Shown here: piece by piece, positions 1-64,000 of the stretch
How positions within the stretch are numbered: position 1 is the first letter of the stretch
How the letters are laid out: the number at the start of each line of letters is the position of its first letter
Assembly (NCBI GenBank): GCA_030435675.1
Contig: CM059621.1
Location: 11,036,001-11,100,000, forward strand
DNA from: Steinernema hermaphroditum
Taxonomy: Eukaryota > Nematoda > Chromadorea > Rhabditida > Steinernematidae
Reading direction: 5' to 3'
DNA: 64,000 nt
The notes under the pieces: model-generated
Told to the model about the DNA's origin: nothing
Seen by the model: only the letters and a program-made list of their open reading frames with translations
Databases searched by the model: none
Program-made: the position numbers and the translations under genes

Positions 1-915
1 GTGGCAGGCGTGTCCCATCGTCCAGCCCGACTCGGACGCCTTTTTCGCGAAGCAGGAGAATCTCTTCAACACTCAATGTGCCAATAAGAACAAGAAACCG
101 CTCAACTGGACCCAGTTCGCCAAGAGAGTCCTCCGGACGAAGGAGCTCTGGAAGGGCGCCAGAAACATTCGGAAGAAGGACAACGAGGGTTTCGGCGACT
201 TTAATGCCGATTTCAAACGTCTTCTTCCGAGGATCTTTGAAACCTCTCAGAGGAATGTCATACGGTAGGTCCTCTTCGATGGAGGAGCGACTGGAGTTTC
301 CAGGATAATCGAGCTCGGGTCCTTCAAAGGTCGGTCGACGATCGAGATGGCGAGGCAGTGCCAGGAGCTGGCAAGGGAGAGCGACAAGGAGTGCCAGATT
401 CTCGCTGTGGACACGTGGCTCGCCTCGCCCGAACACTACGAGGCCGAGAGGGACGACATCAGCAAGTGAGTCCTCATGCCTACTCGCACTCCTCCAGGCG
501 CATTCCAGCCTCTACGAGATCTTCTTGTCCAACATAAGACACGAGGATCTCACCCAGGTCGTCTTCCCCTTCCGACTGACGTCGACGGCCGCCGCCCACG
601 TCCTCCACTGCTACCATATCAACGCCGACGTCGTCTTTGTCGACAGTAATCATGAGTACGATACCGTGATCAGCGAGCTACTCATGTATTACCCGCTCCT
701 GCGTCCTCACGGGCTCTTCATAGGCGACGACTTCCACATTAAGACGTGGCCGGGTACGGAATCTTCGAAGACCTCTTCGATGGATTGCTTTAGGGGTGGT
801 GCAAGCAGTCGAAGAGTTCGCTCAGAAGACGAGTCGCCCCTACGAGGTCGTCAGGAACACGTGGTCGCTCTTCAAGGGAGACGAGCCCGAGAACTATTTT
901 TGGGACAAACAATGA
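1..915 (+). CDS. Methyltransferase family 24-like SAM-dependent methyltransferase, 3' part
   Basis: The 5' end lies outside the window. Exons are <1-264, 304-465, 509-753 and 794-915, with introns of 39, 43 and 40 bp. The joined frame carries a Rossmann-type SAM motif ([14 protein letters not shown], split by the first intron) and a later acidic segment ([15 protein letters not shown]) followed by [12 protein letters not shown]. This order is typical of the Methyltransf_24 class of small-molecule or sugar methyltransferases. The acceptor of each new exon (304, 509, 794) is the one that keeps this motif order in frame. TGA is at 913-915 and a poly(A) signal at 923-928. The first intron's donor lies inside a TACGGTA heptamer. 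The substrate is unknown. Neighbouring glycosyltransferases suggest, but do not prove, a glycan-modifying role. Confidence 0.8.
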
Positions 916-922
916 CAAGCAG

Positions 923-928
923 AATAAA
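923..928 (+). terminator. Poly(A) signal AATAAA
   Basis: AATAAA begins eight bases after the stop codon of the methyltransferase gene. This is close, but plausible for a very short 3' UTR. Confidence 0.45.
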
Positions 929-1030
929 CCGTTTAACTTGGAGTGCTTTTTTTGCCTTTCCTGGGATCGGGAATTCGCAGAATGGGATAAAGGGTCGATA
1001 GAGCTAGTCATATACACTGACCACCATAGC

Positions 1031-1073
1031 GTGGCAGGCGACTCTTCGCGAAGTAAGAGAATCGCTTCAACAC
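1031..1073 (+). pseudogene. Decayed fragment of the upstream methyltransferase exon
   Basis: The stretch beginning gtggcaggcg matches positions 1-10 of the window. It then skips about 30 bases and resumes with the copy of positions 46-73 (cgcgaag..gagaatc.cttcaacac), with scattered substitutions including a TAA where the gene has CAG. It has no continuing open frame. It looks like a partial tandem duplicate of the exon that starts the window, left behind just downstream of the functional gene. Confidence 0.55.
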
Positions 1074-1153
1074 CGGCATTCTTTTCCATTGACGCTGTTC
1101 AATATGGCCATAGCAACCAGTACACGGCGGGTCTTTATTAATTTTACAATGGC

Positions 1154-2966
1154 TCAGAAGCAACCGTCCCATCTCATTTCAAAGAAAATTCTCTCTGGGT
1201 AGCTGATAACAATATCCTCCTTCAGCTTGAACTGGGCAAACTTCAGCTGCATCTGGTGGCACCGGATGCCGTAGTCCACCACTGGACGGGGACACACCAG
1301 GTGATTGGGGCAGATTCCCCACTCTGGATGGTCGAGCGTGCGCGAGAGGTTCTGATAACAGCTGATGTAGGAGTTTGTGTAGACGAGTTCGGATGGAAGG
1401 TTCACGTAGGTCTATGCAAGCGATGATAGACGTGTGCCCTCAGCAATGGACCTACCGGGTAGAGACCGCTCCGTTCGATGAAGCTGGTGAAGTTCTCCGC
1501 CAATTCCGTTGTGTTTAGTGAAGGAAACAGTTCGTTGACCTGTGATGTCAGGGTGAGTGGTTACAGTATCGGCCCTGATGCGCACCTCTTCGCCGTCGCA
1601 GGTCCTCTTCCCCTCCTCCCTGAAGTGCAAGAACATCGAGTGCTCCGTAGTGAGGAGTATCTCCTGGTATCCCCCGGCGCCCCACCACATCCTGTGGATG
1701 CCGATGCTGTCCACACGAGGTCCGCCCACGACGACGACCTTCGTCTCCCCAAACTTGTCCGTCGAGTGCGTCGAATTCAGAAAGTCGCCCATGTCGAAGA
1801 AGGACGCCTGTTTTGCTGCAAAGAGGAGGGTCGGGTGGGTGTCGAACTAAAACGAACGGAGGAAGTTCTGCACGTGCATCCGCTGGAAGCGGAAGGCGGC
1901 AGCGTTAGGGTACTCCGTCAGGAGGATGGACAGCTCCTCGAAAAGGGTAGAGGCGTTGTGCGGCACGAGCAGTTCGTCCCAGTCGCCGAAAATGATGAAG
2001 TCCGCAGATTCGCGGTACTCGTGCAGGCATAGCTGGTAGACCGGCAACTGCTGGTTGTACTCAGTCTCCTTGTTAGGGTTGTACTCGAGGCCGCTCTTGA
2101 AATGGTTTTTACACGGCTTAACCATACTCGCCACTCACGAACTCCTCGTATCGGACGGCAGGGTGGATGACGACGAGCCCCTTATCCCTATAGACCCTCA
2201 GGAATTCGAAGGCTTCGGAGATGATCGAATCGACGTAGGTGGCGATGAGGTCGGCGCCATAGAAGCGGTAGAGCTCGATGACAGTGAACATGATCTGCCA
2301 CTTGTCGTACATGAAGAAACGGCTTTGACAGACCACCACATCGCGCCGGGTCCGATCTATCGAGCGGTACGGTACCTACAGTGGGTGAACGTCCTACTGT
2401 ATGCCGACCCCACTTTATCCACGATATCTCTAAGAAGCGTGGACCTCGGGTCCACTGAAGAACTCACCCTGACTCCTTTATTTTCGGTGTCATCGTCGGG
2501 TCCGGAGATGGCGAAATCCGTCATATCCTCGACGACGGGGCATTTGACCCGGTAGATCGTCCAGAGACACTGGAGGGGCGCCGACTGGAGCTGGCCGACG
2601 TACTCGGCGCTCTTCAGCACCATTCCTTGGCGGTTCCGCGAGAAGCAGTTGATCATGAATCCCGGAGTCTCTTTGTGCGCGCCGAAGAAGAGCCAAACGA
2701 AGGGGACATGGGGACTGCAAAGTTGAGGCGTTCTTCGGATATGCCTCTTACCTGGTTGGCTCCACATGGAGCGTTCCGAAAAGCGAAAGATGGCCGTGTT
2801 GACGAGCACCCGTTGGCCCGACGAAAGCGCGAAGAATCAGGAAGGAAATGAAGAAGAAGGAGAGGATGAGGGCAAAGAGAGCAGCGGGTTTCAGAAGGAC
2901 AGCCAGCTTCTCCCAGAGGTGCCATTTTTGGGCCAAGTGGGCGATTTTGTGCCGAATTCGCTTCAT
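1154..2966 (-). CDS. GT92 family glycosyltransferase (DUF23), type II membrane protein
   Basis: Start ATG is at 2966 and stop at 1154. A short basic cytoplasmic tail is followed by one hydrophobic signal-anchor (about residues 25-48, ALFALILSFFFISFLIL), typical of Golgi glycosyltransferases. The lumenal domain has GT92 landmarks: VVVCQSRFFMYDKWQ, ELYRFYGADLIATYV, the acidic metal-binding segment FGDWDELLVP, and SIGIHRMWWGAGG. Introns (for example 2751-2715) are about 37-46 bp, and two contain TACNGTA near 2368 and 1562. Alternative splicing choices would break the frame. GT92 proteins of nematodes and plants add galactose, for example to core fucose on N-glycans. The exact acceptor here cannot be told. 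A family-24 methyltransferase lies just downstream on the other strand. Confidence 0.85.
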
Positions 2967-3137
2967 CGAAGGGGCGACTCGGAGGAACGCTCGCCTTGAG
3001 AGACGCCTTCCATCAGATAAAGGGGGAAACGATCGCGGCCGACCTTGATTCAGTTAACTATGGCGATAACGAACACGAAAAATAAAGATCTTTAAGGCAG
3101 TATGCTTATTACGTCAAATGTACAAAAAGTGAAAACA

Positions 3138-6100
3138 TTAGAGATATTCTTGCTTGAGCACCCACATCTTGCTCTCCTTCTCCTGAAAACTTATACGTTT
3201 GAGTATAGAACGGAAGGCCAGCGAGTCACGAGGGGCAACCTTCTCCTTAAAACACGATTACTGTAGAGAGTACAAGACTTAGATTTACCTTAAATCTCTC
3301 TAGAATTTCGGCTGTCGTCAAACGACTTCCATTGTTGGCGAAGAAAGTCCTCAGCTCGTCGGCCAACACCTCGAAGCGATCTCCGGTTGGCTGCGAAGTG
3401 GATGGCACATCCTCCTCTCCTTCGGCAATATCCATCGTCATTTCCTTCCGTTTTCGAATCATGGCAAGCAGCGAGAGTCCCGACGACGGCGCCTCCTCGG
3501 TTCCTCCCATGCCTCCCGAGAAGATGGCGTTCTTCGTTTGATGGTCGTCGGCGTCAGGATCTTTCTCATCTTCCTTCAGTCCGTTTCCAAACGTTTGCTT
3601 TCGCCCGAAGATGGGCTGTACGTCGCTTCGATTCCTTTTTGATCGGACGCTCGCGGCTGCTCTCTTGGCGACAGCATTAGCCTCATCTTCAACCAGCTGA
3701 GAGTCCGGCGCTGCATCTCCGAGGATCTGATCATGGCGGAGCGCCGAGTGCACCCTTGTTTTTTTCAGCAAGTGTGCGAGAACGTAGTCATCCTGAGCCT
3801 TCGAATCGGACGGCGCCTCCTGCTTCTCTTTGAACTTCTTCTGCTTCTTGAGATACGGTATTTCGTATTTTCCCTCAAACAGGCGCTTTTCCTTCTTCTT
3901 TTTCTTCCCAAAGAACTCCTTGGGTATCTCTTTCACCTCTCCGCTCGCGAGTTTCTTCGCCATCTCACGCAACTCCATTCTTCTCTCCTCTGAGAGGCTC
4001 ATCTCGGCGTTGCCCGCGCCCGCTTCAACCTCGTCCACTTCTTCGTCATCCGGATCAGGCGCCTTGTCGTTCGATTTCTTCGTTTCGTCGCGCTTCTTAC
4101 GAGCATTCTTCCTTCTGAACAGCCAACGATAAGAGGCAACCCCTTCTCTGTGGACTCACTCTTTCTCATGCTTGTCGAAGAAGTTCTCCCGATTCACGAC
4201 TGTCGCCCGTCCCGCGAAAATTGCCGCCGTTTCCGTCCCGTGGGCTTTGTCGGTTTTGCTATCTCCTAGCGTGAATAGTTCGTGCAAGTCGTTGGTCTTG
4301 AAGAAACGACTCTGCTTCGCGTCGACAAGCACACGGTTCACCAAGAACTGTTTGAAGATCTGCCTAAACAAGGGACACAACCGGTCTTCTCAAGTTTGGC
4401 AGCTGTACCGGTGATAGATTTTCTCCTCGATAGTGCTACTTGTCAGAAGTCGGTAGATGGTTACAGCGCGAGTTTGTCCGATTCTCCACGCCCGTTCCCT
4501 CGCTTGAGCGTCGGTCGACGGATTCCAATCAGGGTCGAAGATGACAATCCTATTCGCGCCAGTGAGATTCACTCCCAGACCGCCGACTCTTGTGGTCAAC
4601 AGGAAAACAAACTGCTCCGGATCCTAAATACCGCCCTTGTCACGGCTCCTGACGTCGGCCCAGTTACCGTGTTGAATTTCTCTACTAGTGCCTGCCGCAC
4701 CGCAACGTTCGTTTGTCCGTCCATCCGCAGGTAGTTGTACCCCTGGGAAATGACGAACTTCTCCAGAATGGTGAGCATCTGGCGACTCTGTGAAAACAGA
4801 AGAACCTTGTGCTTCTGCTCGTGCCACAGTCGAAGTAAGGACTTTACTACTTGCATCTTCCCGCTTCTGCTGACATGGCCGAAGTCCTTCTCGGGATTAC
4901 TTTCGATGTCACAGTCACCATGCCGGTTTGGTCCGCCGGTTATGAAGTCTGGATGGTTGCACAACTTTCGGAGGGCGATCAGTCCAACAAAAGCGTCCAT
5001 TCGGCCACTAAGAATACGCTTGCACTCCTTGGAATTGATGTAGTCTTCATACAGAAATCGCTGTTCAGCGGTGATATCACAGAAGAGAACCTAAAATCGG
5101 AAACAATTGCTAGATCCTCCTTCATCACGGCGTAGCACCTGCTCCATCTTGTCGGGAAGGTGGAGAACCATTTCCACATCCTTCTTCATCCTCCGCAACA
5201 TGAAAGGATTGATGGCATTTCTGCAGGATCACTTTGAAGGAATACGATTTTGGCGGCACTTACTTCAGAACGCAGGCACATTTGTAGGCAGTTCTGACCT
5301 GGATGGAAGTCGCGTTCGCGTAGCCGCCTTGTGTGATGGGGATGGAGAATTTCTCCGTAAACGACTTCAATGAACCCAGCCGTCCAGGGTACACGAAGTC
5401 GATCAAGGACCAAAGCTCCTTCAGATTGTTCTGCATCGGTGATCCAGAGAGGATCAAACGATGCGCGGTCCTCGCTTCCTTGATAGCCATGGTCATCTTG
5501 GCGTCGGGATTTCTGATTTTGTGTCCTTCGTCCAAAATTATGTAGTGCCAGCCGTGCTTCAGAATCGTTTTGCATTCGTTTGCTATTGCTGTATACGTTG
5601 TTACCAGAATCGAACCTTCCCTAAAAGAACGATTTAGTAACGCCGCTAAAGAAGATGTTTTACTTTCTGTAGGTCGCCATTTTCCTCAAAAGAGCTGGAC
5701 GGTTTCCACGGTACGATCCACTAGCGTGGTAGACGGAAATTCGGCACAGCGGAAACCACTTGTTGACTTCGCGAACCCACTGATGCATCAAAGTGGCGGG
5801 ACAAACGATGAGCACGGGCCCTAGTCCCTCGTATTCTTTCACGGCCGATGTGAAATTTGAAACGGACAAGGAGCGAAGGAAGGCGATGATCTGGATCGTC
5901 TTGCCTAGGCCCATCTCATCGGCTAGAATGCCGCCGACATTTTGTTGGTGTAACTCCGAGAGCCATCGAACGCCGGTCTTCTGATATCTACGCTCACTGG
6001 GTAAGAGAAATGAGAGAACGCATAATTACTTGTACAGCTTGTTCCAGATCGAAATTGGAATCTTGAGACCTGTCTTTGTGATGTGAAGCGCTTCTTCCTC

Positions 6101-6819
6101 TCCGTTGTTTTCGGTGAGCATGGAGTCCTTGCAGCTCCTGAACACAAAATTCCGGTTTCAGCATAACAAGAAAACTCACTGGATTCTTCTCTCAAAGTCG
6201 GCGTCATTGCCATCGTCTCTTCCGTGTACCAATGGCGCTTTCGGGGAAGGCTTCTTCTTATCCTGCGTTGCTCCTTTCTTCGGGATACCTTCTCCATTCA
6301 CATCATCGTATTCGCTCTCGGAATCCTCTTCCATCGGCTCATCATCGCCTTCCGGTTCGTAGTCGGAGCCTTCACCCTCTTCTGAAGGGATCTCTCCATC
6401 CTCGGCCTCTTCCTCGCGACTCTTCTTGGCCGTCGATGCGAGCTAAGCACAGTCCGTAGACGAATAACTCAACGCTGGCAACTAACTTGTTCGAACGGCG
6501 TCAAATCGCCGAATCGGACGGCCTCCGCTGTCTCCAGCACTCCATTCTGAATTCTTCGCTTCCGGATCACTCGCTTGTCCTCCTCCTCATTCGAGATCTG
6601 GCGCACTTGGGCGAGGAACCCGTCTTCCAGCTGATTCGCGTTGTAGGCAGTGACTCCGGACAGTGCGAAGCCCAGCTCGTCGTCGTTGGAGGGGATTGCC
6701 AGACGGTCGAGGTGGAACGACGTCGATTGCGCTTCTTTTCCATCGTTTTCGGCTTCGTCGCCACCTCCATCAAGGACGAAGTCGTCCGTTTCCGCGAAAT
6801 TCGCTTCCGGCGAACTCAT
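3138..6819 (-). CDS. ERCC6: CSB/ERCC6-like SNF2 ATPase (transcription-coupled repair)
   Basis: About ten short introns separate exons coding a full CSB-like protein. An acidic N-terminus is followed by a linker ending [13 protein letters not shown] sequence and the SNF2 core: Walker [15 protein letters not shown] box ([12 protein letters not shown]), LSGSPMQN, and the helicase C-lobe ([49 protein letters not shown]). A long Lys-rich region and a C-terminal winged-helix-like end ([19 protein letters not shown]) match the CSB C-terminus. CSB recognises stalled RNA polymerase II and recruits nucleotide-excision repair in the nucleus. ATG at 6819 is the first in-frame ATG. The 5' UTR is undefined. 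The gene lies head-to-head with the FkbM gene, leaving a shared upstream region of about 325 bp. The last intron contains TACAGTA. Confidence 0.93.
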
Positions 6820-7144
6820 TTCAGAAACCAACGGCAAAACGGAGCGGAAAGCGCCGACGGTTCGCGCATTGCGAAAAGTGCTAAATCCCGGTCTCGCCCA
6901 TGTTCGGTCCCGCAGATAACCACTCTACGACGGTATTGATGGTTACTGTAAAATTTCCTTCAACATTTCGGATTTCGTTTGCGTTCTGATGGCTCTTGAT
7001 CTGTAGATTCTTCGCTGATTGCGCGATCTTGTGAATTATCTACTTTTGGTGCCGAATTATCTCCTTCTCAATCGTTGCGGCCTAATTCCTCTTCGTCCAT
7101 ATCGATCCCGGCGCCACTTCCTCTGATTCCGACCATAAGTCGAG
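6820..7144. promoter_or_regulatory. Divergent intergenic region between CSB and FkbM methyltransferase
   Basis: About 325 bp separates two head-to-head start codons, so both promoters must lie here or be reached through 5' UTR introns. A TACTGTA heptamer is at 6944-6950. I see no TATA box. Confidence 0.4.
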
Positions 7145-8234
7145 ATGGGAGGCGACTTTCTGTCCCGGAGCTTTCCTTTCCTGAGAGGACTTCGACCTGT
7201 CCAGAAGGTTCTCCTTTTTCTCGCCATCTTCTTCTCCCTCCTTTGGCTCTCTCAGCGTTCACCTCGACGATTCGTCCCCTCCAAATGTCCCGACCGCTTC
7301 GCCGTCTTCCGGAGGGTCGTGGGGAGCGATCTTCTGGACAAGTTCCACGACTACAATACGTGTGTCTACGCAAGGACATTCAAAGCTTCTCCGGAAGAGG
7401 TAGCGACTTTCCGTGGCTCAAGCGAAGAAGCTTTCGTTTAGCTCTGGAAGCAGCTGATCCCCGTGATGGATCAGTGCCGCAAGGACCTTCTTCTGACCGA
7501 CGGAAGTCTCGAGGCCTTTCGAAGCGAAGACGAAATCAAATATCACATACTGCCTAACGAAGGCAGCGAGGTATCATCAAGGAAGGGATACTGTAGGTGG
7601 GTCCTAGAACGGAGGGTGTACCGTTCTCACGGTCGGCATTGGGAAGGACGTGAAGACGGAGATGGGGATCCGGAAGCGTCTTCGGGACATCCAGTGGCGC
7701 TGCAGCTTCCACGGAGCCGATCCGAACGCCCAAAAAAATCAAGAGATCTTCAAGGGTTTAGGCACGTTCTACAACGTTGTGGTCGGCAATGGAACCCGTA
7801 TGGCGCCAAAGCAGAGCAAACTCAGTGCGTTTTTGTGCTTTTTTCGTCCCTCACTCTACCCGTACCCCATAGAATCTTCGAAGCTCGGATACAAGACAAA
7901 GAACGCTCCCCAGGTGGAACTGGTCGACTTCTTTCGGAAGCACGTCCACTCATCTCCCATAGTCGATCAGCTCCTTCTCACGTCGGAGCTCGGCATGGCC
8001 TCTTACTTCATGGAAGGCTCCCCTTTGGACGAAGAGGGAATCGAGATCTGCCAGGTGAACATCGACTTTCACGGGTCGATCGATCGGCGTCTCTTCGCGA
8101 AGATCGTGCGGAGGATTCTGAGGGAGCACCGATGGGTCCTCTTCAAGCCTCTGATTAGCGAACACGTGAGGTTCTTCATGTTAAACATCCAGTCGCCCAC
8201 TTGCGCTGAGAGGTACATTGTCGACAAGTTCTGA
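7145..8234 (+). CDS. FkbM-type (Methyltransf_21) methyltransferase, membrane anchored
   Basis: ATG at 7145 gives an N-terminal basic stretch and one hydrophobic anchor (about residues 20-36, KVLLFLAIFFSLLWLS). Three introns are inferred: donor after ASPEE near 7400; a 37-bp one ending near 7606 that contains TACTGTA; and one ending near 7871. The joined frame reads CTVLTVGIGKDVKTE, then CSFHGADPN, GTFYNVVVGNGT and a conserved EICQVNIDFHG segment. These are landmarks of the nematode FkbM/Methyltransf_21 family. FkbM proteins are O-methyltransferases. With an N-terminal anchor this one probably works in the secretory pathway, perhaps on glycans. Stop TGA is at 8232-8234. The family call is firm, the substrate unknown. 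Confidence 0.85.
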
Positions 8235-8470
8235 GAACACGGACGATGCTACAAAGCCACACACTTCGCCTAGAGAAATATGAAATGGAAAGAGGACCCT
8301 TTGTTTCATTGAATTCAGTGTACTCACAATGTCATCCCCAATTTTCAGCGTGTCAGCTAAAACATGAACGTTCTTGGGAGAACACCTTGTCGAAGATCAC
8401 TACGCACTATCACTACTATGGACTCCTTTATCTGAATTCCGATCGTGAACAGTTCAAAACAAAGCAACAC

Positions 8471-10190
8471 TCAGAAGAAGTCAAAAGCGGACGGGGATGG
8501 GACGTCCATGTCCTCCAACTGCTCTCCGCGCATCATCCGTGGTCCTGGCAACATACCGTACTCCTTAGCGTTAAATTCGCGGTTCGGGTCAAGAGTCCTC
8601 CGTCGGACGGCCTCGTAGACGCAAAAGAAGGTGGCGGTCTGGTAATCCATGTAGAATTTGTGGGCGACCAACTCGGGGCGCGCCAGGAGCCCCGGTAGGT
8701 CGCGAAGCCCATAGACACAGGAGAGCTGGACGAGTTTCCCGTAGCAGGGGCGTCGGTCGGTGAACCACGTTTGGAAGCGAGAGATGTAGTACTTCTCGGG
8801 ACGGTACAGGCCGAATCGGGTCCTTCCGCGATAGTACTCGAGCGTGTCGAAGATTGCCAGAAGTTTCTTCCGAAAGAGGCGGGCATTGAATCCCCCAGGC
8901 ACTTGAAGGTCTGAAGTAGATACGTGTTAGGAACGGGCGAAGGCATCTACTGACACTCGGGGTTCCCCGCAAGCGTGGTCCAAAGGGATTCGTCCGAACA
9001 CTCGGTCTTCGACAAGTAGACGACAAGTTCGGCCGTTTTGCGGTGACTGAAGAAGTAAGTGGCCGACGCTCTGGTGAAAGTCGCCGACAAGCTTGACTTG
9101 AAGAGGGGGAGGGGCGCCCACCGCGTTTGCTGTAGATACAGGAAATGCTAGGGAATTTCCAAGCGGAAACAGACCGTGCGGATACGGTAGCCAGGGAAGT
9201 CGGAGATTCCGGAGTTGAAGGAGCCGTTGAGTGCTTTGAAGATTCTGACCATCTCGAGGTTCGTCTTCAGTGGGAGGTCAGTACCGCTCAGATACTGTAA
9301 AGGGGTCTCGTCAAGTGCTCAAAATGGAACCGACCTGATAGTAGTTCCACTCAGCCTTTAGTTTTGTGAGCGAATCAAGACAAGCGAGAACTCCTTTCGT
9401 GACCGAGTACCCACACCAACTGATGGGAGGGACGTACTGAAACAGGAAAAGTAGGGCGAGCAAACAGACAAAGGGAGTTATAGGAACGTACGATGATGTG
9501 GATGTTCGGAAAGCAGCTGGCGATGATCTTCATCTCCCTCTTAAAAGCCATAGACGCTTTCGAGTCGATCGCAATGCAGAACTGATTCTGAGGCTGATAG
9601 ATGGCGCTCAGGAGGTACAAAATCTAAATCGCTTGAAGACATTGCGCTCAGCCAAACGTTACTTGGACAGAATTGTGGTACAAGAGCATTCCATAGGCCA
9701 GGGGGTAGAGTGCCTCTTCCCGGGAAAGTGGCCGCTCCGCAAACGAAAACATCGACTTGATCGTCTCACATCTGAACTGGACAAATGGGGCACGCTGATT
9801 GATTCCGGACCTGTCGTAGGATGGGTAGATGCTCTCCCACACGAACGAATCGTCGAATCTCCACCGTTTGGCCCTGCGAATGGACTCGACGTTTCCCTCG
9901 GCGATAGCCGGACAATCGACCATCTCTCGGTACTTCTCCAGCGGCGCGAAGACGGCGTCCAAAGAATCGTTTTTGGGAAGAAAGTAGAGATTCTCCGCAG
10001 GGTTCAGCGGAGTGTCGCGACTAGAGTCCAGTGACTGATGAGAGAGCAATCTGAACGGGTGGCACATTGGCTGACGAAGAAAAAATTACCCGATGTTCAC
10101 TAAATATGTCCATGTGGCAGCAGAAAGAAGAAAGTACTTCAAGTACCATGGTCGATTCAGAAGGCGGACGATGCGCCACACTTTTCGCAT
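8471..10190 (-). CDS. Core-2/I-branching type GT14 glycosyltransferase
   Basis: ATG at 10190 gives a basic tail and a short hydrophobic anchor (YLKYFLLSAATWTYL). The next exon follows a 31-bp intron. The joined protein shows GT14 landmarks in order: YPLAYGMLLYHN, LLSAIYQPQNQFCIAIDSK, the YVPPISWCGYSVTKG region, WNYYQYLSGTDLPLKTN, FFSHRKTAELV, DESLWTTLAGNPE and PGGFNARL. GT14 enzymes add beta-1,6-GlcNAc branches or xylose in the Golgi, and the family is expanded in nematodes. The intron preceding YLSGTDLP has its acceptor inside a TACAGTA heptamer (9293-9299). All short introns restore the same frame, so the gene looks intact. Stop is at 8471. It is convergent with the FkbM gene. Confidence 0.88.
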
Positions 10191-10359
10191 AGCGAGGGAA
10201 GCGTGACGTTCTATGGCCGGGGAACAAACAACGCGATGACCTCCATGATAAGTTCAGGCAAAGGAGAAAACAGTGATGTGTAATGAAGATGTTGACCTTT
10301 TTCCTCGTCAGCCTTTGTAAACTCTGAATTTGTTTCAGTAGTGCTCTTCACTCGTCAAG

Positions 10360-11368
10360 ATGCTCACTACTTTCTTTTTTCTCTTTCTCTGCCTAGTGGG
10401 ACAGCGGCACCTTCCTCGTGTATCTTCGGCTTCCACCGACTTAACTGGGACTCTGGACGTTGAAGGTATCGCCCCTATCTTCCATCTCCAGATGTGGTTT
10501 CAGGCATCGCCTCGTCGATTCACCAATGCGTCCACGGACACCTCCAGAAGGCGCTAAAGATCGACTCCGCAGTACTCTCGGATTGCCTCTCAGAGAGCCT
10601 CCGATTCGAAGAATCCGATTTCGAGACTTACGGAGAAGGAACGACTCGAAGAACATTCTTGAAATTCACACGGACTGGGAAGCAGAGGGACTGTGTGGCT
10701 CTTTCTGCAGGATCCGCCGGAGGGGAGGGAGTCGTCGAAAGGGATCTCCAGATACGGTGCCCGCACCACCCTCTTCGAATGACAACTGCCATTTAGAAAT
10801 ACAAATTGCCGGGCTTTTGCTCTTAGGTCAACTTCCACCGATCAAGATAAGTTATCCAAGGTGCTTACAGTCGTCCCTTTTCAATTCGAATCGGAAAATC
10901 TGACCCTCACAGAGCCAACTTTCTTGGGACCGATTCTCAGAGCTGAAGTCGGCTCTAACCTCGTTCACTTCCTCAATATTCACACCTTGAGTCATTGGCT
11001 CGTGGAAGCTATCACTATTCGCTACTTCCTCGAAGATGACGCCATCTGTCAGGTTTTCCAGGCGACGACAACTTCCACTACTCGTCGAACTCCTTTAGAT
11101 CTCTTTTCAAATCCCGAAGTACGAGGTCGCTCTGCTGCTGACCCTTCTGGAAGACTCTCCCTTCACTCCCATCTTTGTGAAATCAGCCGGTCGCCGAAAA
11201 GTCGAAATTACGGCGGCACATTTGGGCCACAAGGAGTGTGAGAAGGCGTTCGGATTCCGAAGACGCTTCGTGCTTAAGAAGCTCCCTTCCATACAGGACG
11301 TCGAGAACCAGTTCTTTCCGAAAGACGAAGGATGGGATCCGGATATGCTTATCAACGGTCTCATTTGA
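10360..11368 (+). CDS. Divergent FkbM-like secreted or anchored protein
   Basis: ATG at 10360 starts an apparent signal peptide or anchor (MLTTFFFLFLCLVG). I infer three introns: a 38-bp one after TLDVEG; one ending near 10795; and a 46-bp one ending with tttag near 11098. The joined frame is open and its second half parallels the neighbouring FkbM gene: EDDAICQISFQIPKYE matches EGIEICQVNIDFHG, and both continue with a phenylalanine-rich stretch and a late Cys. The N-terminal SAM loop differs strongly (ALSAGSAGGEG instead of TVGIGKD). It may be a relative that has lost methyl transfer or uses a different cofactor loop. A TTTCAG about 20 bases before the ATG could be a trans-splice acceptor. 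Confidence 0.55.
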
Positions 11369-12220
11369 TGATGTAAGGCCAAGAACGGTGATTGTCTGCC
11401 TGGTCCTGCTACGAATTCTCTGGCAAGCGTGCCTGCTGCATTTCAAAAGTAGGCAGGCGTGTTGTGCAGGCAAGCGTGTTGTGTTCGTATTCATTTTGAG
11501 ATATACAATATGTGTTCGCTTGAGAGCCTTGAAAGGCGTTTGTGTGCTTTTATTTCGTTGGCGTCATGTGATTTACATTTACATTTACTCTTGAATCAAT
11601 GACATTCGTCATGCAAGATATCTCATAATGCTCAAAGGAGAACCGTATATCACCGTAGTAGCTGCTGATCTTCTTTCTTCGGCGCAGAGCGCGACGTCCG
11701 AATTGAAGACAGCTATCCCATCAATGTGCGCGGCTTCGAAGCGGCAAAGAGGCTGTATGCAGAAGATGCGCGGTGGTGGAGCATGACAGGCGACGTGGAA
11801 TCCCGTCTTCGGTGCGGTTGACGGAGCAGACTTCGGAGTTGGGGCGATTCTTCGGCTTGAGTGGACGGCACAGGTGGTCGGGCGATGCTGACGGTCTTCT
11901 TGGCGAGATATAATTCGTCATGTGATTTTTTTGTAAATTTCGATTTTTCCGTTTGTCAAAGTTTGTCATTTTGTTTCTTGGAACCTACCGATTCAGGCTT
12001 TCTTGTAGATGGATGCCCAAATTCGACCGCTCACTCCGAGACGAAGTGAGCACACCGTCAGATATTAGCCTCTCCCACAAACGAGACAAAACGTCTCCCA
12101 GACACCGAGACACCTGCCCTATCCAGACAGCTCCCTTAAAAAGGGGTTCAGTGTGAAGCGTGGTCACTTTACTGACTCCGTTGCCGCTTCCGGTCGGTCG
12201 GTGACTACTGACTGCTTGCC
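11369..12220. other. Intergenic region with a short tandem repeat
   Basis: No gene recognised. A GGCAAGCGTG / GGCAGGCGTGTTGTG / GGCAAGCGTGTTGTG series occupies about 11422-11483. The last 150 bases before the next ATG include several short homopurine or C-rich runs and must carry the GIPC promoter or outron. I see no TATA box. Confidence 0.4.
11422..11483 (+). repeat. Short degenerate tandem repeat (GGCARGCGTGTTGTG)
   Basis: Three copies of a GGCARGCGTG core are seen, the last two extended by TTGTG and placed 17 bases apart. Confidence 0.5.
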
Positions 12221-13440
12221 ATGAACCGTCTTAGCATTAACAACCGTCGCGGACGTTCCTTGAATCGCAGATCCCGGAACCGCCGCCGCTCCCAGATGCG
12301 CGCCGCGAAGGCCGAGACTTTTGGCAGCGAAGTCCAAGATCCATTCAGCTTCGAAGAACTCTCTAATGTGCTTCCGGCGGTCGGTCAAATCGCTGAGTCT
12401 GTCGGTCCTCAGCCGGTGCTCCTGGCCATCGAAGAAGCACCGAAGCTCGTTTTCCAATGTCAGCTAGCTCATGGAAGTCCGACAGGCTTCGTCGAGGGCG
12501 TGAACAACATCGGAGAACTCTACAGTGCCATCGCCAGCTGTTTCCCCGAGATTGACGCTGAAGACATTCTTTTCTGCACGCTCAACTCGCACGTCATTAA
12601 CATGGACAACCTCGTGAGCTCCAACCTGCCCGTTGACAAGTTCATCTTCGCTCACGTCAAGGGCCAGAAGAAGGAGGTCCGCATGACCAAGACTCAATCG
12701 TAAGTGAACGCACCTCTCTTTCTCCTATTTATTCATTTCAGGCAACTTGGACTGACGATCACGGACAATGGCAGAGGGAAGTCGTTCATCAAGCGCATCC
12801 GCGAGGGTTCTGTTGGAGCAACGGCGCAACCGGCCCTCGAGGTCGGCGACCACGTTATTGCCATTAACGGCATCTCCATGGAGGGGAAACGCCATTTTGA
12901 GGTAGCCCGTGTGCTCCGCTCTGTGCCCGTCGGCGAGGAGTTCATCATACGTCTCATCAGTCCTCTCAAGTCGGGCTTCAATTTCATCGCACCCCGTTCT
13001 GGTCGAGGTGCCTCTGCGCGTCCGACGAATTCCGGCGCTCTCGGCTCCGGTACCCAGACACTGCGCTTCAAGGCTAATGGAGCTGCTGTGCTTCAGGTAA
13101 GTTATCCTCTTCTTTACGTTTATCCGCTAACTACGGTTCACTTCAGGAGGCGCCTTCGAACGAGATAGTGGATCTCATTAACGCCGTCTTGGACCGCTAC
13201 CTCGGCCTCAACGACGATGACCTCGCGTTGACAGTGTGGGAGATCGGTGCCACCTGCAGCGACCTTTTGGATATGGAGGAGCGAATCAGCGCATCGCCCA
13301 TTGGCGTTATCGGATTCCCTGAAGAACTCGTGTTCGACATGTGGGGCATCGTGCAGGATTACAAGAAGAAGGTGAATGCCGCGAAGATCGTCGAACTCCC
13401 CGGTTCTTCCGAGTTTGCTGACGACGAACACAGCTTCTAG
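12221..13440 (+). CDS. GIPC: GIPC family PDZ adaptor protein
   Basis: Exons are 12221-12699, 12742-13096 and 13147-13440. The N-terminal part has the GIPC homology 1 segment (LVFQCQLAHGSPTG, INNIGELY-like, EDILFCTLNSHVINMDNL). A central PDZ domain follows (QLGLTITDNGRGKSFIKRI, LEVGDHVIAINGISM, GRRHFEVARVL-like). The C-terminal GIPC homology 2 helix region contains DLINAVLDRYLGL, LALTVWEIG and FPEELVFDMWG. GIPC proteins link transmembrane cargo through the PDZ domain to myosin VI for endocytic transport in the cytosol. Length (about 375 residues) is near the usual. The poly(A) signal is 15 bases past the stop. The thioesterase start codon is only 128 bases away on the same strand, an operon-like spacing. 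Confidence 0.95.
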
Positions 13441-13454
13441 GCATGCTGTGATTG

Positions 13455-13460
13455 AATAAA
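13455..13460 (+). terminator. Poly(A) signal of GIPC
   Basis: AATAAA lies 15 bases downstream of the GIPC stop codon. Confidence 0.75.
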
Positions 13461-13567
13461 GTTTCTCTGATATTGCGTTCTTGTCGCATAAAGCAAAGGT
13501 GACCACCGAACAACACTTTCTGTAGTCTTTCCTCTTACACCGTGTGTGGCCGACGACCGCAGCCGCG

Positions 13568-14632
13568 ATGAGCGTCGCTTTGGAAGATGGCAGATTCGTC
13601 GGCAAATGTTTTGCGAATCTCTTTGGTCTTGAGAAGGTATCAAGAAACGCGGTGAGGAATCATGGACCCCATCTGGGTGGCATCTCCAAGACCACTCGGC
13701 TCTTCGGAGGCCAGACCGCGGCACAGTTTCAGTTGGCCTTCCGCCATCTCTTCCCTCGCCGCGTCGTCCACAGTCTTCGGGTGGCCTACGTTGCCCCAGG
13801 TTCGATCCGAAGGATTCCTTCTTTAATGACCCTTCTGTTCAGGAACCCTGAGTGACCCGATTGACTACTTGTTTGAGCCTCTGAAAGGGACGAGCTTCGT
13901 GCTAGGAACCGCCGCTCAGAAGGGAAGAACAGTAGCCACCGCCAAACTTCGGGTATAGGTCAGCTGAAGCCGTTAGCTATTCCTCTTCTAGTGCGGTCCG
14001 CCGAGTGACCTCCTCGATCAGTCGCCGTACTTCATGCCCTCTCTTCGGAATCCGCTTTCCTATGGATCTGTCCGAGATAGGGCTGTGTTCCTAGAGGACC
14101 AATCAGCCACGAACATCCTCCAGAACCTCATTCGGGACTCCTCGATCTTTGAGATTCGTCCCATCGACTTCCAGCTGATGTACAGCCACGACGTGCGGAG
14201 ACCGCGTCTTTTCTGGATCAGCTTGAGTCCCCTTTGCAAAGGTGAATCTGATGCATTCCCTAACGAGTTACCACTCATCAAGCTCTAAAATGTGCAAGGG
14301 ACGGACCTACCGTAGTCGTGCTGCTCTCCGACTGCATGGTCGTCCACACGGCACGTCTCCACTTCGAGCACCTCGGGAGACACAATGAGGTCCGAGGGGC
14401 CGCCTCGCTAAACCACACCATCTGGTTCCATGCTTTCGAAGGGATCGATGTGAGTTCCTCCGTTTAGGATGGTGCCAAGAACGTGATTTAGCCCCACGGA
14501 TGGTTCCTCTACGAGACGAGATGTAGCCGAATCTCCAACACGAGCGTTCTGGTCGAGGGCCGGATCTACGAAGAGAAGGGGAGGTGCGTCTGCACGATCC
14601 TCCAAGAAGTTTACATCAATTCGAAAATTTGA
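13568..14632 (+). CDS. ACOT8: Acyl-CoA thioesterase, ACOT8/TesB type
   Basis: ATG at 13568. Five introns are needed: after FGLEK; after VAPG; after ATAKLR; one whose acceptor is at 14315 within CCGTAG; and one ending near 14502. The joined double-hotdog frame shows RLFGGQTAAQ, HSLRVAYVAPG, IRPIDFQLM, ASLNHTIWFHA, GWFLYETRCSRISN and LVEGRIYEEKGR. These match peroxisomal acyl-CoA thioesterase 8 / bacterial TesB, which hydrolyses medium to long acyl-CoA. A naive acceptor at 14298 would hit a stop. The one at TACCGTAG restores VVLLSDCMVVHTARLHF. The extreme C-terminus (INSKI) is not a strong SKL, so peroxisomal import by PTS1 is doubtful. Downstream lies a damaged partial copy. Confidence 0.88.
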
Positions 14633-14653
14633 CTTCAATGCCATGGATTGGAA

Positions 14654-14659
14654 AATAAA
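14654..14659 (+). terminator. Poly(A) signal of the thioesterase
   Basis: AATAAA lies 22 bases after the stop codon. Confidence 0.65.
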
Positions 14660-14879
14660 AGTTTTTATAGTTTGAACCATAGGAATGCACTGAAGCCCGA
14701 AGAGAAAAGCTAATTTGTCTAGGTAGAGAGCACGCCTTGGCAAGATTAACTCTGAGGGAGTTCACCAGCTCCCCAAGCTGTCAGCCCTCCGCTACACTCA
14801 TCGTATCAGAGATAGCACCCGCGTGGCGGCAATCTCTGCAGTCGCGGGACTGTCAACGGAGTGGCAGCGTCCGCTCTGA

Positions 14880-15210
14880 TCGCTCCCCGAGATGGCGCTC
14901 GCCGCCGTTGAAGACCACAACTCCGTCTTCAAGGATCCACCGCGAGGATCCACTACAAGCAGTTCGGCCGTTCTTCCGAATTCGGAAGTGGCGCTTCCCT
15001 GAACCACACCGTTTGGTTCCAGTCAACCGACGACATCGATGTAAGACGCTTCTCCAGAGCTCCCTTAAACCGTCGCCTTTCAACCCGACGGTTGGTTCCT
15101 CTACGAGTCCTCCTGCACTCGAATCTCGGACACACGTTCCCTCATCGAGGCGTGGGTCTTCGACGAAACCAGAAGATGCCTCCTCAGCTCCATCCAGGAA
15201 GCGTATTGTA
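14880..15210 (+). pseudogene. Truncated, damaged second copy of the acyl-CoA thioesterase 3' end
   Basis: The segment encodes RIHYKQFGRSSEF..GASLNHTVWFQSTDDID and, in a separate block, PDGWFLYESSCTRISDTRS..AWVFDETRRC. It aligns with the last two exons of the intact gene just upstream. The intron between the two blocks has lost its acceptor: where the intact copy has tttag before the coding restart, this copy has ttcaa (15079-15083). The N-terminal half is absent or unrecognisable, and upstream frames contain stops. It is a tandem duplicate undergoing decay unless a non-AG acceptor is used. Confidence 0.7.
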
Positions 15211-15617
15211 GATTAGGCCCCTGGGAAAATTAGAATCTCTTTTATTCGAATTATTAGTCTCTTTCGGATGTGACTGGCAATGGTTACCGTAAACTCTCAA
15301 GAACAGTAATAACAATAATACTTTGCGTGTTAGTGGGGTGGCAAAATAATCGCAAAACGCTAATAAATATGGCACGAAAAAGTGGCGCGTCGGAATATTC
15401 TGAAGAAAGGGACCTATCAGAGCTACAGTACTACGAAATACACGGGGTGGAGAGGCTATTTACAAGAAGGTTATTAGGAGTGACTGAGTGACCCGTAGAT
15501 GGAGAAGAAGGAGAGGAAGAGGACAGAGAATGATAGGAAAGGAGGATAGAGGAAAACAACCAGCTGGAGAAAGGTAATGCCCGTATTGGAATGAGGAAAT
15601 GGTACGGTAGCCCGAGG
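15211..15617. other. Intergenic region between thioesterase copy and RasGAP 3' end
   Basis: No gene recognised. Two TACNGTA heptamers lie at 15285-15291 and 15603-15609, the latter probably in the RasGAP 3' UTR. Confidence 0.35.
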
Positions 15618-18600
15618 TCAGATGGGCACCGTCTTCTGCAAGCGCGACTTGATGAGAAGGTAGTTGTCGTCCTGACCGATCGGGTTCTCTCGTGTTCCCT
15701 GGCCGTTTCGCACCTGAAGGCGTCGGATGAGCACCGGTCTGGGCAGAGGGATACGGTACCTGGTTGATGAACTTGGTGAGGGTCGCCCTATGGGACTTCT
15801 CGATCATGAGCGTCGAGTGGAGTGTCTCCTGGATCGTGTTGTATAGGCGCTCCTTGGTGGCGACGTCGATGTTTTCAGAATTCTAGAGGCATTGGTGAGG
15901 GGGATTACGGTAGGCGGACGCTCACCTCTCCCTCGTCGCCGCAGTTTACCGCTCCGCCGGCGGAGCCGAGGAGTTCGACGGGGAGTTCGGCGACGCCCGG
16001 TGGCAGCGCGGCGGTGCCGTCTAGGGCGTTCTTCCAGTGCTTCAGGGTCTCGGCATGCTCGAAGAGAGTCATGTGGATGGTCTCCAGCTCGTGCTCCGTG
16101 TCAATATCGAACCATTCGCTGAGCTCGCTGGGCCTCTTCATGAGCCGGAGATGGCGCCGCTGCTGGCTCTGGATGAGGGCGATCCAGTCGTTCATCTCGA
16201 GACTTGTCGTCGCCTGGAAGTGCACCTCGGCGGTGGGGGTGACAACGCGGAAGGCGTTCTTCGACTCAGCCAGCTCCGTCACCGCCGTGATCTCCGCCAG
16301 TGAGAAACGTCCCTTTGGCTCGTGTTCTCCCGAAGGTTCTGCAACGAAGAAGCCACTTAGCCCTGGCTCTGTAGGGCCACGTACCTTTGATCTTCTGCCA
16401 GCTGAGTTCCGATTCAGTGAGCACCACGTGGCGCTTCTTCTGATGGATCAGGTTCTTCAGGCAGCGCTTCTTGTCCGCTCGCGTCCGGCGCTCGACCATC
16501 TGCCTACAAAGGAAGCATTAGGTCTGGCGTGGAGAGGATACCATACCCATCCTTGAGGACGGAGATGCTCTCGGTAGAGGCGGAGCTCTCGGAGGAGGCC
16601 GAGGCGAGCGAGATCTGGTCGAGGAACTTGGCCATCGCTTGCTGGTGCTCCTCGTCGGTGAAATGGGTGAGCACGGGGGCCAGCCACTGCTCCTTCACGG
16701 TGAGCTCCTTCTGGCTGACAACGCAGTTGGAGAGGCGCTGCAGGATCTTGGAGAGGAGGACCAGCGTGCGCAGGACGTCGCCCTCGGGCTGCTCTCGGCG
16801 AAGGCCGAAGAGTTTCGGATTGAGGATGGCGGCGGCGAAGAAGCGCATGATGATGAAGGAGCTCAGGGCGAGGCGTTGGATGTCTGAGCGGTGGGGGAAG
16901 AACTCGCCGACGACCTCGCGAAGATCCGAGAAGATCTCCTTGAGGGGCTGGGGACAGCGGTTGTTCGAGTTGACGACGCGGCTGAAGGCGCACTCGCCGT
17001 AGAAGACCAGGTTCTGCTGAAACGGGTTCCGGGTTAGGAATGTTTGCCCGTCACGGCTTGTCTTTGGAACCCCTCACTTTCTGGGAACCACCCTCGATCA
17101 TTTTCGCCCTCTCCCTCCTGTGAACCGCGGCGCCGATCAATCACTTTGCGGCGAACGGCGCCACCGGAAGTGCATCGATCGGCACGCGGGTGCACTGAGC
17201 ACCTACCGTATTCTGTTCGAGGGAGTCCCCTGGTTTCAGCTTGCACGGATCGATTTCGCAGCACTTGCGTTCGTTGTAAATCTACAATCCGCAACCTTAG
17301 ACACTTCCGTTCGGGACCGCGACACTTACCATGTCGATCAGGGGTTTAAGGGAGATCTTGAGGTACTGGTGTCCGATGAACTTCATCAGTTCGTACATGA
17401 TTTTCGAGGCCATCGACTGATTTCGGAACAGCGTGTTCACGTCTCTGAATGGGCTACCGTAATCGGGAACGTGGTTAGGATGCACTCACTGGCAAGTGGC
17501 CATGTATTGTGAGCAGAGGACGCGGAAGAAGGGACGGATGAGGTTTGCCTGGACGAAGATCTTCATGAGGGGCTTGGCGATGCTCTCCAGGTCGGTAGGG
17601 AGCACCTGGAGGACGGAGGCGAGCGAGGCGGAGAACGGCTCGAAACTGAGCGAGTTGAGGAGGTTCCGGTGGAGGCCACTGTAGCGCTCGAGGGGGAGCA
17701 CGTGGTCGGCCGTGTACCAAACGCGGAACTTGAGGTCGCCGAGGGTCGTCGGCGTCGAGGGCGACATTGTGACGTCGAGATCGGCGTCCGAGGACGATTG
17801 CGAGTCGTTGAGGGAGCGAGGCTTCAAGTGGTACCTGCAGATCAGCGGATGACGGGGATGAATGAATGCGCGAAAAAGAGCGACGACGTAGTAAACCGCA
17901 AAAACTCGCGCGATCAGTGTTTACGCGTGCGCAGCCCTAACGGAGCGCCGCAGGGGAACGAGTCGCGGAGAAGAAGAAGTCGAAAGGACATCGTGCGGGC
18001 GGCCGCGATCGGTGTAAAGCGGCGGCGGGGCCTTCGGTGATTTGCAACTGGCGCCCGGGGACTTCCGGCGACCAATCAGCAGATTTCCGCGGAAAAACGG
18101 AGCTGTTTGTTGTGGCGCACCGGAAACACGCGGAGCCACATAAATAAGCTCTTGCAGGCGCCGGAAGGAGGTCGAGGAAGTGGCGGGGGGTACCGGTTCC
18201 GCTGATCCCCGAAAACGAAACCGAGCGATCAAGGTCCGAGCAGAACCCCATAGTCCAATTAACGGATCTTACATTTTGAGGGGGCGATGGGCAGGAGGCC
18301 CAGAATGGAGGAGGGGAAGTGATAGCGCAAAGTTCCCGACTGGTCCCTTCAGCCCAAAACAAGAAGACGACGTCAGATCGACCACGATCTTCGAGAGAAA
18401 TTGAGCGATCAAGGCGAACGGCGCGTTATTTTCGGAGCTCAGAAGGGGTTTTGCGGAATCGACGACGTTCCTTCGGCGGAGCGGGGTAGAGACACACACC
18501 GCTGCGTAAATTTACGACTTCAGAAAATGTCCCTCCACAGGAGGAAGTAAAAACCGAACCGCGCCTACCGTAGGCCGAAGCAGCTTGAAAGCGATTTACG

Positions 18601-21600
18601 CGAGGGAACCGGCTAAATGGACCGTGGTTCCGAGGGCGGGCGTCCACAGGGCGCCAAGAGGAGGGCGCGGAATCCAGACGGAGCGGCGGAATCACGCTCG
18701 ATTAGGCGATGCGGCGATCAAAAAGTGAACTCTGCATACCAAATGGAGCGGCAGAGGCGTGCATCTGAGGAACGCCCACCCATGGAAACGCAAACCATTT
18801 GCCGGTGATACTCAGAACGGCCGCGATAATAAGTTTAATATCAGAGTAATCCAATACACCCCTCGGCAGACGCATCGTCAATCAGGAATGCGCAAGACAC
18901 CGGGAATCGGATCCCTCCTCCTCCTGCTGCTGGCCCTCGCCTCTCCTCGGAACGACCATTGTTCTGGGGTTAGGTGTGGACAGTTCGCGGAGAAAAAGCG
19001 CAATAAAGCGCGCCACTCCGCTCGCCGCGATGTACATTCGCGACTTTTATGAAAACATTTATTGCTTTACAATTCACAAAAGGACCCTGAGGGGGCGCCC
19101 TCCGCCCGTTTCCGGTCCGGGAGAGGCTGCAAAACACGTCGTTCGCTCTAAAAATACTGGCGGCGCGCAAAGTGGTATAATTAGAGCGTCGCGGCGAAAC
19201 CTAAAATAGACCCCCGGGCTCCAGGAACGTCTTGGGGGGAGTCGATCGCGACCAATTAGACGTCGGAAGATTAATGTGCGCCTCTGGATGAGCGGAAGTG
19301 GGCTCCCCACAAGTTGGACACGGCCTGTTGCCGTCTGAGCGCTCGTGACCGGAATCACAAGGAGAGCAGAGATCTCGACGATAAAATCAGTTTTACAACT
19401 TTACGAAAACAATCTCTGGACGCCTTAATGACCGAACATAAAAAAAGACTTGTTAACACCTAACAACTGCTGCGCACAATCCTACTGTAAGCAGATGTGG
19501 ATCAGATTCGAGAGAGCGGTCCACGAAAGAGGGTCTTTAAAATAGGAACCAATGCGATCTTTGGGAGTCTCGAAGCCAAAGGATCATGAATAATTGAAGA
19601 AAACGTTGTGGAGACACCACCCACGTCGCGACACTTCTGGGGGTATCCACGCGACTCTCAATTACCCGGATCCGAAGCCTCGGAGGGGGCGTCGGAGAGG
19701 CGCCGCCCTTATACTACGTCGACGAAATCGCGCGGCGAATTATGAATGAAAAGCGCAAAGAACGCCGCGTGGACAATGGTAACAGCTGCGCAAAGAAGCA
19801 ATTCGCGCCAGCTGCATGCCTCCGGGGAATGGACAGCGGTCAGAGCCGTGGGGCAGAACCTCCCACGCGAATTCGGAGACGAGGCGGAGGAGGACGGTTG
19901 TTTGGAGAGGAGTCGAGTGCACGTGTAAAGCGCGAAACGAGGACGTACCACTGAGGACCCGAGGGATTCCCGCGCGGCTGCATCGAAGTGTGGTCGAGGG
20001 GGATGCGGATCTGGCCGTGGAAGAAACTGTTGAGGCCGCCGAGGACGTCGTGCCACAGGGAGAGGCGCAACTCGGGCTCGTAGAATCCGCCGTCGAACGG
20101 TATCGAGGTGGAGGCCGACGAGGAAAGCCCTCCGCTAGTGTCGGAACTCTGAAACGGGACATGTTGAGAGGTTTAACGACAAGTAAGATAAGGCTGACTT
20201 TCCCTCGCTTTCCTTCCCTCAACGTTGATCAAAATGGACAGAAAGACAATTTGATCTGGCGTCCCTATATTAAGAATGCCCTCATCTCACTGTAAAAGTG
20301 AGGAAGTGTTCGTGCTGCGTCGGAATAAATTGACCGAACATTTATGATCGGGGTAAACAAACGGGAGTCAAATGTCCACCCTCGCGACGCCCCCTCCGTC
20401 GGTGTTTGCAGCCCGACGGTCTTCGCGCCTACGTCTTTTCGCTGATTTTGAGCCGAAAAGGTCGGTGGAGGACTCCTTTGTTCGGCGCGTGCGTCACCCT
20501 GGGGCGTTTTGCATAAATTTGAATGGTGGAAGAGATTTATTGGCGAAAACAGCAAAGTCCACAGGGGACCTCCACTTACCCGATGGCGTTGGCGAGGCGG
20601 TTCGCAGGAGCACTCCAAGTAGACGGGATCGCTTGAGCGGGCGGGCCCGATCTTGAGCTTCTTCGTCTCGTACTTTCCTCCGCAGCAGCCCTGGACACTC
20701 ACGTAGAGGTAGAGGTCCACGTGGTCGTTGCGGCTGAGGCCCGCGTAGTCGACAACACTGAAACAAGGTGATCTTGAAGCCGGCTACAGTACACCTCTGC
20801 CGTGGAAGGGAACTCTCATATCCTTTGGAGATGGTAAAAATAAAATGCTTTGACATTTAGTTGAAATGTTACATGAAATCAGGCGAGACGTGTACCCATG
20901 AAAAGGAAACATTTAGCGCCCCTTGTTGGGCCTGCGATGACGCAGAAGAACCGTGCCTCCAATTGGATGCAATTGCAAATTCGAAGCGTTGGGGGAACGG
21001 AGGAGTGTATAGGAAGTTGCGAAGGAACGGAAGTCCGGAAATGGATTCCATTAATTAGCGGGCTCAATCAGGACTTCTCTAATTGCTTCGTCCCTTCGGG
21101 GTCACTCTAATCACATCAGTTCTCCTACTTTATCCACCGTAGTGCAAACAAAGCCCCTCGATCCCAGTCCGGAATCTAATTTTTCACGAAGGAAACAGTT
21201 AAGTGGGATTATGAGTCTTCTGAGAACAAAAAGGAAAGCGACAATCCCTTTGTGACGTCTGCTCACAAACAATTCGACGTAGAGAAGCGATTAAGAAGCG
21301 TCGATCCGCCCTAATCAGACGGTCCTACAACGCCTTCGTCGTCTCTTTGTGAAGTGTGTACAAACAGCGAACGGCAAACACGCCCACAGGTGACAAGAGG
21401 CGACCGGATGCTCACCAGTTCCTCGTTCCCTCTCCGAGGGGTGTGTGGGAGGTACCCTTTGGATGCTATTCACCGAGAAGATGGCATTTAGGTCATCATT
21501 TGTGGTAATTTAGTGCCGATGAGGGGTGTTCCGAGAATGCCGAATTAGGGATATCCGTTTCAGAACGTCGAAAAGGCCAATCAGAGTCGTTTCCTCAACA

Positions 21601-23171
21601 ATCGAGAAAGTGCATCAAGCGTCCAAAAGCCAATTTCGAGATTGCGAGCGGCGTAGGCGGAAAGGGCGTTTTTGTCATTTGATCTGCAAGTCCAAAACAC
21701 GGAGCGATCGGGGTCTGTGCACGGCTAATAGGACGTCCCGTTTGTGTACCAACGCCTCCTCCCGGAGCGATAATTAAGTGGAGGGGGCACTCGCCTGTGG
21801 GTTCCCACGGAAAAACAAATATTTTTCGGAGTAAAAAGAGTGCTCGGAAGAGAGATTATAGCAGAGAACACGCTTATTCAATGAGAGGGAATAAGTCATG
21901 GCGCCTATTTTAGGAATGTCTGCGGGAACGTCTACACGCCTCCATAAGAGGAATTCAATTTGGAATACGTATTTCCTTCTATGTTATGGAATATGGTCAG
22001 ACGAATAATGACAGTAATTGAGAAAATGACTAAAATTAGATCACAATTGAAGTAGATCACTTGAAAATAAATGCACTAGTCTTTGTTTTTAGAAGTGCGC
22101 GAAAGCGGAAGAGTCTGACAACTGGCAATGGCAAACCAAAACAGAAAGTGATCTCAGAGCACGCCTACACCTCCTATACACAAGTTGAACTTTGTTTTCA
22201 CACTTAGAAACTATTAAATCCTTCTAGGCACTAACGACCGTAATAAACAAAAGGACAAAGAAGACCAGAAGCTAATTTTATATCTTAAAAGCTTCTTAAC
22301 GCCTACCCTCTTTCAATTCCATACGCACGAAACACAGATTTTGTAATACAGAGCTAGAAATCAAGGTTGCACGTTTCGAGAATCTGGAACTTCTCGAAGT
22401 TCGAATTTTGTGGGATTTCCCAGCGTCTCCTTCCAGTACCCCAATAGCAGGATCTATAAAAAGTGGCGAATTTGCAGAGCCCACAAGGAATCCATAGAAA
22501 ACTCCTCCGTCGCTCTGACGCACTTCGAGAGCTACGAAAAGAAATGTGCACTTTCGTTCGCCTACAGGCGGAGGCAGCGCGGAATCGAGAGATAAAGGCG
22601 ATTAGGGGAGTGCAACACCCTCGCCCTGTTTTGGGGAATTATGCATGACTTATGTTTTGACGAATTATGCATGGCGCCCACCTGACTTCGATGTGGCCCA
22701 TTTCCTGGTCGTAGCGGACGTCGAGACAAATCTGGCCCTGAACGTCGTTATGTCGGGAGATGCGTTTCAGGGGTACGGTCATCTCCTTGCCGGCGTTCCG
22801 CACGATCTCGCGCTTCTTAACCGAGACGCGGCCGATGCTCCGTGGGGAGCGGCCGTTGGTCGACTCACAGACGACGAGGTGCATCGTGGAGAAGTTCGTG
22901 GCTATCTCGTGAACCAGCTCATCGGCAATCACGCAACTGAAGGGGCTTAGGGTGGCTCCGGCGAGGGGACTCACTTGGAGGTTTTCGGCGCCGAGGTCGA
23001 CTGATACACGTCGTGGTTGTCGAGTTTGACAAGCACGGAGACGCTCCGATTGGCGTCGTTGGAGGAGGAGGGGAGGTTCCGCACCTGGACGAGGGAGACG
23101 CGAAGCTGCTCTACGAGCCGAAGGTCGCCTTCGAGCACCTGGCGCCCCGCGCGGACTTCGCGAAGACTCAT
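15618..23171 (-). CDS. RASA3: RasGAP of the GAP1 family (RASA2/RASA3-like)
   Basis: ATG at 23171 is the first in-frame ATG after an upstream stop. Exons encode two C2 domains (LRVSLVQVRNLPSS..., then VVDYAGLSRNDHVDLYLYVSVQG). The RasGAP domain follows: the arginine-finger block LFRNQSMASKIMYELMKFIG with YLKISLKPLID, CCEIDPCKL, and the FLRFFxPA-type motif MRFFAAAILNPKLFGL. Then come a PH-like domain (KKRHVVLTESELSWQKIK ... SLEMNDWIALIQSQQ) and a helical tail ending KTVPI. These proteins stimulate Ras/Rap GTP hydrolysis at the membrane. Two introns of about 2 kb (about 22.66-20.76 kb and 19.95-17.83 kb) interrupt the C2 region. Several short introns carry TACNGTA (15752, 15906, 17204, 17455). 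RASA2 versus RASA3 cannot be decided. Confidence 0.92.
17833..19949 (-). other. Long intron of the RasGAP gene
   Basis: About 2.1 kb between the exon ending NPSGPQW and the exon starting YHLKPRS. Open frames here are scattered and do not continue the protein. TACNGTA heptamers are at 18566-18572 and 19483-19489. I see no other gene or RNA. Confidence 0.6.
20757..22660 (-). other. Long intron of the RasGAP gene between the C2 blocks
   Basis: About 1.9 kb, AT-richer than its surroundings. No conserved protein segment is seen in any frame. A TACNGTA heptamer is at 20785-20791, near the acceptor. Confidence 0.6.
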
Positions 23172-26100
23172 TTCTGGACGGAGGTTCTCCTTCCTGGCCA
23201 CCTCATCAGAGGCTCAGCGAAACAATCTGAATGGCTACTGTAGGACAGTGCATTGGGGCAGAGCCGAAGGGGGAACGGACCACAAAACCGCCTCGCGATC
23301 AGTCACCGCGAAACCGATTTGCGCAAATTCTATTTGCATACGCCAAAGGAGGCGAAAAAGACGAAGAAATGTGAATGGTGCTCTGAATCAGAGTCGAGAG
23401 GCTCGAGTAAAAGCCGTGGTGACTCAGGCTTCCCCGAGCAGGCCTAGGCGGCCCTACAGGTGGCTGAGGGGAGGGACGGAGGCCAGGACGGGGGCAGAAG
23501 AAGTGGCATTAGTCATTCATATGTAGCGAAAGCGGAGATTTATCGCCACCACTTTGTGGATGTTTTGGAGGGACTGTTCGGAGACAGTCCGCGAGCAGCT
23601 GATTACGGTCGTTCGATTGGGGAATTCCTTCCCCTACAGAAAAATCGCGACATCAAAGGTGAGTACAAAAAGAGCGCAATTGCAGAATGGTTCTGTCTGA
23701 GTAGGCAGGATTACGGTATAAAGAGGCAAAGCACTGAAAATAGCGACGCCGCACGGTGACGCTAATTCGACTCATTCACGAATCGGACGGCGCCTCCCAG
23801 GCTTTTTCCGGCCTCGAGGCGCGATTATTTACGAGAAGATGCGGGGAGGAGCGGAAAGTGGACAAACAAGCAGAAGAAGAGGGGCGAACGCCTAGAAGAC
23901 ACGGAGAAGTGGGGCACCGGAAACGCACACGTGAGGCCTCCGGCGCCCCTAATCGCGTTCGCGGTGATAAAAGTCGTGTCGCGCGACAATCGCGCCGACG
24001 ATCGATCGGTGATAGCGAGGAGCGGCGGAGAAGAAGACCGAAGGAGACGCGCCGGAGGCCTCGAGGGTAGACTCCGGAGCTACGGTAACCGCCGATCCGG
24101 GAGCGCTTCTGGGGGATAATTGCCCCAGTGGCTCAAACACCGCCGAAGTCGTTCTCCGTGTTTTCTCCGCAATCGCCGAGGAGGCGGATGATGGCCGCTT
24201 GTTTGGGTAATTTTCGCCTTCCGGCGCGACCACTTATCGCCTCCCCACGCACTTTTTGGCGACAATTTGCATACGGCGTGCCGCCGACGCCATGGCGATC
24301 ATCGGCCGATCGGAGGATGGATGGAGACAAAACAAAGGACGCCGGAGTCTTTCGGACTTCTCCGGGCGGAGATTAATGAGATCCAAATTGACATATGGCG
24401 GCCCCGATTGCAACCGACGCGCCGCTTTTTCCCACAGAACGCGGAATCCGCCGATGATCGATGGAGGCGTCGAGGAGCGCTTCTGGGGAATCCGGCACAT
24501 GTCCTCTAGGAGACGACGCGGAATCCGTGCGATAGAATATGGTAGAGAAAGTCGATGGAGTCGCAGATTATAATCTCGGAAAAAAGGACGTTTCCGGCAG
24601 ATGGGTGGGTATCAGGGGCACAAAAAGGCCTCGGAACTCGTTCAAAGCAGTGGACTATGGGGTGGAAGGGCGATAAGAATCGACGACGTTCCTCCACCGC
24701 CGCAGAGGAACCCGTTTCCCAGGCTTCAGAGAGGCGCCGACCTCCGAGGAGCGCGGATGGACAATGGTCGCAGGAGAAAGCAGCCCGGTCCCACAGCGCG
24801 TGAAACTCGCGAAGGCCGTCGAGCACGCATAAAATCTTCGCGGAGCGCAGATGACCTTCAGGCGCAATTATGGAAATCTGATCCGTTACAACAACAGAGC
24901 GGGCGGACGGTCGCCGGGGTGGCGGCCGCGCGACAAATCCTCTTCAGGCACTCTTCGCCCCTTCGCCCAAAAACGGCGCACGCCTGAGAAGGTCGTTCGG
25001 CGGCGACAGTTTAATGAACCAATCAAACTTCGCTGGAAGGAATCGGAGAGGAATGCGCACCGGAAACGCGTCGGAATCGCGCGGCGAACACACTTTCGCG
25101 TGTTTGTGCGAGAGCTTAACGTCGCCGACTTGGTCCTGCGGCCCCAAAAAACAACTGAGGCGCCGCGTGGGTGAGATTACCGTAATACCCATGATCACAC
25201 TCTAATTTTGGAAGTTTGTGCACCTCTGCGATGCGCCTTTTTTGTTTGTTTGGGGAAATCGAATGAATGGCGCGCGAACGGCCTCCACAACATGTTTGCG
25301 TCGCGATTCCCTTAGGCGTGTACAGTCCCCTCGCCGTGGGATTAATCGCTGGAACGGAGGGCGCCCTAATGGAGGACGGAGATAGCGATCGCGATGATCA
25401 GCGCGATCCAAGGCGCCGGAAGACGAAAAACAGAATGGTTTCCATCTGATAATGGCGCGGCAAAAACGGAAGAAAGGTGAATGGGACGGCCACGGGGTGG
25501 GAACGTGGCGGGCGCCGAAAAGAGAGCCGATGAATGGGGACGGCGCCCGCGTGTTTGTAAACACCGGAAGACGCCGTTCCTCGCTCTGTTACAACACTTC
25601 TTGTAAACGGAGATCGCGATCGCCGGCCGTAGGCTCCGCGATAACGACCGCACAAAGGCGATTTTGGAGGAACTCCGCCGGACGATAAAAGAACTCTTCG
25701 CTGATAGATGCGCTGCAGACTGCGTGGGGACTTTCGAAAGTGGGAACAAAGGGGCGCTGATAAGGGCCCTATCTGCAGCGGCTTCTCGCTTTTTGGACCC
25801 CTTAGTACGGTCTTGGCAGCGATTCTGTGGGGACGCTTCAGGTCTTCAGAAGATCCTCTTCGCCGCCCGATGTCCTTTCGACGAAACAAACGAATGATTA
25901 ACCGCCGCTCGTTTCTTCGAAAATGGAATCGAGTGTGGTGCGCCCGTGCTGCCGGTTGTAACGTGGCGGAAAAAGCGTCTCCGCCGCGTAGACCCAGCGC
26001 GAACACCAACGGCGGAAACGATTATCGCCGAAGAAACGAGTTTCGAAACCCCGAAACGATTGTTTGAATAAACGGGGCGCCTCGGAGAGCAGAGAACGGC

Positions 26101-27763
26101 TACGAACTCCGCTCGGAGGCTGATTGATGGAACAACGGAGCCGAGGCCCTGAACTGGTTTCAATTTTGATTACCTCACAGTTTGATGGGCAGAAAAACGC
26201 GAAAGGTCTACGTGGAATCGCCCTGTCTTCTTGTAACCTCGGCCGGCAGCCGATCCTTTTCTTTTTTATGGACCGCCGATGTTTTAGTGTAGAAAAAGGT
26301 TTATTCACTCAACTTGAATCAAGTAATTTTAAACGGAATCGGCGGGCGGCGGCGTTACAGTTAGTGTAGGAACGGGCAAAAAAAAGCTTTTCGTTCGAGT
26401 GTAAATTCAAAGAATGGAGGTTATTAATTCGCCATCGGTTAACCAGAGCTTAATGGGAAACGGAAGAATCCCAGAACAAACCTTTAAGTGGACTAATCCA
26501 AAAGCAACTGATTTTAGTTTAGGAATTTAAAGCTGTCGTTATAGTAGCAATTCCAAAGAGAACACAGAATTTGCATTGGAGTCGATTTACTTTAAGAAGA
26601 GCTCGAACTTCTAACCTTTGGCGGTTGTCTTTACAGATTCTAAGAGATTCGCTGTTTAGAACGCAGCATAAGCGGCGAGGATCGGCCTTCCTGAGGCCCA
26701 TTTTCGTCGCGCATCTGGTTATCATCTAAAACACACTTCCAAAACACACAATCTTCCGTCAGAATTTTGATGCACCGCTTCCCATTTAAGTGGAAAAAGA
26801 CAACTTCCGGTATAAGCCGATGGTCGTTCAATTGCAAAGTGCAATTCAATAAACGATCAATCATAAAGCCCGCCAGTAGGCGACTATCCCGGGATCCGAA
26901 GCCCCGAAGGTCGGGCTTTGGAGAAGGAAACCGAGAAACTGTTTTCGCATTCCGAAGCGAAACGGTGATGGGAGACTGGTTTCGGCGGTATTCGTGGAAG
27001 CGCCACAGAATGCAAGGAGAGCGGAATGCCGAGAAAAACGGGCTCCGTCGGGGAGAGATCGATTCGCGGTGGATTTCTTTTCAAAAGTGCACCTTTTTTG
27101 TACGGGACTTATTGGATTACGGTAGGCTTGAAAAGGCGTAGATAATATGACGGCGCAGGGCTGATCCGCGGTTACAGTACACACTAGAAATCCATCGAAA
27201 AAAACACCCTCAGCTCTCCCATTTTGCAGAAAACGCGCCAATCGAGTTCCCATGCGAGGGTTCGTATCCTGATCCCACGAGATCGCCCCATTCCCCCGAT
27301 TAGAGGCCTCCAGCGCACCCAAAGCTCCGAAAGCGAACTGATCGTGGGGAAAACATAATTAGTCGATCGAATAACAAAACAGAACAGAATCAATCGTTGG
27401 CGGCGTCTCCATTGAGAGAAATGCGCGGCGCCATCCATTTGCCGCTCAACCGGTTCCCCGCGGCTCCATCTCCGCTCCGCGTCGTCGCGGGTGAGAATCT
27501 TCCGGACCGACTTATTCATCGGCAGAACTTCGACGGTGTAAATTAAAAAACAGCGGCGACCACGACACGAGGTCGACTCCATCGCCAAAAAATGCGCGCA
27601 CTAATTAAGCGGTAAAGGTCGCCAGTAGCCTGGAATGCGGAAACACCCCATGGAGGAACATAGATATTATTTACTATTAAAATCTAATCGAGTTAAATAT
27701 TAATACCTTAACGTCGACCAATCCATCAGCGAAACAACAACAACACGGCACCGATACAACTGA
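23172..27763. other. Large gene-free region upstream of RasGAP
   Basis: About 4.6 kb without a recognisable gene. The 23.5-26 kb part is rich in CG and GATCG-like words, which leaves many long but meaningless open frames on both strands. TACNGTA heptamers occur at 23236, 23712, 24081, 25178, 27118 and 27174. The region probably holds RasGAP 5' exons, introns or regulatory DNA, and the 3' UTR of GET4 at its right end. Confidence 0.5.
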
Positions 27764-29156
27764 TTAGTCAAGATCCATATCAGAATGAACAACGGGCACT
27801 GGAGCAGGATCGTCAGTTTTCGCCTTCTTCTCCTCGGGGGCACTCAAGGATGTGCGACTCAGTGATTGGGATAAGGTGGGAAACGCAATGCCCACAGCTT
27901 TCGCTGAATTCAAGAACGCGGCTTCATCCACATCCGCATCGAATTCATCAGCGCTGGTGTCATCGATAAGTGAGGCTTCCTTCTTGTCTTCGGTTTTCGC
28001 TGCACCCATAAATCCTGAACGCGCCACATAAGAATGCTAGCAGCAAATCCAGTCGTACCTTTAAGGAGCGACCCCAGCAGACCACCTTCACTTCCTGGAG
28101 GTTTCAAGCCGAGATAAACCTGACCGATCTTATCCAAACACGCCAGCAAAGAACCATCCCGATCCAGGTGGCCCTTGAAGAACGCAACCAACTCAGAGAA
28201 GTAGGCCAGTACGACTTCCTTGGGAGTGTTTCTCCGAGTTTGCAGGCACAAGATAAGCAGCCAGCAGAGGCTGAACAAAGGCACAGTTTTGTATGGCGCA
28301 GAGGTGGTGATCTCCGGGTGATTCTGGGCGTACAGTTTGAGCAGCTGGTAGGCAACGGCCGACTTTCGGTAGCATAACAGCTAAAGGGATGCGGAGATTT
28401 AGGGACTCGTTCAATACAGTATTACCTCCAAAACAGCCTTGGTTCCAACAAGGTCAGCCTCACCCTCACACACTTCGCTCGTTTGAAATTCAATGAGACC
28501 GGCTGAAAAGTTGGTAGGGTCATTAGAGAGGAGGTAGTGCTTCTTCGCGTCCAGGAAATTCCCATTTTTGCAAAGAATGTCGGCAACACGTTTGTGCAAT
28601 GCTGGACTGCCGTACTTGGCCTCATTCTTGGTCGCAGCTACAGCTTGTGTCCACTTCAATGCCGACGTCAACAATTCGCTTCTCCTGTCAATTCTCGTTT
28701 CGTTTTCGTTCGGCAGGATAGCAGGAATCCGTTTGAATATCTGTAAAGGAGCTATTTGAACAATTAGCGCTGCTGCATTACTTACCGCCTCAAAACGATC
28801 GAGCAGTTCTTCGGAAACTTTTGTTTCTGACACTGTTAAGGTGTCAATGAACAGTTCAGCGAGATTCAGGGCGCTAGCGAATTCTCCGACTAAAATATAA
28901 CTTGTGCACTACTAAAATGATCAACGTTTCTAGAAACGAACCTTTAATCATGTTCATGGCCCCTCCATAGAGAAAATCGATCAGCGCTTCGTACTTCTTC
29001 TGCGCCTTCAAGCGCGGGTAAATCGTCAGGTAGACCTGGAGAGCTTCGTAGTAGTTCTTCTCGTCGAAGCAGTTCTTCGCCTTTTCTTCCAAACGTTTGA
29101 TCTGCAATTATAATGCGTAAGATTAATGTTGAACCAAAATCACTTACCAAAGCCAT
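27764..29156 (-). CDS. GET4: GET4 / TRC35-like tail-anchored protein targeting factor
   Basis: ATG at 29156 (MAL) is followed by a 46-bp intron. The joined protein is an alpha-helical repeat protein: IKRLEEKAKNCFDEKNYYEALQ, LIDFLYGGAMNMIK, SALNLAELFIDTL, HKRVADILCKNGNFLDAKKHYLLS, LVGTKAVLELLCYRK, LLILCLQTRR and LDKIGQVYLGLKPP. This is the GET4/Cee helical-hairpin array. GET4 bridges the BAG6 or GET5 complex to GET3 when tail-anchored proteins are handed to the ER in the cytosol. An acidic tail ends in DMDLD. Five introns are inferred, and one (around 28427-28383) contains TACTGTA close to its donor. Length of about 330 residues fits the family. Confidence 0.9.
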
Positions 29157-29758
29157 AGCTGGATGATTCGGAGAAAGCGAGGAGGAAGAACAAAACCTGG
29201 AGAAATCGGCGGTTTTTGGTGACGAGACACGACAAGTTAGAAAGTTGCGACTCCGAACACGAATTGCCTGCAGTCTCTTAGAAGTCTACAGAATGATCGC
29301 TTCTCAAAATGTCTCAAAATACGTTTTTCGAAAATCTAAAAGAGACGAATCGAATGAAACATTCGCATGTTGATATATATGGTTCTGCGCTGGTTTTGCA
29401 ATGCGACGGACTGTGGATCCATGGAACAAATGCGTGCGCTTCTTGTTGAAGACATATTTGAAAACCCAAGCTGATCCCAAGTGCGCAATTTTGAGTGTAC
29501 TGGCTTACACCTGCGATGCGGTCCAGCTGAGCACGACAATCGCTTTCGGCTTGTTTCTGCTCATAAACAGGACATCCATGCGACAGATGGTGACAGACCG
29601 TTTGTTCATCTCAAAAAGCGAATTCCGATGGGCGAGGACAGTCGATTTTTATGGCTCTGTTTGGGTCTTGGATCGATTCGCAGTTTCGCGTGTTCTTACT
29701 TCAAAGTTTCGCGTTGCTTGATGTAAATGCTTTGCTGTGCATTTACGGTGTTTCAGTG
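29157..29758. other. Divergent intergenic region between GET4 and peroxiredoxin
   Basis: About 600 bp between two outward-reading genes. Short open frames do not resemble known proteins. It probably holds both promoters and the outron or 5' UTR intron of the peroxiredoxin. No TATA box was found by eye. Confidence 0.4.
29750..29758 (+). promoter_or_regulatory. Splice acceptor 2 bases before peroxiredoxin ATG
   Basis: The sequence gtgtttcag followed by tg and ATG gives a TTTCAG acceptor almost touching the start codon. This is the arrangement seen for nematode spliced-leader addition; a 5' UTR intron would look the same. Confidence 0.55.
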
Positions 29759-30561
29759 ATGACAATCCTGCTTGGTTCCGTGTTCCCTGATTTCTCAGCG
29801 GAAACTAACGCTGGGCAGATCGAGAGCTTCCATGAGTGGATCGGCAGTAGTTGGGCGATTCTCTTTTCCCACCCCAACGACTTCACTCCCGTTTGCACCA
29901 CCGAGCTTGCGCGCGCAGCCGAACTGAACGATGAGTTCAAGAAGCGCGACGTCAAACTGATCGCCCTTAGCTGTGACAACGCTGAATCTCATCGTCAGTG
30001 GATCCCGGACATTATCGAATACTGCCAGAAGAACAAAACGGCCGAGGAATGCGGAGAGGGTGATGCGAAGAAATGCTGCTCAAGCAAGAGTTTCCCTTCT
30101 AAAGTTTCATAGTGATTGCTGTGTTTTCAGATGGCTTCCCCTTCCCCATCATTGCTGATGAAAATCGTGTGTTGGCCAACAAACTGGGGATGTTGGATCC
30201 TGATGAGAAGGACGCCAGCGGTTCGCCTGTTACGGCTCGAGCCGTATTCGTCATCGATCCATCGAAGCGCATGAAGCTGAAGATCTTGTACCCTGCCACC
30301 ACCGGACGCAATTTCGAGTAAATTCTTGGTTTCACGCGTTTATTCTGATGTTTTTGTAGTGAAATTCTTCGCGTTGTTGATAGCCTCCAGCTGACTGCTG
30401 CCAAAAAGGTTGCCACTCCTGTTGACTGGAAGCAAGGCGACAAGTGCATGGTGATTCCCACGCTAAGCGAAGACGAGGCTGCTAAGCTCTTCGGCGACCA
30501 AATCGAAGCCGTGGAACTGCCCTCTGGGAAGAAGTATATTCGCAAGACTCAGGTCGACTGA
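29759..30561 (+). CDS. PRDX6: 1-Cys peroxiredoxin (PRDX6 family)
   Basis: Three exons with donor near 30088 (after CSSK) and a second intron ending near 30359. The protein has the peroxidatic motif [16 protein letters not shown] with Thr and Cys in place. It lacks a typical resolving Cys, and has [22 protein letters not shown] and [20 protein letters not shown] sequence. It also carries the PRDX6-type C-terminal domain ([54 protein letters not shown]). It reduces hydrogen peroxide and phospholipid hydroperoxides in the cytosol. An extra Cys-rich insertion ([12 protein letters not shown]) lies before the first intron. The PRDX6 phospholipase GxSxG motif is not obvious, so only peroxidase activity is predicted. 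Length about 233 residues. Confidence 0.95.
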
Positions 30562-31750
30562 AGCCAGGGCCCTGTCTATTCGCCATATCCTTTGTTAATT
30601 TGTTTGTGTTGTTGCCTATTAAGTTTTTCTCCGGTAGAAACGGAGCGTCACTTTTTGGGTCAATCGCACTATCAGCTTGGTTATAACCGATTTAATACCG
30701 GTGCGTCTGGGTTGAGCTATCAAAACTGGAAAGGCGTCGAAAGGAAGTGCGTGCAAAGTCTGCTTATCATCTTGACAACTGTGATTATATGTGTACTATG
30801 GACGACGGGGGAGCCGACGAATTACCGAGAGCCGATCATTCTTCTTTCTGAACTGTGGTCATCGCTTCCATTACAAACTTTTGCTTTGCAGTGTGAGGCC
30901 CGGCGCCGTAAAACATTCTTTTCGGCATCAGGTCACTGATCTTCGCTGTACTTGTCAGCTGCAAGGTCTTTCGGCGTTCGCTTGCGATGCAACATCCGCA
31001 AGCCCAGTGATTTTTGGCTTTCTTATCGCCGATAACCCACGCTGCGGCACCTTTCACTGAAATGGCCCTAATCAGCTCAGTTCGCCGTTGTTGTTGTGTG
31101 CATTCAGAAGGTCGGCATCGAAGAAAATAAGGGATACGTCGACGACAGGCGTTCCACGCGGTGCCAAGTTCTGTTGCAAATATCTTAGGGCCGCAGACGA
31201 GAACTCAAGCATCGAAAAAGAATGCTTTCCTGAGTCTTTTTCATACGAAATTCACGTGAACAGCGCTGATAAGATTGTGTTGGGCGAGTGATTGACATAA
31301 TATGTTGATTGTTTGCTTCGATCCCTCATGCAAAGGATGGCCAGAAGGGGGAGAGAGTTTTTTTCGCTACAGCTGGGCAGCGACAAAGATTTCTCGCGTT
31401 TAACAACACAGAAAATGCACCCTTAGCGGGACTAAGCGATCAGTGAGATGCCATTTGAAACGAGGCAAAAGAAAGGGAGTTCGGTCGACCGCCTGGGACG
31501 GTTGAACGTGAGACAATTTGCATGAATTCGAAATCTGTCTACGTCCGTGTCTACGGTCTCTATCTGCGACAGTCAGCGTTCACGCGTTCGCACCGTCCAG
31601 TCAGTGCTGCAGCGTCGTTTTTGCCTCACGCTTGCATCTCGCTTATCGCTCCCCCCTTCTCCTGCGCCTTTTTTATCACAGGGTCGCGATTTATCAATTT
31701 TTGTATAGTCGGCGAAGGGGAGGGTACGCGGCTGAAAGGGAGATTATGTC

Positions 31751-31757
31751 TATATAA
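31751..31757 (+). promoter_or_regulatory. TATA box of the transthyretin-like gene
   Basis: TATATAA lies about 110 bp before the ATG and about 100 bp before the acceptor that precedes it, so a short outron or 5' UTR intron fits between them. Confidence 0.45.
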
Positions 31758-31854
31758 ACATTGTCGTCCACGGATGATATCGCGCTCCTTCCACCTTCGC
31801 TTCTTCTTGTTCTTCTTTCTCCGTCGCCTCTTCTTGCTCTTAAACATGCTTCTT

Positions 31855-31862
31855 TGTTTCAG
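31855..31862 (+). promoter_or_regulatory. Acceptor directly adjoining the transthyretin-like ATG
   Basis: The run tgtttcag ends immediately before ATG 31863. No suitable 5' UTR is left after splicing, so spliced-leader addition at this site is the simplest reading. Confidence 0.6.
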
Positions 31863-32380
31863 ATGAATCATCGATTTGCGCTTTTCCTTGTTGTAGCTGC
31901 CAGCGCGCTCATCGGAACTTCGGCAAACACCAGGTGCTATAAAATCGTCGGCAACGTGACCTGTTCTCTGAAGCCGTTCAACCGTCCTGTCGAGATCCAG
32001 CTGATCGACGAAGACGGTAGATATATTATTCGGAACTTCCATTATCTTTGTTGATGTTTTCAGGCCTGCCGTGGGAGACCGATGACTTGATGGGCCGTAC
32101 CTGGGCTACCAGGGATGGATCGTTCAAGATTGAGGGTTGTGGAAATGATTTCGGTCAGTGGAACGACCCCGATCCGTATTTGAAGTTCATCCATACTTGT
32201 ACCAAGAATCACGGTTACGCCGGCGAAAAGGGTCCTTTCGTTCAGTCGAAGTAAGTGAAGTGATGAGAAAAAACGCAGCCTCAATAATTCTTTTGCAGGA
32301 TGCTCGTCTCCGAATCTTATCTGCCTCATGTCATCACGTTGGAGAATGTCGACCTGCACTCTTTGGAGGTTATCGAGTAA
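31863..32380 (+). CDS. Transthyretin-like (TTL) secreted protein
   Basis: Three exons with introns at about 32014-32063 and 32251-32298. The signal peptide is about residues 1-22 ([18 protein letters not shown]). The mature domain has the TTL/PF01060 pattern: [62 protein letters not shown], and a final [17 protein letters not shown] strand with paired Cys residues. TTL proteins are a large, largely nematode-restricted family of secreted beta-sandwich proteins. Members bind apoptotic cells or act as signals, but most lack a known ligand. The presence of this family is one of the best clues to the organism. Length about 140 residues, usual for the family. Confidence 0.93.
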
Positions 32381-32783
32381 ACGAAGATGTCGATAGATCG
32401 TAGTTTTAACGGGTTGTAAATTGTTGATCTTCACTCTGTAGTGACCAAAGATTGTTCGAGTAATGTAATTAAATGTGATTGATTTTGCCAAGGCATCTCC
32501 TGGAAACAGATCTCTTGTTTTCGGGGGGTGGCTTCCTTCATGAGCATATGTAGGCGTAAGAGGCCGTTGACGACCCCGGGGAGTAAAGCAGGAAGACGCA
32601 ACTGTGTGGAAATTGTTCATAATTGCAGTGACATTATATGAATTCATTAACTCTTTGGCGCTACCCGCGAATTAACTTTGTTGATCCGGCGCGGCGGCGA
32701 GAAAATGAGAACTAAAGGCCTTGGCCACTTAACCGGTTCGTCGGCTATTTCAGCTTTCGCCACTACTCGCCGATCGTCTTCTG
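32381..32783. other. Intergenic region between TTL and neuropeptide genes
   Basis: About 400 bp. It contains the TTL 3' UTR and the neuropeptide promoter. No gene, TATA box or repeat recognised. Confidence 0.4.
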
Positions 32784-33087
32784 ATGGCTCAGCCCGGTCG
32801 CCTCCTTCTTCTCGTCGCTCTGGTGCTCGAAGCCTGCGTCTCCGCGGCGGCCGACGACGAATTCGAAGCGTCGTTGCTGCAGAAGCGGAGGATCGGCCTC
32901 CGTCTGCCCAACATTCTGCATCTTAGCGAGCCCCTCGTGATGGAGAAGCGTCGTATCGGTATATTTCCCTTGGTGAGATCATCTGCAGCAAAGAGAACTC
33001 GTTGCAGGACTACGGATGCCAAATATAATCTACCTGAGAGCGCCGGACGAGAAGAAGAGCTCGAATTCGAGGAGTTGGTTCCTGTGA
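32784..33087 (+). CDS. nlp-19: NLP-19-like neuropeptide precursor
   Basis: Signal peptide about residues 1-22 (MAQPGRLLLLVALVLEACVS). Two near-identical peptide units follow dibasic sites: KRRIGLRLPNILHL and KRRIGLRMPNIIYL. The second unit is only seen if a 49-bp intron (32959-33007) is removed: exon 1 ends ..CGTATCG and exon 2 begins GACTACGGATG, which rebuilds the same RIGLR start. From memory, C. elegans NLP-19 makes peptides of the IGLRLPN.. type, so the match is close. Cleavage at KR and at the KK after the second unit would release peptides for signalling through G-protein-coupled receptors. Neither unit shows a clear amidation Gly. The whole precursor is only about 85 residues. Confidence 0.75.
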
Positions 33088-33613
33088 CGTCGCGACCGTC
33101 CACTCCCATTGCTGTTATAGATGTGTTTTTGCTTCTTGATTACGGTACGCCCCCGTGTGTGGTTGGAGATTGGAGATAAAAACATTATGCAAATCGGCCG
33201 TTTCTCGGGCGCTTCCGGCGTGCCACTCGTGGGCAGAGCCAATCCCATGTTTTCCCATGGAGGACGCTTCGCAAAACCTTTGTTCTCCGTAAACTCGCGG
33301 CTCCCCCAGCACAGGCTACCGTAACCCAAGTGATTCATGCGTCCATCCGTCGCATTCGGTCGTTCCATTCACCGCCTAAAAGCCGCCGTCCTCATTAATT
33401 CAGTTTCGTTTTTTCTTCCGTCGCCAGAATCGGCCTTCCGCTCTTCTTCGACGCCCGAGGACCGTTCGCCGCTCCTCGAAGCGGCGCCATTAGCATACGC
33501 GCGCCGACGACCGTCCGTTCGGCATCTCATTTGAATTCGGACAAAACAGCCACGTCGTCGTGTTTTCGATCGCGTTCTTTTCTCGCGCTAACTCTCCCGT
33601 TTCATGACTCCTC
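33088..33613. other. Intergenic region
   Basis: About 525 bp with no recognised gene. TACNGTA heptamers are at 33141-33147 and 33317-33323, 170 bases apart and in opposite N-base orientation. An upstream ATG at 33604 opens a frame overlapping the start of the next gene. Confidence 0.4.
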
Positions 33614-34700
33614 ATGAACTTCTACATGGTGGACGACAAGATGGCCGTCGGCACGGAGACCCGACCCTCCTGTTGGCGTTATCTCAAGGTGGGCCCGATC
33701 CTCAGCCGCCCCTCTGACGCCGCGTTGCAGCTCTTCGGCTGGATGATCGTGCTCGCCGATATCCTCCTCATCCTCGGGCTCCTTCTCTGTGCCCCCGAGG
33801 TGGTCGTCTTCGCCTACGACTTCCCCTTCTTCAGCCTCCTCGTCGTTGTAACCATCCTTTGCACCGTTTTCGGCCTCAAGGACGAGCGCGACATTCTCCT
33901 CTACCCTAAACTCGTCGTCCTCGTGAGTCCCCTCCCCGCAGCCCTAACCAAGCCGAGGCAGATCCTGCTGATATTCGTCCCTCTCGGCATCTGGCTCGTC
34001 CACATCACCCGCGCCGTCTACTGCGCCTTCCTCATCAACGTCGATCAAACCACCCAGCGTGTCATCTACCAGCCCTACTTCAACGAGTACGCCCGCTCGC
34101 TGGATCGCTTCTGGGAGAAGAACATCGCCAGTAAGGAATTCCGTCTCGACTACCGTATTTCCTCGTTTCAGACTGCTCCAACCAATCCGCGCTCAGCGAG
34201 GGCGGCCTCTCGCCCCTCATCGCCTCCACGGTGCACTCCTCCATCTTCCTCATCATCGCCCTCGAGAAGATGCTCGAATTCTACATATTCCGCCGGCTTC
34301 TCAAAGGTGAGTCGTCGCCCACGTTCGCCATGAGTTGGAGCCCTGTTCACTTTGAAATCTAAAAACAAAGTGCATTTCCATATAGATTGAGAGCGTTCTT
34401 TCCACTGCTTCGTAGCTCATAGGCTCAGTTGCACAGACCAATGTGATAACGGTATGCCTCAGGTTTCGCCCTCCAAAGGGCCGCCAACGCGTACCCGTCG
34501 GCCCAGCCCACGAAAGTCAACGACATCTTCAAACCCGGCGACGATACCGACGAAGAGGTGCTCAAGCAGTTCACCCCGTCATCCAAGATGTCTTTCAGAT
34601 AATCGTTTTCGAGAGAGCACAGGACAACTTCAAGCGGGACCGGTCGGGCTCTTCTTCGGCAAGTCAGGCCTCCTCCTCGAAGAAGCGCTCCCTCGCCTGA
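33614..34700 (+). CDS. Multi-pass membrane protein of unknown family
   Basis: Exons joined at introns of about 39 bp (after PKLVVL), 41 bp (after KNIA, containing TACCGTA at 34151), about 150 bp (after RRLLKG) and a final one. Hydrophobic segments are about LQLFGWMIVLADILLILGLLLC, FFSLLVVVTILCTVFG, ILLIFVPLGIWLVHITRAVY and TVHSSIFLIIALEKMLEFY, giving four membrane spans. The N-terminus has a short cytosolic-looking stretch and the C-terminus is charged (KRDRSGSSS..SKKRSLA). The last intron is optional by eye: without it the protein stops at 34602 after SKMSFR. I do not recognise the family. An ATG ten bases upstream (33604) starts an overlapping out-of-frame uORF. Confidence 0.7.
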
Positions 34701-34725
34701 ATTCTGACTCAGATCTTTGGCATGT

Positions 34726-34731
34726 AATAAA
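34726..34731 (+). terminator. Poly(A) signal of the membrane protein gene
   Basis: AATAAA lies 26 bases past the TGA at 34698-34700. This favours the spliced C-terminus ending there. Confidence 0.65.
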
Positions 34732-35472
34732 CTTGTGGGGACCTTTGTCAAAACAGGCCTTAAAGTCGAGAAGAAACGGCGGTTCTCTTGTGTTTTGAAC
34801 TCTCTGCTCTGTGATGCGCCTTTGACCTGTGAAAAAGATAGGAAATCTTATATTTGAGGCCTTATTCACTAGCGACTATGGATGAAAAGTGGCTTTGCGT
34901 CAAGAAGCAATGGCCCTTTAGCCGAACTGACAAGATGGAGCAACATCGGCATCACCTTCGGGCATAGCGATGTGCACAAAGTTCCACAGTCAGCTGGTGC
35001 CATAAAAAACGACGGAACAGAAAGAACGCACAGAATCGGGCTCATTTGTTTACTGCGCTCAGTTTACAATCCAACCATACAAAGCCCCGCGTTTTGCAAA
35101 GTTTGTCCTGGGGACTGTGATAAGGCGTTTTATCGCGGCGCGCAGTAAGTAGTTAGATATTCCGACATGGGGATACGTGGTTAAATAAGGGTTCGCAAGG
35201 GCGAGGTCCCGTTTTTTCTGTACTGAGACACGTGCGACAGTAAACAGCCCATCCGTGAAAGGGTATAAAAGGACTCCTCGTAAGGGTCACAGACGAACTG
35301 TGGAGTCCTTGCGTCGGTTCTCTACATCATTATTCCTCTCCCTCACATCGATTCTGTTCGTCGTTCTATTTCTCTTGTTACTTCAAGCAATAGACGCATA
35401 CGTCTTTTTTAGACGTACTTCGTTTATTAATGACACAAACGCTCTTTTTGATGCCTTCAATTTTCAATTAAG
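34732..35472. other. Intergenic region and acid phosphatase 5' UTR
   Basis: No gene up to about 35.25 kb. From the TATA box at 35264 onward it is presumably 5' leader, including a T-rich stretch (35340-35410). Confidence 0.4.
35264..35270 (+). promoter_or_regulatory. TATA box of the acid phosphatase gene
   Basis: TATAAAA in the context gggtataaaaggac, about 200 bp before the ATG, is a textbook-quality TATA element. Confidence 0.6.
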
Positions 35473-36897
35473 ATGCGGCTCTTCCTTCTTCTCTTCGCCC
35501 TCTTCGAGGCCTCATTCGCCAGAGAACTCCTCCAAATCCAGGCGGTAACCCTCTAGTTCCTAATCCACACTTCCACCTTTCCAGCTCTGGCGACATGGCG
35601 ATCGCGCCCCGGCTAAGACCTTCGAAACAGATCCACACCAGGCTGATACATGGCCCGTCCCCTGGGGAGAACTGACTAATGTAGGATATGCGTGGTGATG
35701 TCAGGCTAGAACTCCCTGGTTTAGAAAGGAATGTGGCAGCACTACGTCCAAGGGCTCAAGATGAAAGCGGAGTACATCGACCGTCTTCAGCTGGTCGGCC
35801 CTAAGTACTCATCTAAGGAGGTGCAGCACTCCTAATTGTCTTCCACAGCTCACTAATTCAGATTTACGTCCGGAGCACGGACAGTTCCCGAGCTCTGATG
35901 AGCGCCTACGCCAACATGGCCGGCTTCTACAGCGAATCCAACGGAACACACCCTGCGGAGTTCGAGTGGCCCTCAAATTGGACTCCAGTGCCGGTTCACA
36001 CAGTCCGTAGAGACAACGACTACGTAAGAGGCCTTCGCTCGGCCGGATACCGTACTCTTCAGGCCCTGTGGCAGTTCAGCGAGTGTGCGAGGCGGATCCA
36101 GCTGCGCAAGTGGAGGAAGACGCTGCCCGGCTTCGTCGACTTTATGAGGAATCAGGCGACGTTCCTGGAGGAGGTTTCCGAGAAGACGAAGTGGAACGTC
36201 TCCGACCTCCACACGTTCGTCAATTTGGCGAACATCCTGGCCATAGAAAGGAAGTATAACTTGAGTTTCCCCAGCTGGATCTCTGACGACGTGTACAAGA
36301 AGGTTCAGCTGATTGGAGACCGCGCATGGGACTTCATGTTTGGAGGAGGTATGTCAGAGGGCTCAGGATGCTGGCTCTATGCATTTAGGAGGCTTCTCTG
36401 TTCCGAGCAACGACGAGTTAATCGCCATCAACGGAGGCGTCCTTCTCTCGGAGATGATCCGAAACATCAACGATAGTGTGAACGGAACAAGCGCACTTCG
36501 GTATCACGCCTATTCGGGGGTAAGGCGTCCGAGTCGTCTTTTGAAAATGTACAGAAGTTCAGCACGACACATCTGTTTCCGCCTTGCTGCGCACATTTGG
36601 GGCGAAAGACGCGATCGTCGGGGGAGGACAACCCGACTACGCCTCCATAATCGTTGTGGAACTGTGGGAACTGCGAGAAAAGGATTACGGTATCCGTGTG
36701 GTATACTCGGACAACGCAGGCTCTCCTTTCCGCGTGGTCACTCATTTCCTGAACAGATGCCAAGGAAGGGAGTTCTGTTCGCTCGAGAGCTTCGCCAGAC
36801 AGTGCGGCAAGTACGTCGTCGATGATATCAAGAAGGTAGGAGAATGGTGTGGATCCTGGTATTTTAAGGACATCCTTAGATTTGCACAGTCAGCTGA
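35473..36897 (+). CDS. Secreted histidine acid phosphatase
   Basis: Signal peptide about residues 1-17 (MRLFLLLFALFEASFA). The catalytic motif ALWRHGDRAPA is split by a 40-bp intron just before LWRHGD. Later come IYVRSTDSSRALMSA, the Asn-rich glycosylated middle, and the proton-donor motif YHAYSGHDTSVSAL, also split by an intron at YSG|HDT. Both catalytic histidines and the Asp are present. The stretch 36014-36052 could be read through, but treating it as a 39-bp intron containing TACCGTA matches the family better. The family hydrolyses phosphomonoesters in lysosomes or secretions and is expanded in nematodes. The C-terminus is uncertain: splicing at 36838-36879 stops at 36897, read-through stops at 36976. 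Confidence 0.9.
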
Positions 36898-37058
36898 TAT
36901 TGAGTGGATAGACACGACTACTATTCCAGAATATTACTTCTTAAGAATTTGCCTAATGAATACATTCCTTCACTAAGGTGAAAAGTATACTTTCCCCATC
37001 GTCACGTAGAGTTAGCTAGATCATTACATGCTATCTCTTTTACTCTTTCCTTATGATT

Positions 37059-38512
37059 TTACAACGTAAAAGGGTCGTCTAAGTCAAGCGGAATCTTAGG
37101 ATCATGTGTTTTGGGCCATTCCACCTCTTTGGCCTTCAAGCTCTCGAGAGTTTTCTCCACTTCCTCAGCATTGTCGGAGTCCTCCGATTCGGAATCTTCA
37201 GAATCCGAGTCTGAATCCGAATCTGAGTCAGAGTCACTATCCGAGTCGTCAGATTCCGAGAGCTCGAGTGAGTCGGCGACCTCCTTCAGCGAAGCGGTGG
37301 TCTCCGTCTTCTTCGGAGGAGGATTGGCCGGATTCTGGAGGGCTTCCTCTTCGTCCTCGGAATCCGAATCCTCTGAGAGATTGAGCGTCTCATAGTGCTG
37401 TGACCAAATCGATTCAGTAGAGCTGCGGTCGGAATTCTGGGTGGAGAAAACTTTTGCCTCCCGAAGGGCCAACTCGAAGATCTCTTTCTCGGACTGCTTA
37501 GAAGCTTTCGGAATTTCCGAGAAATCGTGGAGGCTCTCGATCTTTGAGTCAGAACTAGTCAAGAGGCTAGCTTCTCGGCTGTTGGCAAACCCGACGGTCT
37601 CCGGCCCAGAAGCGTTTGTGTGTGTCGATTTTGTTTGATCAGAAATCGCCTTTTGCGACTTCTGAAAGTTAAGTAGAATCTCGAAGCTTTGCAGCCACTA
37701 CTCACCTTCCGAGACTCCGAACAAGAAGACGAAGAGGGCCTTTTCTGAATGGCACATCGACTGAAGTCCTTAGGAGGAGCTTCAGCCATCAGTTTCAGAA
37801 TCTGCCTTTCATTTTCGGAATCCGAGTCTGAGAGACTCGAAGCCGTTTTTGCAGGACTAGGGGGATACGTTGTCTTTGGTTTCTTCGGGACAGTTGAGAT
37901 TACGGTATCTGAACTTCCCTTTACGAAGCAGTCTTTCAGTCTGGGAAGAGGAGTGACGTTTTTGCTCGATTCTACCACCTTCTTGACTTCTGTACGTGCG
38001 GGGCACTGAGCTCTCTGACCAGTAGGCTTAGCCCTTTTCACAGGCTTATCCCCGTCAGCCTCGAAACAAGGCGCCTTTCTCTTTTGTCCCCTCGATTGCA
38101 TCTCTCTGATTTTCTGCAAAACGTCGACGGCGATGCTGTTGAAGATGCGGTGGCGTGATTTCCAAAACCCGATGTGATGGACCAGCTCGAGATCTTCCAT
38201 CTGTGAAGAACTGAGATTCAGATCGAGGATCTTGTAGAGAAGCTCCGAGTTTAGCTTCGGGTCGTTCGATTTCATTATGTTGCGCACGAGTTCCCGAGCG
38301 CTTTTCACAATACTAGGGACTCTCTGTTGTTCCTCAAGATTTAGAGCCGATGGCTTCTTCGCGCTCTTTTTTGAAGGTTGCTGAGCAGGCACATCCGAAG
38401 GTCTGCTAGTACATACAGCAACTTTGGGCTTATGGGTACCGGCAGCTGCAGGTGTCTTCTTCTGAGAACCTCCTCGGCGCATTTTGAACTGCGATCGGAT
38501 AACGGCGTTCAT
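37059..38512 (-). CDS. Acidic Ser/Asp-repeat nuclear protein with a LEDGF/TFIIS-N-like helical segment
   Basis: Two exons with one intron near 37704-37663. ATG at 38512 is the first, and another in frame is at 38482. The basic N-terminus (KKTPAAAGTHKPK, KKSAKKPS) is followed by a helical stretch of about 75 residues (RELVRNIMKS..LLYKILDLNLSSSQM..VLQKIREMQSRGQKRKAP). Its spacing recalls the LEDGF integrase-binding or TFIIS N-terminal bundle, but this is only by eye. The rest is low complexity: a (DS)n run and EDSDSEDEEE tracts encoded by degenerate TCNGA repeats at about 37185-37250, then a C-terminus ending DDPFTL. A nuclear scaffold role is likely; nothing more specific is supported. A TACGGTA inside this coding region (37901) is probably chance. 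Confidence 0.6.
37185..37250 (+). repeat. Coding minisatellite (Asp-Ser repeat)
   Basis: Tandem degenerate TCNGA(A/G)TC hexamers encode alternating Ser and Asp on the minus strand, inside the acidic protein gene. Confidence 0.65.
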
Positions 38513-39262
38513 TATTGTGAATAATAGACATAACACCTGGAGCGTTGGCTTATATGGTTCGCGAGGACGAAAGCAATGCTACGATTAACAATGCCTGTTC
38601 GTTTGCTGCCAATTTCTACCATGCTTGCACTAGTATCTAGGCGTTGCTCAAGCTTTTCACCTTTGAAACGAACCAGAACCGCCCATTTACGCGAAAAAGG
38701 ACGGGCTCTTACAACCTGTAGATTCCAATGGTGTCCACTGTAAGGGACCTGGGTTTTCGTGTATTTCATGTTACAGGAAAGGGCACCCGTTAAGGCCCCT
38801 CTCCACTTTAGTTTTTCGTACATCGGCCACGAATAGTACGAGCAAACTGTTCGGGTGGAAGTACAGTCGATAAAACCCTCTGAAACCGGCGTCGCAAAAA
38901 CTCCGAAGATAAGCACCAGTACAGTTACATTTGTGTACTATACGATTTTTGCCCCTTTGTTTGTATTCTGGTTCGGTGCAGCCACATGCAGAGGAACGCT
39001 TTGTCCACTTTACGACCCTCACTAATTTTATCATTGCAAAGGTGACAATCCACGCAACCCCAACCTATTGGGCGCCCTTCGGTGCCGACCCCTGGCTTTC
39101 ACGTGTTGCATTCTCTTTTGTGCTCGTTCCAGCCGCTTCCCCCGAAATGGAGTTCGATGTTGATCGGTGCTTGCGTCAGAACCGATAAGACGGCGACGGC
39201 TAGGGGTGCTCGGGACGAAAAGCGAACGAACCCGACGGGAATCCCCTTCCGAGTCAACAGTC
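38513..39262. other. Intergenic region with an unassigned open frame
   Basis: On the minus strand an open frame of about 134 codons runs 38916-38512 and ends TAATG at the start of the acidic protein. It has an LVLIFGVFATPVSEG-like start but no in-frame ATG before it. I do not call it a gene. Confidence 0.3.
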
Positions 39263-40640
39263 GGCGGTGGTCATTTGACTGGGTTGGGTTGGCCGGACGC
39301 CAGCGTCTAAAACACCGTGGGAAGCCGAGGAATTCCCGCGTATCAGCCGACGACCTCTCGGCGTTTGTCAATATTTTGTTGCGCTCTGCGTCCGTGATTT
39401 CGAAGCCATGTGGCGGTCACATGAGCACACGAGGGCTTACTAAAGGGAACCCTAAAGGAGGGAACGGACCAATCGTGGCGGAGACGACTCCGAACTACAG
39501 AAAGTTCTTTCGTGCCACACGTTACGTGGGTCACGGTCGGAATTTCAAGAAGCAATAGGAACGACCACCCGCATAGAACCTGCAAGGACCTTTCTATCAG
39601 TGTCCAGCAATCTTAGCTCTTCGCAGCAAATACAGACATGAAGGCTAAAGCACAAAGTCTCCACAAAACAGCATTCTCTTGTCCTTTTTCATCAACAGCC
39701 AGGAATTCCGAGTTATCAGCTGGGGGTAATCCCTGTCTTGAAAATTTGTCAATATTTTTCGGTACACCCTGCGAACTTCATACCTAACCGGTGGTCACAT
39801 GAGCACCCGGAACCCACAATTAGAACTGTTGTTCTTGTTCTAACCTTTGATTCAAAGTAGTGTCCTACCAAATAAGTAGTTGTTTGTTAAATGGCGAGTT
39901 CGATTCAGGTCCAGCTTTCACAAGATGCACCTAGGTTCAGAAGTTGGGACTCTCTCGGTCATGTTCTTTTAGATATCTAAAGCTGGAACATGTTACCGTC
40001 TTCGTCCAATATTCTAGTGACAAAAGTCCCTCATCCAGGGAACCAGGGAACCCCCCGAGTAAACATGTGGTCATTTGACTTTTTCGGATTCGACTCGACA
40101 TAAACATCTAGGAAATTCCCGTCTGTCAGTCGCCCCTAATCTCCTTCGCCCATTACAGTTTGTCAATATTTATGTTTCGTTTCTATTGAGGAAGTTGATG
40201 GACACGAGACCGTCACATGAGCATCGAAAGGGTACATTTGAGGTTCTCGGCTTGTCTTGTTATTATAGCTAGGAAAGTCGGAGTGGGGCTGACCAAAAAG
40301 CGTACAAGATGAGGGTCACAGTTAGGTGATATGTGTTTGGAGGTTTTGACTCCTTAATAGTATGGGGTCTATCGAGAAATCATCCTGTTCGAGGTCATAA
40401 CTTAGGAGACCTCACAAATTGGACACAAGAAGCGATCTCTAGATATGTCATATTCGCAGTGTCCAACAACGTGTCCTGGTTTTCTGTACAGGGCTGTGCC
40501 TAGGAAACCCCGAGTTCCGAGTCAACAAGAAATCTGCGTCAGTCACCTCACGGTAATCCCCCTTCTCTAACCCGGTTTGTCAATATTTTGTTTCGGTCCA
40601 CCGACTGCTTGCCTACAGGTAGGTCACATGACCACCCAGA
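39263..40640 (+). repeat. Degenerate tandem repeat, period about 380-420 bp
   Basis: The box GTTTGTCAATATTT recurs at about 39363, 39744 (ATTTGTC variant), 40158 and 40574. Each is followed 40-55 bases later by GGTCACATGAGCACCC or a near copy (39415, 39793, 40211, 40622). Each is preceded by an AGGAAATTCCCG/GGAATTCCCG element and then a TCAG..CC(T)AATC stretch. A further box, GTGGTCATTTGACT, occurs at 39267 and 40067, two units apart. The array has no open frame. It looks like an old satellite or a serially duplicated regulatory block. Confidence 0.7.
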
Positions 40641-43600
40641 CGGTTTGGGGGACAAACAAACGAAACGCTCAAGAAGTGAACTTCGCGGGAAACCTGTTGT
40701 TTATGACTGTTCGCAGCCCTGTTCGGCGGAAGGCGACGTGCAGGAGTCAAAAAACGTTTTTTGCATTTTGGAATTCACAAACACATTGTGTTTCCACGTG
40801 TGGAGTATTTGAATAATCGTTTTCGCTTCGGCGATAAGTGATCATCGATGAGAGGTCCCAAAGAGAAAGCTTTTCGGAGCGAACAGACGCCTGGAGTGAT
40901 AAGTGGCCACCTGGAGTGTCGCCCAACGCTGATAAAAGCGATGGATTAGGAGGCGACTGAACGGGCTGAACCTTGCAGCCCCGTTCGGCCTTGGAACGCA
41001 CGTGGTGGCGTGATGGCGGCAGACGGCGCTCAGCCCGACTCTGAAGGGCGAATCGATCAGCCCTCGGTTAATTGTGCATTTCGGAAAGACCAGAAATCTG
41101 CACGATTTGTGCTCGTCGGTACCTCTCTACACACCGAAAATCACCCAAATATCCTTGGCGAATTTCCACCGAATCCCCCCATCCACCACAGATCGGTCAG
41201 GACTGCGCCTTCAAACATCCGATTTCGATCGATTTGTGGCGACGGAGAAGAAGGGCACTATTAATAACTGCAGATGTTTTGAGAGAGTCGCGGCCGACAA
41301 GTGCGCTCTCGAGATGAGAACGACGAGGCTGTAAACATCCACGAAGGAACTTTTCAACTGATCCAAAAAGCGCAGATTCATGGCCACATCACGCAGAGCA
41401 CAATTCATTTGCCACGTGAACGGGCATCTACGTGCAGGTTCCCCTTTTCTGACTGGGTACAGTCCATCTTACACAGCTTCGAGTAGGACCTGACACGCCG
41501 CTGCAGTTTATCAGCGCGACTGAGGGGATCCTGCAGATCGAAGATAAAGGTATCACTTCTAAAGTTGTCGTATAAACGTGTATGCCACCGGATTCTAGGG
41601 TATTTTCTATCTCGAAGATGTACGGTACAAGGGAAAAGCATTCGAATTTCTCGCTTCATGTCATTACCCACCAAGTCGTCAGGTCTGCGTGCATATGTTG
41701 AGTTTTTCGCCGTGCACGAAACACTTTAAATGTGTAGATTTGTGTGCGAGTTGTGGGTTTATCAGCTATGAGAGCATCGAAATCGGGCTTGCTCCCACAC
41801 AACTTCGCTTTGTAGGGTTCCAAAGGTTTCCCACGACGTCGCATCCACGTGAATGAAATCAACCACCCGACACGTCTAGCTCTTAGACGTCGCCAATCAA
41901 AGAGATATTTTGTTGCAAGCGATGCTTTATGGACCCCCACAGACCCCCTGAATCCGTTTTTTAGCTCTCTGAGTGGGTGTCTTACCTGCTTGTTGACGTG
42001 CTCTCTGTCGGAGAGGTTTCCGTTTTCATGTGTTTTCCCACGAGTTTCTTCTCCCTTTCGCCCAACTCAAACAAATCGAATGTTTACCTTTGCGTTTCGG
42101 CTCTCGAAAACTTTCCTTTTTTCCGTCTTCGACGTCTACGTGGGAATTCTGCCGAAAAAGATCAAACCTTTTGACACAACCTGTTCTTCGTGCACACTTC
42201 TCTAGGACATGTTTTCGGCACTTTGGCAGACCCTTCCGAACACCTTGCTGCTTGCTCAGCTGGGTGCGGAGCCTGTTTGTCCCTTCGGCAGACGACCGCA
42301 TGGCGCCCTTTTATGTCCCAACTCTGCGCCGTCCTTTGTGTTTTCGTTTGTCTTCATGATCAATCGCAGCCGGATTGCCTTTTGGATCCAAAGAATGCGC
42401 TTGGTGAGACGGGGGACTTTGCCCCAGAGGCCCGACTGGGGTCCGGCAGCTGGCTAGGGGTGCACTTGTCGGCGCGAAAACATGGATTCGTAATTGGCCG
42501 TCAGGGGAGGACAGATGACGAGCTGTGGAACCTGTAGATTGATCGCCGCGGCCACAAGACGTTTGGGCGAAAATAGCGACGAGGGAGTAATTACAGTAAC
42601 AGACGACAGTTTCAGAAGAATGGATCCGCGCGGACAAAGAGAAACTGGAATCCCCGGGAAGGACTTTGACCCGCCTGGAGGAGCCCGTTTGGAACGATCT
42701 TTAATGGTCTCTAGGATGGAAAACTGAGATTTGTGGTCATTACGCGTTCGTCTTCATTCTGTGGTGTTTAGCCAAAGAGGTCTTCGGTCGCGAAGATTTG
42801 TGGTCTCCGGGATCTATTTCTGGGGTGGGCACTTAAGTACATTCTCTTCATGGGATTTTTGTTTATATCGTGGCATCAAAGGAGTTGCCCTTTCCCGACA
42901 AGGTTGTACTGCTGCACATCGAAAGTTCCTGGAACGACAAAATCCCGGTAGCTTCGATGCACTAATCTGATGCGATGGAAGAACACTGAAGAGGCTCAAT
43001 ACCTGACTCGGCGCAATTGATCTGAAGATGTAACCAAAAAGTGTAGAAAGTGAAAACGTGTCGCCACGAGAGACTGATCATTCGACTGAGAGACCAGAAG
43101 TGGTGAAGGTCGCTGATCTCAGAGATCTTAGTTCTGGTCCGACCACCTAAGTGCAAGGTTGTAATGAATGTTTTTGTTTGTTTCGTGGCACTAAAGGACA
43201 TTACAGTAAAAGCTCTCATTTTCGGTAAGGTTTCACTTTTTGAGGATGCTGGCTATGAGGAATCCTAACAGTGGAACTATGGTTTACATTCGATAAACAC
43301 ACCCTTAGAGATTATAACTTTTTGAAAGGTTCAGGCGAAACCATTTCTCCTTCTTCTTAGGCATCTCCTCTTGCTAAGAACCATTCTGGTTTCATCGTGA
43401 TGATCGCCATCTCCCTCCGAACCAGTTCCCTCCAAGCTCCATCTTCCCCTGTGTTCGCTCCAACGCTCCCTTCTTCCTCTTCTTTCCCCTTCCGATGCAC
43501 TTTCCCCTAATAGCCCTCCGTTTCCCAAAATCTCTCTGGTCTCTGGCCCCCAGACCCCCAGTCGACCAAAAACCTCTCTGTCTCGTTCTCCGAGTTCCTC

Positions 43601-46600
43601 ATCGTGTTGTTTACGTGTGTATTCTGATTCAGCGACCCGAAAGGACGCCACGTGACTGCGCAGTCCGATCGCCGCCGATGTGACCTACCTATAGCCAAGA
43701 GCCCTCACCCCATGAGAAGACCCGAGCCAGACTCTTTTCGAGAGACATTTCGTTACACTCCGAGTCCGCGAGCACTTCCCCGTCGCCGCCACAGCCATTC
43801 ATCTTCCGCTTGGTGGCGCTTATCGACGTTTCGGGCGACCAAACATCATGCAGACGCGGAAAGGGCTATAAAGTTGTCGGCGTCGACTGGATTTCGCTTC
43901 CCCAGAAGCGGTGCGAATTGCAATTTGTCCGCCGGCGGCGACGTTAATTGCACCCTGGAAGGACAGACAAACAAAAGGACACTTCGGGGAGAGATCGGGA
44001 GCGGGACCCTGAAGGTGGCCGTAAACTGGGCCGAAAGAGTCTTTACGGCCGTCCAGTTTCTTTTAGTACCTAATTGGCGGTGGCGGCGAGGGCGCGAAAG
44101 AGCGCCGATTGGCATCTGAGCGCGTTTTTGCGCGGAAACTGGTTGGCTGGGTTGATGTCACTTCCACGAGGGCATCGGAGGTCACGAGATCACAAAGCGA
44201 AAGTGTCTGTCACTTTGCCACTTTTTGGCACTTATCTAAAAACTAATCAGTGAACAGCTCAGGGCTGTGCCATTCTTCATTCTCCCCAATCACAAGGTAC
44301 GCTTTGTGCGCCTACACAATGCGCTTTTTAGTGCGTAGGAGACTTGATCGGCCCTTTTTGGTCGATTCTATTCGAACGCGTTGATCCCGTTCAAGTGCAA
44401 ACGATTATGGAAGCTGCAGTCGCTGCATAATTGGACGCAGGAAGAACGGGTCCTGTGTGAATAACCTTGTCACATGGACAGACTCTCCGAATTGATATCC
44501 CCACCAGGGGAACGGATTGGATGAATGGACTTTGGCGCTAAATTGCGTCCATCACAATGGAGTCGCCAACAAGGAGGCCTCAACCATCGAGCATTCCGCT
44601 TGGTGATTGATCCCCCCTGTTGATGTTTACTGTTTACGCATCCGCCAACTCGAAAGCGCCGGAGACTTTGTTCTCTTCGTCTGTCGATCGCCTGCTCCAA
44701 ATGTTTGCCCTCGGTCGCTGGATTCTGTTTTCGTCGACCATCCACTACAGTCTCATTATGCAGAGGTTACGACACCATTCCGTCCCAAAAAGGCAAACAA
44801 GCCCCTACAGCTGATCGGCGCAGAAGTGCGCAGTCAGCGTTCCGGAGATAAGACCACACGCAGCGCCATCTTTCGCACTTCGCCGTCTCTCGGCCCCCGG
44901 CTACGGAATTCGGAGTCCTTGGCTGATTAGGGCTGCAACACGCGGCCGGATCCGTTCGTTCCGGGTGGCGTCGCAGGTTCCAGGCCCTTATCGGTCGCCA
45001 GAACCCAGCTGCACTCTTCGGCTGTCTAAACATCGCCGTTTTGCACTTTTTGTGGCGGAGACGTCGTCGTCGATCTGATTGGGCGATAGCGACGGAGGAG
45101 TTGGGAATGTGGAAAACATGACGCAATCGGGGGCGCGTGATGGTCAGCTGAAGGCGGCGGCGAGGTGGTCGAGGACCAGTTGTCCAGGGGTGCAGATCCC
45201 AAAAAACGGGCGGCTGCTTCGGTCTTTGACGTCTTCCTGGGGCACGTGAGGACTACAGTCGGCAGCTGTCCAGAACAACACGAGCACGTGGGCCCAGAAG
45301 GCACCTGACCGGCACAGAGTCATTTATCTTTTCTGTTTTTGGTCCTTTGTTTGCCCTTCGGCGCACTCCTAACCGTCTCCCGGGATTGACACATCGCTGT
45401 AATCGCAAAAAATCGTCTCATTGACGCAATCGACGCTCTTTGCTTGTTCACTTTTAAAGAAGAAAGCTATGCAGACCTCTTATCTCCTCCGCCGATCGGC
45501 ACGGAGCAAGGCCTGAACGCGCCAACCTAACGCCCTTCGGCTGACCCGTTTCCTCGACTCTTCCGCGTTTCGGATCGAATTAACTGCGATCGAGGCGACA
45601 GGCCGAGCAGACGTAAACACGTCACTCGCGTCATTTCGGAATTCTCGAAGACCGCCTAGAAGGCCGAATTCGGAGTTTCCGGTCCTCAGAGGTCCGGCGC
45701 CCGAAATAGAGGCGAGTTGAACAAACAGAGGCGCACCTCGACTCCGCTCCGAAGACAAACAAACGCGATCGGAGGCTTCTTTCCCGCAAACAGCGCCCAA
45801 GGAGCACGAGGCCGCTTTCGTAAATGATACGCTGTTTTGTGTTTTGAAGGTGTCGGGTGCCACTGGGTGCGGGCCCTAAAACGAAAGGGGCGACGACCGG
45901 ACGCCGATTTTGGCATCTCGGCGGCAATTACCGAAAACAGGCGCATCGAAGGAAAACAACCCGTTTGGGAAGAGGCTCGTGAAAGGTACGAATCCGCTTC
46001 CGGAAGGGGATAGGCCGCGCAGGCTTAGAATCTACACTGATGCTGGGAACTCTGAGCTTTGTTTACCCATGCGTAGAATCCGTTTTTAGACAGTGTGGAC
46101 CTGCAGGTAACAAGCTATTTTCGCGTCCTCACATCCAGTTCATCCATTCGCCTAATTTCAGTATGTGCAGGTCTCAAATCCATGTGATTTTCGGGAAAAC
46201 AATGCGTGCAGAAACGACCTTCGGGGATTCTCTCCGCAGAAAACATGTTTCCCTGGGGGATCTCCTCCAGAAGAGGGTGATTGGAGTGCAGCCAAGTGCG
46301 GGCTTCGGACTACCCTCTGGCGTCAAGAAGGCGCCGATCGATGCGCCTCATAGTTGCATCATTCTGATCGTTCGCACTCGAGTTCTCCGCGAAGACGAAG
46401 ACATGCGGCGCCCGGCGAGTGCACGCCGCCGCCACCTGGCGCCTCGACGCCACGCGGCGATCACGTGTACATTGTCAAAAGAATTCGATCCGGGATTCAG
46501 ATGCCCCGAGGCGGCATCTGAGGAGTCAGAGGGCACAGGGCGATCCTCCAGCATATCGATTCGCGCTGCGCGGCGACGGGCGTCGAGGGCCACACCGCGT

Positions 46601-46753
46601 CCCCCTCACCCTCCGATCGGTCGCTTCTGCTCCGCTCCGATCGCCTTAATTGAGGCCTCCCGGCCCGACGACAATAGCTTTGTCCATTGGCCGTAATTGC
46701 CGTCGAAGGTACGTTTGTGGCGCCCCGTTGGAAGTAACGCCTTCTTTCCGAAG
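40641..46753. other. Large gene-poor region
   Basis: About 6 kb with no gene I can support. Open blocks on the minus strand at 41405-41940 lack start, splice logic or a known motif. A weak direct duplication is seen at about 42830-42890 versus 43145-43205 (..ttttgtttrttycgtggca..aaagga..). TACNGTA is at 41621, 42592 and 43202. The last kilobase must contain the MED10 promoter. Confidence 0.5.
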
Positions 46754-47239
46754 ATGGACGTGCGCGAGGACGCAGACCGCTTCCAGCGCCTGGAGCGGAC
46801 TCTGGAGCAGCTGCAGGAGAACGTGAGGCAGCTGGGGGCGATCGCCTCCTCCTTTCACCCCCTCAGCCAGGAACCACTTAACGAGCGACTCCACACTCTC
46901 ATCTCGGGTCTGCAGGAGCTAGACGCCCTCAAGAACCATTTTGGCGACGTAAAGGTGCCTCTGGCGCTGCTGGACTGCGTAAACGAGGGCAAGAACCCAA
47001 ACGTCTTCGAGCGGGACACCCTCCGGAAGGTGGAGACGATGAATGCCGAGATGAACGGCAAGATCGAGGTGTACAAGAAGTTCCAATCGTTGCTCCTCTT
47101 CGAGAACGGAGCGGAGATGCCGCGCGAGGTGGAGCTCTACCTGCAGGCAAGGCCTCATATCTGTGCAGCCTTGACGGACGCCCAGCCAGAACGCGCCAGC
47201 GAGGAGGAGGCGAAGAAGTTCGACTCGGGCTGCAGCTGA
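46754..47239 (+). CDS. MED10: Mediator complex subunit 10
   Basis: Single exon, 161 codons plus stop. The N-terminal coiled-coil (DRFQRLERTLEQLQENVRQLG) and the core LHTLISGLQELDALKNHF, VPLALLDCVNEGKNPNVFERDTL, VETMNAEMNGKIEVYKKFQSLL follow MED10 precisely, including the LD-V-EG-NP signature. MED10 sits in the Mediator middle module and is essential for RNA polymerase II pre-initiation complex function. The C-terminal tail after EVELYLQ is longer than in many relatives. No introns are present, unusual beside its neighbours. No poly(A) AATAAA was seen directly downstream. Confidence 0.9.
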   Translation: MDVREDADRFQRLERTLEQLQENVRQLGAIASSFHPLSQEPLNERLHTLISGLQELDALKNHFGDVKVPLALLDCVNEGKNPNVFERDTLRKVETMNAEMNGKIEVYKKFQSLLLFENGAEMPREVELYLQARPHICAALTDAQPERASEEEAKKFDSGCS

Positions 47240-48673
47240 TGATCGTTTGATCTCGAGTAGAGTGAGTAAATATTTTGTACTGGTGCTAGAAACCGTCGGA
47301 GGCGATAAGAAACACATGTACACCCAAAAAGTCGTAATTTCACACTGTGTCTACCGCCGAGGACATGTGACTGCGTCTCCAGCGACTCCTCCTTCTCCAG
47401 GACTTCAAGAAGAACGGGAATCGGCGCTGATAACGCAGACGGGAGTCGCCGACTCGGCGCGAAGTCGTTTTACAATGTTTCTTGCCGTTTCAATTCGCCG
47501 CCGATCGTACTTTTCGTACTTTCCCCTCCGCGTGTACTTTTCTGTGCCCAGGCGTGCTCGTTCCGCGTATCCTCTAAGCGGATTCGAAGTGCTGCCCGGG
47601 GGGAGGGAGGCGCCTGGGTATAAGAGTCGCCACTTCGCCCCGTTATGCACTTCATCGGGGCTCCGAGCCGCTTCCGGCCAGTCATCCGATGCTCGTTTGG
47701 GATTCCGGGCTGGAGGACGCTCCGCTTTCGCGCATCGATTTTCACGTGCGCCCGCGGCGTCGTCAAAGTGCACAGAGCGGCGACGGCGGCGATAAGTCAG
47801 ATCTCTAGCCGTCCACGGGTACTTCGTATCTCGGGTAAATAAGGGTACATTCGATCTTCACGGGCCCTAATCGAGACCCTGGCACTGAAAGGGGCCCGAA
47901 GCGTATTTTGACGCCCTTTGGACGAGCTGAGTAAACGGCGAGCGTTCTCTTTCGTCACCATTACTAACCCCATCTCCTCCTGTCGTCGTTCTTTGCTGTT
48001 TTCGCATCTGTTTTTGTTTGCGCGTCCGGGCCCTCGAAAATAGGCCCGCGCCGACGGAGGGCCAGGCGAGGGCCCTGATCATCGGTCGCTTCCGCGCGGC
48101 GACCCGACGACCTTCGCGGCGTCGCGGCGGCGGCGGTCAGCCTGACGCAACAGTCTTCCCGGCCGTCTCTGGGGAGGAGAGTGGGCGGGGCGTCGGGCGG
48201 CGAGAGCAGCTGCCATTAGCGGGCGCGGAGAGCATTCAGTCGCGTCGTTGGCGGCGGCGGAGAGGGAGAGCTTCTCTCCCCTCCGCTTCCTCTCCGCGCA
48301 CCTCGGAGGCAGAGATCGATAGACCCCCGATTGAGAGCGAGAAATTGGAGAAAGGACTACACCGAGGGACTACACCGACTAATGAAGGCAGTAGGGCCGT
48401 GGCAGGGATGCACTTTGGATATGCGGTTCCGCTCTCTCTATATTCGCTCTTCTGTATTTTGAGCCCTGCGGTCTGTGCTCGAACAACTTTGCGGGAGTTT
48501 GTATTCAGTTTGCACGTTTTATAGCCTTGTTTGTTTCGCTTCTTTGGGACTCTCCGCCCGCCACTGTGTCTGCCTTGAGATTTCAAAACGCCCCTATCGT
48601 CCCTTTTGTTTATTAGGCAGTGCTGTTCTCCTCGCGGCGCCGTCCGTCTCCGACGCGACTCTTTGTTTTAGTA
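47240..48673. other. Intergenic region upstream of the SERTA-like gene
   Basis: About 1.4 kb, GC-rich and full of CG-rich words at 48.0-48.3 kb. A 168-codon open frame there is arginine/proline-biased and looks spurious. It is likely promoter or 5' leader of the downstream gene; tttgttttag 3-4 bases before its ATG may be a trans-splice acceptor. Confidence 0.45.
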
Positions 48674-49573
48674 ATGTATCCACTCCGCCGCTTTCAGATT
48701 CCCACGGAGATGCCCTCGTCTCTGTCCTCCCCGGTGGACTCCTACATCGAGTCGGAGCTGTGCTCCCGCGTCCTCGAACTCACCTACGCCAAGATCCAGA
48801 ACCGCCCCCGCAAGTCCAACCTCCGCCGCTCGCTCATGATCTACAACGTCATGATCAAGGCTAAACAAGCGCAGTAAGTGTCCTCGCCCTACGGCACCCC
48901 TAACCCCCTCCACTTCAGGCTGGAGATCGCAAAGGCCCCTCGCGCCTCCGTCTCGCTTACTGTCGCCCAGACGCCAGCCCCGGTGGTCGCCCCAGTGGCG
49001 AAACCAGCAAAGACACCGAAGAAGGCCGCGGAGAAGAAGGTGGACGGCCCCGTAGAGTACCGTGTGAAGGACCTCGAGGAGGGCTCAAAGCGCCCCCGCT
49101 GGTACCACCGCCTTCTGCAGCTGCCCTTCGCCACCGACGCCATGGCCGTAGAGGAGGCGCTGGCCGCCGACGACGCCTGCGTCGTGCCCGAACTCTGCGA
49201 CGACCTCTTCGCGGCGCCGGAGGAAGAGGACTTCGACGCGCCCCCGACGATCTTTCAGTCGGACTCTTCCTCTTCCGACGAAGAAGAGGAAGAGGAGGAC
49301 ACCCGCGACCACCAAGGACGCAAGCGGAAGACGTCGGCGCCGCGCCTCTCCGCCACTGCCGAGAAGCGCTACTGCTCCTTCGAGAACGTCGCCGAACTCG
49401 ACGATTCCGACGACGACGATGCCGAGACCGAAGACTGCGAGTGCGATGGCTTCTTTCGCGGCCGCAGCCAGTCGGCACCGCTTTACGGCTCCGCGGTGGG
49501 CTTCATGGGTTACGGTCGTGTCGCCGACCAGCTGGTTCCCGGTGCCAACCTGCAAATAGCCTCCTGCAACTGA
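48674..49573 (+). CDS. SERTA/IER-like acidic transcriptional regulator
   Basis: ATG at 48674; a 45-bp intron follows KAKQAQ. The N-terminus has a helical block VLELTYAKIQNRPRKSNLRR followed by SLMIYNVMIKAK. It resembles the SERTA domain (LRRSVLI.NTL) and also the IER2/IER5 N-terminal block; I cannot choose between them. The middle has basic KPAKTPKKAAEKK, then acidic runs (SSSSDEEEEEED) and the segment KRYCSFENVAELDDSDDDD. The C-terminus contains RGRSQSAPLYGS. SERTA proteins are short nuclear regulators of E2F/CDK-linked transcription; IER proteins are growth-factor-induced. Length about 285 residues. Strong codon bias to C/G in third positions suggests high expression. Confidence 0.65.
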
Positions 49574-49810
49574 ACACACCATCCTCCTCTGCTTCTTGTT
49601 ATAACTGCCGAACTTCGCCGAGTTCCTCGCCACATTTATTTGTTCTTGTTGTTCCTCACTCGACGCCTTCACGGGTGCCCCGTCGCCCTAGCGACCTGTA
49701 CAAGTCTGTAAATAGCCCCTTCTGTACATACCGTACCCCTCCCTCCATTAGTCCGACCGTAGTCACCGCTCTAGTTGTAGAAATCCTTCTTTGTACATAC
49801 GAATGAAAAC

Positions 49811-49816
49811 AATAAA
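49811..49816 (+). terminator. Poly(A) signal of the SERTA-like gene
   Basis: AATAAA, 238 bases after the stop codon. The intervening 3' UTR contains TACCGTA at 49729-49735. Confidence 0.7.
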
Positions 49817-49850
49817 AATGTAATAATTTAAACGAAGAGGTCCCTGGAGT

Positions 49851-50870
49851 TCACGCGCGGTAGGAGCCGGCGAGCTGCTCGAACATAGGCCTGCACTTCT
49901 TGCCGTAGTGATCGATGAAGCCGCTACGGTAGCAGTAGCCCGTGAAGACCCGCTTCACGATGTCGCGGCACTGCGGACAGTCATCCTGGCTGAGGCAGAA
50001 GCTGGCGCAGCGGCTCCGGAAGACGCAGGAGAAGGGATCGTGCACCTGCAGGGATACGGTACCCGAGGGGGACTGGAGGACTCACCTGGTCGTCGAGGCA
50101 CGACTTGGCACAGGCTTCCATCTTCGGGCAAAGGCCGTCTGCAAAGAAGTCGTAGAATAGGGGGCATTTCCGGGTGCCGCCCTAATCAGCCCGATTGCAA
50201 CGCTATGCTTAGTCATCGTCCGGTGCCTTTGGCGTTTTGAAACACTGTCGCCGTTCTTATCGGCGCTCTAAGCTTTTTTACTTCGCAAACCGCTAAATCC
50301 GGTCCTAATCGGTCGCGAGACCCGGACAAGAATGTCCGTTTTTTTTTGAGTGGAGACGACTGTTTTGCGGTAAAAAGGGTCGTTTCCCAACACGATTCTC
50401 CCCAAAGTACCCTTTTTGCGCACTTTAATTTCGTAAACACTCTAATGGGCTAATCAGATTAGGGTCCTCCGACGAGTCCCTTCGCGAGAAGGCCCGAAGA
50501 CCAACCTGTTTCCTCTCGCAGCACCAACTTCTTGATTTGGGTCTGTGCGTAGTTGCACGACTCGCACTGAGAGCAGAATTCGTAGCACGTGGGTCCGAGC
50601 ACGCACCCAAAGTTCGCCTGCTTAAGGAGGAATTCGATCAGCTGCAAGAGGAGGTCGGAGGCGAATCTACGTGTGTGGTACCTTTCCTTCGGGAGGGAAC
50701 TGCTTTGGTGACGAGATGCACTTGTCGAGGGCGCAGATCGCGAGTTTCTGGCACGCGTCGGCGGCTTCGGAGGCCTGAAGAGGAGGAGGGCTCGGGTTGG
50801 GAGTCAACAGGCTCACCTGGAAGAGGCAGGAGACGAAGACGACGACGGCGACGGCGACCCAGACGCGCAT
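49851..50870 (-). CDS. Cysteine-rich secreted protein, family not recognised
   Basis: Signal peptide about residues 1-18 (MRVWVAVAVVVFVSCLFQ) from ATG at 50870. Exons are joined at introns of about 43 bp (after CLFQ), 40 bp (after PPEGK), a long one of about 345 bp (donor after REET, acceptor before DGLCPK near 50139) and 40 bp (after LDDQ, containing TACCGTA). The mature protein has about 16-20 cysteines in pairs such as CYEFCSQCESC and CASFCLSQDDCPQC, with regular CxxC and CxxxC spacing. Splicing the long intron differently breaks the Cys pattern. It is secreted, likely disulfide-stabilised, about 170 residues. I cannot name the family. The long intron may contain regulatory sequence; no exon was found inside it. 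Confidence 0.65.
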
Positions 50871-51982
50871 TGTTTCGACGCTCTACCGAAAGCGAATGCG
50901 GCGAAGTGAGCGAACGGACGCGTGGAACAAAGGATCCGAGGCGAACAAAAGCCGCGCAGATCAGAAGTCCGTCGTCCGTGTCATGACGGCGACCGAGCGA
51001 ATGACCGGAGAACCGGCGACTGGAAAAGAAAACGAAAACCACTTGTATCACTTTACTTCGAAAAAGTCCGTGCACATTGACTTCCAGTGGCGCCTACCTG
51101 GACAGCCACAGATTTCGAATTCCCCATGATACACAAGACAGAAACTACGGCAGGGAGGAAAAAGAAGTGCTTCATGTCCTTATGGCTCTCGGAAATGGAA
51201 AGGCAACCCTTGGATCGTCTGAAACTCTTCGCGTTCTTATAAACGCACATTCATTTCGGATATCAGCTCAAGTAGTTTGAACACTTGGTCTCTATCTTTC
51301 TTCAAGTCCATTTTTGGGCTAAAAAGAGCTGTCGATATCTCAGTCAGTTCCTCTTTTTCCCGTGGATCTGCTGGTTTTTAATCAAGAGAAAACGTTCACA
51401 GAAGAGTCCCGTGTTTATGGCTGGTGCACTGTATTCCACTTTGGATTTTGTTTCGTAATGATTCACTATTTGGGGAACATATAATCCGCATTTCATTGGA
51501 AAACACGAATGTGTGACAACAAGTGACTCAGAAGGGGCACTCATCACGTTCTTTGTCTTCCTTCATTTACATAATTTCGCAGAGTCCAAAGTGCTGACTC
51601 TTTTACGACACCACTGTGTATATTCTTCCGTTGCCTCCGCATCGCCCTTCCACGGAACGAATCGAGGCGTTTTCGTCACCGCCATCGCGAAATGACTCAG
51701 GCGCTGATTCACAACCGATTTCCACAGAAGACCAAACAGAAAACAGGCGGAAAAGATGGAAGCTGACAGTCTTTGGTGGCCCTCAGTCGCCAACGCCTTT
51801 CGGCACTCCGCCGTAAACACGAGCGGATGAGCCTTTCGTTGTCACGAAAGGACGTCGGAGCGATTATGCGAATAGCACAAATACTATAGAACTCTTTTGT
51901 ACCCCACGGTCGAAGCGGCAATCGATCGATTCGCCACGAGGGGCCGACGCCATGATAAGCCGGACGCGAATTTCCGAAGACG
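50871..51982. other. Divergent intergenic region
   Basis: About 1.1 kb between the Cys-rich gene and the four-helix protein gene, which read away from each other. It contains both promoters. No gene, TATA box or repeat recognised. Confidence 0.4.
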
Positions 51983-52829
51983 ATGTTCCGGACGCTAATC
52001 GCCAAGCTCGAAGAACTGAACTCGGGCTTCACACGCTTCGCCCTTCGTGTCGACCGGGTGGGTTCCGAAGCTTTGTGGACGCCTCTATGGACGGATAGCT
52101 TCAGAAGGTGCAGACGAGCTCCCTGCTCGACGTTCCCGAAGGCAAATGGCGGGTCTTTTCCTCGCTCGCCCTGGCCCACCTGGCGCTCTCGATCTTTTTC
52201 TTCGGCCTGGGAGCCATCTGCTTCGTCCTCGGAGGCCACTTCTCTCACATCTACCCCGAAGTGAACTGCAGCGATGGCAGCGACATCTGGGTGCCCATAC
52301 TGAACGTGGTGAGCCGTCTTCTGGCCCTTATTTCTACGTAACCACTTAAAGTGAATGGTTTTCCTGTAAAATTCTTAAATCGTGCAATTGAGTGTCGTCG
52401 TGTTCGTATCTCGAGGCTCCTTCGCCGGTTTTAGATCGTTGCGTTCGTCGGCGTTGTCACAATCCGTGCCCTCCATCTCCGTTGGCCGCCGTTCGTCCAC
52501 GTCGTTTCGCTCGCCGTCCTCACCGTCATGAACCTTATACCGATCATTGACAATCTTCTGATGGTGATCAGATGGCAAAGGATCTCCGAAGACAAGAGAT
52601 TCCCCTCCGACTGGGCATACAACTTCACCTACATCGACGGTTCCCTTTTCGCGGTCAGCGTTCTGATAGGTGCCCACCTAAATACAATGTTTTTGAGAAA
52701 GTAACTGCTTCAGAATTTGTGTGCTTCGGGCTTCTCGCTCTCGACTTCATCTACTATTGCAAACTCTTCGAGAGGGACCGATCTCAGGAGCGCAACGGTG
52801 CTTCTGCGAGCCTCGAAGAATCGGATTGA
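51983..52829 (+). CDS. Small multi-pass (four-span) membrane protein
   Basis: Introns after RVDR (47 bp), after PILNV (about 127 bp, acceptor ccggttttag) and after SVLI (about 45 bp). Membrane spans are about LALSIFFFGLGAICFVLGG, IVAFVGVVTIRAL, VVSLAVLTVMNLIPIID and SVLIEFVCFGLLALDFIYY. Loops contain a conserved-looking Cys/Asn region (YPEVNCSDGSD) and NFT. The short C-terminus ends SASLEESD. Topology resembles tetraspan/MARVEL-type proteins, but no signature motif is seen. The stop at 52827-52829 is followed by a poly(A) signal at 52875, and the next start codon is at 52960. This spacing suits a two-gene operon. Confidence 0.7.
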
Positions 52830-52874
52830 GGCTGGGGAATTCCGAAGATCTCAGTTGTTGTATAGAAGGAGATT

Positions 52875-52880
52875 AATAAA
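52875..52880 (+). terminator. Poly(A) signal between the four-span and Ser-rich genes
   Basis: AATAAA, 46 bases after the upstream stop and 80 bases before the downstream ATG. Confidence 0.7.
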
Positions 52881-52959
52881 GAGATGCTTCCTCGCCCCCG
52901 TTTCCATGTGGGACCCCCGTAGACGTCTCTCTGAAAGCGTCTGCACGAGCTAGACAAAA

Positions 52960-53355
52960 ATGGCCACAGGAGACAGAAGCGCGCGCCATTCGACTCCATT
53001 CCCTGTCCGTGTCGGTCGACCAGCTATGTCGTCCACCATCAGCACTCCTTCGTCACTCGTTTCGTCGGCGTCTTCTGTGGATTCCCCTACCTCGACTTCT
53101 CGGAGCAGTACCGCTTCTCAGTACATCTGCGCTCGCGCAGCGCCGAGGAAGGTTTGTCCCGCTGCATCTGCAGATTTTAGAAATCGTTCTCCCTACTTTC
53201 AGAAGAAGCCCAGTTTCCCGCGCGTTCTCGCCGCCGACCCAAGCGGCCTCTACTTCACCCTGTGCTACAGAAAATTCCGCAAGCGGTGCCTCATCCCTCA
53301 GCCTCTGACGCGCGACGCCCCTCTGCCTTCGGACGACGAAAGCGTTTCCGAATGA
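52960..53355 (+). CDS. Small Ser/Thr-rich protein, unknown function
   Basis: ATG at 52960; a 53-bp intron with donor after ARAAPRK and acceptor at ctttcag is likely. Without it the frame stays open, so intron retention is possible. The N-terminus is Ser/Thr/Pro-rich (STISTPSSLVSSASS). The second exon has KPSFPRVLAADPSGLYFTL followed by CYRKFRKRC and an acidic end, SDDESVSE. No signal peptide or known domain. It follows the four-span gene by 131 bases on the same strand; gcacgagctag six bases before the ATG could be a trans-splice acceptor. A good poly(A) signal follows. Confidence 0.55.
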   Translation: MATGDRSARHSTPFPVRVGRPAMSSTISTPSSLVSSASSVDSPTSTSRSSTASQYICARAAPRKVCPAASADFRNRSPYFQKKPSFPRVLAADPSGLYFTLCYRKFRKRCLIPQPLTRDAPLPSDDESVSE

Positions 53356-53383
53356 AGAAACGCTCCTGATTGCTGCCGATGGA

Positions 53384-53389
53384 AATAAA
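53384..53389 (+). terminator. Poly(A) signal of the Ser-rich gene
   Basis: AATAAA, 29 bases after the stop codon at 53353-53355. Confidence 0.7.
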
Positions 53390-53644
53390 GTTTATTCAGA
53401 GTTTCTGTGTCCATTCGCGCGTCCACTCGTAGTGACCGGTTCGGGCGGCGGAAACTCGGGAAAAACCCGGCGACGTGACCTTTTTGTCTGCGCCTCGAGG
53501 GGGACAATCGGCCCTCGACTCACTCTCGGCAAACACGCGAACCGGCGCCCGAAACGACAAACACAGGCGTGGGGCGCGGCTATCCGGATAGCCTCCAGCG
53601 GGATCCAGCGTCTCGTGACGGGCTTCTCGATTCCAAGTTGCAAC

Positions 53645-55346
53645 ATGCGGCGTCCGCACCACCTCCTCTCCCGACTCCTCGCGCTCGCTGTTCTCGTCGT
53701 GGCCAAGGCCCAGGCCTGCATGGGTGGTGACCAGCAGGGTCTCGCTGATGTTCGAAGTTGGTTACCAATGCCTAAGATCATCTCATTAAGTTCTTTTAGA
53801 ATTCCTCGGAGGCGACATCGAGATCGATTTCTCCTCTATTCCTCTCATTAAATACCGTAACCCTTGCCGAAAAGTTCCAAGATGACTCTTTCTTTTAGCG
53901 AGCATTCTGGGCCAGGTGAAGATAAGCTACGCGTGCGACCTCAATTGTGATAACTTCGACGCCCTTTTCACGGCACCGTGCCGCTGGAGAAACGAGTGGA
54001 CGACCTGCAGTGGTCACGGTGACCAACTCGACTGGGTCCGCGCCAAGAACGGCTGGGGCACCGACGAAGGGTTAACGATCTTCGGCACTGAAGAGCGAGC
54101 GAGTGGGTTCTTCCAGAATGAACAGTAGTACGCCCTCTTCAGGTAGATTCTACATCATGACGGGATCGCGGAAGAAGCTCCCTCCGGACGCCTCGGCTCT
54201 TTTCGTCAGCGACCCTGTGCAGTGCCAGGAAGGCGACGGAATTCTCCAGTTCCGCTACTGGACGAGTCCCGGGACGCGGATCCGCGTCTGTTTCAGGAAA
54301 CCCGGCTTCGGGAAGGCATACGACTGGTGTGCCGCTGACATCTCCGTCGGAGACCCGGGACCCGCCCGCGTCGTCATCCCCGGCTCCATCATGTACACTT
54401 TCGAGGTATGCCGGACTACGGTGTGCCCTAAAGAGAGCGATCTTCTTCAGCTGGTCATCGAAGCGAAGAACTTCAACTACGATGCGTTTGGATTCCAGGG
54501 CGGCGCAGTCATCATCGACGACATCTTTTACAACACCTCCGCCGTATACAACTGTCGATACAGTACGAAACGCTGTTGAGGTCCACGTAAACCCCAGTTT
54601 CAGTTCCTCACGTGGAACCCCTGCCGCAGATGAGCCCTAAGACATGTCAAACAGTGGAGTGCTCCTTTGACCAGGGCGGATGCCTCGATCGACTCTCTGG
54701 AACCGGCTGGCGGATTGGAACGGAAGCCGTCGGGAACATGCACACCGGAATCCGATCTGCCCACGGTTGGAACACTTTCCATTTCACCGCCAGTTTCCCC
54801 CTTGCAGACGGCAGTTTCGGCTACGCTAGAGGTCCCGGGACTAGAACACTCCGGCTAGGGAAGTTCCATATCGTACGGCAGGCGATCCTTGAGTTCTGCT
54901 ACTACGCCTCCTCTCGGAACAGTCACCTCTCCATCTACTCGACGATCAACGGATACAATCGCAGCAGGTGAGTCGCCACAAGTCTCTAGAAGACGATCGA
55001 AGTGTTCAGGATATTCACCTCCGACGAGATCGTCAACCAAACGCCCCAGTGGACCTGTAAGCAAGTGATTCTACAGGAGGGAAAATACGATTCGGTACGT
55101 CAAGAAGCAATCCTATTTACGATGCTTCTCTGCCTTCAGATGGAGTTCCTCGCCGAAGGTCTCTCCAATCAGTACAGCTACGTTGGATTGGACAGCATCA
55201 CCCTCATCGATCCTATCACGTGGAAAGGAATGTGCGCCGCCAAGCAAAGCCTCATAGAAACCCCGACGGTGACAAACGCTCTGTCGATCGCCGAAGTGAT
55301 GGCGCAGTCCCCACAGAACATCACGAAGTGGATCACCCAGGCCTGA
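53645..55346 (+). CDS. Secreted protein with two MAM-like domains
   Basis: Signal peptide about residues 1-23 (MRRPHHLLSRLLALAVLVVAKA). Introns of about 40-60 bp split two MAM-like modules. Module one runs SYACDLNCDNFDAL, WVRAKNGWGTD, DGILQFRYWTSPGTRIRVCF, GGAVIIDDIFYN. Module two runs TVECSFDQGGCLDRLSGTGW, AILEFCYYASSRNSHLSIYS and SYVGLDSITLID. Each has the CxFD..xxC opening, a central AxLxFxYY strand and a late IDDI-type strand. MAM domains mediate adhesion and homodimerisation at the cell surface or in matrix. No membrane span follows the second module. The stretch 54406-54450 could be a 45-bp intron or coding; both keep the frame. The intron at about 53857 has its donor inside TACCGTA. 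Confidence 0.8.
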
Positions 55347-55444
55347 GTCGCGTCGCCTCTCGTCCTTTCCCCAGTTGTTAGTTTCTCCCTCGCAAACGGG
55401 TCCAATCTATTTCAAGAGATCAGTAGTCAAGTGAAAACAATAGT

Positions 55445-56512
55445 TCAACGAGGTTTCTTGGTGATCTTTCCTGGGGATATGTGCTTGAGACGAGAACTGA
55501 AAAGCACCGAGTGGGCCCAGCCAGCATAGGGGCCAAAGAGTTCGAGGTAGAAGTCACCGATTTCTTTGTGATTCTTGTCATTCAGCGCAGCTTTCTTCCC
55601 GTTTTTCGGAGCCAAACTGGGGATGTAGAGAGAGGCGGTGATCTGCATCACGTGCGTGTCCACGGGGACGATTTCATGCTTCTGAAGTGCCATAAGGCAG
55701 ATGCAGTCAGCAACCTAAATGCATTTAGGTTTGCTAGTAGGATGTTTGGTTACCTTTCGACCGATTCCCGGTAGCAACATAAGAGATTCACGCGCTTCTT
55801 CAGTCGACATGCGCGACACTCTGCCCAGCCATTCCTCCCCGCCGTTCTCAAGAAGGAAGGCTACGGACCTCGCAATGTAACCGGCACGGTAACCAAAAGC
55901 GTTCTTGCGGAGAACGGCTTCCATCCCTTCAGAGTCGACATTTGTCAGCGCGTCCAAGTGCGGAAAATCATAAAATATTTCTCCGGTAAGAAGTTCGATT
56001 TTTTCACCGTACAAAGAGCAAAGTGTGTTGACGAGCTCTGTGCAAAAAAAAAGAATAATTATAAGAGCGGCGCCGCATGCTTACTGCTGATCCGTTGGAT
56101 ATTGTTGTTGGCAGAGCAGATAAAGGCGAACAGCGTTTCCAGGAACTGCTGCCTCAGAATCCGAATGCCTTCGAGTTTATCGGCATTGCTCTTCACCAAG
56201 CTAGCAAAATGTTTGTCTTTCTCTGTCCACTCTCTGTAGAGTCGCTGCAGGTTAATATCAAGCTGAAAACAGAATCTAAAAAATAAAAAGAGAGTTAGTA
56301 AATACCTGCAAATAGTCTTTCAAAACGTGCTCGTCGTCACCGGAAGCACGAGAAAAGCGCCCGAGAACGTCGTATTCAATATGCTTTTCGTCGATTCTCC
56401 TGATGCGCCACACTCGATTCCACGCAACGCCAACAACCGAATCGTCATCGTGCTTCACCCATCTAAACGAGCATAGAGATGTTCGTTAGAAAGTTACTAC
56501 ACACAAGATCAT
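55445..56512 (-). CDS. OGG1: 8-oxoguanine DNA glycosylase, N-terminally short
   Basis: ATG at 56512 directly follows cgcag and overlaps the PSTK stop. The first intron (42 bp) joins MIL to WVKHDDDSVVGVAW. The protein has the OGG1 fold: FLETLFAFICSANNNIQRIS, YDFPHLDALTNV, GYRAGYIARS, the HhH-GPD segment LMLLPGIGRKVADCICLMAL with the catalytic Lys, and PVDTHV with the catalytic Asp. OGG1 removes 8-oxoguanine opposite cytosine in base-excision repair. The usual N-terminal strand region before the GQ[ST]FRW motif (about 40 residues) is missing, so this start may be an artefact, or the protein may use a truncated N-terminus. Stop is at 55445. Confidence 0.85.
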
Positions 56513-57264
56513 CTGCGAAGAGCACTCAGCAATCCCTCCGAGTCCCATTCGACAATTCCCTCCGTCTTCATCTTTTCGAAAATGCACTTCTTTCTCGCGC
56601 TGATTATCGACCCATCCAGGCTCTTCTCCGCTTGGAGCAACGCTGTCACAGCCTTCCGCAGGTCGAGATCGAGCTGCTTCCACACGGAATTGTCAGGGAC
56701 GGGCTCCGCGTCGACGATTCGCTTGTGTGGACTGCTCTTCGCCTCCAAAATGAGCCAAAAAAGTAATTCTTCGTCGCCACAGAAGCGAACGAATCCCTGA
56801 GAGGTGAATGGCAGTTCAATGCGCTCAGCGATCTGCCGAATCTGTTCCTCGGATACGTCAAACACTCGCTTCGGTCGAATCCGATTCCTTGCGATCGCTT
56901 CTTCCACGGCACATTCCACGAAGACCCGCAGGCAAGCCAGTCCGTAGGCGCGCGCCATCCGCTCGAAGGTTCGCCGCATACTTCCAAAGTAGAAGACGTC
57001 GTCAAGCAACACGATGAAACGTTGCTGTCCTTCTTCGACAAGACTCTCCACTGCCGACTGAACGCCTCTTTGCCAAGCCTTCCGGAGTACATTTGCCTTC
57101 TCCGAGAACTTTCCTCCATCATTAACGGCTCCTGACGACAAGATGAAGTCATCAAAGGAGAAGACTTGCACGGATCCCACACGATCACAAAGGCGCCTCC
57201 GGAGCTGATTGCTGAGTGTAGTCTTCCCCGATCCTGGGAGCCCCATAACCAAAACCAAAGTCAT
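56509..57264 (-). CDS. PSTK: PSTK-type L-seryl-tRNA(Sec) kinase
   Basis: Single exon, about 250 codons. The Walker A MGLPGSGKTTLSNQL lies near the N-terminus. Later come the DD.L-type acidic block (VLLDDVFYFGSMRRTFERMARAYG), the RNRIRPKRV lid and a helical C-terminal half. This matches PSTK/KTI12-like kinases. PSTK phosphorylates Ser-tRNA(Sec) before SepSecS makes selenocysteine, so it implies a working selenocysteine pathway. KTI12 is the alternative, but the sequence order and length fit PSTK better. The TTTCAG acceptor sits six bases before the ATG. TGA at 56511-56509 overlaps the OGG1 ATG (ATGA). UAP56 lies 323 bases upstream on the same strand. Confidence 0.82.
   Translation of the reverse strand: MTLVLVMGLPGSGKTTLSNQLRRRLCDRVGSVQVFSFDDFILSSGAVNDGGKFSEKANVLRKAWQRGVQSAVESLVEEGQQRFIVLLDDVFYFGSMRRTFERMARAYGLACLRVFVECAVEEAIARNRIRPKRVFDVSEEQIRQIAERIELPFTSQGFVRFCGDEELLFWLILEAKSSPHKRIVDAEPVPDNSVWKQLDLDLRKAVTALLQAEKSLDGSIISARKKCIFEKMKTEGIVEWDSEGLLSALRR
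56513..56519 (-). promoter_or_regulatory. Candidate acceptor at the OGG1 ATG
   Basis: The minus-strand sequence cttcgcag ends at 56513 and touches the ATG. Spliced-leader addition here would yield an OGG1 mRNA while leaving PSTK intact on another mRNA. Confidence 0.4.
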
Positions 57265-57273
57265 CCCTACCTG
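57265..57273 (-). promoter_or_regulatory. Candidate trans-splice acceptor before PSTK
   Basis: On the minus strand, tttcag ends at 57271, six bases before the ATG. With UAP56 upstream on the same strand, it could separate genes of one operon. Confidence 0.45.
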
Positions 57274-57587
57274 AAACTTTGTCCGTTTAGAAGCACAACA
57301 GCCAAGTTCAACTCTCGTCTCGAACAATTTAATTTCGGCATGGTTACCCAAGTACCGGAAATGTAAATATATCAGATACACATGCGTTACAACAGCGGAT
57401 AATTTAAATACCATCAATGAACTGGAGATAGAACAGATCACGAAGACAACATAAATTAGAACAACAGAGATGCAAAAACTGCTCTTTATTGAGAGCGGAC
57501 AACAATCAAACCGAACGTTTATTTAAAGAGCGTACAACAATGAAACCAACATTCCTGCTCTCCATCCAATCGGAGTCTTATGCAGTG

Positions 57588-59099
57588 CGGCCTTCGACTG
57601 AAAATGATGCAATGAGAATTGCCAAAAAACGGACAAGACTTACTGTAGGTATCGACGTTGATTTCATCGGGGAGCTCGGCAACATTAACGTCGAATCTGT
57701 CTTGGACGTCGTTCAAGACCTTGGCGTCGCCTTCGTCGGAAACGAAAGTGATCGCCAGACCTTTCGTACCAAATCGTCCGGCTCGGGCAACCTAGAATAA
57801 GCAAAGAAGTTGAATTCCGCCGGAAAATAGAGGCTTACGCGATGAAGATAAGTGTCCGAGTCTTCAGGCATGTCGTAGTTGAAAACAATGTTGACGCGCT
57901 CGATATCCATTCCACGTCCAAAAAGATTTGTTGCGACGAGAATGCGTTTCTGGAAGTCCTTGAATTGCTGGTATCGGGAAAGTCGCTCTTCCTGGGGCAT
58001 CTGTCGATGAATTGCAATACTCGGGAAGTTTTGCTCAGAAAGGAGATTGTGGAGCGCAGAGCATCGCTGAACGGACTTCACGAAAATGACGACCTGGTTG
58101 AACTCCAGTGTGTCGAGAAGCTCCAACAGCTTCTTGTTCTTGTCTTGCTCACGGAGTTTCACGTAATACTGCTGGAGGCCATGGAGGGTGAGCTTCGCCT
58201 CGTCATCGACGTACACCTCCATAGGCTAAACGAGAACCATAAATTCAAAAATTGAGATGACGTCAACTTACATCTTGCATGAATTTCTTGCAGACCACAC
58301 GCAGCTCTTTAGGTAGAGTGGCACTGAACATCATGACTTGCTTTTCCTGTGGCGTCATCTTCACGATCTCTTGCACATCACGTCGCATATCTGGAGCCGC
58401 TCGCATTACCATAGGTTCATTGAATGGGGAACATACCGTTGTCACCGATCATCTTGTCGCACTCATCGAGGACGAAGAACTTGATGTTCTTCAGCTTCAG
58501 TGTTCCATCTCGAGCAAGGGCGAGGATGCGTCCAGGTGTACCGACGACGATGTGGGGAGGGTTTTTGCTGAGGGTTTCCTCGTCCTTCTTGATGGAGATG
58601 CCACCAAAGAAAACGCCGACCTAAACGTGCAGTGTTCAGTTCCCCGCAACTGTGAGTCACGACAAACCTTGATGTTTTGATCATATTTGCTGAATCTCTC
58701 GTACTCTTTCGAGATTTGGAAGGCAAGTTCACGAGTGTGGCACATGACCAAAACTGACACCACTCCATCAACAGGCTCAATTTGTTGGAGAGTGGCCAGG
58801 ACAAAGACGGCAGTTTTGCCCATACCAGATTTTGCCTGGCAAACGATGTCCATGCCGAGAATGGCCTGAGGGATACATTCGTGCTGCACCTCGGACGGAT
58901 GTTCAAAACCACAGTCGCTGATGGCGCGCAGCAACGTCGGCTTCAACAGGAAGTCACGGAAACCGCTGCTGTGGATGGAGGTGTATCCACCCTTCACCTT
59001 CTTGGCTCCAGCATCTCCAGCGGCTCCATTATCCAGCTTCTGCTCGGTTATGGTCTCGTCCTGCTCCTCTTCGTAGTCCAAAAGTTGATCGTCATCCAT
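57588..59099 (-). CDS. DDX39B: DEAD-box (DECD) RNA helicase UAP56/DDX39
   Basis: ATG at 59099 gives the acidic N-terminus [20 protein letters not shown]. The helicase core contains [19 protein letters not shown] (Q motif), [13 protein letters not shown] (motif I), GTPGR, the diagnostic VLDECDKM (DECD), [30 protein letters not shown] and [13 protein letters not shown]. The stop is at 57588, after a last intron whose donor lies in TACAGTA (57641-57647). UAP56 acts in spliceosome assembly and mRNA export (TREX) in the nucleus and is highly conserved. Six or so introns are inferred; the frame is continuous across each. As the first gene of the minus-strand trio it may drive PSTK and OGG1 if they form an operon. 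Confidence 0.96.
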
Positions 59100-59810
59100 G
59101 TTGAGCGAAGGAAAGGTGTACCTGCAAGAAGACGGAAAATGCTGATTGCAAACGCAGCCCGGCAACAAACAAATGCGAGCGCTATCGATAAGGCAACAGA
59201 GAAACGCGACGTTCGCCCTCAAGGTGAAGCGAAGACTTCAACGATTCGGCACGAAGTTTCTTCCAATTTGTGGCGCCAAGAAGACGAGCTCCCCGGATGG
59301 TTGCGCGCCACAACTGATGGCCCGAACTGCGTGGGACTTATTTGTGGAAACGCGCGAACTTACTTATATGTGCGCCGCAGCTGGATGCATCGCCATTGAC
59401 GCGGCACGAGCGATGCCAGAGCTTGGCGGTACACACAGGCTCCCGCCACGCGTCTCTGACGAGCGGCCGATTCGAAAGCTCTCGTAAACATCAGATGTGT
59501 TTACGCGGGAAATGTTCGTGGACGAGTTGAGAATTTGTGTGTTTCGCGCCGGATCCGCTTTGACGTCAGCTCCCGGTATTTTGCCCTCCATCTGATCGCT
59601 GATGACCTTTGAAACATGAACACAGCATTTGAATATGGGTGACCGATCGGGTAATCGGACGTGGGGTCGTGCATGTTTTCGAGCATACTCCTGCAGATCC
59701 TGCAAGAAACAGTATGATCTACAGATGACGTGCACCTGTTGCACTTTCGTATAAAACTCGTGGAAAATGCTGTTCTCAGGGGCGAATGAGCAAGCTAAAC
59801 GAGTGGCAAT

Positions 59811-59815
59811 TTCAG
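59811..59815 (+). promoter_or_regulatory. Acceptor one base before the STAG ATG
   Basis: The sequence caatttcag is followed by a single A and then ATG 59817. This is a spliced-leader-like acceptor. Confidence 0.5.
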
Positions 59816-59816
59816 A

Positions 59817-62800
59817 ATGTCATTAGATGGCTCAGTAAATCACCAATCGTCCCCAGCGCCTTCTGTCGCAGTAAGTGAAGGCAGTTTTGAACTCTGGACA
59901 TGTTGTTTGAGTTTAGTCAACCACAGTTTCGAGAAGGGGACGTGGAGGCCGTGGCGGCAGAAGAGGTGGAGGCGCCGTCGGAAGAACAGCTGCAGCTGAA
60001 GCGATCACAGATGAATCCAGCCTCTTCAGCATGGTGAAGGGCGGGAGATCTCTACATGTACGTTCATCGCCTGGTTTTGCAGTGTACTTACAGCTGCTTA
60101 GGCTATTATCGATAAATGGATCGAGGAGTATGACCGCCATCCGGACAACGCTCTGGTTCAGCTGCAGCAGTTCTTTGTCTCTTGTTCTGGATGCAAGGGA
60201 GTCATTTCAAGCGTCATGATCCAGAAGATGGACTACAAGTTGGTTTCTGGTCACGTTCATGGTTCACAGTTGATCCATACAGGGATATTATTCGACGATT
60301 AACCGAAGAGTTTGATGAAGAATCTGGCGACTATCCCCTTGTGATGTCAGGCCCACAATGGAGGAAATTTAAGACAAATTTTCCAGAGTTTGTATCGGTA
60401 TTTGTACAGCTTTCAAGCATACAGTATTCCTGACAACTGAAATTGCAGCTTCTAATCACAAAGTGCAAATCTAATATCGTGTTTGATTCGAAAACAATGG
60501 ACGGACTGATCCAGCTTCTGACAGGATTGGCCGACAGTCAAGTACGAGCTTTCCGCCATACGGCAACGTTTGCCGCCATGAAACTATCCACAGCTCTAGT
60601 TTCGATTGCCTGCGAACATGTGAAAATGAGGGAGTTGAACGGGAAGCAGATCGAAACGGAAAAGAGTAAAGTAAAGAAGGCGACCAGCGAGCGAATTCAG
60701 CAGCTGCTCGAAAAGAAGGCTGATGTGAGTTCTTGTATCGTGCTCGTGCCATATACTTCGTTTTGCAGCTAGAGGAACATATTAACGATGTTCGCCTGAT
60801 GATACAGTACGTGTTCAAGAGTGTGTTTGTCCATCGATACAGGTAGGACTGCTAGAACCATTGTTTCGTTATCCAGTTTTTAGGGACATTGTCCCCGAGA
60901 TTCGCGCAGTTTGCATCGAAGAGTTGGGGAACTGGATGTTTCTGTTCCCGGACCAGTTTCTGGACGACAGTTACTTGAAGTATATTGGATGGATGCTCTA
61001 CGATAAGGTTTCACTAGTTTCGAATGTCCAAATATTACCTACATTCCTATTTTCTAGAACCCTGACGTAAGAATCCGATGTCTCGCTGCGCTGATTCCTC
61101 TTTACGAGCGACCAGAATTGGCGACAACACTGGAGCTGTTTACGGCAAAGTTCAGAGATCGTTTGGTGGGAATGGTCCGCGACAAAGACTACGATGTAGC
61201 CATCAAAGCTTGCCACTTGATGACCTGCGTGTACAACATTCTGCCACAAATTCTCGACATCCACAGTTGTGAGCCCATCTACGAGTTGGTGTACTGCTCA
61301 CATAGAGGAATTGCTATTGCGGCAGGAGAGTTCTTGAACGCCAAAGTTTTCTGTGGCGGCGATGACTTCGACCGTAAAAAGCTGCTGAGCATCCTCGTGG
61401 ATTTTTTCATTGAAGGACAGGTACCATCTCTTCGAGATTCATCCTTTAATGCTTGGTTTAGCTGCATACCCATGCTGCATATCTTGTGGATTCTCTCATC
61501 GACACTAACCCGATCATCAAAGACTTTGGTACGATGGGCGAACTCCTTGCCTCCAATGAATGTAAGGACTTGCTTTGTTGTGCTATTGATGGGAATCCAT
61601 TCAGCTGACGGAATTGCCAGTCAACTTATCGAGATCATGTCTTGCGCTGTTAGGCAAGCGTCCACTGGCAAATCTCCAGCCGGTCGATCTCAGCATCACC
61701 ACAGGAGGGGAGGTGTCGCTGTTCCTCCGAGAGAGGCCCGGCTGCTCCAAGAAGATCGGACTAAAATGACCGAAGATTTAATCCCAGTTCTGCCGCAGCT
61801 GATAATGAAGTTCGTTGCCGATCAAGAAGCTCTGGAGAACCTTTGCGATCTCCCTAGATATTTCATTTTGGAAATGTATCTAGCGGGAAGGCAAGAGAAG
61901 GTACGAAATGGGTAATTTATGGCGGAATACATGTGTTTCCAGTACTTGGCTGATCTCATGACCGCCCTCGAGCTGGTCGTCGAACGGCACACGGATTCAG
62001 AACTGCTGCTGGTCGTAGCCCGGACTCTGGGTGCCCTCCTCCAGAACGCGAACATCGCCACATACACGGAAACGGCACGCCATCGAATTATCGATACGAT
62101 TGCCGTGCAACTGAGGGCAGAGATCCAACGTTTCCAAAGCGATATGTCAGTGGATGAAGAAGATTCGGCGGCACTGTTGGCCTGCATGAGGAAAATCTCC
62201 GTTTTCGCCTCGTAAGAGAGTCGCCTCGCTTTGATCTCTTTTAGTTCGTTTTGCTAGGACTCAAGACCTTTCGCAGTGGGACTTGTGGAACCCAGTTCTT
62301 TCTGTTGTATCAGGTGGGGAAGACAAAGTGCCTTCAAGAGATGTGGCAGAGCACGCAGTCCAGTTTCTGTTCCTCTCCTTGAGTCATGACTTTTCACTGC
62401 TCTACACGAAATTGGAAGAGAATCCGGACGAGGATGTCATGGTACCTATTTATTGTCGGACATGTGCATAATCTGGTGTTTTAAGGAGGCCGTTCGTGTG
62501 ATCAGAACTCGCAGAGACCAGTTCCTCAACATTGTTGAGACGATATTGCGAAGTGGAGCTGCTGGAGTGGAAAACGTGCGTTTCCTTTCCGATGTACATT
62601 CCGTAATTAGCGATCTTTAGGCGTTCTTGTGCGTATGCGACCTTCTGATTTTGTTCAGCTGGCGCTTGCGTCAGAGAAATGCGTCCCTTGGCCCGCTTGT
62701 GGTAAACGTCACATCGGACTTGATCCACCAGATGGATTGCTTTGTCGTGGATAACGTATTTGTCGAAGAAGAAGAGGATGACGAAAATGACGACGCCTTC

Positions 62801-63698
62801 AACGAACAGCAACGTGTGGAACTCATGCACAAGCGAAGGAACCTGCTCGCTCAGTTCTGCAAGTTAATTATGTACAACGTCATTCCTCTGAGTCACATGT
62901 GGGTTGTCCTGAAGCATTACGAGAGGGTAAGACGCCTGCCTAGCACCGATTCATTTCAATGGTATTGTTTAGTTTTACCGAGATTTCGGAGACATCATCA
63001 AGAACATGATTCATAAAGTCCGAGATCTCCACAAGCTGCAGTGTGCCCACGGGGTAGCGAACGCCTTAACTGACGACTACAAGTGCATTAGAAATGCCGT
63101 TGGCGACGGAACGATTGATCCACTTTCCGACGAGTTTATGGCGTTGAGAGACTTGGCGAAGAAGTTGGCCCAGTCGTTTGGATCGGATCACGTCAAGAAT
63201 CGAGATGTAATTGCCGGCATTCACAGGTACTGAGCTTTCGCCAAGCGCAGTTCTCACCGATTATGCTTGAGGGAGGGAATCTTGTTCGCTCTGAACGATA
63301 AAAGGGAAGAAGACGCCATTGGCGAGAACGGCCGTTCTAGGAACCTCTTGTTCTTAGAGGCGCTCTTGGAATTCTCATCGAAGTTGCTGAAGCAGGATCG
63401 GGCTTGTGTGTATGTCCTAGCGGCCTTGCTTCTTGCTAAGATTCGCGGTTTAGGTTGAACTACTTGGAAAAGCAGGTGGATCCAACGTCCGTGACGGTTT
63501 CCGAAGATTACTGGCAACCTTACATTCTTTATAAAGGATCTCTGCAGGTTAGCCCCTACATAGTGTTGCAGAAGAGTAGCGCAGGTATTCCAGGAGCGTG
63601 CGGTGGATGACAACGCCAGCGTGAGAAGCGGACCTTCGCCGACGCCAAGAAGACGATCAGCAAGAGTGCGGAAGAACACAGAATCTGAAGAAGACTGA
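59817..63698 (+). CDS. scc-3: Cohesin subunit STAG/SCC3
   Basis: ATG at 59817 ([18 protein letters not shown]), preceded by an acceptor. About 15 introns of 35-55 bp. The joined protein follows [81 protein letters not shown] and [17 protein letters not shown] (the stromalin conservative domain). Then come [47 protein letters not shown] and [18 protein letters not shown] binds RAD21 and holds cohesin on chromatin. It ends only about 70 residues after the FSSKLL motif (end [14 protein letters not shown] then TESEED), so the usual long acidic tail is missing. The intron near 60400-60450 contains TACAGTA. It is about 1,000 residues, shorter than human STAG2. Confidence 0.93.
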
Positions 63699-64000
63699 AG
63701 CTGTCACTTAAGTTCTCTCGCACACTATGCATCTTGTCATTAATTACCAATTAACATGCCTTTATGGTGATCTCCTATAAAAGTCATGTAGCTCACAGTG
63801 CTTTATGGCGCCGTAAAAGGGCCCTCTCCATAGTCGCCCTCGCGCCTCTGCTGCGAATGGGGGGAATCGGAGTGCGAAGTTTCGAGCTTCGCATCGTTTT
63901 CGGGCGCGCGCCTAATGCTATCCACAGAAACACATTTATTGGAATGTCCCACCCGAGCGAGGCGCGTGAGAATGTTTAGAAACGGTTTGTTGAAATATTT
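63699..64000. other. 3' end of the window
   Basis: About 300 bases without a gene. It holds the STAG 3' UTR. A CTATAAAAG at about 63776 could be a TATA-like site for a gene beyond the window, but nothing supports it further. Confidence 0.3.

What the first reader, a model, noticed from the sequence alone, without database searches (positions are those of the whole stretch)
261..60426. Palindromic TACNGTA heptamer recurs inside short introns of unrelated genes
About 40 copies were found by eye in 64 kb, against about 16 expected for random DNA (six fixed bases). About 18 fall in or on the edge of 30-60 bp introns of different genes. These include the family-24 methyltransferase (261), GT92 (1562, 2368), CSB (3259), FkbM (7589), GT14 (9293), thioesterase (14308), RasGAP (15752, 15906, 17204, 17455), GET4 (28415), membrane protein (34151), acid phosphatase (36048), Cys-rich (50055), MAM (53853), UAP56 (57641) and STAG (60420). 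With roughly 85 short introns in the window I would expect about one by chance. The preferred form looks like TACCGTAA(T/C)C. A splicing enhancer, a site for a genome-wide DNA-binding protein, or the scar of intron-making elements are all possible. No named element is claimed.
Basis: partly seen in the sequence, partly recalled or inferred. Interest (0 to 1): 0.75.

Follow-up and report, generated by a model that had tools for sequence, protein, structure and literature searches.

The report
Palindromic DNA motif in nematode introns
A short mirror-image DNA word recurs far more often than chance in the tiny introns of what looks like a worm genome, and also in its exons and the DNA between genes, which suggests many landing sites for an unidentified DNA-binding protein rather than a splicing signal.

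Summary
TACNGTA occurs 46 times in the window; dinucleotide shuffles average 3.5. In 354 kb of the same genome (apparently a nematode) an ab initio gene finder called 357 short introns; 54 hold or touch a copy. Intron interiors hold 35 copies against 1.4 expected, first of 256 palindromes tested. The result survives masking the motif before gene finding.

It is not intron-only: it is also the top palindrome in coding and in other non-coding DNA. The full element is a 13-bp palindrome, GRNTACNGTANYC: 2,821 genome sites against 202 for the reversed control. One-base variants together sit near expectation. Flank preference inside introns is symmetric between strands, so DNA rather than RNA is probably read.

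Best explanation: a site for an unidentified dimeric DNA-binding protein, weakly selected along genes and densest in short introns. Transposon scars, OVO and PAR-bZIP sites fit poorly; a splicing role is not excluded. Papers, seen in passages, list TACCGTA and TACWGTA in C. elegans without a known factor; 30 published Steinernema motifs could not be compared.

The parts
261..267 (.). TACGGTA straddling donor of intron 265-303 (+)
2395..2401 (.).
2368..2374 (.). TACGGTA in predicted exon 2139-2375 (-), one base from the intron edge
3259..3265 (.). TACTGTA inside short intron 3246-3288 (-)
7589..7595 (.). TACTGTA inside short intron 7571-7607 (+)
9293..9299 (.). TACTGTA straddling acceptor of intron 9295-9334 (-)
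15752..15758 (.). TACGGTA at donor end of intron 15714-15759 (-), intron starts G|TACCGTA; RasGAP gene
15906..15912 (.). TACGGTA inside short intron 15883-15925 (-), RasGAP gene
17204..17210 (.). TACCGTA straddling donor of predicted 190-bp intron 17017-17206 (-), RasGAP gene
17455..17461 (.). TACCGTA inside short intron 17445-17489 (-), RasGAP gene
28415..28421 (.). TACAGTA inside short intron 28381-28425 (-), GET4; intron confirmed by protein alignment
34151..34157 (.). TACCGTA inside short intron 34131-34171 (+)
36048..36054 (.). TACCGTA inside short intron 36024-36062 (+), acid phosphatase; intron confirmed by protein alignment
50055..50061 (.). TACGGTA inside short intron 50046-50085 (-)
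53853..53859 (.). TACCGTA straddling donor of intron 53857-53898 (+)
54559..54565 (.).
57641..57647 (.). TACTGTA straddling donor of predicted 410-bp intron 57234-57643 (-)
36686..36692 (.). TACGGTA in coding exon 36563-36835 (+), codons Tyr-Gly-Ile, inside the stretch aligned to acid phosphatase
15285..15609 (.). three copies (15285, 15424, 15603) inside predicted long intron 15221-15629 (-)
18566..18572 (.). TACCGTA inside predicted long intron 17835-18900 (-)
20785..20791 (.). TACAGTA inside predicted intron 20758-20872 (-)
1562..1568 (.). TACAGTA, called exonic (1456-1815 -) but possibly in a missed intron
   Evidence: missed intron read by eye in the sequence
3854..3860 (.). TACGGTA in predicted exon 3289-4114 (-)
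8554..8560 (.). TACCGTA in predicted exon 8474-8910 (-)
9183..9189 (.). TACGGTA in predicted exon 9175-9294 (-)
37901..37907 (.). TACGGTA in predicted exon 37706-38275 (-)
49925..49931 (.). TACGGTA in predicted exon 49854-50045 (-)
60803..60809 (.). TACAGTA in predicted exon 60769-60842 (+)
6944..60426 (.). 16 unassigned copies starting at 6944, 14308, 19483, 23236, 23712, 24081, 25178, 27118, 27173, 33141, 33317, 41621, 42592, 43202, 49729, 60420

Best explanation
TACNGTA is the strict core of a 13-bp DNA palindrome, GRNTACNGTANYC: two half-sites GTANYC facing outward around one free base. The most likely working: a homodimeric sequence-specific DNA-binding protein, not identified here, reads it in double-stranded DNA, and occupancy along genes (transcription or chromatin organisation) gives a small benefit, so new sites are kept wherever mutation makes them. 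Short introns show the highest density because they are gene-body DNA with little other constraint; coding exons keep fewer, and there the two half-sites are coupled across codons. Shown: sharp over-representation in introns, exons and other DNA, strand-symmetric flanks, the extended palindrome genome-wide, and a higher intron frequency in the four longer stretches sampled. Inferred: the protein, its dimeric nature, the selection, and any role in transcription or chromatin.
For: Short-intron interiors 35 copies against 1.44 expected, intergenic plus long introns 112 against 17.4, coding 57 against 7.5, first of 256 palindromes in each class. In intron interiors nine one-off variants together 33 against 30.2, spacings 0 and 2-6 not enriched. 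GRNTACNGTANYC 2,821 against 202 reversed control; TACNGTAAYC 3,614+3,574 against 505+520. Same +2/+3 C/Y flank in exons and introns, weaker in unassigned DNA. Among 57 intron copies, sense-side NYC 25 and antisense-side GRN 17, which is 2.6 and 3.3 times what intron base composition predicts (my arithmetic), i.e. strand-symmetric. Complete CDS of the 314-kb sample: 43 copies against 10.2 in synonymous shuffles, control ATGNCAT 14 against 16.5. T before ACN-GTA in Thr-Val pairs 23 times, about 10 expected by independence (my arithmetic on the 154 pairs). With the intron content model off and the motif masked before gene finding: 35 interior copies in 337 introns and 0 of three control palindromes. 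Motif introns are not clumped in few genes (p=0.84). Four longer gene-dense stretches 51 of 286 short introns, twelve scattered 10-kb pieces 3 of 71.
Against: No protein is identified and no binding, expression or conservation data were available. Promoter-side DNA is not favoured over other non-coding DNA (8.3-fold at 0-300 bp upstream, 8.0-fold at 300-1000 bp downstream), so it does not look like an ordinary promoter site. First introns carry fewer copies (4 of 76 against 47 of 270, p=0.006), unlike usual enhancers. A binding site normally shows tolerated variants; here single variants range from 0.3 to 2.4 times expectation, the most raised being TATNGTA (1.5-2.4) and CACNGTA (1.2-2.0). Sense TACCGTA 17 to TACGGTA 6 in introns leaves a small strand bias, possibly composition. 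Intron calls rest on an ab initio model without RNA, and part of the sample was chosen next to a motif-rich stretch. Genome-wide the bare heptamer is only twice its reversed control (44,242 against 22,648), and the excess upstream over downstream of TTTCAG is only 1.7-fold.
Confidence: 0.6

Rival explanations
1. An RNA splicing signal: UACNGUA in pre-mRNA is read by an RNA-binding protein and helps splice short introns.
For: Strongest enrichment is in short introns (24-fold). Copies pile up at the donor: 11 at TACN|GTA and 8 at G|TACNGTA over 357 introns; 18 in the donor window against 3.0 in column shuffles over 300 introns. Genome-wide the motif is commoner within 25 nt upstream of TTTCAG than downstream, 1,720 against 1,026. 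Slight sense bias, TACC 17 to TACG 6.
Against: Also first among palindromes in coding and in other non-coding DNA; flanks symmetric between strands; splice-site scores not significantly different with and without an interior motif; interior positions spread over the intron; only 54 of 357 short introns have one. The donor positions are also where GTA already stands.
Confidence: 0.15
2. Scars of mobile or intron-making elements, for example TA-CNG-TA excision footprints of a Tc1/mariner element or remnants of introners.
For: TACWGTA is the Sleeping Beauty excision footprint (PMC10138897, passages). The weak mutated halo would fit recent scars.
Against: Among 499 pairs of copies 40-3000 bp apart, terminal-repeat similarity is no better than in random pairs (best 12 of 20 in both). 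54 motif introns share no match of 12 bases or more once the heptamer is masked. A 5-bp scar would break reading frames, yet coding is enriched and one copy lies in aligned acid phosphatase coding. C/G-centred copies outnumber A/T-centred ones (117 to 70 of 187).
Confidence: 0.07
3. A mutational or repair bias (biased gene conversion or a DNA-modifying enzyme) favours the word without any benefit to the host.
For: Enrichment in every sequence class and a weak halo.
Against: Sites are sparser near a chromosome end, where nematode recombination is usually highest (recalled, not tested here): the first 3.04 Mb of contig C1 holds 50 sites of GRNTACNGTANYC, 16.5 per Mb against 31 per Mb genome-wide (my arithmetic). 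No enzyme with this specificity is known to me.
Confidence: 0.1
4. A site of an OVO/OVOL zinc finger or of a PAR-type bZIP (TTAC half-sites).
For: Drosophila OVO ChIP peaks include a derivative motif TTACSGTAA in 5% of sequences (PMC10705541, passages). The PAR-bZIP half-site RTTAC/GTAAY (recalled) resembles one half.
Against: TTACNGTAA is hardly enriched, 2,850 against 2,519 reversed control. AACNGTA, which the OVO core TAACNGT needs, is 0.88, 1.08 and 0.78 times expectation.
Confidence: 0.05

Closest known systems
TACCGTA, 'Unknown site', conserved upstream of C. elegans and C. briggsae genes (FastCompare, PMC551538, table and text passages)
   Same: Same heptamer with C centre, in nematodes, no known factor, upstream/coding ratio 2.23.
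   Different: Described in 2-kb upstream regions with a 0-500 bp window; the passages seen do not treat introns, exons or the extended palindrome.
TACWGTA palindrome beside the 12-5/12-0 motif pair in C. elegans ribosomal protein gene promoters (PMC3575287, passages)
   Same: Palindromic TAC-N-GTA with one central base, beside regulatory motifs; no factor named for it in the passages.
   Different: W centre only, tied to a promoter motif pair (20 of 42 pairs); here all four centres, C/G commoner, and no promoter preference.
30 conserved non-coding motifs of Steinernema, searched within 3 kb or in introns of genes (PMC4578762, passages)
   Same: Same presumed genus and partly introns; this motif could be among them.
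   Different: Motif letters are in supplements that could not be opened, so sameness is untested.
OVO binding motif TAACNGT and derivative TTACSGTAA (PMC10705541, passages)
   Same: Shared ACNGT core; one derivative contains TACSGTA.
   Different: Flanks differ: here neither AACNGTA nor TTACNGTAA is enriched.
HIM-17-bound m1/m2 pair in CERP2/CELE2-derived germline promoters (PMC9757741, passages)
   Same: Nematode motif recurring thousands of times and associated with a THAP-domain DNA-binding protein.
   Different: Carried by transposon copies and promoters; here no shared element around the copies. Motif letters were not in the passages seen.
PATCs, periodic A/T clusters in C. elegans introns (recalled, not looked up)
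   Same: A DNA-level signal spread over introns of many genes.
   Different: Here a discrete 13-bp palindrome, not phased A/T runs, found also in exons.

Membership tests
Palindromic DNA-protein binding site (dimer) | Over-represented on double-stranded DNA independent of transcript strand | tested here: met
   Flank preference in introns alike on both strands; enriched in all classes
Palindromic DNA-protein binding site (dimer) | Fixed spacing between half-sites and coupled half-sites | tested here: met
   Gap 1 stands out; other gaps 0-6 at most 1.6-fold (coding gap 2, 26 against 15.9); half-sites coupled in Thr-Val codons
Palindromic DNA-protein binding site (dimer) | A protein that binds it | not testable with these tools
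   No binding data
Intronic splicing enhancer | Restricted to or strongly oriented in transcribed introns | tested here: not met
   Also top palindrome in coding and other DNA; flanks symmetric
Intronic splicing enhancer | Compensates weak splice sites | tested here: not met
   36 interior-motif introns against 304 without: donor mean 5.03 against 4.57 (p=0.07), acceptor 5.49 against 5.59 (p=0.49)
Tc1/mariner excision footprint | Element with matching terminal repeats in the genome | tested here: inconclusive
   None among 499 pairs in 354 kb; the whole genome was not searched for this
Tc1/mariner excision footprint | Absent from reading frames because of frameshift | tested here: not met
   Coding 43 copies against 10.2
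Introner element | Introns share sequence beyond the signal | tested here: not met
   0 matches of 12 bases or more after masking, 54 introns
OVO/OVOL site | TAACNGT core enriched | tested here: not met
   AACNGTA at 0.78-1.08 of expectation
PAR-bZIP or OVO derivative TTACNGTAA | T/A flanks preferred on both sides | tested here: not met
   2,850 against 2,519 control
HIM-17 m1/m2 site | m1 and m2 motifs 10-30 bp apart | not tested
   Motif letters not in the passages seen

The most novel reading that the evidence does not exclude
The genome carries a sequence-encoded gene-body mark: some 22,000 copies of one exact palindrome above its reversed control, perhaps 36,000 if the Markov expectation of the sample held everywhere (my extrapolation), kept by weak selection in introns, between genes and across codons, densest in gene-rich regions and read by a dedicated DNA-binding protein that organises transcribed chromatin. 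No such palindromic gene-body mark is known to me in animals.
Probability: 0.25. Interest if true: 0.8.

Novelty: new variant of a known kind. Interest (0 to 1): 0.6.

Why it matters
In this sample no other of 256 palindromes comes near: about 24 times expectation in short introns, the next at z=3.5. A 13-bp palindrome gives a ready probe to fish out the protein, and many natural sites in introns, codons and intergenic DNA allow direct tests of whether an animal carries a sequence-coded signal along gene bodies. It could also give a function to sites listed without a factor in C. elegans papers of 2005 and 2012 (PMC551538, PMC3575287, passages).

Tried and rejected
Chance or composition: rejected. 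Circularity of the gene finder: rejected by switching the intron content model off, with and without masking the motif. Special clustering: pairs with a gap of at most 30 bp number 1,256 against about 669 by Poisson, control 299 against about 175 (expectations are my arithmetic), a similar ratio. Paralogue conservation: only two aligned copy pairs, both kept; too few. One DNA search for paralogues of the window gene at 7145-8234 found only itself. A search of solved structures with a recalled OVO zinc-finger stretch listed 60 of 95 matches, none named OVO. No Rfam match at gathering score in the window.

Papers. Motif letters were absent from the passages on LIN-15B, HIM-17 and germline promoters. 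'TACBGTA', a spelling I recalled, found no paper. Six degenerate spellings found 7 papers, 5 listed. TACGGTA with nematode found 64 papers, 20 listed; one of them opened for the word had none in its main text. TACCGTA with intron and motif found 92 papers, 12 listed, one opened. PMC4039745 on C. elegans intronic motifs does not name this one in the passages seen. PMC12629237 was seen in passages only, for the species. PMC3246208 is not held. The genome-wide intron-bracket test is incomplete: only the CATNATG control was answered (8+8 matches), so it gives no comparison.


Full report
Setting. The window is bases 11,036,001-11,100,000 of contig C1 in a 90.6-Mb, 60-contig genome with five contigs of 16.7-18.4 Mb. 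The size and number of large contigs fit Steinernema hermaphroditum; that identification is recalled, not tested.

The count. TACNGTA occurs 46 times in the window, against a mean of 3.47 and a maximum of 10 in 100 dinucleotide shuffles. Genome-wide it occurs 44,242 times, against 22,648 for the same pattern read backwards. The tool gave me 290 kb outside the window, 354 kb in all. The last 40 kb were chosen next to stretches already seen, one of them (L021) motif-rich, so intron frequencies are not a genome average.

Introns. I wrote a semi-Markov gene finder, trained on the sample itself. It called 434 introns, 357 of them at most 70 bp. 54 of the 357 contain or touch a copy: 14 of 90 in the window, 40 of 267 outside (and subtraction). 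With first and last bases trimmed, short introns hold 35 copies against 1.44 expected from a second-order Markov model. TACNGTA has z=28; the next of the 256 palindromes with gaps of 0-3 has z=3.5. Two motif introns were checked against known proteins: the spliced GET4 and acid phosphatase proteins align without a break at the motif intron.

Not only introns. In intergenic plus long-intron DNA there are 112 copies against 17.4, and in spliced coding sequence 57 against 7.5, again first of 256. A stricter coding control, shuffling synonymous codons within each gene, gives 43 against 10.2 on the 314-kb sample, while ATGNCAT is at expectation, 14 against 16.5. The coding density does not fall when only stretches of high local coding score are kept, 0.44 to 0.52 per kb. 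In 154 Thr-Val codon pairs a preceding T and a GTA codon go together 23 times where independence predicts about 10 (my arithmetic). Missed introns account for few of these copies, though 1562 may be one.

The element. The flanks add C/Y at +2 and +3, mirrored on the other side, in exons and introns and more weakly in unassigned DNA (its classes put some minus-strand donor copies with exons). GRNTACNGTANYC occurs 2,821 times, against 202 for the reversed control. The T/A flanks are not preferred: TTACNGTAA 2,850 against 2,519. The nine one-off variants together are at expectation in introns (33 against 30.2) and coding (232 against 225.6) and slightly above in other DNA (579 against 513). Single variants range from 0.3 to 2.4-fold, TATNGTA (1.5-2.4) and CACNGTA (1.2-2.0) being raised in all three. 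Other gaps between TAC and GTA are not enriched in introns and reach at most 1.6-fold elsewhere (coding gap 2, 26 against 15.9).

DNA or RNA. The heptamer is its own reverse complement up to its centre, so strand must be judged from flanks. Among 57 intron copies the sense-side flank NYC is present in 25 and the antisense-side flank GRN in 17, 2.6 and 3.3 times what intron composition predicts, so the preference is symmetric. Splice-site scores do not differ significantly. These points favour double-stranded DNA. Against this, copies are frequent at donors (11 at TACN|GTA, 8 at G|TACNGTA; 18 against 3.0 in column shuffles), commoner upstream than downstream of TTTCAG genome-wide (1,720 against 1,026), and show a small sense bias of TACCGTA (17 to 6). 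The donor positions are partly where GTA already exists.

Distribution. Motif introns are not concentrated in few genes (p=0.84). Copies are even along genes, rarer in first introns (4 of 76 against 47 of 270, p=0.006), and correlate with GC (rho 0.42 with exon GC in 57 genes; 0.35 with GC3 in 77 genes). Four longer stretches have 51 of 286 short introns with a copy, twelve scattered 10-kb pieces 3 of 71 (p=0.003); one of the four was extended because it was motif-rich. The first 3.04 Mb of C1 holds 50 of the 13-mers, about half the genome-average density. Observed/expected is 8.3 at 0-300 bp upstream of genes, 6.9 at 300-1000, 4.6 and 8.0 downstream, 7.9 in long introns and 24.3 in short ones.

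Origin tests. Terminal-repeat similarity among 499 pairs of copies is no better than in random pairs, and motif introns share no match of 12 bases once the heptamer is masked. A Sleeping Beauty footprint is TACWGTA (PMC10138897, passages), but here C/G centres prevail, 117 of 187, and coding sequence is not spared.

Literature. TACCGTA is listed as a conserved unknown site upstream of Caenorhabditis genes (PMC551538, passages), and TACWGTA beside a promoter motif pair in C. elegans (PMC3575287, passages). Drosophila OVO peaks contain TTACSGTAA (PMC10705541, passages), but the flank tests here do not fit OVO. PMC4578762 (passages) reports 30 motifs in conserved non-coding DNA of Steinernema, introns included; their letters were not in the text, so this motif may be one of them. 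I found no description of the motif in introns in the listings; several of those listings were capped, most papers were not opened, the library is open-access only, and supplements could not be read.

Verdict. It is best read as a genome-wide DNA site for an unidentified dimeric protein, favoured along genes and most visible in short introns. The protein, the selection and the function are inference. Copies listed as unassigned may include missed introns and untranslated regions.

Noticed in passing
314-kb sample (window and L001-L025): Predicted introns peak sharply at 40-50 bp, with T at acceptor position -5 in 396 of 429.
   Followed up: partly
354-kb sample: First introns carry the motif less often than later ones (4 of 76 against 47 of 270, p=0.006); unexplained.
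   Followed up: partly
164 kb contiguous from the window onward: Of 47 motif pairs within 300 bp, 26 are 110-190 bp apart (recounted; my note said 27), perhaps intron-to-intron spacing but also close to a nucleosome repeat.
   Followed up: no
354-kb sample, intergenic and long-intron DNA: Other palindromes are over-represented too: GGCGCC, CAGCTG, CGATCG, TAATTA, GACGTC (z 7-10).
   Followed up: no
   Followed up: no
   Followed up: no
L002 about 7989-10000 running into L003: One predicted gene has the motif in 4 of 8 short introns, two of them with two copies each.
   Followed up: no
C1 first Mb (listing): Near-identical copies such as TACGGTAGGAGATGAGCGTTTCAG recur at 335262, 349258 and 354697, so some copies near the end of C1 belong to repeats.
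   Followed up: no
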